DNA from: Utricularia gibba
Taxonomy: Eukaryota; Streptophyta; Magnoliopsida; Lamiales; Lentibulariaceae
Direction of reading: 5' to 3'
NCBI GenBank assembly: GCA_002189035.1
Contig: NEEC01000010.1
Span: forward strand, 1,674,001 to 1,738,000
DNA: 64,000 bases
The notes below the pieces were generated by a model, which had not been told where the DNA came from, did no database searches, and saw nothing but the letters and a program-made list of their open reading frames with translations. This document shows positions 1-64,000 of the stretch, piece after piece. The translations under genes were made by a program, and so were the position numbers. The stretch's first letter is position 1. Each line of letters opens with the position of its first letter.

Positions 1-2769
1 ACATGGAACAGGATATGGAATGAGCAGGTAGAAGGATCGACCCTGATGCAACATGCGGATTTGCTACCTTTTTCCACATTTTTAATATCTAAAAATTAGT
101 AAATTAATGCATAAAACAACACACACACGTGAATATTTTGTTCATAAATCCCAGGGACACGCTCGGTGTCACGTTCATTTCCCCTCCAAAAAAAGAAAAA
201 AAATGAAAATTTTAATATCTAAATGCACGTGCCCTAGTTCTGATCCTTGAAAATGGAGGTGGATTATGTATACGTGGAGGAGAAGAGAATGGAGGCGAGG
301 GATTTGGCTGGAAAGGGATATCCAACACCTCATAAGGAGAAGGTATCGTTTGTTGTGATTCGTTTGGGTGGTCATGCAGGATGGGTATTCTCTTGTCCCC
401 AGTCGATATTCGATGCTAACTAAAAGTATAAAGGAGACACAGACTATGATTTTTGTCGACTTCCTTCTTTTGAAAACATTTTGTCTGCATCTTTTGGCGC
501 ATAAAGCAGATTCCAACTTCTCTACGGGAAACTCAGGCTCATCCCTGCTGCTGGACTCCGTCATAGAGAGGAACCAGTCCACCAAACCCTGTTATTTTTG
601 CTCTGTGTTTCCTGGTATTTATCTTTGAGGGGCATCAAGTTTCTGGGATTCTGTCTCGATGTGGGATCTTTTGGGTATAGCGGTTGATCCAGGAGCCTGT
701 TAATGGAGATCAGAAGGTATGCCCAAAAGCAACCAGTCGTTAGTTAAACAAGGGGGTTTCTGACTAGACCAGCACTAGAGACTTCCCTCCCTCCCATTAC
801 GTTTGATCATTACGTCCACTACAGAAAGTCCATGTCTTTGCCCAAATTGGTCTCCTACAGAATATACGTAGAAGATTGAGGAAGCCTGACTGATGGCCAT
901 GTTCACAATTACTGGTAAAAAAAAAGGAGACTTATTGCACAGACTCATGTAGTGGAAAGACACTACAAGGATCTTGCAGATTGGAGGAAAAAAGATTCCT
1001 AGTAGGTCACAGTCGGAGACATTCTACTGTGGGCATAACAGTGAGTTAGTGGGAAGCAAATTGATGAACCATTCACGCCAAGGAAAGAAAAATCACTAAC
1101 ATCAATCAGTCGTATCTCACACTGGAAAATGACAGTGAAGCTAGCAATAATTTTAAGCTTTTACGCATGAAGTTGGATTGGATCCTGAATGAATTTATAA
1201 TGTGTGGAATGGGTGTTGAGGCAGTGGAAGCATGAAACTGGAGTCCCAAGTATCCATCCATCCATCCATGCTTGGAATGATTAAAGGTTAAAGAAGACTC
1301 CATCTCTGTGATCATTCATTATCGACCAACCACAGGCCGGTCGAATGGAGGAGATAAGAAGCTTTTGTGGAGAGCACTAATGCTGCTGAACATCATTGGT
1401 ACATGGAACGCTTTCACCTCCCACTCCTGTTGTTGTGGCATCTGACATCATGACAGGATCTTACAGGTAATGATCATGATCAAGGGGGAGCTCTTGCACG
1501 CTTTGAGTTTCTTCACTTACCATTTGAGGACCCCAAATGAGCAGAAACAGATTTCAAGCTAACTGATATGATAATATGAGCAAACAAATGGTATGAAAAA
1601 TTATGGGTATGTACAAAAAAATTTATGAAGTGATTCGTTTAAGTTTTGAAGATTTTCATATTTATTCGTTCTATGGTAAAATCAGAAATCTAAATTCTAT
1701 GATTAACAGTTATATCATAATATTAAATTATATAACAATTTAATTTATTAAACTTTACAATATATATATATTATTAAATTTTATAATATAATTTTATGTT
1801 ATCCTATAAAACAATTTTACAATCTCAAATTGATTCTACATAATCTTAAATGATCATATTTCACATAATATGAAGTATTATTTCAAATTACAGAAAACAT
1901 TCTATGTGAGATTTTCTGCTATTTATTTTATTTTAAAAAAGAACCAAATGGGGTTCGCCAAAAGGGCAGAAGATTAACATCGGTCCATCTTAACATCATT
2001 TGAGCCTTGTCATAGCCACTGGGCGAGCCCAATGAAGCCCATTAAAAACAAATAAATATCCCCAGCCCATTTTGTGTAAATAATTGACGACTGTGTCCAT
2101 TAAAAATTGATTTTAATAAAATTAAAAATTTTGATAAAATAAAAATTGATATATTCTTTTAAAAATCATTTATAAAATTAATTTATGTTTGAAATACAAG
2201 AAAAATAAAAATATTTTTTAATAAATAAAGGACACATTTAATCGTATTTATATAAATTATAATAAGATGGGAAATACAAGTGTATACATATTTATTAATA
2301 TTAATTATTAACCTTTAGTTTTATCAGCAGTATATCCTTTTTTACTCATGTGTTGTTTTTAGTGAGTATTAAAAAAATGATATTATATATCAATAAAATT
2401 ATAAATTATATTTTTATATTTTTTACTTGAGATAGAACCACAAAAGTTAGGTATATTTTTTTTTTCAAATATCTCTCTCATAAGCTTTTATCTTAAAACA
2501 TTTAAATTGAGTAAATAAAAATAAAATTAAAAGAAAAACAAATAATACAAATTCCACTAGATGACAGGTAAGAAGAAATGACTGATTCTTAAATTACTTT
2601 ATTTTCCACTGCAAACCCTTTACATGCATTTAGTAACTCTTTCCTCTTACAGAAACAATTCCACCATACTTTCTTTCTCCATCTACCTTCCTTCCCCTGT
2701 CTATCTCTTCTTCTTCATCATCTCCTTCAAAAGTTCTCCATTTCTCATTTCCCAGAGAGAGAGGAAGCC
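1..2769. other. intergenic region upstream of AP3
   Basis: AT-rich sequence with no coding region I can support. Open frames at 175-628 on both strands resemble no family and lack convincing splice structure. A short (ATCC)n run lies at about 1252-1269. An inverted copy of a dispersed AT-rich repeat lies at about 1690-1900. The last 150 bases before the AP3 start are pyrimidine-rich, as in a plant 5' leader. I found no perfect CArG box, CC(A/T)6GG. Confidence 0.6.
1690..1900 (-). repeat. dispersed AT-rich repeat, family 3, inverted copy
   Basis: Read on the minus strand, this stretch resembles the segments at about 30750-30990 and 55105-55340. All share blocks of the type AGATTATRTAAAATA, a piece about ATAAAATTATTTT, then AAATTTAATAAAATAAA. 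The match is diverged and was found by eye, so the ends are approximate. No terminal repeats or coding capacity are visible. Confidence 0.45.
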
Positions 2770-4054
2770 ATGGCCCGGGGCAAGATCCAGATCAAGAGAA
2801 TCGAGAACCAAACCAACAGACAAGTCACGTACTCCAAGAGAAGAAACGGGTTGTTCAAGAAAGCTCATGAGCTCACCGTTCTCTGCGATGCGAAAGTCTC
2901 CATTATCATGATCTCGAGCACCCAGAAACTTCATGAGTACATCAGCCCAGCTACTACGTACATCCCCTTTTAATTATTTCCTGTATTTTTTCTGTTGATG
3001 TAAAAAGGGAAACAAGAGCTAGGGTTTTTGTGTGTTTTGTTCAGGACGAAGCAGGTGTTTGATCAGTATCAGAAGGCTGTGGGAGTTGATCTCTGGAGCA
3101 CACACTATGAGGTTTGCCTTGCTTTTAGTTTGCAGATCTGGTTTTGGGTTTGGACATGGAGTACTGGTTTTTTTTTCTTTTTTGATTGTTTGTGTAGCAA
3201 ATGCAAGAACACTTGAAGAAGCTCAAGGAGGTTAATAGAAACCTTAGAAGGGAGATTAGGTAATCCATCCCTTTTGATTCTGCTTTTGGATTTCCATAAC
3301 AAAAAAAAATCTCCTTTTATACTTCTGAGTTTGATTTGTTCAATTTGACAGGCAAAGAATGGGAGAAAGCTTGAACGAGCTTGGATATGAGCAAATGGTT
3401 GATCTGATTGAAAACATGGACAAATCCCTCTCCCTTATTCGAGAAAGAAAGGTTTGATTTTCTTTCCTTAGGGTTTTTCAAGATGAAAGCGTCGGTCATT
3501 TTTGAGTTTCTGTGGATTTAAGCATGAAACTTGAAGCTTTTGTCCAATGGGAAATGGTAGAAATCCCTGCAACCTAGGAATACTATATCAGTTTCTTGAT
3601 GTCAAATCATCTTTGCTACTGCAGTACAAAGTCATTGGGAATCAGATTGAAACCAGCAAGAAAAAGGTAAAAAAAATCAAACTGTATCTTCACAGCATCA
3701 AAGTAGATTTCATTCTGTATATCATGGCTTTGAGTTGAGTTTCACTTCTCAGGTGAGGAATGCTGATGAAGTGCACAGGAAATACCTCCTCCAATTTGTA
3801 AGTTCCTCCAAACACCCCCCCACCATATCAGAAACATGCTTAACTGGGAACTGCGATGAACACAGGATGCTGCCAGACAAGAGGATCCTCATTATGGGCT
3901 AGTGGAAAACGAAGCTGATTTCAACTCAGTTCTCGGATTCTCCGGAGGAGGGCCTCGCATTATCACCCTCCACTTGCCTCCCAGCCACCCTCACCACGGC
4001 ATTCACACCGGGAGCGGCGCCTCCGATCTCACCACCTTTCCTCTGCTTGAGTAA
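2770..4054 (+). CDS. AP3: B-class MADS-box transcription factor, euAP3 type
   Basis: Seven exons: 2770-2957, 3045-3111, 3198-3259, 3352-3451, 3625-3666, 3753-3797, 3866-4054. All introns are GT-AG, and the product is 230 aa, the usual AP3 length. Residues 1-60 are a MADS domain beginning [13 protein letters not shown]. The I and K regions follow ([22 protein letters not shown]), and the protein ends in the euAP3 motif DLTTFPLLE, which is diagnostic of core-eudicot AP3/DEFICIENS. By family knowledge it pairs with PISTILLATA/GLOBOSA, binds CArG boxes in the nucleus and specifies petals and stamens. Exon sizes 188/67/62/100/42/45 match the classical AP3 structure, which supports the model. The gene is intact and stands alone, with AT-rich spacers on both sides. 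Confidence 0.96.
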
Positions 4055-5594
4055 AGCTTTCTCTAGCAAAAAGAAAGACACTTGAATAAGAATGGGACAC
4101 TTAGCTTCTTCAACTTGTTGGTTTTCTGGGATTATGTGCATGCTCATGTTGTTCTATTTGGTGTGGATCACTTTCCCCTACTTTTATCTGGAAGTTTCAT
4201 GGGAAATGAACACCATGGATGATCCTGTGCGTGCTTGTTCATCTGCTTATACTGTAACCTCGCTCTAGGTCACCTCAGAGCCGATTGGTAATGAGCTATG
4301 CTGTTTTAAATACTTCAACTTGCTGAAGGTTTGTGATGGGAGCTACAAGTAGCATTTTGTATGATATTTTAATTAATGATATATTTAAATAAATACACGT
4401 TATAGATTATAATTGAAATTACGATTGTTAGATAAATTTTATGAATATATATATTAAAAATATTATCGTATTTGATTTATATATTTAAAATAAATGAAAA
4501 AATATAAAACTTGATTAATTAAAGAATTTACAAAAAAGAAGTTTTTTTTTATAAACATGGTTAAAGATGTTGTGTAAATGAATTAAAAATTACATATTTA
4601 TTAGATAATATACTTATCAAACAAACGTAGTTTATAATATATTTATATTTAGAAATATAAAAATATCTATCAAACACAATTTATATATTTCATGAATTGA
4701 TGGGGATTAATACAGGGTTATAATTTAATTGACAAAAACAGAAATTAAAAAAAGCAATAAATAGCTATAACATCAAGTTGACCTTATGGCCTCCAAAGCA
4801 CACAATTGTAATGCCTCATCCAAGGAACGATGTCAAAACCAACTTAAGCAAATTTCACATCAGTGACGTATGAGGAGAGAGTAAAAGATTAAGCATATTG
4901 ACTATGAAAAATTTTTACAAGACCTTTTTTAATGAAGTATTTTTAATAGGAACTTTAAAATTAAAGTATACTTTATCGTGCCACTAGGAAACTTCTAACT
5001 AAAGATAAGAAAAATATAAAAACGTATGATATAATTATCTGAAACGGATAATATCGAAGTTAGATATAATGACATTTGTAATAACTCAATTTCACTTGTC
5101 AATCCATTGTTTAGTTGGAATAATTTGTAAGAAAAAATATAAATTGTATTTAATAGTAATATTATAATAAATACCTTTAAAACGCATGAAAAAAAGGAAA
5201 TAATGATATCAATTTGGGATATATTAAATTATATATGTTACAAATTGTATTACTAAATTAAAATTGAATTGCATTCATTACCAGTATACTATACATAGCA
5301 TAGGGAAAATTAAATTTTTATTAATTTTCAAATTGTATTGGAAAATAAAAGTAATATTTTATTCAGTATTGAATATTCAGGAAAATTATATTATATTCAA
5401 TTATTTAGGGAAATTATTTTTTAATAATATTTATCCCCTCCTCTCTCATCTGACTCCAAGCGCTTCTCTTTCTGCCCATCACTGTCAGACTCTGTACCTG
5501 CACCCCCTCTTGTGTCTATCTCTTCGTTGCTTCCTAAGAATATAGATTGCTTGATCTTCACAGAGCAGGAAGCGGAGAAGGGGAAGGACATAGG
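4055..5594. other. spacer between AP3 and BBX gene
   Basis: AT-rich, with many A/T runs and no coding region, RNA gene or clear transposon recognised. The first 300 bases probably hold the AP3 3' UTR. The last 150 bases, pyrimidine-rich with CTCTCTC-like stretches, are probably the leader of the BBX gene. Confidence 0.6.
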
Positions 5595-6625
5595 ATGAAG
5601 ATTCTGTGCGATGTGTGTGAAAAAAACGGGGCTTCGGTTTTTTGCGCGGCGGATGAAGCTGCCCTTTGCGTTGACTGCGATCGCCGCGTCCACCATGCTA
5701 ACAAGCTCGCTGGAAAGCACCAGCGCTTCTCTATTGAACGCCCATCTTCCAGAGATTCCACCGTCTGCGATATCTGCAAGGCGTGAAGAATTTCCTTTTT
5801 TTGGAAATTATGTCTTCGTGAATCGATTAGTTTTATGTATTGATCTTTGATTATGTGTTTGGGAATGTAGGAGAGAAGGGCTTTCTTGTTTTGCCAACAA
5901 GACAGAGCGATTCTATGCAGAGACTGCGATGTTTCTATCCATAGAACGAATAAGCATACTCAGATGCACACAAGGTTTTTGCTGATTGGTCTCAGAGTGT
6001 CATCGGCTCCTTCAAGTTACAGTTCTTCCCAGGAAGCAGATTCTTTTCCCACAAATGTCAACTGTGTTAGCTCAAAAGTTGCTGTAGATGATAATTCCAA
6101 TGCCAATTTGATGAGTGCAAGTAACATATCAGATCATCTTCTGGAAACGGTTCCTGGATGGCAATTTGAGGACTATTTCATTGATTCCTCTCCCCCTCCC
6201 TACGTTCTCTCCAAGGTTTGTATTTCAAATACCGTGAAGAAACAAATTCCAGGTTTTCGTCAAGATCTTGGCTTTAATTTCTCAATGATGCTCAGGAACT
6301 AAACAATGAGCAGGTGCTTCCAATGATGGGAACTGAAATGCCTACAAATCTGTGCTCCTTTACTTCAGAGGAGCTAGGATTTTGGGTCCCCCAATCTACT
6401 CTATATCCCACGCAGAGTCATCCCAGCCACTCCATAGAACCACCCTTCAAATCAACAACTGGAACTGAGGAGCATTTCGCAAAGAAACTCAAGAAAAGAT
6501 GGATTGAAGATTGCTGCCCACTGGTCCCAGATCTCCCTGAATGTTTTCAAGTACCTGCCAGCTTCTTTGCATTTGCCAATGGTGAAAAGCTAGCATCCAA
6601 AAAGCCCAGGTTGCCTAATTTTTAG
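5595..6625 (+). CDS. double B-box zinc-finger protein (BBX20/21/22-like, no CCT domain)
   Basis: Three exons: 5595-5780, 5871-6215, 6296-6625; 286 aa. B-box 1 starts at residue 5 (CDVCEKNGASVFC) and B-box 2 at about residue 58 (CDIC, then FCQQDRAILCRDCD). A serine-rich region follows, then the clade block VPGWQFEDYF and a basic C-terminus ending KKPRLPNF. There is no CCT domain, which places it in structure group IV. Arabidopsis BBX20, BBX21 and BBX22 act with HY5 to promote photomorphogenesis in the nucleus; the same role here is inference. Intron 1 has a GC donor (AAG|GCGTGA), and no GT donor keeps the second B-box in frame. The last acceptor could also be 18 bases downstream, removing six residues. 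An AATAAA lies at 6864-6869. Confidence 0.93.
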
Positions 6626-7142
6626 CTCAATGTCTGCTTTCAAATTCAATAACATTGAAGTCCAGCGTTTTGGCATCTGGCTTGGATTCAACTTGGACAT
6701 CACTCTGTTCTGCTTGAACCCTTTGGTTCTGTGTTGTATACCCATCATGTGTTTGTGTCTGAGGAGGAGGAATGGGCAAAATGTACGCAGTGGATGGCAT
6801 CAATTATTGACTCTTGATGTTGAATGTGAATGAGCACCTAGTTTTTGTACACCTGGTTGCAGAAATAAATTGCAGAGTAGGTATGGGACGATGGACAAAG
6901 AGTGTGACAGGGATCTGGAAAAATATTTTTTAAAAGTATTGGCGATAAAATAAAAATATTTTACATTGTTTGATTTTTTAAAATATGAGTCACTTATAAA
7001 ATATTTTTACAAAAATATAAATTGCATATAATTAAAATACTTTTGGATAAGGTTGAACCAAACACAGGTGTACATTAATAAAGAATTGGCTAAAATATCT
7101 AGAATTTTGATTGAATACGAAATGAATAAAAAATACAAAATT

Positions 7143-7712
7143 ACGTGTTGGTGACTGTTAAGGGTCAAAACGATATCCGGTGTAAGACCGATTTAAGGTG
7201 ATAAGTGCGGTCAAAATTTGCCTCACTTAGTTACGTTGTTCGCGGTTGGTTCGATCGAAACAAAAATGAGCGGGGGTTTTTTACGTGGAAACCGCCGGAA
7301 ATCAGAAAAACCACGGAGTTGCCGGAACTCGTCGGAAAAGATTTCCACTAGATAGAGAGGGGAGAAGACGAGGTTACAAGTCTAAGAATTCTCTCTATTC
7401 CTTTTCTTGCGTCCAACCCCCACCTTCGTCATGATTCTTCCTATTTATAGGAGAGCTCACTCTAATCGAATTCTGACATCTGCAAATATCGGTTGCTTTT
7501 TGCTCCTACTATACGATCTCGCTTTTAAGACATCGGCCACCTGTTATGCCGTAATTCGACCGCTTTTCAGGCTGTGTCATATGGCCATACCTGTCAGATT
7601 TCTGACAGATATCGATTTTTCGTCTAGCGTTATCCCTTCAGAATCATTTTTGACAGCCTTTTAGGAGACGATTGTGTCAAACCGGTTTATCCCCTATCAG
7701 TGACGTGTTAGC
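7143..7712. mobile_element. candidate non-autonomous TIR transposon relic
   Basis: The segment is bounded by near-identical 10-mers, ACGTGTTGGT (7143-7152) and ACGTGTTAGC (7703-7712), which look like a target-site duplication. Inside them the left end GACTGTTAAGGG and the reverse complement of the right end, CACTGATAGGGG, form an imperfect inverted repeat that continues for about 20 bases. The interior is less AT-rich than its surroundings and has a TATA-like CTATTTATAGG near 7440, so an LTR fragment is an alternative. It lacks a TG...CA boundary with a 5-bp duplication. No transposase is encoded. Confidence 0.45.
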
Positions 7713-7769
7713 AACCACCTTAATTGCAAAATAGGTAATTAATTTTCAGGATAGTTAATAATAATAATA

Positions 7770-8214
7770 GAAAATTATAATAAAAACACATTAATTTTCA
7801 ATCAATATAAAAAATTTAATCATTAAGTTTTAAAATTGCAAAAAAAAAAAAAAAACAATTCAAGTTGCCAAAATCATACATAAAAACTTAAGTAATTTTT
7901 AAACTTAACAAAATTTCATGCTACAATTTTTTACATTCTTAAGTTCAGTAAATCAAATAATACTCATGTTAACGTTATGTCGCATTCACATCTCATATTA
8001 TTTAAAATAATGATTGTTATATCGTATTTACATACACATCTCATATGGCATGGTATGCATTTTTAGTAATACGAGAGGTTAAATATATAATTTCATAAGT
8101 TTGAGGGTCAAATTGTTCACAAAAAAAAATAAACTGAGAAGTATATGATATAATTTTAAAACTTAGATGTTAAATTTTTTATATTGGTTATTAATTAGTG
8201 CACAAACTCCACCC
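7770..8214 (+). repeat. dispersed AT-rich repeat, family 1, copy A
   Basis: One of three recognisably related copies in this window, with 14511-15012 and 29037-29549. They start with GAAAATTRTAATAAAA, share internal phrases such as AATTTCATAAGTTTGRGGG and ATAATTTTAAAA, and end near CACAAACTCCACC. All three are in the same orientation. There is no coding capacity, and no obvious terminal inverted or direct repeats. Confidence 0.6.
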
Positions 8215-8652
8215 ATAATAATAATTCATGATGATGAGGACACGGCTGGACCGGAGACAAGCCCACGCGGGCATTGTAAGTATGATTGGTTTGTTACGGT
8301 ACTGTATCGGAGACAAGCCCACGAGGCTTTGTACAGAAACAAAAAATAAAATCCAGTAAATTTTGATTTTTTGCTGTGTGTGAAAGATGATAAACCAGTT
8401 ATTCAACAAATTAAATCATTTTATTAGTTTCGACTTTTAATTCTCATTCTAATCAATTTTTTTAATAATACATTACTTAAGTCCTTTTGTAATTTTTATT
8501 TTTAAGTTTTGGAGGAATTAAAAATCAAATCTTTCATATAAATATTATCTATTTTTAAAATTCATAAAATCAATTCATTTTAACTATGCTGAATATTGGC
8601 ACCAGCAGACTACTTTCCCACGGGGTGATGGATCATGCAGCGGCTGCTGAGT

Positions 8653-10682
8653 TCACCAGAAGTCTCCACAAGAACAAGCGCCGTCGCGAAAATGGTGAAA
8701 TCTTTTAGGATCTCTCACCACAATTTCACGTTCACTGATCTTGGAGATCATCTTAATCGCCGTGTGGCAATCTTCACATGTTCTCAGATTTTTCATCACC
8801 TGTATCATCGTCCTTGGAGCTGAATTCATCACCCCGAAAACAACAGCAAGTTTCTCGCTGTGAACTGTCACCGCAGTCTCCTTCTCCTCTTCATCCACAT
8901 CATGGAGAACGGATGAAACACTTGGTACATACCCTGCTTCTTGCAGCTTCACACACAGTTCTTCCCAGTGCTCCTGGATTCTCTGTTGCTCAGGGTGTTG
9001 TCTGTCTCCTGCCAGAAACACATGAACCTTGCCTTTCAGTTCCACCACACTGAACCCGGGAGATTTAGCGATGCCCTGCTTTTTCATAGACATTCGCATC
9101 TTTTTGGCGTCCTCCCACCTTCTGGCATCGGAGTAGATGTTGGAGAGCAATGTGTAGTAGCCGGAGTTGGTTGGATCTAACTCCAGCAGTTTCCTGCCGG
9201 AGATCTCTCCTAGCTCCACGTTTCTGTGTATCCTGCAGGAAGCCAATAGAGAACACCAGATCACGAAGTCGGGTTCCACCCGCATCTCCAATATCAAGTC
9301 ATAAGCTTTCTTTAGATGGCCAGCACGACCAAGGAGATCGACCATGCACCCGTAGTGTTCAAGACAGGGCTGAATGTTGAACTTATGCTGCATTGTGCAG
9401 AACCAGTGCCATCCTTCATCTACTAGCCCTGCGTGGCAACATGCTGAGAGGATGGACACGAATGTGATGCTATTTGGCTTGTTTCCGGCAAGAATCATGT
9501 CGGATAACATTTGAACTGCTTCCTTCGCCCAACCATGAGTTCCGTAGCCTGCAATCATGGCGGACCATGATTTTATATTCTTCTCATCCATCCTGTCAAA
9601 TGCTCTGCGCGCTAGGTTTACTCTCCCACACTTGCAGTACATGTCGATCACTGAAGTACCCACAAACACGTTATTTTCCAGCCTCATCTTCATCACCTGT
9701 AAAACACAGACATGATGAAGCTCAAGTTTGGGTAACACAGAAAAGCAAAAAGCAGTGGTACCTGAGCGTGGATGCCCTTGCCTATTCGCAGAGCCCCTGA
9801 ATGTGCGCATGCTAACAGCACAGCCGACAAAGTTAGTGCATTATACTCAACCTCGGAACTGTTCAACATGCACTGAAAAATTGCAATAGCATCCACAGAC
9901 AACCCGTTTTGTGCGCATACCGCAATTATCGAATTCCATGAGATAACATCTTTGTCATGCATTTCATCAAACACCTTCCTGGAAATTTGAACAGCGCCAC
10001 ATTTCGCATAGGCGTCGATTAAGGTATTACCAACACCTAATTCTCCAACAAGGCCCCTTTTAATCACGAAGCCATGGACACACCTCGAGTAGTTAAGTTC
10101 AGAAGCAGATGAGCACGCCGCCAACACAGGAACAATGGCGACCCCGTCAACCCGCCCTTCCTCCTCCATACCAATCTCACTTTCTTCAACTAACTGTTCT
10201 TTGAAAAGTAGCAATGCTTCAAGAGAGCAATCGTTTTGAACGTACCCATTTATCATCGAGGTCCAGGATACGACGTTTCTTTGAGGAGTTTCATCGAACA
10301 CGCCTAGTGCATCGTCTAATCGCCCGCATTTGGAGTACATGTCAATCAGCGCAGATGAAACAAAAAGGTCAGAAGCGTAGCCGAAGATAACAGCCTGCTG
10401 ATGCGCTTGCTTGCCGGAGATGAGATCGCGCAGCGCGGCGCAAGACTTAATTGCACAAGGAAAAGACGAGCGATTCGGCTTGAGCGCAGATTTGCGCATG
10501 AACGAAAACGCTCTGAGGGCTTCTTCGGCATCCCCGCTCCTCGCCAACTCTGAGATAACTGAATTCCAAGAGAAAACGCTCTTCTTGTCAACATATTTGC
10601 TGAACAGCTTCGTGATGTTTGACTTCGAAGAAGAATAATGACGATGCTGCATTACACGACTACGATACATTCTGCCCTTCAT
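8653..10682 (-). CDS. PPR protein of the PLS class with E and DYW domains
   Basis: Two exons on the minus strand, 10682-9762 and 9696-8653, are joined in frame across a 65-nt GT-AG intron (...GIHAQ|VMKMR...); 654 aa. Tandem P/L/S repeats run from about residue 30 to 460 (for example [29 protein letters not shown]). An E region follows, then a DYW cytidine-deaminase-like domain with HSEKLAV, the CEDCH zinc motif and a terminal CSCGDFW, where DFW replaces the usual DYW. By recall it closely resembles Arabidopsis At3g26782. Such proteins bind organelle RNA and usually edit C to U; the target cannot be read from sequence. Most PLS-class PPR genes lack introns, so the short intron is unusual. The start is the first in-frame ATG; MYRSRVM, four codons later, is an alternative. 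Confidence 0.93.
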
Positions 10683-10971
10683 CTTCCATCTTCTCCCATG
10701 ATCTCTGCTAACTCTGAAATTCTCTTTATTTCATCCAAAGACTGTAACTTTACCCAGATTCTTACAGCCCCATCTCGAGAAAATTCAACCTTGGCACAAC
10801 TACGAATCTGCATATCCCTTGTGTAGTTGCCGGGTAATAAATTATGTTCGAATTTGGATCTTCCCTTGTGAAGATTCATCACGTTACTTGAAATACAGTG
10901 TGCAAGTAGTAAGAAGAAAAAAACAGCACAAAAAAGCTCTGATTTTGCCCAGACTGTTCCCTTGTCCCTGC

Positions 10972-11880
10972 TCAGTGCTTGAGCCAGTAATTCCTCAACT
11001 GCGACATATGCAGAAGTATCTCATCGCGCCCGAGATTCGTCACGCTGCTGGTCATAATCCAGGGTGGTGAACTCACAAAGGAATCACGTATCAGTTTCAG
11101 AAAATCCTCCACGTTCTCCACACAACTCTTACCCCCATTCTTCTTCTTCTTCCTCTTGTCACATTTAGTGAACACCAAGGTCATCGGAATCTCATTCTGC
11201 CCCAACCAACTTGCGTACTCCAGGTCGATCTTCTTTGCCGGAATGCTGCCATCAATCAGCAGGAATACAGAGACCAGCGTCCGTCGGTTGAGGAAGTAGT
11301 CCTTGGTGAACTTGCCCCAATCTGTTCTCACCTCATACGGTGCTGCTGCATAGCCATACCCTGGGAGATCCACAAGATACCAGCTTTCATTGATACGAAA
11401 ATGGTTGATGCACTGCGTTTTCCCCGGCTTTTTAGAGGTGAGAGCTAGACGTTTACGTCGAACTAGGGAGTTGAGAAGTGAAGACTTGCCAACATTTGAC
11501 CTCCCAACAAGAGCAAATTCGGGCAATCCATCTGCAGGGCAATCCTCCGTTCTCACGCTGCTTTTTACAAACTCCGCATTGGTGATCTCCACCCCTTCTC
11601 CTCCGGCATAGTCGCTCAGCACAATGTTGGAGCCTTTCAAGATTCTTGCGCTCAAAGACTGGTTTTTTAGCGACAATGCGTCTGCTTCAGGAGGCAAGAA
11701 GAGAGTCTCCTGGGGAAGCGAAGGGCTTGTAGGGCTGAAGTGCGAAAGGGGCGTGGCTGCAGTTGAAGCAGCTTTGGGTTCGGACAATAGACTTGAGATG
11801 GCGAAAAACAATTTCTTGGGATTTCTAGATATAGGAGGAGATGCACAGAGATGGAGGTTTAATCTGGGTGTCAGAAACAT
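10972..11880 (-). CDS. EngB/YihA-type ribosome-biogenesis GTPase, probably organellar
   Basis: A single uninterrupted frame of 302 aa. The core carries G1 GRSNVGKSS (residues 126-134), G3 DLPGYGYA (171-178) and G4 TKCDK (238-242), the TrmE-Era-EngA-EngB-Septin superfamily signature in its EngB form. The first 110 residues are Ser/Pro/Ala-rich with few acidic residues, consistent with a chloroplast or mitochondrial transit peptide. The bacterial relatives assist large-subunit assembly, and an organellar equivalent is inferred. The ATG at 11880 was chosen because the four in-frame codons above it begin with GTG, and a TCTCAG acceptor-like site lies just upstream. The PPR gene follows 290 bp downstream on the same strand. 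Confidence 0.92.
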   Translation of the reverse strand: MFLTPRLNLHLCASPPISRNPKKLFFAISSLLSEPKAASTAATPLSHFSPTSPSLPQETLFLPPEADALSLKNQSLSARILKGSNIVLSDYAGGEGVEITNAEFVKSSVRTEDCPADGLPEFALVGRSNVGKSSLLNSLVRRKRLALTSKKPGKTQCINHFRINESWYLVDLPGYGYAAAPYEVRTDWGKFTKDYFLNRRTLVSVFLLIDGSIPAKKIDLEYASWLGQNEIPMTLVFTKCDKRKKKKNGGKSCVENVEDFLKLIRDSFVSSPPWIMTSSVTNLGRDEILLHMSQLRNYWLKH

Positions 11881-12164
11881 GTTATCAAACACAAAGCAGG
11901 CGAACTGAGAGCCACAGGAGAGTTCAATCCATCCAAGGGGTAAAAGATACAGAATCTCTCATACACCGCAACTTGCTTTTCCCTCTTCCTTCCTGTAGAA
12001 AATAATCTAGTAAACCCAGGGCCTGTTTTTGCAGCAAACCCACGAACAAATTTACGCAGGAAGCAACAACAAGACGAAAAAAATACCAAATTCCACACTC
12101 CCCACAACTCGACACAGCCGTAACTGCAAATATAGCGTCAAATGTCGCGTGTAAAACGCCCAAC

Positions 12165-12356
12165 TCAAAATTCAAAAATAAACACAAAAGCTAGGGTTCC
12201 TCCAATTCCTAAGGTAGCAAACGCCATTTCAGCAAAACAAACCTGAGCAGCAGGCAGCCTCAGCAAATTGCCCCAGCTATAGACAACAAAAACGCCTTTG
12301 CCTACTAATGAAGAAACAATCCCCGCCGCAAACTTGCCACTTGAATCAGCAATCAA
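12165..12356 (-). other. small hydrophobic open frame or leader exon upstream of the EngB gene
   Basis: A 63-codon frame opening with TTG and containing two hydrophobic stretches (KGVFVVYSWG; FATLGIGGTLAFVFIF). Inside it, CTGCTCAG|GTTTGT at about 12240 is a good splice donor, and the CTCAG just above the EngB ATG could be the acceptor. The simplest reading is a 5' leader exon of the EngB gene. A small membrane-protein gene is possible but has no ATG and no family I recognise. Confidence 0.25.
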
Positions 12357-13659
12357 CTTCTAATCCGTAGAACACCGGATCCACACGAATTTTCCGTAGG
12401 ATGAAGGTTTCATAATTTCTTCCCGTTGGGTTTTCTTCCTCCGTCTTCAATGGCTTCATGGGCCTTCCGTTTTCTGGCCCAAACGGTTTCTCCTTTATCC
12501 AAACTACAGTCACTATTGTTGTGACTGTTTGGTAAAATTGTAGTAAAATGAAAATAATTTAGATAAATTGGTCATTCTATCCTTCAATGTTTAATAATTA
12601 TTAGACATTACTACTACTATACAAGTCCAACTATAATATTAAAATAAATATTCATAATAATTTAAAAATATTTAAAATATGTATGATATATAGATAAATT
12701 ATACATGGAATAAGTTTTATTTAGGATAAAAAGAAGTATATGAAAATATAATTTTATCTCTCATTAATTTATTCCATATTCATGGAATAAATTATGTGAA
12801 CTATAATTTATTCCATTTACTAAATATCATTTTTTTCTTTTCTCATTTAATTATCTATTTTTATACTTTTTACCAAACACATTCTTGGTAAAATATGTTA
12901 TTTCAACATGTTTGTAAGTTAAAATTAGTGGACGTTACTTACAAAACATGATGAACCGGGTGCTGTTATTTACAATGTTGATGCCACCAAAAGCGATCTT
13001 ACCTTATGTTTGATTACAAACTAGAAACATGATGAGTGGTCGGTCACACGACACACTTCCAAGCATCATTGATAACACGTATCGATGTCATTTCCGGTCG
13101 TGTGTTGAGCTTTCAGTCCAAGGGTGGGTAAGGATTGGATATCTTACCGAATTGGTTGAAATATTACATACAGATTATATTTCTAAACTTGTGTGGCCAA
13201 GGTTATTTTTTATATGTCGATTAGTTTGGCTACTTGCGGACAAGGAAGTACCAGGTACCAGCGCTGCTGTCTTAATGTACTGCTTGCTGTGTTGTTAGTG
13301 AACAGCAGATAATGGTTACGGCCGGAGACCTGTGTGGTCCCTTTCCTACCGTTTCTCGCACATAATTCCATCCTCTAACATTTACTTGTTAAAAACATAA
13401 GGGAGGCTTGTGGATGTGCGGCCTGTAGAAGAGTTCAAGTCAGGTCGCGCATCCGGCTCCTTCAGAGGAGGTAAAGACAACAGGACACGGTCTGTCCGAA
13501 CGCTGCAGGAGGCATCATCAACCGAAGACCTAAAGTATCAGGGTTAGGGAGAAATAGCAACAATGTTGAAAAAAAATGGTATTTGAGAAGAGATAGATAT
13601 CTCATATTTAGAGTTAAAATGATGTTTAACTAGTTTATATGCGATATCAAATCATTAGT

Positions 13660-13660
<1 letters not shown>

Positions 13661-13686
<26 letters not shown>
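13661..13686. repeat. (AT)13 microsatellite
   Basis: Perfect AT dinucleotide run in intergenic DNA. Confidence 0.9.
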
Positions 13687-13692
<6 letters not shown>

Positions 13693-14510
13693 GATTTTTG
13701 AAATCGAAAAATTATTCATAAAAAGTATTTTAATCATTGACGATCGAAAAATCTCTTCAAATAATTCTTTTGAATTTCAAAAGATTAAGAAATCATTTAG
13801 AATAACATGTTATATGACTGAGGTTTTGATAGTTTCTCGTTATTAGTATTATATTTATAACAAACACATGGTGAGATGGATATAGAGGCTGAAGCCTGGT
13901 CTGGATCGGCGGTGGACGTGTGTGGGAGGGGAGGGACACTCCAAGGCCGACTGTAGCTTTTTGAACGTGTTCCAGACTGATGCGCCTTCCTTTCTCATCC
14001 CCACCACTTTTCCCAAAGACCTCGTCTCTTGTCTCCATCCTCTTCTGTATTTTTGACAGAGACCATTCTTTTGGAAGACACATTAAAGCAAAGGAGGAAA
14101 TGTGTATGTGATTGATTATTGGAAGACTCAATAACATCACCCATCATGTCGCGTACATGAATGCAGACTTGAATGCAGGAAAACCGCTTCTACTTTTCTG
14201 GATCCACGCCCACACCTGTCGCAGGCAGCAACCCATCCCTGCCCGGGAACTCGCTGGATCGAATCAAGTCTCAGTTAGATGAAAAGTAATTCTCCTATCG
14301 GTTGTTGAGTACCGTTGTTCTCCCTAAAATGCACAATAATTCCCCTCGTGATGGGGAAAAAGAAAAGGCTGTAATAAAAGTTAGGGAACTGATGCTGTTA
14401 CGTCATCCTCAAACGTTAATGAGCCACGGGGGGCCTGCCCATCACGGCAACTGATGAAAAAAGGGAACTCAATTGGTTATACTCTAAAGACTTCATTGAT
14501 AATATTAGGA

Positions 14511-15012
14511 GAAAATTGTAATAAAAATAGTTCAAGTTTTGATTAGTATAAAAAATTTAATTCTCAATTTTCAAAAGTACAAAAAAGAAAAAACGCATAG
14601 ATTTATCAAAATCATGTAATAAACATTAAAATAGTTTTCAAATTTTTTTAAAAATGAACTAATTCATGACAACATAAACCTAGTTTTATACTTCCCAAAA
14701 AATTATATTAGGACTTTTAGTATTTACATTTGGAGTTCAACGAATCGAATGATATTTTTATTAAGATTATATTGTATTTATATTTCATATAATTCAAAAT
14801 GACGATAGTTATATATATATATGAATGCATCATTATAACAATTTGTTAAAATCAGTTAATTTTGATAATATTTAAGGATTAAATTTTTAATATTAAATAT
14901 ATCATTTTATAAGTTAAAAACAAATTGGTGAGTGTACAACACAATTTTAAAATTTAAGGATTAAATTTTTTATAGTAAGTGTAACTTAGAATGTTGTCAA
15001 CAAACTCTACCC
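14511..15012 (+). repeat. dispersed AT-rich repeat, family 1, copy B
   Basis: The longest of the three family 1 copies. It starts GAAAATTGTAATAAAA and ends ACAAACTCTACCC. Shared interior landmarks include GGAGTTCAACGAATCGAA (compare copy C) and GTTAATTTTGATAATAT. Same orientation as the other copies; non-coding. Confidence 0.6.
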
Positions 15013-15766
15013 TAGATATCCGACACCAAAATTAGGTTTGTAATACTCACATGCACTTAAGTGATTGACTTATTTAATTATATTATATTTCAAATTAATA
15101 ATTAAAATAATCAATTTTGTCATACATATATCATAGGTAATAAGCATTAAAATAATCCCTTGCACTTGGATTCGTTCTAATTATGAGGAATGTAGCACTA
15201 GTGTAGCTTAGTGGCAACAGTGATGACCTGTAAGTAATTAATCCACAAATAAGTGATGATAAATAAGATTCCGTATGCCCTTTTAAAACCCTGGGGTCCA
15301 CTCGAGTGCAGTAATGCCCACGCTATGCTGGCCAGGTGGACCAATCACAGCACGCTCTTAGGGGCAATCATTGACGGTTAATCGCATTAAGCCGTCCTAA
15401 TCAGACCTGGATTTGTCCCAGGTAAAGGTAAAAGTGAAGGACCGGGTGGGGCGCAGGGATTCGGTGCGCCCTCGTGCAGATAAAATTATTATGGGCCTGC
15501 GCCCTACGGTTATTAGTTGCTGATAACCACTTCGGCTGGCCAATCAGAATCTAATTAAGCGTCGAGGTGAGGCAACGAGAGACACAGGGGATGCAAATTG
15601 AAAAAAAGTAAACGAGATCTAATAGAGTGGTTGGCGTCCGCTACCCCCGCATTCTTCCCATTTTCAAAAGATCGGCAGTACCGAAGATTGGAGAGTGTAG
15701 TTGAGGACTGCAGAGAAGGCGCAGGAGAACGAATTCTTCTCCAGATTTGTGAGATTGGGAATAGTT

Positions 15767-18542
15767 ATGGGCAAATCTGCTCCATCTTGCTTCAAGATCC
15801 TCGCCTGTGGGAGCCGCTCCGTCGACCATGACGACGTCCAAGCTACCGATGTAGGAACTCGCTTACTTTTTCTTTTCTTGAGCTGCATTTCGGTGCTGCG
15901 TTTGGTTTTTGTTACGGGGAAGCGTTGATTTGCTTTTAAGGAAGGCTAGATTTGAAGAAGCGGATCTGTCAATTGTTTTGATGTGGAATGGATTTGATTG
16001 TGACTTAGGCGGTTTCAATTTGATTCCTTAAGGATGATTTTTTGAATGTTCCTTGAAATGAAATAATTTTTTTTTTTTGGAATCTGCTCGTAGAGCAAGG
16101 GTACAAGTGATCGGCGTGGGTGGAGTTTCCGGAAGAGATCGGCTAGACATCGCGTGCTGACTGACAATGTCGGTCAAGAAGTCCCTCAGTCCGCAAACAA
16201 GGAAAACCATGAAGCAAATGGAGTGAACTTAGACGCAGAGGCTGGTTTAGATGTGACTGAAAAAACCCCAGTCGTTCAGCCGACTGAGGAAAAGATTGCG
16301 GCGTCTACTCAACAGGAATCAAAAATATCAGACATTCTTGTTGCGGATGAGGATAATTGCGAGGAACATTGCACCTTTGATGAGGCTAGTGTTATAAAAA
16401 TTCAGGCTTCCATTAGGGGATTTCTGGTAACCTTTCCGCAATTCTTTCAGACTCAATGACTCGCTGGTTTACCAGGAATGAGGGATGACTGTATGTTTTA
16501 TCGGCAGGCTCGAAGGTCGTTCTTGAAGGAGAAGAATGTTACTAGCTTACAAGCTGCTGTGCGAGGACACTTGGTTCGTAGGCAGGCTGTTGGGGCACTT
16601 CGGTGTGTCCAAGCAATTATCAAAATCCAAGCTCGGGTACGAGCTCAACGTGCACGATTGCTTGTTGATGGCCCTAAAGATTCTGCAAAATTGGTAGGAA
16701 CCAAGGAAAAAGGATCAGCTGCTGTGCGTGGCTGCTTTTTTAATCATAATTTGCGCGTCTTGACTGGAAGCGTTACTTGTCCCATAAGTAGCATTCTGAT
16801 TTGAGAATGTCTCTTTGTTACAGGCTAAGAGAGAAGCTGAACCAAATAGCAGATACACTTCCGTATCCTTCGACAAACTACATACCAATGCTTTTGCAAA
16901 TCAGGTAAACACATGTGCCTGGCGTCGTTTTAAATTCTTAAATTATAGGCACTTATGTTTTCAATGAATGCGTATTAAGCTTATGCTGTCAACGCCGAGG
17001 ACCAAATGCATCAGCATCAAATGTGAACCCAAGGCGGACTCCTGGAGATGGCTTGAAATGTGGACATCAGTTTCGACTGTCACCGAGGAGCGTCAGGAGT
17101 CTGAATCAGCTACCAGTGAGAAATCTGCTGAAAGCTCCGAAGATTCTGATGCTGCCATTAATGACAGTGTAGCTGCCCCCGTGAGCCGCTCAGTCACAAT
17201 TGAAGTGAAACCTGAATTGGCCGGATCAGGGGAAGGTTCTGAAGATGAAAACAATGCAATTGTTTATCATGCAGACAGCTTCAATCTTCAGCCACCGAAA
17301 CACGTAGCGCCTTCCCCCCTTAACCCGGGGCTGGTCGTTTCAGAATCTGCTCCCACCGAAATAGAGATGAATGGCATTGAGGCAGAAAAGTCTCTTTCCA
17401 AGAAGGAATCTGGAAGCGATGGGATGAAAGCCGAACCAAAACTTTTGTCTATTGAGCAACCGAACACTGAAGTTAAAAGATTTGCGAGAAAGGCTAGTAA
17501 TCCAGCTTTCATTGCCGCACAGTCGAAGTTTGAGGATCTGACTTCAGCTGCTACACCCCTGAAGTCTACCAGCTTCTCCAGTTATGACCAGTATTCTTCT
17601 GCCACTGATCAGTCAATCAAGTCAAGGGATAAAGTACTTCCCGATGGTGTTACATCGTCTGTTTCAGCAATTGGGATTGGTGGCTCTGAATGCGGAACTG
17701 AACTTTCTATTTCCTCTACCCTGGATTCATCAGATGCCTCTGAATCTGGAATCATTGAAATTCAACCGGAAACAGGAGTTTCATATGAGCCCAATCATGT
17801 TGCGAGCCAGGAGGTGGAGCCCGATCCTTCATATGCTGCGGCCAAGGAATTAGAGGAATCAGCCAATCCTGTAACAAACTCGCTTCTGATTGAGAACACC
17901 CCAACATCAAAGCAGAAGCCGTCACCTGAACATTCCCCAAGAAGCCATGTGAGTCAAATTACTGCCCCGAATCTCATGCAACACCCTCCAGCCAAGTGTC
18001 TGCTGCCAACTCCAAGAAGAGAAGTAAAGGGGAAAAAGCTGAGTCTCATCCCAAGTTCAGGCCTATGATCACTGAAAAAAGACAGCCTTCAAATCTCAAT
18101 CCAGATTCTTCCTCTAGAAACAGCGTGGAGCATTCACAGGAGCATAAATCCAGGGGTTCTAGAAACTCGTTTGGTTCAACAAAACATGATCACAAGGATC
18201 AGGACCCAAGAGATACCACTAGCAGCAGCAACTCTCTACCAGGATATATGCAAGCTACTGAATCCGCAAAGGCTAAATTGATTGCAAATGGTTCCCCAAG
18301 ATCAAGTCCAGATATACAAGACAAGGATACGTTCATAAAAAAGAGGCATTCTCTTCCTGGTTCAAGTGACCGGCATGGATCTCCTCGTATCCAGCGTTCT
18401 CTATCTCAGGCACAGGAGACTGCAAAAGGAAGCAACACAAAATCTCCTCAAGGTTAGCTCCTAACTAAGCCATTTACCTCCTTGAGCAAACATATTTCAT
18501 CTCACTCTGATACTCTTCCTAGACCGGAAATGGCGGCGCTGA
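15767..18542 (+). CDS. IQ67-domain calmodulin-binding protein (IQD32-like), with a one-base frame break
   Basis: Six exons: 15767-15850, 16094-16426, 16508-16693, 16824-16904, 16980-18452, 18523-18542. They give about 725 aa if the frame break is bridged. The protein starts MGKSAPSCFK, typical of the IQD30-32 clade. Three IQ motifs lie between about residues 128 and 190 (IKIQASIRGFLARR, SLQAAVRGHLVRR, IKIQARVRAQRAR), and the C-terminus has YMQATESAKAK, SPRIQRSLSQAQ and a final RKWRR. IQD proteins are microtubule- or nucleus-associated calmodulin scaffolds. The frame changes at the C4 run 17965-17968. Upstream codons read SPRSHVSQITAP, and one frame over the clade block ESHATPSSQVS follows. 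Without correction the protein stops at 18068 and loses its last 160 residues. The homologue adjoins the CCCH and ARF5 genes in Arabidopsis, as here. Confidence 0.9.
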
Positions 18543-19366
18543 TGAAATGGAGGGTTGCAAAAAACTGCGGTGGAAAAGAAATCACCCCTTCAAATCTACA
18601 GATTCTGTTTGTATCTTTTCAGAAACATACAAAGAGGCAAGACCTTGTGTTTGTAAATTTGAGTTATTTTTTCCCTTGGTTGGAGTGGCATTTGCTTGTG
18701 ACCTTAGCTTGTGTTTGTTCTGAACTGGAACCATTTTTTTGTGTTTGTTTGTTTGTTTGTTTTTTTGATGATGTGTTGAATTCTATTTTCAATTCCACTT
18801 AAATACCTTCATTTGTTTCATTCACACCATTCCATTCCCTGTAGAATCAATTAAATTAAATATCATTATTCTATTTTTCTTTAGGAAAATTATAATAAAA
18901 ATTCAATACTAAATCTTGAAAATTAGAAATTAATTTAATACGCAACGAATAACTCATATCCTCTGCGTCCATTGTTCTATTTTTTAATTGAAAAGAAATA
19001 TAAAGAAATGAGCATCTTTCCTCATTTTATACACACCAATGCCGTGTCCGACTTTTCAACCGGTTAGCGGCGGAACGCTGAAGAGGGCGGGGAGAAACCG
19101 TGGATGGATCTAGGGTACCCGCCTAGGGTTCTGTGGAACTCCCGCGCTGACGCTCTCTTCGAGTTTTGCTGCAATATGGAAATCTGACATCAAATTTGAC
19201 GCGCTGACATCAAATTTGGGAAGCAATCGACTAAAAATCGGGAAATCTGAGAGTGCTTAAAGACAGTTGGCGAGCAAGACGACCTAGAGCCGGGATATTT
19301 GATCGAATGCATAAGATTCACGTCCAATTTTATATATTTTTCTACTCGAATCAATCTATGGTTAAT
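18543..19366. other. spacer between IQD and CCCH genes
   Basis: Probably the IQD 3' UTR, followed by the CCCH promoter and leader. A (GTTT)n-like stretch lies near 18741-18760. A 60-base fragment near 18890 resembles the start of repeat family 1 (GGAAAATTATAATAAAAA). In-frame ATGs at about 19307 and 19358 precede the chosen start of the CCCH gene. Confidence 0.45.
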
Positions 19367-21796
19367 ATGGAAGGATCGAAGAAGGTGAAAAGGGTTACTT
19401 GGGCATCCGATCTTGATCTTTGTCAGGTACATCCTTGAAAGCTTTTTCGTGGAGAATTCGTTGAGGGATTTGTAAAATTGGGACACAGCATTTTTCACAG
19501 TTAATGTATGAAGAACAAAGGGGTTGCCCGAGTCGGGGTTTTAGTGTATGTTCTTAGTTTGTTTTTCACTGCGCAAGTGTGGTGGGCAGATGGATATTGA
19601 TATGGGTTGCTTGTTCAAGCGGCGTTTTTCAACTTTGTACAATCAAGACACAGGGGATCTTTTCAAAAGTTCATTTTAGTTGTTAACTGGCAAGGCATTG
19701 ACTTTGTTTCTTTGAAATCAAACTATCGGCCCGTTTTCAAACCGCATCAGATTGATCCAATGGTGAAAAAACTTTAACCACACTAAGCCTTATTGATGAA
19801 TGAACGGAGAATGGTGCTGAAGGGAAATGAAAATTTACAATGACAATTAAACGCGGTACCACCCAGTCAAAAACTATGCACAGCATCGGTTTTAAGTAGA
19901 TGATTGTTTTGTGCTGAGGCTGCATGCGATTGCAACTGTATTCACCTTGTTGCTAAAGTGGTGGTGAATTTTTACTTGTCCTAAAGTTGTGAGTAAGGTT
20001 AGTGGATGTATGAGGTTTTTGTTGCTTTGGTTCCTGAAATTGGGGGAGTCTTTTTAACTTCTCGTGGTATGGGTCTTCAGAGCATTGTTTAGCTGCTGGT
20101 TGACTTATTGAGCATTTTCTTTGTTTTTCTTTGTGGTGAATGTTTTAAATGTGTGCATCTACTGCATCATTCCAACTGGTGTTATATATTTTCTTGAGGT
20201 ACTTGGATTCAAATATGAGGTTGAATACTTCATTTTGTTTTTTAGGTAAGGATGTTTTTGGTGGATGAATCTCCTTCGGAAGTAGCTATTGGAACTCAAG
20301 ACCATCTCCAAGCTAAAGCATCAGGTTCAGCGCTACATGAGGTTCTGGCTTCGTATGCAAATCTGCCACCGGGATTCGAAGGATTGCAGCATGCAAACTC
20401 ATGGAGAGCGAAGCTATCTCAGATACCACTAGTGAAATGGAAGTTCCCTACTAGGGTGAGTATGTATATGCATTATCTTTTGCTTACATCGCTTGGTTTT
20501 TCTGTCATGTCCTTTCTTCTAGCTCAAATCCTGAAAGGAAAGAAGCAAGGATCGTGTGACTTCATATTTTAGATTCTAGCCTCTCAATCATGAGGCTGCT
20601 CTCATTTAGGTGTTGGTGTTCACCATCCTTGATAAGATCTTTTCTTGCGGTGCAGTTTCAAGTTAATAGGGATTGGAGTGTGGTTGCTGGAGAGGAAAGC
20701 ACAGAAGTAGAATGCCAGAATCAACGAGAACTGGGAATTTTAGAAGCTATATACCCCCGTCCGTCAGCCATTCCTCCCAAGTACAGTTCACATATCCTTA
20801 GCTATGTTGCATTTGTTCCTTATCATCGAACATGGATTGTCATTCTATCTGCGTTTTCGCAGCCCCTCTGGACTGGATACGGCGGAATACGCAAATAACG
20901 CGGAACTGACTCCAGTGATTCCGCTCACACCAATCGAAGAAGAAGACACTTCAATGGATCTGAAGCCTGGCTTCAATCCTGCTGGAAATGTTCAATCAGG
21001 ACATGGAGCGTCAGATGCGATGGCAACCTTGACTTCGATTATAGCAGGAACAGATCAGGGAAATCTGATAGATCGTGAGCTGCTTATCAAGATTCTAAGC
21101 GATCCGAAAATGGTGGAGCAGCTCGTTGCAAGCCATGGTCGGCCCTCTGACGTCCAAAGCATGCCCTCGAGTACACAGATCTTAACACCCTCTTCCTCTT
21201 TCCCCAGTTTCAGCCCCAGCAGCAAGCAACAGGATATACCTTCATCCGGAGCATCAGGAACGCAGCCTACAAGACTGCAGATTCTGAGTTCCCAATATGT
21301 TCCCACAGTGAGGCCATCACCAATGGCACCTTTGACTTCAGTTACCACCCACATTCCCAGACCAGATGTTATTCCTGCCACAGGGACCGTGATAGCGCCA
21401 CCCTTTTTTCCTCCAGGATCCATCCCAAATCTTAGGCATCCTCCAGCCGAAGTGGTCTCCACGGCATCTCCCTCGATGGCAGTTCCAGGAATGAAAGATA
21501 TCAACTACTACAAGAGCCTCATCCAGCAACATGGCGGAGAAAGACGAGAGCCCACACCTACACCGCAATTCAATATCCAAAGCAGCCAAGAGCAGACGAC
21601 AGCGATGGGGAAATCAAGAGAATCAAAGCCGAAGATTCTGAAGCCATGCATGTTTTTCAACACCTCGAAGGGGTGCAGGAATGGAGGTAACTGTCCTTTT
21701 CTGCATGAGTTAGTTCCTCAACTAAGAGTTGGCACATCTTCAGAAGTTCCTAGTACAAAAAGACTGAAACTTGACAGTGAAATTACTGGTTCATAA
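19367..21796 (+). CDS. CCCH zinc-finger protein (Arabidopsis At1g19860-like)
   Basis: Four exons: 19367-19426, 20246-20455, 20656-20780, 20863-21796; 442 aa. The N-terminus KRVTWASDLDLCQVRMFL and the segment SYANLPPGFEG mark this plant family. The middle is Pro/Ser-rich and probably disordered. One C-x8-C-x5-C-x3-H finger (C394 to H413, CMFFNTSKGC then CPFLH) sits close to the C-terminus, suggesting RNA or nucleic-acid binding in the nucleus. The molecular target is unknown. Intron 1 is long (819 bp). MEGSKK was chosen as the start; two more in-frame ATGs upstream could extend it. The gene is intact, with an AATAAA at 21913. It converges tail to tail with ARF5, the stops being only 415 bp apart. 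Confidence 0.9.
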
Positions 21797-22211
21797 TTGT
21801 CTGTTCTGGAACTGTTGGTGATGATTGCATAATTCCCCTTCCTGCTTCATTTGTCCCATGATCTTTTCAGTCTCCAGGTTCCATCTATTTGTTTCTCCAA
21901 TTGGTGTTTTGGAATAAAAGTCATGGTAAAATTAACACAGAACAAGAATGGATTCTATCCAGGTGCCCTTTTGATACATTATGCATTGTAGATGTATTGG
22001 AAGCTGATAGACAGTGAATTTGGAGTCTGCTTACATGCAAGCTAGAAAATGAATGCACAACAGTCATACATCACTAAAGCATACCACAACTTGGCTGCAT
22101 TTGCTCTTAACCATCATGATCATCATTAAAAGTTGCATCTAGCACCAGATACACCAACAAGAAATGAGTCTAGAACAAGCCCAATGTGGCAATGAATCCC
22201 ACCGTTCACCT

Positions 22212-25200
22212 TCAGCTGGAATTCGAGCCATTGACGCCTTGAATGCCAACCGAGTTCAGGAGCTGCATTCCCTCTTCACCCATCTGCTTAACTTCCGGTG
22301 GAGAAAGTATTCTGATGCACCGTACACAGCCGACGAACTCACTGCAAAGGCGATGGGTATGATGCAAGTTCAGTTTGCCGAATAACTAGTCGGTGATGGT
22401 AAGCCTAACACAAAGTACTTACTCCCAAGGATCGTCTCCAACAAGAAGAACATCATTCTCAAAGTCCACATACACCAGCTTCCATCCAGATCCAAGATCG
22501 TTCAGCAGGCCTTCCAGGCCGAACATGCGCTCGATTTCGGAACGTAGCTCATTGTAGTCCTTGAATCCTGAAACGTCTATGGACCTTCCAACAGATCCAG
22601 CCTTTTGTATCTGCCAAAGATTATCATTGGGAAAAGATGGTAGGGAAAGTAAGTACAAGATATGGCTTTTTAGGAATGTGCATACCTTGGTGTATGTCCG
22701 GAACCTTGGAGTAGCTTGGTTCCATGAACTGGGCTGCAAGATGTTCCTGTCATCGAAATCAACATTGCTCGATGATGCTCCGCCTGAGTTATCCGCAAAT
22801 TCTTGCATGGAGAAGCCCTGTGAATCTGCTAAGCTTGCTGATGTGATTTGTGATTGAACATCTTGGTTTGATGAAATGTTTCCTACGATATAATCACATG
22901 GGCTTTGGAAATCGCCCTTCTTTAACGCAAAAAAGTCATCCAACACCATGCTGGACACTGAAGGATCAATGATTGTGCTTCCACTGTTGCTACCCTCTGC
23001 ATTTAGATAACCAAAGATGTCGTTCTGGTTGTTGTTCTCACCATTGAAGCCTTTCAGACCGCATAAGCTAAACGGCAGGTTCGAAATGTCGTGTTGGGAC
23101 AGCACTGCCGGAATACTTGTGCATTTTGTGCTGTTGAATTGAGCATCCCAAACCTCTTGGCTTTCTGGTGGCAGAGGAATGTAGGGGTTGTCTGAAGATC
23201 CTGAATGGTCATCAAATTTCCGAACCATGCACAGAGAACCCGCATTCCGGACAACCCCGATTGAGTCAGAGATCGGAGGACCTGCCACTAAATCATCCTG
23301 TCCCGGATACTGAAGCAGGGGATTCGGACCAGCGGACTCCAATTGGGATGAATTACCAGGTTGGCCTTCAATCCATGCACAAGCTTGCTGAGCTGAAAGG
23401 CTGCTATTTTGTTCCACATTCCCCAAAGCGCTTACAGGGCATTGCAGTTTCTCCTCGGAGCCTCCCGGTGTTGGAAAATGCTCTGCTACTAGTGCACTTT
23501 CCGGTACGCTAAGCTCAGGGGCAGTTCCATAGCAGGCATGATTACCAACTCTGTGCACCTTCCCATTTAACATCACATTTGAATTTGTGGCAGGATCATT
23601 TTCTTCTCGTGGGAAAACATCCGCATCCATCTTCTGTCTTCCTATCGGTTGCAGAGGTTTTACTTCTTGTGACACTGAATCCGCTGCGTCTTGCATAACA
23701 GGTGCAATGCAGCCTGCGGAGGAGCTCAATGTGTTAGGAGGTTGTATGAGAATATTTCTTAGTTGATCTGACCACATCCCAGGGACGGCAGAGCATTGAA
23801 AGTTGGCCCCTGAACCATCGGATACTCGGAGGAACTGCCTACTCATCAGAGAATCCCACTCCGCCGGTGCCCCTGCGCCAGAAAAAAATGCTTTTCATGA
23901 TGATATTCCATGGAAGAACTACCCTCTCAGAGAAAGGGAAGTACCCATGAAAGTAGAGTGGAAAGGGCGCTTCATATTTGCAGCTAGAGAAGGGAAAATG
24001 AAGAGGCTTTCAGGTGTCTCGATCTCCCAGGGACTAACTCTGTTTCGCTTGTCGCCACAGCCAGGCTCATCCCACTCCACCTGCAGACATAGCAGAAGAG
24101 CTTCTACTCATATGACGCCCACATTGTTTTTGTCTCTGTTTCAACGTCTGAGTACCTGAAGACTCCGCCATTTGGAGTTGGGCCACCTCAGAGGATCCAG
24201 ATCAGATATGCCGGTGATTGTGCCCATGTATCTGAATACATATGAGAGAAACCATTTACTACAAGCAGATTTCAAGTGATTTTGGTAAGTGAAACACTGA
24301 AGCACCTTCTTTTATTTGATTCTTCAGTTTCGAACATCATTCCAAATCTCATGCCAATAGAAAGCTGGGTACCAAAGACGGCTTTCCGGTATCGAGCTAA
24401 CGGGATGACGAACTCTGAAGAGCATGCCCTGCAACGTGCATGAAATTAAGTGTCAAATAGTCTGCTTTTTCTACTTCAGTTTGTGGTAGATACAGACAAG
24501 TATTCAGAAAGAAGATACCTGGGATTGTAGAAAATTGTAAATGGACTCCGGTTAGCAGCAGCATGTGCCGCTGCGGCGAGGATTCCGATATGCATGCTGT
24601 CCGCAGACAAAACCGAAGATGGCAACGTTGCTTGCTGACGATTAGCTCGCCTGACTCCCAGTAAAAGCTGTGACTTTTCATCTCTGCATATCATGATACA
24701 CAGTTCAAGCATGAACTTTTTTAGAAGTTTGAGAAGCATGAAGCTTTACCTGACAAAGAGAATTGCATCGCCTGCTCTGAGCCTCTTTGCACCGACAAAC
24801 ATACTCCAACCGGTCGTTAGTAAGTGCCTTTTCGGCTGCCCTGAATACAAAACGGTAACAATGAACATTTCAATACTGGAAACTGGAAAAAGCACAGGCT
24901 TTTTCTCTAGAGAACACCCAAAAAGGCTAACCCCGGTATATATGACGAAAGGTCCAGGTATTATCATGTAGATCACGGACAATAAGCTCTTGAGTTGGAG
25001 GTTGCATGGAATAATCCTGCAAAAAAAGCTCAAGAACATGAATGGAGATAATCTGATAACCGAAAAAGCTACAAAACTGCACGCTCTTATACCAGTAGTG
25101 GAAAGAGCTTCTCTGCAGCTCTTCTTGGGACGGAGAAGCCACCATGGGTGCTTGTATCACTGGCTGTCAAGGTCTTGCAGAAGAACTCTGTTGGATGCTT

Positions 25201-26026
25201 ACAAGGCTTCATTCCAAAATCGGGTATAGGAATGACATCTTTATCCTGAAGGCAGAAGACAGATCAAACTCAATCTCATCAATGGTAATGTGAAAAAGTG
25301 CAGCTAGACTTACAGAGTTAACAGGCTGCAAGCTTATCTGAGCATAGATTTCATCTGTGTCCTTGTCTCCCTACAGATTGGAAACGAGGAAGCACGTCAG
25401 CACAACACAGAATTGTCAGTAAATTGCAGGTTTTGTGAGAAATTTGGCTCTTCCGTTTCCTGAAATCACAAAGAGAAAAATGCTGAAAGCGTACATGGAG
25501 TGTGACATTGTGCACTTGGCACAACAGCTGAGGAGGGAGATTTGGGTACTTGGGTATCTGTGCTGTTGCTGCTCTGTTGGTGGAAACTGCAACCTGTTAA
25601 AAAAGCATTTGAATTCTTCAAACCATCAAGAATTTGCAGCAAGGAAGCATAGGAATTAACGAACAACTAAATGCACCCAGTGAAAAAGCAATTTTAATGT
25701 CCAAAACAAGAACACAGAAGCTTACCTGCTCACTGTGTCCCTGTGGGAAGTAGTAGACAAGGCTCCCAACTTGAGGAAGAGTTACCAGTGGACCGGCGCA
25801 AGCATGCCAAAGCTCTGAATTTATTTGCTTCCGGGGAACTACAATAACCCAAAAAACAGCGTTTAAATTGAAAATTGAGCTGAAAAAATGAAGGCACTTG
25901 TGAAGAAGAAGCAGTGATCTCACGAGTATGTTCCTGCATTTCCTTCAACAATTTCATTCCCTCAAGCAGATTGCTTCCACCGCCAACAAAACCAACTGGT
26001 TTCACCTTTTCTTCAACCGACGCCAT
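22212..26026 (-). CDS. ARF5: auxin response factor 5 (MONOPTEROS)
   Basis: Fourteen exons on the minus strand: 26026-25924, 25838-25726, 25593-25495, 25370-25314, 25245-25093, 25016-24932, 24840-24750, 24683-24519, 24428-24306, 24231-24156, 24080-23945, 23872-22686, 22610-22423, 22341-22212. The total is 2706 bp or 901 aa, against 902 in Arabidopsis. The order is dimerisation start [14 protein letters not shown]3 domain ([21 protein letters not shown] split over exon ends), ancillary domain (VPLARYRK-like VIPLARYRK), a long middle region in the 1187-bp exon, and a C-terminal PB1 domain ([30 protein letters not shown]). ARF5 is an activating ARF binding TGTCTC-type elements, repressed by Aux/IAA through PB1, and sets embryo axis and vein patterning. 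Phases agree at every junction. The TTG-led eight codons above the ATG were excluded. Confidence 0.97.
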
Positions 26027-27837
26027 GGATTTCAGCAAAGGAGCATTCAAGAGCTGATCATTGGTTGCTGTTGTTGCAGTCAGAAGCAGTTTTTTTCATA
26101 CAAGGGAGAAGTGGTTTCTCTCTCAGCCATGGATGAGGAGGATTCGGGCTTAAAGAAGTTACCCCAGTTCCACAGGCAAAATAATAATAATAAAACCAGG
26201 ACGGTTTCAGAGAATCTAGTAGAGTATGAGAGGAACCAATCATACAGAGCATGCCCTATACATCCAGAACCAATGAACAAAAAAACACACTGCAACAAGG
26301 AAAAGAAAGCCACTGAAAAATCTATGTGGGGTTCCACTTTTGTTTCATTGAGAGCGCATCAACAACAAAGATGGGGTAAAGTTAAAAACCCAAAAATACA
26401 CATACACACACACACACACACAAAGTAATGAAGAGGGAAGTCAGTATTTTCTCAGCATCAACGCACGCGAGGGACCAGAAGGTGAGTTGTCGGATTATCG
26501 AGTGCTGCGCCCTTTTTCCCACATCTTTTCTCTCTACACAAAAGAAATTGACCTGTCAAGAGCTAAAAAGGCATCATCTTCTACCCCCATTAGACCATAA
26601 CCCTTGCTTCCGAGTCTTGTAAACAAAAAATCGATAACCCATTTCACCTTGAAGAAATGTGCATGCTCTTAACCTCAGGTGCTAAACCAGCAGCACTCCC
26701 TTGCGGAGCACTTCTGGGAGCGGAGCTGAAGAAGTACGCATTGGATGATATCAAAACCCATGCGGTGGCTGTGATATTTATTCTTCCCCACACGAAACAG
26801 TAATCTTCACTGTTACCAGATAAACAAGTCACTTGATTAAACAAAATAAATATATGCTCTCTCAAGGGTAGCGGATCAGTGCCTTGTAGCAATAAACAAC
26901 TGAAAGCAGAAGGAAAAAGAATCTTGCAGTGAAGAAAAACAGCAACCCCATTTTATATTCATATACAAAATCCAGTCTTTGGTTCGTATTGTTAAGCAAA
27001 TTGAAAGAGGCGCCATGAAATGAATCTACCAAGTTATTACCCTACTTTAGGTTGGAAAATTATTGATACGGATATTCCCCATCAAATTGCAACTCTTGCA
27101 AACAAGTACACAGCAAATTACAGCCTTGAGAGTGAGTCTTACTTCTGCACAACACTGGAAGCCATGACAAAGCAGAGATCTTTCTTCTTTTTCAGTTTCT
27201 TAACTCTTTTCCATGAAAACTCTACAGCTTGACGATCGGTTTGGAAAGTGGTAGCAACATGCTACTCCAAACGTACGTCTGTTCTTTTTTTTAAAATTCA
27301 CCTCAACCAGACACATCACCTTGTTCGCTGTCTAAAACAGTTGTTTGCGGACTGTTTACTGTTCAGTATTACAAACACCAGAAAATTGTAAGAAAAATGG
27401 GTTTGCAGGAGCAAGTGGGTCTGCATCAGAATCGAATGGGGAAGAAATCGCCGGACGCAAACCCCCCCCCCACAGACCTCAAATTTCTCTGAATTCCGAA
27501 TAAACAAATGGCGGTAAGGTCAGTTTGGTCAGTCTGCGTCTGCGAAACGACAGCGAAAGGAGGAGCCCAGGGGCAGTAAAGGGAAAACTTGCAAAAGGTG
27601 TACTTTTCCAACGATGATGTTTTCTCCACATCACCATTGGACTTTTATGCCCCCCATCACCTACACATACAAAACACATGATAACAATAATAAGAATAAT
27701 TATCTTTAAGTTCTTATATGAAATAATAGTGTAGTTTGTATATTACATTATATTTTATCACTTCTAATTATATTCCATATTTATAAAATATCTATTTTCT
27801 AACCAAAATATATATATATAAGTAATTTCTTAAGAAT

Positions 27838-28090
27838 TCCTTTGATAATAGCATATTAGTATATTTAATTATAGTGAAATTGAGATTTTATTTACTATAC
27901 TATAAAAACACTCAAGAAAACATGCCTTGGTATAAATATAATTAATTTCCCTAACTTTCATTTGTGTATAATAACCACAATATCTTATCAATATAGTTAT
28001 ATAAATTTTAACACATATATACTAGTTAATCAAACAACATTTTATGTGTAAATTTGAATAGAAATATTTTATAATATAATATTAAGCATT
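27838..28090 (+). repeat. dispersed AT-rich repeat, family 2, copy 1
   Basis: Shares ordered phrases with about 43028-43270 and 54524-54800: TTTGATAATAG, ATATTAGTATATTTAATTA, CACATATATACTAGTTAATC and AAATATTTTATAATAT. The match is by eye, the ends are approximate, and the copies are diverged. Confidence 0.4.
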
Positions 28091-28932
28091 GGATTGTCAT
28101 CATGCATTTGTGTCACACCCATTAAATTTAAAAATTAATATTTAAAATAATCATTTTTATCACATACATTATTTCTAAATCACTCCCATGATATAATATC
28201 TCATATTTTAAAAAAATTCACTCCAAACCTCAGTTTTATTGAAAATATTATAATTATTATATTTATTTTGATAATTTTTATATAAATTCAATTATATGCA
28301 CACTAAAACTATTACAACTCCCACGTACGCTACACAACAACCAAGAGTCATAGGGTGGGGACCACTAAAATTGGTAACCTTTCTTATTAAAACTTTTCCA
28401 TTTTTATTAAATTATTTTTTATTTTGAAAAAAAAACAGAAATCTTGCTGATTAGGGTATATAAATGACATGGGAAGTTGAATTGTGAAGAGTGGAATAAA
28501 ATGGAAAGGCGTTTATTGTGATCATTAAAACAGGGAGGCAATAAATAAATATATAATACTTGGGAAATAAATTTCAGTAAAACCAGAGGCAATAAATTAC
28601 TTTTACTGCGGGTGCAGTAAATGAGAAACGGTAAATAATTACGAGTAGGAGGAAGTAGAGAGGAATAGTAGGAGCTTTGTTATTTTTTACGTGAATTATT
28701 TGTTCATCATGCACCGGCTATTGACCACTCTTCCGGCCGTGGATTGTACCCTCGGGTAAAACTATACTTCTCAGCCTATAAATAATTACGTAATTATGGC
28801 GTCATTTAATTCAAATACCGGACATCTACGTACCTTAATCCCTTCGAAATTAGCAATTGTCACCACTTTGATATTAAATACAATTAATTTAACATAATAA
28901 CTATATCTAGGTCGTGTTTGATATAATTTCGA

Positions 28933-28936
<4 letters not shown>

Positions 28937-28983
<47 letters not shown>
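28937..28983. repeat. (AT)23 microsatellite
   Basis: Perfect AT alternation of 46-47 bases in intergenic DNA; a shorter AT run follows at about 29005. Confidence 0.95.
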
Positions 28984-28987
<4 letters not shown>

Positions 28988-29036
28988 GAATTATGATTAT
29001 TTAATATATATATATATATTTCAATACAATGGAAAG

Positions 29037-29549
29037 AGAAAATTGCAATAAAATCACTTTAAGTTTCAAAATTACAAAAAGAAAAACATCTCAATTTATT
29101 AAAATTGTGCAACGAAGAATCAAACGGTTTCAAAATTTTCAAAAATTAAACTGGCTCACAATAACATGAATCAACTCTGTTCTTACATTCAACAAAATTT
29201 CATACTAGTGCTTTTTATATTCACATATGTAATTCGATGAATCGAAATCACTTATTAAGTTTATATCACATTCGTGTCTACTGATTTTGGAGTTCGGTGA
29301 GTATAAAACCATAAGACTGAAGGAATAGAAGTTATGGATGTTGTTTACAATAATTCATAGTTATATTGACGTACACTTCAAATCTGTTAATTTTGATAAT
29401 ATGAGGGATTAAATACATAATTTCATAAGTTTGGGGATAAACTTTTTACAAAAAAAATAAGTTAAAGGGTTTATAACATAATTTTAAAATCTTAGAATTA
29501 AAATTTTTATATTAATTGTGATTTAGAATAATATCCACAAACACCACCT
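29037..29549 (+). repeat. dispersed AT-rich repeat, family 1, copy C
   Basis: Starts GAAAATTGCAATAAAATC and ends ATCCACAAACACCACC. It shares CTGTTAATTTTGATAATATG and TAATTTCATAAGTTTGGGG with the other family 1 copies. Non-coding, same orientation. Confidence 0.6.
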
Positions 29550-30749
29550 CACTTTTAAAAATAATCTCTCAAATTATATTATGAGTTGAGGTTTTTTTTG
29601 TTCTTCAATGCTAATATATCTATAAAATGTGTATCATTTTAAAACAACTAAAAGTATTTTTAGAAATTTAAATTTTATGAATAATTTAAGGATTTTTATG
29701 GGAAAAAAAAATAAAGGGGAAAGATTGGTTTGGTGGTGAGGGGAAAAAGGAAAGTGGGGGTTTGGGGCCAGGTCCGTGTTGGGGTGTACGGCACCTTAAA
29801 ACTGAAAAGGCAGATGAAAGCGCAGGAATCTTTCGACGGTGCGGGCCCAGGGATTGCGCATGCAGGTTGCAGCCATTGAGATCGGCCATGATCCGACGGC
29901 CAAGATTCGCCTCCGCGCCCACGCCTCGTACCACGGGAATCCGGCCGGCAACTTCAAAACTTGAAAACAAAACTCCTGATGCGGCATTAGAATACTTGGT
30001 TTCCTTGAACCCTAATTTGTTGGGTTTTGCAGTCGTGTTTGTTTGAAGGGTTTTTCATCTGTGTTGGTGCGTTGAGGCGACGGATCTCCGTTTCATTAAG
30101 TGGGCTGCGTGGTGACCAGCAGCAGGTGTTGCTCCCAGTAAATGAATCGACCACACAATGTTTTCACCTGGGTAAATCTCAAGTCTCCCCACTTGTAAAC
30201 CCTAAGGACCAGGGTGATTCATTTCAGTCAATTAAATTCACATTTACCTCCTGGATTGCATATTCCATGATAAACAGATCCAGATCAATCCCCCCTCTAC
30301 TCCCACCTACACAGAGAGTGCGATGGTTTGTGATATGACAGACAATGCCCACCGCTACTGTTGCAGGCTAAACCCAGCTGTGAGCTCTTGGGTCGCACCG
30401 GTCTATTTGGAGATGGGGTGGTGGGGTGTAGGTGAAAAGGGGAAGTGGCGCCATGAGAGTACGGCAAAAATGTTGGTATTTGAACAGACCAACAAAATGG
30501 ATAGATATATTACTAAAGATTGCTTTTTTCTTTTCTTTTTTTACTTTTACTCTTCATGTGAAAACATGGCATCCACCGTCAAAAATGTGAAAACACAAGC
30601 CAACTACGGTGTTTATGTATTTTATATCAAGAAATTGATTTAGGTAATCGTTTATCCTTTCCAAACACCAGTTGTGAATTTGAAATGGGAAAATATGGGA
30701 ATCCAAAAAATGTGAAACTTCAATTTAAATGATAACGAAACTATGAGTA

Positions 30750-30960
30750 TGCTCTATAATTTAAAGTTGTACTTTAGATTATGTAAAATAGAATCAGTTT
30801 TTATATTATATAAATAAAATAAATTTGGAGATTGTAAAATTATTTTGTGAAATACTATAAAATTATATTATAAAATTTAATAAAATAAAAATATATAATA
30901 AATAATTTGATGTATTAAATTATATATAATTTAATATTATAATATGTGTAATGGATTTTT
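30750..30960 (+). repeat. dispersed AT-rich repeat, family 3, copy 2
   Basis: Closely parallels 55105-55320: CTATAATTTAAA, then AGATTATRTAAAATA, then AAATTTAATAAAATAAA and TTTAATATTATAATATG in the same order. Related in inverse orientation to about 1690-1900. Confidence 0.5.
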
Positions 30961-33338
30961 AAAATAGATAAAAAAATGAATACTATTTTTAATTAATTTA
31001 TTATTTAATTATTAAAATAAAAGTAATAAATTTAATAATTTATAAATTAATAAAAATATTTAAATTTCTGAATTACTAAAAATTATGTTCTCAAAAAATT
31101 AAATAGAATTAATTTAGGAAATTATATACACAGAACAAGCCTTATCTTTCGTGAGAAACTTTAATAGTGTTTGCTGTAACTCTAACTTCAATAAAAAAAT
31201 ACTTCTAGAATTAATTATCAGACAAAACAGTGTTGTTTCTGCTTCACATGAAATTGATATAATGAATTATTTCAATTTTTTTGAGAATTTGAGGTACTTC
31301 TGGTCGGATTAAAATCGAAATGCTTCTTTAAAATATAAAATCACTTTTTTTAGAGTTATTTTTTAGAGATGTTCCAAACAGACCCTAAGATTCAATCCAA
31401 TCCAAATCATGATTAAATTAAAAAATGAGTTCAATTCGAGTTCATGTCATAAGTAGGGTAAAAAAGATGAACGCTATTTAGTTGTTTGGGCCGGTTTATT
31501 TACTGAAAACCGACACGAGAATTTTGACGGCAGCCCAATATGCTAATATTCATCTCAAGCCCATCTTCATGCTTCGATGTCCAAAACCTCGTGGTATCCT
31601 CAAGTCTTGGAGATGGAGCTTCTTCTCAGAACTGGAACACAGGTCTGCCGTGGACTTTTCATAGAAAGGACGACGAGATTTTGCGGGAATGAGATGTTTT
31701 TCAATGGCAAGCCGTTGTTTCATTCGGCTGCGCAACCACAATTCGGTGATTCGAGGGACGGCGACTTTCGATGGACGCGTCGGGATAATGTGAAACGATT
31801 TTTGTCATTTATTTGCGTTCATCGAAACTCAGTTATGTTAATGATGCCATTCACGGCGAGTAAACCTCCATCGTGTTCACGTAAGTATTCCTACTCATCT
31901 TCCTTGTGCTACTTGTATGTTATTCTTCTTGGTTGAGTATACTGGAAGCTTCGATTGGACATGTTTCAGGATGAAATCATAGTTTCTTATCGATATTTTG
32001 ATAACGGTATGCAGTTATAATGATATTCTGGAAGATGTAATACTGGCTTATGATCCCGTTTGCGGCAGTAAACTATCTAAGATTCCACCGGGAGATGAAC
32101 AATACTTTTCGCGTGAGATTGAAAGATAAGTTTATGATTTTTGTTGGAGAGGTGTTCGTGGTTGATTCCTGAGGGCAAGGTAGCTAAGGTCGCACGCTCA
32201 GCAGTTTGTCCCGAAGTTTTTTTGGGTTTGCATGGGGAACTGTTTTAGATGAAGAGATCTGTGAGGATTTTATTAAATTTCACCATCTTCACTCAAGGTA
32301 ACTCATCTGTTTGTGGCGTATTACCACTCATCATATAATACTTCAATACACATCCTATATGCAATGCTGTCAACCTCTTTCATGATGATTTGATGTGGAT
32401 TTGTTCTATCGGTGACACTGCCTTAAAGTATCCACTATGTTGTGTTTTTCTTTTCTTTTCCTTTTTTAATCATGGTATGATCATGTATTTCTGTCTGTTT
32501 GTCCATCCAAACGTTTGTGTTTTATGTTTGTCATCTGCACATGCTGTGGGGACCCTTGTTATTGGTTTAAGTGTATGGTTTATATATCATGTTGGAGAGT
32601 CGAAAGCAGGAGAGCCCCTGTCGCTTTTTTGTACAGAAACCACATGTAGCAATCAATGTTCATGCTTGGGCTATCCACAGAATCTCCCTTTATTATGTGC
32701 AGGCAGTGGTTTTACACTCAAGTCTTTCCCCTTGGCATTGCTTGCTCATTTTTGTCTGTTGAGCTCCTGGTCTACTCTCCCACCATTGGGAGCCAATAGA
32801 TCTCCTTTTGAGCATAGATCTTTTTATTTGCAGCTGAGATGCAGTGCATCACGGTGTGTTCACAGAGTGGCAGCATCTATTAGTGGAAGTCATGGGAGCC
32901 ATGAACATGTCATGTGGTGAGGGTGCTGAAAAGAGAGTGACTTGGCTGTTGAAGGTAATGGTGACTGTTCCTCCCATGTGCCTTCTTGGTATTTTTTGAA
33001 ACAACTGATGTTGGAGTCTGTGAAATCAGGCATGAATGATGACCATTTCCTGAAAGAATAATGTGATCCAGCCTTTCGGCTCGTGGTTAGGGTGAAACCA
33101 GAGTGAAACTCAACTGGGGGGTTCTTGTTGATCTCGGATTCGATCGACAGTCGGTTTGTCGTGCGCATCCGTACGCAGATCTGAATCGTTGAACTTGAAC
33201 CTGAGCCGGCCCGGAGCGGTGCGATACTCGAACACTCATATGCTGCTGGTGGAGAGGATATGCTTTGGGAATTAATGTATTTGGCCGCCAACGGATCGAC
33301 ACAAAGACGGAACTGCCCTTAGCTGACAGCCGTCGCGA

Positions 33339-33346
33339 TATATAAA
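33339..33346 (+). promoter_or_regulatory. TATA box of the SAUR gene
   Basis: TATATAAA followed by a C-rich stretch, 47 bases before the SAUR ATG, implying a very short leader. Confidence 0.6.
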
Positions 33347-33392
33347 CCCCAACGGCCCCCCCAATTTTTGTGCCGAATCCCTCGATTCACAA

Positions 33393-33794
33393 ATGTCTCA
33401 GTGCAGTGGTATCCGACGCATCGTCCGCCTCCGGCAGCTAATGCTCCGGTGGAAAAAGAAGGCTGCGGTACGCGCCTCCTACGCGCCGCCGGGGGTTCCA
33501 CCAGGGCACATCGTCGTGGCTGTCGGATTCAGCCGCCGGAGGTTCTTAGTGCGAGCGACGTACTTGAATCATCCTCTGTTCGGGAAGCTGCTTGAAAAGG
33601 CTGAAGAGGAGTACGGTTTCGAGAACTCTGGTCCTCTGGCGATCCCCTGTGACGAGGATTTTTTCGCCGAACTCATCCGGTTTCTGGATCGGTCGGAGAA
33701 TTCAGGAATCCAGGAGTTGCAGAGGATGTGTCGGTTAGGCATCAGCAGCGAACTCCAGATTCGTGCGGATTCCCGGCCTCTTCTCCGCGGATGA
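33393..33794 (+). CDS. SAUR-family auxin-responsive protein
   Basis: Intronless, 133 aa, as usual for SAURs. A basic N-terminus (IRRIVRLRQLMLRWKKK) precedes the SAUR domain at about residues 35-98: GVPPGHIVVAVG, RFLVRATYLNHPLFGKLL, EEEYGF, then the IPCDEDFF block. By family knowledge SAURs inhibit PP2C.D phosphatases at the plasma membrane, which activates H+-ATPases and cell expansion. The long basic start fits the SAUR52/53-like group, whose Arabidopsis members lie near ARF5 and XRN3; this assignment is tentative. The gene is intact. Confidence 0.92.
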   Translation: MSQCSGIRRIVRLRQLMLRWKKKAAVRASYAPPGVPPGHIVVAVGFSRRRFLVRATYLNHPLFGKLLEKAEEEYGFENSGPLAIPCDEDFFAELIRFLDRSENSGIQELQRMCRLGISSELQIRADSRPLLRG

Positions 33795-35322
33795 GCCGAA
33801 TAGGCCGGTCTATTTATCGGCGTGGGGGATTTGTTCGCAGAAGTGTTGAGTTGGAGATGGCAAGTAGGGTGGCTGCGCAAGTCGCCGCTGCGTCATCCCG
33901 TCGTGTTCCGTAGCTGCCGGAAAGCCGTGATGTTAATTCCATGGTTTAGATCGTCGGCATTGCTTTTCGTACTTCATTGAAATTCGTTATTGACAGGGAA
34001 ATTCCATTTTGATTTTTCACGCTTATGCAACGTACGCATTAATAATTTGCAAACCGAATCAAACATAAACGACGTCGTCCTTGCCTGAGATTTCGGTTTC
34101 GTCCTCCGGCGGTCTTCAGCAGAATTGGCGTACATGTTTCTCTAGATTCTCCGGCGGTCTTCAGCAGCACCGGAGGCGATTGATTCTGCGAGGGCAGACA
34201 ACGAGTATTGCGTTGCTGGAGATTCCATGCATCATTTGGAGCCGTGTTTCCACGGCTCACTTTGAAGCACATTCAAGGTAAACACGACGTCGTTTTTAAC
34301 CATGGGTCTGATCATTGGACTGGAAGTACTTATTCAGGGCCTGGAGGCCCATTCATCGATCCATCGAACGCATGGATCCAGCAAGCTGCACGCGCACAAC
34401 AAACAGATGTATTTGAACTTCGTAATAGTTATTCCTAAATTTTAGAATTAATTTTGTTATTAAGAACTATTTATATTTTATAATGAATAGAAATTCAAAA
34501 TTCTTATTATTTTTTTAAATGAAATAATTTGTGTTTTAAAATTAAGCTTCAATCACAATTGAACCATTTGATCATTTAAAAAAATGACCATTGAATCTTT
34601 CTATTTCATACGGTATCCACATTTATCATACAATTAAAATACAGTAACCATTTTTCATAATACATACTTGAACCACCAGATTGTTTTGATATCGATTTGG
34701 ACATGTCAGGATGTAAATATTATTTCTATAATATTTATATAAACCTGTCTTATTATTAATTTACGTTACTTCCATTCCAATGTAAAAAAAAAAAGTTATG
34801 CAAATTTGAGATTTGAATTACATTTATTTTATTGATCAGTAATTTAAATTAGATTATTGTAAAATATTTAATAGAGTTGGATCTTGAAGTTAAACTACTT
34901 ATGAAAATGAATTATTAAATAAATTAGATTATTGAAATTATTTCAAAGTAATATGAATATAAACAAGTGTAATTTTATTTATTATTTAAGCGTCCATTAT
35001 ATTATTTTATTTATTTTGTGGATTTTTTTAAATCAAATTCCTGGAATTGGGAACATATTTGGTGGTATAATTATTAAAAAAATACCGAAAGTACCCTTCC
35101 GTAACGAGGACAAGATATTATAGAGAAGGGAAGGTTATACGCTTGCCCTAATTTTTCGACTGTTCCAACGCCGGATTCGCATATTCGCTGTTCAGGCGCC
35201 GAGCTCGAGATTGCGTGGCGGTTTCATATTTTCAGTTGATTGGCGTCTCCGTTGGAGTAGTTTTATAGAATTTTATGGATTTCTGATTGGATTGAGTTGC
35301 GTATTTTGTATCGCTGTGAATT
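33795..35322. other. spacer between SAUR and XRN3-like genes
   Basis: Includes an 18-bp direct repeat, TCCGGCGGTCTTCAGCAG, at 34105-34122 and 34150-34167. About 600 bases of AT-rich sequence follow, then the probable leader of the XRN3-like gene from about 35100. No gene recognised. Confidence 0.55.
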
Positions 35323-41640
<6,318 letters not shown>

Positions 41641-42242
41641 GAGGCACTGTGTTGGCCTCCCAGATTCGCCCATCTTGAATTCTTTATGTACGATAGTACA
41701 ATTTGTATGTGTACGACCATTATTGATTTTCTTTTAAACCCCAGGTGAGAAATTTACACTTCCCGCATTTGTGAACTGCACGCCATCTCTAGAATTGTAT
41801 TTCTTTACTGATAATGAGATTAGATCAAGTTGATTGTTAGCATTTTCATTCTCCGGGGACACGTCACTAGGTTTGGAAGTTACAGAGTATTTTCTGAATT
41901 GGCGGGCAGGGGGGAGTGGGTTGCGGAGTGTCGGTCAACACAAGGCGCTGGTGGGGGGAACCAGACGCAGAAACCCTTGAAAAAAAGCTCGAGACTGTGC
42001 CTTGACTGACTATTCAATTCATTACTCCCCAACTATGTTATCCCATTGAAGGATTCACGTTTGTGGACGAAAACACACCTCGAAAGTCTGTTAAATTGGC
42101 AGAAATGGGTGAGTGAGTGCACGAGGAAGTCAGATTCATTTGTGAACGGGGAGTGGAGTTCATTGAACATGCCCCGAAATGGGAACGTGGACCAGATGTT
42201 GTTCGTCAAGTAAAATAATGGGGCGTTTGGCATTATTGGCTG

Positions 42243-42264
42243 CCAGCCAGCCAGCCAGCCAGCC
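42243..42264. repeat. (CCAG)n microsatellite
   Basis: Five and a half perfect tetranucleotide units. Confidence 0.9.
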
Positions 42265-42586
42265 GCAGCATCACTCTGTTGACCAGTAATTACACCCCTA
42301 ATTTCTTCGTCTTAGCGGTTAGCTCCGGTCACGCCCCGCCTTCTAATTTCCATCCCCACCCCACCCCGTCACATTCCGGTGAGCATGAAGCTCTGCAGAT
42401 GCACAGATCGCAAACCCATATGCTCACACCCGATAAATTCATATCAGTTTTGTTTTTTTTAGCTGGATAGTGTAGTAGTATGGGCACTGGTTTACACGTT
42501 GATGGTAAATAGTGAATCCGGGGGCCAGCCAGCCAATGCAGCAGCTGGGTTTGACGTAGTCTCCCAGTGAGCCCGCTCCCCGAACA

Positions 42587-42610
42587 CAGATCAGATCAGA
42601 TCAGATCAGA
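42587..42610. repeat. (CAGAT)n microsatellite
   Basis: Nearly five pentanucleotide units, ACAGATCAGATCAGATCAGA-like. Confidence 0.85.
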
Positions 42611-43027
42611 GTAGCCACCCCGGATGCAATGGATGTAACTCAGTAACTGGATTGTCTAGGTGGATGGTACCGGCCTCCCGCCGGCAGCAACTGGGGCTGG
42701 ACGTCATATACGGATGCCACGCCCGCCCTTCATCGTGGGCACCTCGATCAAATGTAGTTTTTGTGCCACAGATGACCAGAAACATCGTTTTTCAATCAGG
42801 CCCCAGCCCCATGTTTTCGCCTGAGAAGGGCGGTGACCCTCGCCTCTGCTCTCAACACGCGTCCTCTTCCGCCCATCCACCGCAATTTATCCCCAGGGAT
42901 CCACCACTTCAACTGTACACCACTGGACGCAGTAATGTATCATTTTATGTCAAGAAACTGCACAAATTAAAAAAAATGCTATATATATACCATTAAAACT
43001 ATAAATTTAAATTATTTTTGTAAATGA

Positions 43028-43270
43028 TCGATTGATAATAGGCTATTAATATGTTTAAGTATATTATAATTAAATATGTATATACTAAATTGTATATAAT
43101 GTTTAATATCTGAGAATACATGATTCAATATACAAGTGGTATCAATATAATGTCATCTATATACTCAAAAAATAAGTATATAAATGATTTAATTATAGAA
43201 TATTGATACACATATAATGGTTAATAAACAATAATTTATGTTTAAAATTGAATATAAATTTTTTATATTA
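43028..43270 (+). repeat. dispersed AT-rich repeat, family 2, copy 2
   Basis: Shares TTGATAATAGGCTATTAATA, CTCAAAAAATAAGTATATAA and ACATATAATGGTTAATAAAC with the other family 2 segments. Approximate ends. Confidence 0.4.
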
Positions 43271-43453
43271 TAATATCAAAACCGGTCTAAAAAATTACGT
43301 AATATTTGTTATGGGAGGGAGGAATCAATAAGCGTGTACTGAAAAGTATTTTTACACGCGATTAAAACTAAATATCTGACTGGACTTGGAGGGGGGAGAA
43401 AATGGTGCATGTGTGCCGGCGCATGGTACGTAGGGTGAGCTCCTGCCTCGCAC

Positions 43454-43461
43454 TATAAATA
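43454..43461 (+). promoter_or_regulatory. TATA box of the HMGR gene
   Basis: CACTATAAATAGCCC is a textbook plant TATA context, 76 bases upstream of the HMGR ATG. Confidence 0.75.
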
Positions 43462-43529
43462 GCCCGCGGCCTGGGGCAATCTTGATCGTACCCTCCTAGT
43501 GTCTTCTTCTTTAATCCGCCGCTGCTAAG

Positions 43530-45604
43530 ATGGATGTCCGACGGAGGTCTGCCGAAGCTAGGAGCCCTACCATGAAGAAGGATCGGGTGAATGCGGGAGC
43601 TGTGGATCATCCTTCGAAAGCTGCGGACGCTCTCCCGCGACTCCTGTATTTGACTAACGGTGCTTTCTTAATCTTGTTCTTCTCCGTCGCCTACTTTCTG
43701 CTCCATCGCTGGAGGGAGAAAATCAGAAATTCCATTCCTCTTCATGTCATCACCGCGTCTGAGCTCGGGGAGTAATTTGCCTAATCGCGTCGATCATTAA
43801 TCTCATCCGTTTCTTCGGAACCGATTTCGTGCAGTCGATTATATACAAACATGAGGCAGATTCAGAGTCGGACGATGATCAGCAGTGCTTGATTGTAGAA
43901 GATTCCCGCAAGATGCATTGCCCCTTGCCGCCTCTGCCGTCGAAGGCGATTTCTAGTCCGAAAATTGAAATGGATCTACCCCTGGAAGACGCGGAGATTG
44001 TGAATCGCGTTGTTTCTGGTGAAATCCCATCTTATTCGCTTGAATCAAAGCTTGGGGACTGTTTTAGGGCGGCGAAGATACGTCGCGAGGCAGTTCAGAG
44101 ACAGACGGGGAGGTCCTTGGAAGGACTGGCTCTGGAGGGATTCGATTACGACTCCATTTTAGGTCAGTGTTGCGAGATGCCGGTGGGTTATGTCCAGATT
44201 CCGGTGGGGATCGTGGGGCCTCTGTTGTTAAACGGAAACGAATACTCTGTACCGATGGCGACCACGGAAGGTTGCTTGGTGGCGAGCACAAACCGTGGCT
44301 GCAAAGCCATTCACGCATCTGGCGGCGCAACGTCCATTCTCGTTCGAGATGGGATGACCAGAGCTCCGGTAGTGAGGTTTCCATCAGCCAAAAGAGCCTC
44401 CGAATTGAAATTCTTCATGGAAGACCCGCTCAATTTTGACACGCTATCTGTCGTTTTCAACAAGTATGATAATTCCCCTACCTTTCTTGACTCTTCTCAT
44501 TCATCGTTGCCGTAGCGCAATATTGACTGAATTTCCAAGTTCCGTTAGTTATTCTAAAAATTATGTATACATTTTTTTTTTTCAGGTCCAGTAGATTTGC
44601 AAGGCTCCAAAGTGTTCAGTGTGCTATTGCTGGCAAGAACCTTTACATTAGGTTCAGCTGCAGTACTGGTGATGCTATGGGCATGAACATGGTTTCCAAA
44701 GGTGTTCAAAATGTCCTGGACTTTCTTGGAAACGACTTCCCAGATATGGATGTCATCGGAATCTCTGGTGAGTCCCATATGTCTCTCCTTGATCCTTTTT
44801 CTATAGACTTGGGAGTTACCTAATTTGATGTTCTCTGCGGTGTGATCTGCTTAGGATCCCCTTGACTATATACCGGCTTTCCTTTTATGATTGAAGTTTC
44901 GTTTCTTATCTTATCTGTCTTGTTGTAGGAAATTTCTGCTCTGATAAGAAACCCGCGGCTGTAAACTGGATCGAAGGACGTGGAAAGTCAGTGGTTTGCG
45001 AGTGCATAATCACTGGAGATGTTGTGACCAAAGTGCTGAAAACGACCGTACCCGCGCTTGTTGAACTCAATATGCTTAAGAATCTCGCTGGCTCAGCCGT
45101 TGCTGGTTCCCTCGGTGGGTTCAATGCTCATGCTGCAAACATCGTGTCGGCAGTTTTTATCGCTACCGGTCAGGATCCAGCGCAGAACATCGAAAGCTCC
45201 CACTGTATCACCATGATGGAACCTGTCAATGACGGCAGGGATCTCCATATCTCAGTAACGATGCCCTGCATCGAGGTACCTTCATCCATCTTGCCGTATC
45301 TTTCATGAGTTTTAGTTGCCCTGAGAGATCGGTAACACCGTAAGCGCAATTCCCGCAGGTTGGTACCGTCGGCGGCGGAACTCAACTAGCCTCCCAGTCA
45401 GCTTGCCTCAACTTACTCGGCGTGAAAGGCGCCAACAAAGAGTCCCCAGGCTCCAATTCCCAACTCCTGGCAAGAATCATCGCCGGCGCCGTATTGGCCG
45501 GAGAACTCTCCCTCATGTCCGCCATCTCCGCCGGACACCTTGTCAAGAGCCATATGAAATACAACCGTTCGAGTAGAGACGTTACGAAGGCCGTCTCTTC
45601 GTAA
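43530..45604 (+). CDS. HMGR: 3-hydroxy-3-methylglutaryl-CoA reductase, with a one-base frame break between the two membrane segments
   Basis: Four exons: 43530-44463, 44586-44767, 44929-45275, 45359-45604, the standard plant HMGR structure; 569 aa after bridging. Two ER membrane segments lie near the N-terminus ([17 protein letters not shown]; about [16 protein letters not shown]), with the catalytic domain in the cytosol. It carries HMG-CoA-binding [12 protein letters not shown] and TTEGCLVAS (catalytic Glu), NADPH-binding [12 protein letters not shown] and GTVGGGT, catalytic Lys in [10 protein letters not shown], Asp in GQDPAQN, and His in [12 protein letters not shown], whose serine is the SnRK1 target in other plants. 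It makes mevalonate from HMG-CoA, the rate-setting step of cytosolic isoprenoid synthesis. The frame is broken at the G4 run 43767-43770. As written, translation stops at 43775 after 81 codons, directly before the second membrane segment. Confidence 0.94.
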
Positions 45605-48009
45605 CCCCTCACCTCCTCCTCCCCACCGTCTCCGACAAGCAGGATGACGCCTTAAAGCTCTGGAGTTTGTTTCATGGTTTCCGTATCTTGTCGGTCAGGT
45701 GTGTGGTCAGGGGAACGTATGTGCATTAAAATCCTGTAACTTTCCCTTGCCGGAGCACGCCGATGAGTCCGTCGGATCACGCCGCATGTGCCTAGTAAAC
45801 AAACACGTGTTCCATTTATTCATCTTTAATAGGTGCTTATAAAATTGTAATTATATAATTTAAAGTGAATTTTAATTTATGAATTTAAATTTGAAATGAA
45901 CATGTATATTAATATTCATTCACTTATATTTAATAAACATGTATATTAATTTTAAATACAATTTATTATCAAATATTTATGTTAAACTAATTCAAAATTA
46001 TCAACCAAATACATTATTTGTATTCTAAAATTTAATTCAATATATTTTTTATTTTATTCATGATTTTGGGTTCAAATTTTTTTTAAAATAAGATAACCAA
46101 ATTAATTTATTGCTAAAATATTGCAAAAAATAATTAACTCATTATTTTTTAATCCTCATTATTAAACGACTGGAAGTGATTGGGCCGTGGTCCAACATAA
46201 CGGTCGGGTTTAGTTTAATGGCCCATTTTGAAACCCTCAGTCAACAGTCCATAGCCCGTTGAGGAAATAATTTCTTGTGAATTAATTATAATAATCAATT
46301 TTATCGTCCAATGAGAACATCGTTTCATGGTTTTCAAATTTCACCTCAAATGGTGAAATACAATGAATGCCCGCTGTATGTATATATATCACCTCGATTG
46401 GCCTCCGCGTCCAGTCGAGAGAGGTGCTTCACTCTGCGTCTCGGTTTCGATTCAGTCATCGCCGACGTTCTCCTCAATCCGATTTCTGTTTCACCGACGA
46501 CGGACTCTTCATCGGCGACGGATTCATCGGTAAAATCTCTTTCCGTTAATGCTTTCGCTTACTCCCTGCCGTTATCGAGCCTCGATCGCGTCGTGCTGCA
46601 AAATGTGTTCGTTCATATTGATTTTGATGGTTTTTTTTCGGTTCGACAAAATTCCGTTTCATGATTTTACCGTTTCTACATTAACGAATACGTATTAAAA
46701 ACGTAATCGTGTTTTAAATGCGCATAAATCTGTTTATTTATGTTCTAGAGGCCTCTGCCGAGACCCCCTATAGCCTGCACCCCTGCCCTGCCCAATCCAC
46801 TTGATTTCCCCGGTCCCTCTTCTATTTCGTAGCCATTTTATTAACATTTATAAAATAATTACTATAATATTCATCTACTTATTCAGAGAAAAAAAAAATT
46901 GGGGGGTTTTGAACATGCTAAAAACAGAGTAACAATCCAGAAAATCAAGTGCGGTTTGGTTCTTCTGGCAGGAAGTAAGTTGTAAGTGTATCTTGTGAAT
47001 GTTTTAATATGCTGAAGAATGACACACAAGACGAGGGAATCTGTCTCTGTTGTAGGATGGGGACGCCCTACCTCAATAATGCAATGAAATCATCTGTGCA
47101 ATACGGAATTCAACATGCCCAACTGAAATAAGTATTTTATTCTATTTCATTTTTTAAAAGAAAAACCAAATTATTTTATTTAATTTTTTAAAATTTGATT
47201 ATTCGTATTTGAAAATAAAATTAATTATGGAATGAATGTTTGCAAACAAGTAGAGTGGTATGCTCCTCTTTGAGCAGATCCGAATCAGTTTGTGCGTGGA
47301 CCAAGTGGTTTTTGCAGTTTTGTTGCACATCTTGGGTCACCACGTCAAAGACTGGACCGCAGCATTCATGTTCCTAGGCTTCGTCCAGTGAAATATAGCT
47401 TTTTTAGTGTGTTTTGATAGGTTTTATTAGTTGGATAATAATATTAAAATATGGGCACGTGGTAAATAATATCATGTCTAAAGAATCGATGATAGGGGTA
47501 GGTTTTTTTTTTAAAAAAATGAAATTAAATGTCCATTACTATTGTTTCATAAGAAGGGCTTGCTTGAGACCCGGTGGATGAAGTACTTTCGTACATTGTG
47601 CTTGAATGTGCAGCGGGCCTCGGGGGCGTTTGATTTGTCATTTTCGCAACGTGGGCGTTTGAGGAAGCGAATGGGGGGCGGTTACACTGAATCTGACTGA
47701 GTCTGTTTTTAAACGCATCGGCGTAATTATTATGAGCTTAATCACGTGGTGTACGGAATTCACTGGTCGTCACTCAATCACGTGTTTTATTTGGTCAATG
47801 AAGGATTTGGTGTCGGCAATTGGATGAAGTAGAGCTCATGTATGGCAACCGCGTGTCTTAATGATTAATTGAGATTTGTTTGTTTTTCTGGGTTGAAGTT
47901 GATGTTATCTGGATCACTGATTTCTCGCTTTTTGTTCTGATTCTTTGGGCTAGGAATGAGGTATTTCTGCTGTTCACTGCATTCTGATTTCTGAAGGGAA
48001 CGATTGATT
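45605..48009. other. spacer with a possible distant leader exon for the downstream gene
   Basis: Mostly AT-rich. At about 46377-46389 a TATA-like TGTATATATATAT is followed by 140 bases of GC-richer, UTR-like sequence ending in ATCG|GTAAAA (46529/46530). An acceptor GGGCTAG at 47953 lies 56 bases above the ATG of the next gene. A 5' UTR intron of about 1.4 kb is therefore possible but unproven. Confidence 0.35.
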
Positions 48010-51000
48010 ATGGCACAGGGGGAGGTTTCTACTCAAATCTTGAAGAAGGAAGTGTGTGGGGCGGGTGTGGGTTCCTTCAAGGATTATTTGCAGCTTCACT
48101 GTAGTGTTGCCCACGTTGAATCCGTCAATGGGGAGGACGATGATGTTGTCGGTGATGATAACGATGGGTCTGCAGTCAAGGGCGATTCTGCGAATCGGGA
48201 GTTATTGTGTCAGAAAGCTGGCGCATCATTTACCCATGAACAACTCGTACTAGAAATGATGAATGGGGAATCTTGTGATACTAGCGATGGTGATGCGGCG
48301 CCTGTATCTCCAACATTGGGTTTACAGGGGTGTGGTGATGATGGAGATACGGTGCAAGTCGTCGTGGGCGAACCTTTACAGGGGAATGCTGCTAACGGTA
48401 TAAGACTGGCACAATCTGGGAGTCAGTCCGAATCTGTTAATGAAAGCGGAAGTAGGAGGGTTGAGGATCCTGAAATTGAATCATCGAAAACTGAAGAACT
48501 CAGAAAACTGGAATTTCCAGAATCCACCAGAGAATTAAAGGCTGGGGATGGGAGTTTTTACGATGAAATAAATACTGTGGTTCGAGTGTCAGAGCATTCA
48601 ATTTACGAAGAAAGGGTCGAGATAAGGAATCCTGATCCTGATGAGCCTGATGGTTCTGCATTGAATCAGGAACCAATTGCTGAAGATATAGAATTGGCTT
48701 ATAAAGTATCGGGAATTCCAGAACCTGATACTCCTGCATCATCAGCTTTCTTGGGTATGGGTTCTGATTTTTGTCCAATTAATGAAGATGAATCATCATT
48801 GGAGAGGGATATATCCTCTAGTCCTCGTTCACCAAAATTTGATGATATCGCAGTTGCCAAAAGTAATGAAAAAGAAGTGGGCTCTATTTTCCGCGGTAAT
48901 GAGGATGTTGCCCAAAGTTATGAAGAACCCGTAGAATTTGAAGAAAAGGAGCAGGAGGGTACTGTATTTCATGGTGATGGTGATACTTCCAATTGTCATG
49001 AAGAACCCCTTGAAGCTGAAGAAAAAGAAGAGGAAGTTTCTGTTTCTCTTGGTAATGGAGATGTTGCTCAAGTGACAAGAGCAATTGAAGAAAAAGAAGA
49101 GGATGTTTCTGTTTTTCTGGGAAACGGAGATGGCGTCTCTTGTGAGGCCGTGGAGTCTAAAATAGAGACAGACTTTCCTGCTCTATGCCCACGCATTCCA
49201 GAATTTACATCGACTTATCATGCACCTCAAACTGCATTTCCTGGCTCTTACTTGAAAGCTTTTCTAAAAGCTTCAAAACCAAGAGTTTCTATTACTAATC
49301 ATTTCATGGCAAGCTCAGGTTCAGTCTTGCACCATGAGAGGAATGTGAATTTTCCTGCTTCTGATCCTCTGCCTTCATACAATGCCACGGAAAACTATCA
49401 AGCTGATGATGAGCACTCCCAACAGAGATCTGCAAGTGTTTCTCCTGCTACTACTAATCCAAAAGTGGAACCCAGAATTCCTATTCAGGATATTACTTCT
49501 TGCAACAGCGAGAGGGCTATTGAGGTGGATATGCAGGTGTTGCATGTCTTACCGTGTAATAAAAAAGGCAATGATGACTTGAAGACGGATGATGCTGTGG
49601 GAAGATATCAATTTGATAGTTCTGATGGAAATTGTAACTCGACGGTTCTCTTCCAGGTGAATGAGGAAACTCAAATTGATCATGCTGACAGCGTATCTGG
49701 GGATTCTAACAAGGCTCTATACATTGAAGCAGTGACGGAGACCAACACAAAGCCATTCAACTTTCTAGTTAGAATTCCTCAATACGATGGTGAAAATCTT
49801 CGTGAACAGATAAGGCTAAAGCAAGCCCTCGATGACACTGGAGGGGTTGAGGAGCACTTAAAGGTCTAAAGTTCTCTTTTGATAATTTAATATGTTCTTT
49901 TGGTATGCTTACTTTTAGTTAATCCAAAATGAGGGATTTGGTTTTATGTTTAATAAGCAGATAGCCATTTGTTTACTCTGTGCTAATAGGTTTTAAGGAA
50001 AGAATTGGATGTTCTCAAAGAGAATCTGTTGAAAACAGAAGAGAATGCTGTTGAAGCAGGAAAGAAGCATGAAAATGAGAGTAGAGAGGTTCAGGAATTA
50101 CAGTCTCGGTTTAGACAGGCCGAGAGAGTTCGCCAAGCAGCATATCTCCATTGGCAGTGTTTGAAGAAGGATCTTTCCAACAAGGTACTGCACCTCTTGC
50201 AAGAAGCTTTGCCTATTACAGATGGGAATTTTTTGGCTGTATCAGGAAAGATTAACAGGTCTCATCATACTGTATCAAATGAACTGACTTGCAGAACAAA
50301 CTCTTCTTCAAGTACAAGGACGATTTAACAGAGACCGATAGTCGTTCTTTCTCTGGGAATATTAAGGCTGTTCACGAATTGTGCTCAGACCAGGTATTTT
50401 TGCATTGGTACTGTGGGAAATTTGATGAATAATCAATTCAAATTCATGCAATTTTGGGCAGGTGGAAACTTTCATGGATATATGGAACAAGAGTGGAGAA
50501 TTTCGTAAAGAGTATGGCAGGTTAAATGCAAGAAGTTCAATCAGAAGATTTGGAACATTAGACTGCCGTACCCTTGATCCTGATAAGAAGAAGAAGCCAA
50601 CGATCATAAACAGTGTTGCTGATGATGAAATGGATTCAATCCCCTCCAGACCTCCAGTCAGCCGTGATCTAAGATCAAAGAACCCGGTTTTGGATTCCTT
50701 TCAGGAAACGAATCTTGCGAAGGAGAAATCAACAAAGGAAGAGCCCAAACAACAGTACTCAAATGTGGTGGCAAAAGCCAAGAGCAGGGACGAGGTGGTG
50801 CCCAAGATATCCAGGGAAGAAGCTGAAGCTGAACTGAAAGCTCCACGGCGATGGGAGGAAAATGCGAAGGCTAACGAAGCGCGTGAAAGGAAGAAGAAAC
50901 AGTTAGAGAAGCTGCAAGCGAGAGCAGACTTGAGATCACAGAAGGAAGCTGAAGAAAAAGAAAAGGTGAAACCGTCTTTCCTCTGTTTTCCACATACCGA

Positions 51001-51354
51001 ATAAATACACACAGGCTGTGGCTTCTGGATGCAGGAGAGGGAAAAAAGACAGAGGAAGAAGGAAAGAAGAAGAGAAAGAACAAATGCAGCCGCTGCCGAC
51101 GACAACATCCCTGAAGCCACTCCAAGCTCTGCAACAAGCGGTGAGTTACCAATGGACAAAGCCCCCTCCACTACACCTCCCAAAAAGCGGGTGCTCCACA
51201 AGACAAAACCTCTTCCCCGCCGCTACGAAACAGGAGCAGGCGAAATCGACAGCTATGGATATGGCTCTCTGTCATAAGCCTGTCCACCTTCATCCTCTTC
51301 TGGTTGGGATCTTCATCATCCAGTCCCCTGAACCAGCACCACTTCAGCAGGTGA
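48010..51354 (+). CDS. proton-pump-interactor-like coiled-coil protein (At1g20970-like), with a one-base frame break near the C-terminus
   Basis: Five exons: 48010-49863, 49990-50184, 50295-50393, 50462-50965, 51035-51354; nearly 1000 aa after bridging. The first 600 residues are acidic, low-complexity and probably disordered, with repeated EEKEEEVSV-type units. The PPI signature follows: FLVRIPQYDGENLREQI, LRKELDVLKENLLKTEE, a coiled coil, then SGEFRKEYGRLN. A Lys/Arg/Glu-rich helix (REKRQRKKERRRER) and a C-terminal membrane anchor end the protein. The canonical PPI coiled coil between LREQI and LRKEL is shortened. PPI1 binds the autoinhibitory tail of the plasma-membrane H+-ATPase; a like role here is inference. 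At C4 51215-51218 the written frame runs on to SYGYGSLS and stops at 51277. One frame over, PPPLRNRSRRNRQLWIW leads into a hydrophobic anchor, as expected for this family. Confidence 0.85.
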
Positions 51355-52297
51355 CGTAATGGGCTTCGCTGGGAATTTGACACAGGCCCAATTATTGCTT
51401 CTTCTTTATTCGGCCTGCAGGATGACATTATTTTTTTCTTTATTTAAAACACAATATTCTGTAATTATCACGAAATATTACGTCATAAATTACCAGATGC
51501 GGGATTCGAGACCCACCCGATGCACGCCACGTGGCCGCTTCGAAATTTATGTGGCACACTTGTATTTACTTTTTCAGTTTGACCTCATGCCAGTAGACAC
51601 CCCCATTAGGTCAATTCGATTTTAATTATATAGAAAAACAATTACAACTTTCCAAATCGGTATCCAACTCATCCAAACCCACTTAATACATTCACATACA
51701 TTCAAAATCAATGCTTTAAAAATCGTAATTGAATCATTTTGAATCACGAACCTCTTATACTATAAATTGTGTTAAAATCAACAAAACTACGATTCAATAT
51801 GATTAAACCGTTTTGAAAATGTGTATATAAATCTTTAAAAATTGATATTCTTACATTCAATTTTCATGATTTTACGTTTTTTCATACAAAAAACTTTATA
51901 TAAGATTAAATCGATATTTTTTATTTAAATACATTCTATTCCTTATCTATAATCAATGTAATATGACGCATCTTTTAATCAAAGATCCGGACTTGGAATC
52001 GAATCGGGGATGGGGTGGATGCGGGTGGTATATGCTCCGGGATAGAATCCGGATGCTTTTTCATCTTTGGTCGTGGGTGTGGAAAATATATTCCCCATTC
52101 ACTAAAATCATGCTTCGCAAATTTCTGGAAATGATTGTGTTTTTTTGCAAATAAAAAATGTATTTATATTAAAATAATGTCTCGGAAAACGCAATACGGC
52201 GAGTGGCCGTAGGAAATAGGGAAAAGGTAATGTTAATTGTATTTTCTTTTTTTTTAAATAAAAAAGAAATTTAGGATTATGAAAATTGTGACCGCCT

Positions 52298-52305
52298 TAT
52301 AAAAA
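52298..52305 (+). promoter_or_regulatory. TATA box of the PLATZ gene
   Basis: TATAAAAA, 450 bases above the PLATZ ATG. The long leader probably contains an intron, because several GT/AG candidates lie between. Confidence 0.45.
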
Positions 52306-52747
52306 TTCAACCCCCGTCACTGTCTTTCGCTCGTAGTCTCTCGTCACCGTTTCACGGCCGCTGTCTTTCTCTCTTCTTCTTTACCTTCGCTGCGCGTTCG
52401 TCGATCAGTATAAACCTTTTTGAGCACGGAAGAGGTTATCTTGGCAGCCCAGGTCGTGTTTGTGTTTCTCTGGAATCCAATTTCGTTCCTTCTTCCGTCT
52501 TTTTGTGCTGATGTTTCTGTGATTTTTATCGTCGTGCAGATTAAGGGGTGTGGTTGGTTTTGTCTGTTCTGGTTCCTGGGCTGGAGAGCGTCATGGTATT
52601 TCGCTATTTTCTTCTACATTTCGACACTTTTTGTTCATGGAAGATCGATTGGAGTGGATGGCACGCTGAAAGGGGATTTTGGTTTCTGTGCTGGTGATTT
52701 TTTGTTGATTTATTCGTTGGGATTGATAGGTGAGTTCGACTCCGCTA

Positions 52748-53596
52748 ATGGGTAAAGAGAAAATGGGGCCGCCATGGCTGAAACCAATGCTGAAAGCAGA
52801 TTACTTCGTCCCCTGCTCTGTTCACATGGAATTCAGCAAGAATGAGTGCAATTTGTTCTGTCTGGATTGCATGGGAGACGCTTTCTGCTCCTACTGCCTC
52901 ATCCATCATAGAGACCATCGTGTTCTCCAGGTTTATCCCCCTTTCAATTGTTCAATCCGAGTGTTCTTAATCTGATCATCCTGAGGCTAAATTGCAGATT
53001 AGGCGATCCTCTTATCATGATGTGGTGAGAGTGAATGAGATTCAGAGACACATCGATATCTCTTGCATCCAAACTTATGTTATCAATAGCGCAAAGATTG
53101 TTTTCCTCAATGAACGGCCGCAGCCGAGGCCCGGAAAAGGGATCACCTACACTTGCCAAGTATGCGCTCGTGGGCTCCCTGATTGTTTCAGATTCTGTTC
53201 AATTGGTTGCAAGGTTAGCCAAGGCTCTATTTTTGATCCATTTGTGTTGCAAAAGTGAACTGGAATTTGAGTCCTATCTGCTTCGATTTGCAGTTGAATG
53301 CGATGACAAAAGGAGACGCTACAGAGCTGACGTTTTCATTGAAGGGGAAAAACGGCAAGGAAATGGAGGACGAGTATGACTCCGATGAACCCTCAACACC
53401 CAGAAAGTTCCCAAGGTCCGCTGTCTTCAGTCGCTTTCTGGATGACAGGGGTAAATGCTTGTTGCCCGGGAACGGTGGCGGCTCGAGTAGCTCTGGCGAT
53501 GAGGGCGGAAGGAGCCTATCTCCATCAACCCCTCCCCCCCTGAGTCACCGGAACTCCAGCCGGAGGAAGGGGATTCCTCACCGGGCACCCTTCTGA
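52748..53596 (+). CDS. PLATZ transcription factor
   Basis: Three exons: 52748-52930, 52998-53213, 53294-53596; 233 aa. The PLATZ zinc-binding region includes [51 protein letters not shown], then [10 protein letters not shown] and RFCSIGCK. The tail is Ser/Pro-rich with the conserved ending [16 protein letters not shown] proteins are plant-specific, bind A/T-rich DNA and usually repress, and some interact with RNA polymerase III. The start codon was chosen at [11 protein letters not shown]; six codons above it open with GTG. The C-rich run in exon 3 is intact here. It lies between the PPI-like and PADRE genes, the same neighbours as in Arabidopsis. Confidence 0.94.
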
Positions 53597-54523
53597 AACA
53601 CAAGATTCGCCGGCGTATAGCAAAAAACAGGGTACAAAAACACACTATACTTGCATAATACATGGGGCTGTGTACGCATCGCTGGGTAATGTATGTTTAT
53701 TTGTATATGTTGCCACCTGCAAAATACATATTTCTGCTCAAAATCCCTTCTCTTTTTCACTCCCCAAATCAATAGCCATAAACGACAACACCCATTTCAT
53801 CATATTCTTTTTCTCAGTATGTTAAAACCCGAACCAACAACACACGGTCTAGTCTGCATTGCCGGACTGCCTGAAACCCCCGGTCCGAACGGCGCCGTTT
53901 CACCCCCCTCCCCTGAACCACAGCAACCTCAAATAGGAGACGATGGGCTTCCGTGTCCAAGTGTCCCGGTGCTTATCCGTAAAACAGTAATTACAGACGG
54001 TATCTCGTCCAAGTACGCTGTGGGAACTGTGGAAGATTGGGTTCGCCATGCTTGAGGGACACGCAACCCCCGGGCCCACTCCCCAAACCCTACTTCGTTT
54101 TTGTCCTATTGATGAAGATAACTCGATAGATCGTCTTCCTCAGACAGCTCGACTCCCAGGAACTACCGCACGCACGCAGGCATTGGTTTCTTCCTTCATC
54201 ATTTATTTATTTATTGAGTGCAGTTACTAACGGCCGTGTGCTTCTGAATCTGAATGGGCCGTCGCTTTCCATCCAGAAAGATTCACAAAATTAATTATTT
54301 CTTTTTGGATAATTCCGACGCCAATTTCCCCTTCCACTGTTTTATATTAATTGGAAATGTGTGGTGGGAAAATAATTAATTATTGGAGAGCCGTGAGGAA
54401 TCCGCAAGGGCATCCATCACTCGTCCTATCCGCCCGATCTTATCCCCTTTCTGCTTCAAGGCTTACTGGGCTCGGCCCAGCCCATACCAAGATGATGTGT
54501 AAAGTATCAGATTATATCTAGGA

Positions 54524-54800
54524 GTTAGTTTGATAGTAAAAATATTAGTATTTTTAACTATAGTTTAATTAAGTATATATATATTTATTTAATTGTAAGA
54601 TATATAAAAAATTATATGTTTGATGTCCAAAAATAAAGGCATGAGGTCTAGATATAATTTATATCACTAACATATTCAAAAAATAAGTATGTAATTGATG
54701 TAAACATGTAAGATTGATGCATATATGCTAGTTAATCAAAATAGATATTAATGTAAATAATAATTTGTATTTTCCAGATATATTAAAATATAATTAAATT
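54524..54800 (+). repeat. dispersed AT-rich repeat, family 2, copy 3
   Basis: Shares TTTGATAGTAAAAATATTAG, TTCAAAAAATAAGTATGTAA and GCATATATGCTAGTTAATCA with the other family 2 segments. Approximate ends. Confidence 0.4.
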
Positions 54801-55104
54801 CATTATGTGAAAATATTTAATTTAAATACTTGGAAACATATTTGTTAAGAGTGTTTTATTAAATAATTTGAAATTAACTTTGTTATACTTATGTTATATT
54901 GGACCAAACTTTTTATTTATCAGCATTTATGAATTAAATATTCGTGAAAATGAAGCATATAATTAATGCTTATTATCAATTATTACAAATTATCTATTCT
55001 AAACATATCTATCAAACACAAAGTCATTTTAAATATAATATATCTTATCTAAATACAATTAATCTAAACACATCAATTAAATGTATTTAATTTATTTTTT
55101 AAAT

Positions 55105-55340
55105 AATAGAGTCTGTTCTATAATTTAAAACTGTGTTTCAGATTATATAAAATATAATCAATTTTTAAATTATATAAATAGAATCAATTTGAAATTATAA
55201 AATTATTTTATATTATAATATAAATTATATTACAAAATTTAATAAAATAAATAAATATTATACAATTTAATAAAATAAAATAATTTTATAATTTAATATT
55301 ATAATATGAAAAATATTTTTAAAATAAATAAATAATAATC
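55105..55340 (+). repeat. dispersed AT-rich repeat, family 3, copy 3
   Basis: Runs in parallel with 30750-30960: CTATAATTTAAAACTG, CAGATTATATAAAATATAAT, AAATTTAATAAAATAAA and TTTAATATTATAATATG occur in the same order. Confidence 0.5.
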
Positions 55341-55815
55341 ATCATTACAATTTTTTTATGTAATCATCAATTTAATCAATGAAATATAGATTAAAAAAAT
55401 CAATAATTCATGAAACTAATAAAATCGGTCATTTTTTCAAAAAATCAATAATTTATGAAATTCAAAAAAATATTATAGAATCTGAATTTTTACTTTAAAA
55501 AGAAAATTATTAAATATTGAAATATTTAAAAATTAATAAAATCGGTCATTTTTTCAATTGACGGTTTCTCCCGTGTGAAAGGAAGACGGTTTCTTGGAAA
55601 GGGGGAAAGGGTAAGGATGTGATGTCAGAGCTGACTCATCCACCGACCCCAAAATAAAAATTAAAATCAAATTCAAACATTGACTGGCGCACAAGTCTTG
55701 GGTTCCTTACCTTGGACGTGTTTCTAGAGAAGGGGATGGTTTGTTCACATGTATTTATATTATAGGGCTTAAGTCATCATTTAACTCCATAATCATCTGC
55801 TTTAGGGAAAATCGG

Positions 55816-56413
55816 ATGGGCGTATGCTTCTCAATCTCCTCTCGATCGACCGCCTCGGGATCCCTGCGCGGGTCGCCGCCGCCAATGTCGTGTCCCATAG
55901 CGGGAGCTACGGCAGTTCCCACTCCCAGTCACCGTCGATCAAGTTCTCAAGTCGCTGGACGTCTCACTCCAGGCGTTCTTCCTGTGCGATGCGGATTCGT
56001 TATCGTTCGACCACTACATACCGTCTCTCAAACCCGATCAGCAGCTCGGATCCGCTACGATCTACTTCCTGATGCCTTCGTCGAAGCTCCGGTACCGTCT
56101 CGCTGCGTCCGATATGGCGAGTTTAGCGGTTAAGGCCAGCGTCGCGCTAGGTCACGTAACCGATTTTTCGAAATCGAGCCGCGGAAGGCGGAAATCTCGA
56201 ATTTCTCCGGTTGTGTTCGTCGCGCCGCCAGATCATGAAGTTGATGCTATGAAAATCGCTAATTCGGCGGTTATTCCGTCGATCCCCACCGGATCAAAGG
56301 GAACGACAGTGCAGATGCGCAGAAGCCATTCTAAGAGGAGGAAATTGGCCGCTGGAGCTGTCAAAATCCGGCTTACCACCATATTCGAAGGCTCCGTGCT
56401 CGTCCTCGATTAA
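55816..56413 (+). CDS. DUF4228/PADRE-family protein, with two one-base frame breaks
   Basis: Intronless, about 199 aa when bridged. The start MGVCFS fits an N-myristoylation and palmitoylation signal, common in this family. The core is recognisable in three frames: AAANVVSHSG, then ELRQFPLPVTVDQVLKSLDV, then ADSLSFDHYIPSL and YFLMPSSKLRYRLAASDMA, ending in a basic region and IFEGSVLVLD. Frame changes fall at GGG 55870-55872 and GGG 55902-55904; one extra G at each gives one continuous frame. PADRE genes respond to pathogen and abiotic stress, and their biochemistry is unknown. As written, no frame encodes the whole protein, so the locus is either a pseudogene or carries sequence errors. The intact 3' part argues for errors. 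Confidence 0.82.
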
Positions 56414-56715
56414 GCGATGTTGATGATGCACATACAGTGCAAGGGGGCTGACGTTTGAAAACTTTGACCTAATGTGAACTTTGGAAAGAAGGCGAGAAGA
56501 ATAGAATTTAACAGACTACAGAAGTTGAATTGACCACCGCAGCAGAAACGCCGGCGCGACGCAGCTCTTTCGGTGGAGTCTGAATTGGGCCTACTACTGG
56601 ACCACATTCGAGTTACGTGGGCCCATTAAGAGCCATGAGCCCGACCCGGATTATTTGGGCTTGGTAACTGAGCTGTTCTCTCTCTCACACACACAATTAA
56701 TTAATTAATTAAATA

Positions 56716-57078
56716 TAGAGGTGGAGATGAGATATCTGTCAACTCGTATATTGTCGTGTTGACTCGTGATGGGTTGAACCCATTAACTGTAATTGTAAAA
56801 AATGGACAGAGATGAGTTCATAGTACACGATTATAATTATACTCAATGGGTTAAACAGATTCGGTTTGAAACGTAATTCAATAACAAAAAATATGTTTTA
56901 AATCAAATGAGCTATGTAGTCCAATTAGTTGGACTCAAAACTGATGAATTAAATCCAATTTATGTTAATATGTATAAATTGTGTAATGATTCGGATCAAT
57001 TTATAAATCAATACGAATCTATTATATAGATCTGTGGTCGTATGCTGACTCAACGGATTCCACCTATGTCCACCTCTA
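56716..57078. mobile_element. MITE, 363 bp, with TIRs and a perfect 9-bp target duplication
   Basis: The left end TAGAGGTGGAGATGAG mirrors the reverse complement of the right end, TAGAGGTGGACATAGG; the first ten bases are identical. AATTAAATA flanks it directly on both sides (56707-56715 and 57079-57087). The interior is non-coding. The TIR sequence resembles plant hAT elements, but a 9-bp duplication fits Mutator-like insertion, so the superfamily is open. Confidence 0.85.
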
Positions 57079-57452
57079 AATTAAATACATGCTTAAGAAC
57101 GATTTGATTCTATTTTTTCAATCGATTTGAAACACGAACAATTCATACAATTAATTCATAGTTTTTATTATTTAAGATATTAATTGAAAGGTTTTTATAG
57201 AAACAAAAGGAGCAGAGATGAACGTTGAGTTCCCATAGTTATAATGAATCACAAATGGGTAAAGGTAGCGGAGTTGCATAATAATCAAAGTACAGCCATC
57301 CATCTCAAGTATAAATAACCCTCACGAACGTCTTCAGTTCCAGCGGCCAGGCTCAGGTGCACTCCAAAGGCAAGGCGACGAATCAAAGCTTTTTTGTACC
57401 TTTTTTTTTTTCCAAGATTGTGTGTGGTGTTGCTCCCCAATCCCCTTACACT

Positions 57453-59594
57453 CTACACCTTTGATTCTCCCACCTTCATCTCATCCTTGACAACTACCTC
57501 CACGCCTTCTTTCAGTAATCTGATCTCTTCCTCAGTCAAGCTGTTCTTCACATGGGGGATCGCCTTGCTCTGCGCCTGCTTCTCTGCTTCCACGGCCCAA
57601 CTGTAGATCACCATGCCCACTACTGCCACAATCATCCCTGAAATGTTCTTCAGGGTGAGCTCTGAATCGAACAGAAACCAGCCCAGTGTCAGCACGCATA
57701 CTGTCTTCATGTGGCCTAGAACTTGGAACGACACCGCGGAGAAGCGGCCGATGCATAGGTACTGGCTCACGTTGCAGAACACGGCCAGGGAGCATGAGAG
57801 CACAATGAAGAACTGCATAGAATTGTGACCAGGGGTGGGTTATTACTTTGTGTGTAAATAACTCGGGTGCTGGGAGACAAACAGAGAGTGGTTCTTACTA
57901 TTGCCCCTCCAGTGAAACTGTAGGCCAGGATCAAGTTTCCAGAGAGGCAGTAGTCGACTATGGGTCCAAGCACGAGGAGAGAACAAGCCTGGATTGGGGC
58001 CGTTTTACTCAACAACTCGAAAGATCCGATGCTGTACTTCTTCTGCAACGAGCCAATCAACTGCATACACAACGAACATCGATGAGCCATGTTTCTGCGG
58101 CATAAATTGGGCTAAAGTTCCTAGCCAAGGACCAGGGGCATAAATAGAATCAATCCTGATGCTATTTAGCACGCTTTGACCATATCCGGGACACTGTGAG
58201 GAGAATTGAAGGGCGGAATGGAGAAAAGACAAGGAGAGTTATGGCTCCGTAGGCGACAACTCTCAATAGGCATATAAAGCCACACTGAGCATGCAAGGAC
58301 TGCTGCAACACTCGGAGAGTTGCTAACAAAGCTGTAAAAGGTACTCACAATTTGTTGCAGAGATGTTGAGAAAACTGCGACACAGGCACATATAAATCCC
58401 TTGGCGTTGACTTTGACATCTGTTACAGTACAGACGCCAACGCCAATAACCACAACCACGACAGCCGATTTAACTTCATTCGAATACTTTTTGCTGTGAA
58501 GGATCCACTCCATTACGCAAACTACTGGAATCATGCTCAGTTTAGATATCTTCACAAAGATAAAACAGTTAGTTAGGAGAAGAATTTATCACGATAGATG
58601 GAGAGTTTTGTGTGCCTATTATGTTAAGTAATAATTGTAAAAAATTTTCTGGCAGGGGATATTAAATCATACCTGGTAAAACCCAACTGAGTTTAGCATG
58701 AGGCTAAAATTCATCCCTGCAATGGACATATTTGCAATGACTGAGAACCACAGGAGTTCCCAGAAAGGAACATGTTTTGCTGAAGATAGTCCAGTGGCAT
58801 TGGATATCATGCCAACCAGCGCAGTAACCGCGAAATGGAAACCTGTCAATGTCGTAGCTGCAGAAAACAAACACGAATCAAGTTCATAGCATAACCAGTA
58901 AGGCTGGATCTCCGTGACTTCAGCATGGATTCAAAGAGCAGGACAGATGATCTCATTAAAAAAAGAATAAATGTTAAAGCCTCACAAGATTACCAAAGAA
59001 TCTAACTTTTAACAGAAGTTGGGGATTCAACGCAATACAATTCCTTTACAGTGATTCAAAACCCATCAGACGCCTTATTAGGAAAGAATCAGATTCACCC
59101 AGCATCACATATAACTTGAGATACGAGTATTTATATCTACTAATTTCATGAAAACTTTGCTAAAGCCCAATTGTGGGAAAGCGAATTAGATCAGTCACAC
59201 GATGGAAAATGGGGCAAAGTCGAATAAGGAGCATAACGGTTAACATTTAGAAAAACTGCACCAGTAACAAATCAAAAATCATGCACCACACAAAAAATCC
59301 ACGAATCGCGTTCCTGAGGGTGTGATACAATCCAGCTCCAGAAACAGCAGAAACCAAATCCCTCATGAACAGAACAATAAAAATCAAGATCCATCAAGTT
59401 CCAGCTGCATTCAAACTCAACCCACATCTAACACACCCGATTACAAAGTCAGCAAGAAACTAACCAAAAGTGAAGCGATATCCAGCGGCCGACATCAACT
59501 GCTTGTTTGCCATAATGATTCCTACAGAACTAACAACATTCATAGCCCAAGCGCCAACATCCGAAACCGCTGATGATCTCCTCTCGGTCTCCAT
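57453..59594 (-). CDS. UDP-rhamnose/UDP-galactose transporter (URGT type)
   Basis: Five exons on the minus strand: 59594-59465, 58857-58673, 58549-58349, 58060-57899, 57812-57453; 345 aa, the family length. The protein begins [19 protein letters not shown]. Multiple membrane helices of the drug/metabolite transporter fold follow, with URGT signatures [80 protein letters not shown] and a cytosolic charged tail. URGTs sit in the Golgi membrane and exchange UDP-rhamnose and UDP-galactose for UMP to supply cell-wall polysaccharide synthesis. The first intron is long (607 bp). All junctions are GT-AG with consistent phase, and the gene is intact. Confidence 0.94.
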
Positions 59595-62038
59595 CACAAT
59601 TCACGCTTCTACTGCACTCCCCCACGCAGAACCCGGAAATCAAAACAGGCCAAACACGCGGACAGATCCGCCGCTCACGAGGGCGGATTGACAAAAACTA
59701 GACCTTTCAACTAGATCTCCCTCAAGTCACATGAAATTAACACGAAAACGAAACTACGCGCTCTGTCGGAGGAAGAGAGCAACGGCGAATGCTCCACGGT
59801 CACCATGAAAATGTGATTTATAAACGACTCACTGACCATAGAGATGTGATTCAAAAGCCACGCAAGCTGTCATCAAAACCCAAAAAAATAATAAAATAAA
59901 ATAAAATAAAAACAAAAACAAAAGAAGACAAAAAACAAAACACAATCGCCGACGTTTACTTTTTCTAAACACCCGATCGCGCGCTACTAATCTACTTAAT
60001 TAATCCGATTAGTGCTTCTTAATTACATCCTCCGCTTCTCCATTTTTCCTGGGAAACATCCTTCTACTGGATCGCCGCCACAAACCCAGCAGCTATTCCT
60101 ATCACCGAGTGATTGATTACCTGGTGACTGAATTGATTCCCTAGGCGCACACGACTCGCCGGTTCCTTCAGGGAAACGGCATTCCACGGCGTTTACTTTC
60201 CGAGGGTTTACTTCCAGGCGCCCCCGCCCCCTGCTAATTAATTGTGATTAGCCAGGGCGATTAGCGTGGCGATGCCACGTCAGACCGCTCCTCCCCCAAG
60301 GTGATAACCGAAGACGAAGGAAGGTACATAACCAACTGAATAATTGAATCCCCCCAACCACTGCCTAATGAATCCAACTTATTGTCCTCAATCATATTAA
60401 AAATCAAAAGCAGTTCAATTGGAGAGAATTAAATTCAAAATTAGATAGAATTACAATTCAATAATATTTTAAAAATATAAAAAATGCAAATTATTGTTTC
60501 AATGAATTAAATTGAACTTGAAACAATACAAATTACAAATTAAATTATTTTAGAAAATGAAAAATTACTTTTTATTAAATAATATATATTAAACATGAGT
60601 TTGTATGAATTATACATTAATGAAAAATTACAAAGTTATGTGATATGTGTGATTTTATACTTTAAAATTTTTTACTATTAATTTTATTTCAAAAATATTA
60701 TAATTAATGTGAATATTTTTTAAATTAGATTGTAAATTTTGTATAAACTGCGTATAATTATTTATTAATTAAATTACACCTTGTCACAAAAATAATTTTA
60801 TTATTATGAAAATTGATTTTTCTCACGAATTAAATTAAAATAGTCTCTTAAATGAGTAATTACCAACTTTGTTTTCCGATAAAATTGGGCTACAAGAAAA
60901 GGAATTAATTACGATGTTTATTATAAGAAATTGCGTTAGATAATTTAGATGCTATCGGAATTAGGGACCACCGCCGTATGCTACCCGTCTCCCACCACCG
61001 GAATCTCCACCTACCGTCGCCTGCCGCTACTGGTCCTGAACCTCTAGATGTGTAGTCTACACACAGTCGAGGACTCGAATTTGTAGTTGATAATCGACCT
61101 GGGGAATGCTGTAAGTGGGGCTCTTTGACCTTCGCGTGCTTTTCTACGTCGGGTTATTTTCAATTGGCTTTTCCCGATTTTGAAATTGGGGCTGCTCTCA
61201 GTTTTTCCGGGATCTTTTGTTCTGATTTCTTGTGGAACTAGCATTGTCTCTCCTCCATCTATAATGCTGCCTGGTAGGGGTACTGCTAGCGCATCGGGTT
61301 GTGCTTGAAGTTCCCGTGCTCATTGAATTTCAACCGGGTAGTTCCCGTGTTCATTGAATTTCAACCTGGTCTGTTGGGCTTCACACTTCTTGCAAGTTTT
61401 TGCCCAGAAATCGATGTTTACATGCCAATTGCTCTGGCTGGCAACTTTTTCAGTATTCCGCTCCAGACGAGGACTGTACTTTGTTAAGGATTTGTAGACC
61501 CACGATGGCTGATTTTATCCCAGGGACGGCGCCGATTGTTAACGATGACGTTGCGAATCCCATTTCTGTGGCTGCGCGTGCTTCGCTAACCTGCTGCATG
61601 CCAGTTTTTGTTTTCCAGGTGTTATTGGAGTCCCAGAAATCCGTCAGCCAAGTTACCTGAATTTTACTCAATTGGCGTCCACTTACCGACACATGTTACC
61701 ACTGTTCATGAGACTGAACCGGCGGAGCCGAATTTCTTGTGTCTTGATTGTCCGCCGCGAGCCCGGTTCATTCCACAAGGTCACTCGACCGGGATTGGTT
61801 TCTGGACCGCATTTGTGTGGAGGAGGAAGGATTGGCTCGACATGGGCATAGATTATACAGAGTCAATGGGCACTTGATGGTGTAAAAGATTGAAAAAGGG
61901 GAGATAAAGATTTCATTTGTAAGGTGGTGAAGTAGGCGGATATCGTCGATACAAGCACAAAAGAAGATGGCCTTAGAAGGGACAGGAATGCGAAAAGGCA
62001 TTGATGTAGAACATATTTGCTGAGAAATTGGAGCTGTA
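59595..62038. other. divergent spacer between URGT and the terminal PPR gene
   Basis: The URGT leader and promoter fill the first several hundred bases. An AT-rich stretch runs from about 60400 to 60950. From 60960 to 61870 composition is gene-like, with short frames such as MADFIPGTAPIVND (61504) that I cannot place in a family. They may be leader exons of the PPR gene or a decayed gene. A 31-bp tandem duplication lies at 61309-61370. Confidence 0.4.
61309..61370. repeat. 31-bp tandem duplication, two copies
   Basis: Two adjacent 31-base units beginning AGTTCCCGTGYTCATTGAAT, differing at two positions only, so the duplication is recent. Confidence 0.9.
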
Positions 62039-64000
62039 ATGGCTTCCATGATACCAGCGACAGTTAGGAACTCGGTGAAGCTCAACCTGGAGGAGTACAA
62101 GAAACTCTCGCCGTCTCAGGTTGAAAAGGTAGAGAAATGCGTTGTTCCATTTTATCGCAACTGGCCTAATTTGTACATGATACTGAAGAAGGTAACTTTT
62201 TTAGACAAGTTATACATCGGAAGATTTGCATAAGGCTTTTGAATTATCCAGCTCGGGAGTCAGAGGAGGTTCTCCATTGGAATGGAAAAGGACGCTTGGT
62301 TCATCTGATTATGTTCCGCTACTCCGGGAATGTGTGGAGAAGAAGGCAGTTTCTGGGGTGGAATCTGTTCATGCCCACATCATAAAAACTGGGTTTGCGC
62401 GTGATTTGTTTCTTGTTACGTCCTTGGTTAATGCATACTGTAAAAATGGGATGATAGAGACTGCTCGTAAATTGTTCGAGGATTTGCCAACGAGAAATGT
62501 TGTCACATGGACTTCATTGCTCTCTGGCTATGTCCAGAGCTCGCAGCCCGAACGCGGATTAGAGTATTCAAGGAAATGTTGGAAGCAGGATCACACCCTA
62601 CAAATTATACTTTTGGAATTGTGTTAAAAGCTTGTTCTTCTTTGCTGGATATAGAAACGGGGAAGCAGATCCACGGATGTGTTGTGAAGTCCGGATATGA
62701 GCATGACACAAGCACAGGGAATGCACTTTGCAGCTTGTATTCCAGATGCCAGAAACTGGACATGGCAATTAGGGCATTCCAGAGGATCAAACAGAAGGAT
62801 GTGATTTCATGGACTGCTGCAATTTCGGCTTGTGGTGATAATGGGAACTCCACCATGGGGCTGCACATGTTCCTTCAGATGCTGGATGATGGCATCGAGC
62901 CAAATGAGATCACATTGGCCAGTGTCATTGGCTTGTGCTGCACAATGCATTCTCTGGAGCTAGGTTGCCAGGTCCACTCTTTGAGCATAAAACTCGGATA
63001 TAGTTCTGATTTAGCCTCTCGAATTCACTCATGTATCTGTACTTGACAAATGGGCGCATCCCCGAGGCGAAGGAGTTGTTTTATGGATTGAACATGGTGA
63101 CCTTGGTTGCTTGGAATGCTTTGATTGCAGGCCATGCTGATATAATTAGCAAAGTTGAAGACTGTGTCTCAGCCTATACATATGCAATCGAGGCCCTTAA
63201 TTTGTTCCAGCAAATGATCAGATCTGGAGTGAGACCTGATTCGTATACATACTCAAGTGTATTGACTATCTGCAGTAGCATAGTAGCTTTGGAGCAAGGG
63301 GAACAAATTCATGCTCAAGCCATAAAAACCGGTTTTCTATCTGATGTCGTCTTGGCCACAGCCCTTGTGAACATGTACAACAAATGTGGAAGTATTCACA
63401 GGTCATGCAAAGCTTTCTCTGAGATGTCTTCAAGAACTTTGATTTCCTGGACTTCCATGATTTCTGCACTCGCACACCATGGACATTCACAACAGGCTCT
63501 AGGCGTATTCGACGACATGTTGTCGCTCGGGGTTCGACCAAACAAGATCACCTTTGTTGGGGTACTTTCAGCCTGCAGCCAAGCAGGAATGGTTGATCAG
63601 GCAACAGCCTATTACTCCATGATGACAGAAAAATACAAGATCAATCCAGTGATAGACCATGTTGCTTGCCTGGTGAACATGTTTGTCAGGTTGGGCAGAA
63701 TCGAGGAGGCTTTCGATGTCATTAAAAATGCAAACATTGCTCCAAATGAATTCATATGGTCAATCTTGATAGCTGGGAGCAGAACTCATGGTAAGCTAGA
63801 CCTGGGATTTGAGGCTGCTGAGCAACTGCTTGAACTTAAACCAAAAGATCCAGAGACCTATGTCTTGTTATTGAGCATGTACCTATCAGCTGGAAAATGG
63901 AAGGATGTTTCTAGAGTACGGAAGCTGATGAAGGACGAGAAGGTAGATAAAGTTACAGACTGGAGCTGGATTGCCATCAGAAACAGGGTTCACGCCTTCA
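62039..64000 (+). CDS. PPR protein, PLS class, truncated by the window end, with two one-base frame breaks
   Basis: A proposed first exon, 62039-62128 (MASMIPATVRNS...), joins 62205 onward across a 76-nt GT-AG intron; the first exon is tentative. The rest shows tandem PPR units: HAHIIKTGFARDLFLVTSLV, NVVTWTSLLSGYVQ, DVISWTAAISACGDNG, VVLATALVNMYNKCG, TLISWTSMISALAHHG and an E-like region (WSILIAGSRTHGKLDLG). The frame shifts by one base at GG 62556-62557 (PERG|IRVFKEML) and again near 63020-63023 (SSDLAS then NSLMYLYL). After that it stays open to the window edge. No DYW domain is visible before the edge. Such proteins bind organellar RNA. It could be a decaying PPR copy, but the breaks match those in five other genes. 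Confidence 0.82.

What the first reader, a model, noticed from the sequence alone, without database searches (positions are those of the whole stretch)
17960..63023. Eight one-base losses break six otherwise well-conserved genes
The frame breaks at 17965, 41413, 43767, 51215, 55870, 55902, 62556 and about 63022 are all the same kind: one base too few, usually in a C or G run of 2-5. Each time the family sequence resumes immediately in the next frame. No insertion and no convincing in-frame stop was seen. Real pseudogenes should show mixed lesions, and single-copy genes such as HMGR or XRN3 rarely decay together. Homopolymer under-calling in an unpolished long-read assembly fits best. Anyone using this annotation would otherwise report six truncated proteins.
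Basis: partly seen in the sequence, partly recalled or inferred. Interest (0 to 1): 0.75.

Follow-up and report, generated by a model that had tools for sequence, protein, structure and literature searches.

The report
Assembly errors, not broken plant genes
The six apparently broken plant genes are almost certainly intact in the living plant: the assembled sequence drops single bases from runs of G or C across the whole genome, a known error of early PacBio assemblies, so truncated genes read from it should not be taken as real.

Summary
The breaks are real in the sequence. Seven of eight are supported as one-base losses by a homeologous gene (IQD, HMGR, PPI, PADRE twice) or by protein repeats (the PPR-DYW gene, twice). 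The XRN3 break at 41413 is plausible but unconfirmed.

They are not local. In four conserved families (GRAS, KCS, BAHD, HSP70; 138 kb of matched coding DNA) I found 35 intron-free joints, 30 with a one-base-loss phase, on 20 contigs, and no clean insertion. Of 31 classifiable losses, 22 fit a G/C run of 4 or more, against 31 of 234 simulated random deletions (p = 4e-11). Risk climbs steeply with G/C run length; A/T runs are spared. One locus assembled twice (C316 and C412, 8 kb) differs by 4 substitutions and 13 gaps, all missing from the same copy. Coding sequence after the tested breaks is under purifying selection.

This is a consensus error of the assembly. Size, contig N50 and a 6.8 Mb contig fit the published PacBio HGAP/Quiver assembly of Utricularia gibba (inferred). 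Quiver-polished PacBio assemblies are reported to keep single-base deletions in homopolymers, in one case nearly all in G or C runs.

The parts
17960..17968 (+). one-base loss in a C run of the IQ-domain (IQD) gene, large exon 16968-18457
   Evidence: frames; DUF4005 found after the break; homeolog C451:6413747-6414217 open across it
41408..41420 (+). probable one-base loss in a C run of the XRN3-like gene's low-complexity tail
   Evidence: frames; no paralog; codon statistics not supportive; unconfirmed
43764..43770 (+). one-base loss in a G run of HMGR exon 1 (membrane-anchor region)
   Evidence: homeolog on C451 has G5 where the window has G4; C213 paralog also open there
51213..51220 (+). 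one-base loss in a C run of the proton pump interactor-like gene, before its C-terminal hydrophobic tail
   Evidence: C451:6379603-6379767 open across it
55868..55878 (+). first one-base loss in the PADRE-domain gene
   Evidence: C451:6376031-6376624 full length and open; PADRE profile score 70 bits from the piece, 86 bits when read through
55900..55910 (+). second one-base loss in the PADRE-domain gene
62554..62560 (+). one-base loss in a G run of the PPR-DYW gene
   Evidence: PPR motif straddles the point when read through
63015..63030 (+). second one-base loss in the PPR-DYW gene, position uncertain by a few codons
   Evidence: PPR array continues in the next frame to an intact DYW end past the window
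62205..64000 (+). PPR-DYW gene, otherwise intact, continuing about 330 bases past the window end
   Evidence: (locus L095)
44072..45568 (+). HMGR catalytic exons, open

Best explanation
The eight breaks are consensus errors in a long-read genome assembly. The consensus step loses one base from G or C runs, with risk rising steeply with run length, and leaves A/T runs largely correct. The genes are intact in the plant. The assembly is most likely the PacBio RS II / HGAP / Quiver assembly of Utricularia gibba. Shown here: the genome-wide deletion-only, G/C-run-specific pattern; the double-assembled locus that differs by deletions from one copy only; the open homeologs; and purifying selection. 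Inferred: the species, the platform, and that each individual break is an error.
For: Survey of four families: 35 intron-free joints, 30 of one-base-loss phase, 17 with exactly one base missing, none with exactly one base extra, on 20 contigs. Frameshift-aware alignment: 35 distinct -1 events and no clean insertion. G/C-run enrichment against 234 simulated deletions, p = 4e-11. Rate by run length: no G/C run of 7 was seen in about 50 kb of intact coding DNA, while five losses fit runs of 7. Three DELLA-type genes and several HSP70 genes are broken this way. C316 versus C412: 4 mismatches, 13 gap events, all missing from C316. Homeologs open at five of the eight points. dN/dS after the breaks 0.16 (HMGR), 0.22 (IQD), 0.47 (PADRE). 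Literature: a Quiver-polished PacBio assembly kept 561 single-base homopolymer deletions (PMC4888979), and another kept 205 indels, nearly all in G or C runs (PMC4832174).
Against: No reads or second assembly of the species could be consulted. One HSP70 break is shared by two near-identical copies (C304 and C241), so at least one lesion may be genuine or systematic. Some losses lie in runs of only 2-3 or outside runs. Some surveyed copies (for example C402 GRAS, C3:261k, some BAHD) may be true pseudogenes. Species and platform rest on matching statistics only.
Confidence: 0.96

Rival explanations
1. The genes are real pseudogenes or are decaying after whole-genome duplication, with mutations fixed in the plant.
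For: The plant has duplicated genes (homeologous block on C451, dS about 0.45), and some surveyed gene copies do carry stop codons.
Against: Only one-base losses, no insertions or stops at the tested sites, otherwise intact frames under purifying selection, and several DELLA and HSP70 genes would have to decay together.
Confidence: 0.03
2. A biological deletion bias of this compact genome shortens G/C runs in living cells.
For: The pattern is genome-wide and run-dependent; a small-genome plant with a deletion tendency is biologically conceivable.
Against: It would have to fix frameshifts in many conserved genes while selection still acts on the downstream frame. The same locus assembled twice differs almost only by losses in one small contig, which is an assembly, not an evolutionary, signature.
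Confidence: 0.01
3. Programmed ribosomal frameshifting or transcript editing restores the proteins.
For: Frames resume immediately after each break.
Against: Sites share no motif beyond G/C runs, differ between paralogs of one family, and number dozens across unrelated families.
Confidence: 0.005

Closest known systems
Residual single-base homopolymer deletions in Quiver-polished PacBio assemblies (PMC4888979, PMC4832174)
   Same: one-base losses; G or C runs; survive Quiver; rate similar (561 in about 2.9 Mb, or 1 per 5 kb, against about 1 per 4 kb of conserved coding DNA here)
   Different: reported for bacterial genomes and corrected there with Illumina reads; here seen in a plant nuclear assembly, measured without reads
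Gene-fragmenting deletion errors in nanopore and other long-read assemblies (Kastor PMC12007338; Homopolish PMC8011154)
   Same: deletions in homopolymers of 2-8 bases create false frameshifted genes
   Different: in the Kastor example A/T runs gave about twice as many errors as G/C runs; here G/C dominates and A/T is spared

Membership tests
Long-read consensus homopolymer deletion error | losses greatly outnumber insertions | tested here: met
   30 of 35 joints one-base-loss phase, 17 exactly -1, none exactly +1; no clean insertion
Long-read consensus homopolymer deletion error | losses sit in homopolymer runs, with risk rising with length | tested here: met
   22/31 fit G/C runs of 4 or more against 31/234 simulated; rates by length
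Long-read consensus homopolymer deletion error | genome-wide, not confined to one locus or gene class | tested here: met
   20 contigs, four unrelated families
Long-read consensus homopolymer deletion error | same DNA assembled twice disagrees at such sites | tested here: met
   C316 versus C412: 13 gap events all in C316, 4 substitutions; C241 versus C304: 2 one-base gaps, both in C304
Long-read consensus homopolymer deletion error | accurate reads show the longer run | not testable with these tools
   no reads or second assembly held
PacBio HGAP/Quiver assembly of Utricularia gibba | contig N50 about 3.4 Mb, 581 contigs, a 6.8 Mb unitig | tested here: inconclusive
   contigs seen give N50 about 3.45 Mb of 100.09 Mb, with a 6.82 Mb contig, as in the papers; but the contig number here is 516, not 581
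PacBio HGAP/Quiver assembly of Utricularia gibba | one of four DCL loci lacks the N-terminal dimerization domain | tested here: inconclusive
   four main RNase III loci, Dicer_dimer found at three, as published; a missing hit does not prove absence
True pseudogenes | mixed lesions and relaxed selection | tested here: not met
   one lesion type; dN/dS 0.16-0.47 downstream of the breaks

The most novel reading that the evidence does not exclude
A subset of the losses is real: in this compact genome G/C runs are shortened somatically or evolutionarily, and some duplicated genes have been inactivated by it.
Probability: 0.03. Interest if true: 0.7.

Novelty: not a real feature. Interest (0 to 1): 0.15.

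Why it matters
It is a quality warning. About one false frameshift per 4 kb of conserved coding sequence would damage a sizeable share of gene models in this assembly. If this is Utricularia gibba, a plant studied for gene loss and genome shrinkage, claims of truncated or missing genes based on this assembly alone need checking against transcripts or short reads. The published DCL3 truncation was checked by its authors with RNA-seq and RACE and does not appear to depend on this artefact.

Tried and rejected
Genome-wide homopolymer spectrum of the window: no clear cut-off, uninformative without a reference. Codon-usage scoring of frames: agrees at most sites but fails in low-complexity stretches (XRN3, PPI tail), so not used as proof. 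Best-single-insertion scoring without tolerance: over-fits divergent references; replaced by a tolerance-based version with a simulated control. A search for solved structures of the XRN3 tail found nothing relevant. The primary U. gibba genome paper is not in the library. Idea that the published DCL3 truncation is the same artefact: not supported.

Full report
The observation. The eight reported positions were read in all frames. At each, the conserved reading frame moves in the sense of one missing base. Five of them lie in genes with a homeologous copy on contig C451, where IQD, HMGR, PPI and PADRE genes lie in inverted collinear order. All four homeologs are open across the equivalent points, and HMGR shows the difference at base level: a G run of four in the window where the homeolog has five. 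The two PPR breaks fall inside a PPR array that otherwise runs intact to its DYW end about 330 bases past the window. The XRN3 break is weaker. The gene is XRN-like (N-terminal exon, recognised by eye), but position 41413 is in a low-complexity tail, the original frame stays open, no paralog was found, and codon statistics did not favour a switch. I count seven supported breaks and one plausible one.

Is it local? No. GRAS, KCS, BAHD and HSP70 families were searched over the held 100 Mb genome. Consecutive matches on one strand were joined and their phases computed. Thirty-five joints have no room for an intron; 30 have the phase of one lost base and 17 are exactly one base short, while none is exactly one base long. 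Frameshift-aware alignment of the DNA at these joints gave 35 distinct one-base losses. The few nominal gains were all ambiguous: next to a stop, at an intron edge, at 34% identity, or equal to two losses or to one loss plus an extra codon. One joint (C480) proved not to be a frameshift. The lesions lie on 20 contigs. Three DELLA-type genes are broken at C-rich points of the same conserved stretch, which is not credible biology.

What kind of site? For each classifiable loss I asked which single-base losses fit nearly as well and recorded the longest G/C or A/T run among them, then did the same for 264 random deletions simulated in intact genes. Twenty-two of 31 real losses fit a G/C run of four or more against 31 of 234 classifiable simulated ones (Fisher p = 4e-11); A/T runs show no excess. 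Scaled to the surveyed length, intact coding DNA holds about 537 G/C runs of four, 100 of five, 8 of six and none of seven, while the losses fitting those lengths number 10, 5, 2 and 5. Risk therefore climbs steeply with G/C run length. The run counts come from genes chosen as intact, which makes this a rough estimate.

A direct view of the error. Contig C316 (38 kb) repeats part of C412. Over 8 kb they differ by four substitutions and thirteen gap events, and every gap is missing sequence in C316. Natural alleles would show mostly substitutions and gaps on both sides. C241 and C304 differ by 16 substitutions and two one-base gaps, both in C304.

Selection. After the breaks the frames still evolve as proteins: dN/dS against the C451 homeologs is 0.16 for HMGR, 0.22 for IQD and 0.47 for PADRE. 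This argues against old decay but cannot exclude very recent loss.

Source. Total length (100.09 Mb), contig N50 near 3.45 Mb and a 6.82 Mb contig match published figures for the PacBio assembly of Utricularia gibba (N50 3.4 Mb, HGAP, PMC5793159; a 6.8 Mb unitig, PMC8333044), and the pattern of one DCL locus without a detected Dicer dimerization domain also fits. The contig count differs (516 here, 581 published). This identification is an inference. HGAP ends with Quiver polishing (PMC5793159), and Quiver-polished PacBio genomes are reported to keep single-base deletions in homopolymers (PMC4888979), in one case nearly all in G or C runs (PMC4832174). That is the signature seen here. In another published long-read example A/T runs dominated instead (PMC12007338).

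Verdict. Corrections: HMGR has three loci here; the assembly was probably polished with its own long reads but not with accurate short reads; the XRN3 case needs a cDNA; and individual surveyed lesions may still be genuine pseudogenes.

Noticed in passing
window 16968-56410 and C451:6376031-6414217: The window has an inverted, collinear homeologous block on contig C451 (IQD, HMGR, PPI, PADRE), dS about 0.45, pointing to a whole-genome duplication.
   Followed up: partly
L099 (C451:6413700-6414300): The homeologous IQD gene itself shows a one-base-loss-like frame break near its 3' end.
   Followed up: no
L085 (C304:2235967-2236567) and L088 (C241:17492-18092): The same HSP70 frame break is present in two near-identical copies, so it may be a real lesion or a systematic error.
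   Followed up: partly
L096 (C316) and L097 (C412): Small contigs such as C316 duplicate parts of large ones with many missing bases; they look like poorly polished leftovers.
   Followed up: yes
contigs C1, C2, C505, C507: Several contig lengths are exact multiples of 2,500 (8500000, 6192500, 3452500, 642500), as if cut at fixed positions.
   Followed up: no
C213:2761967-2762970: One of four DCL-type loci has no detectable Dicer_dimer match, in line with the published DCL3 truncation.
   Followed up: partly
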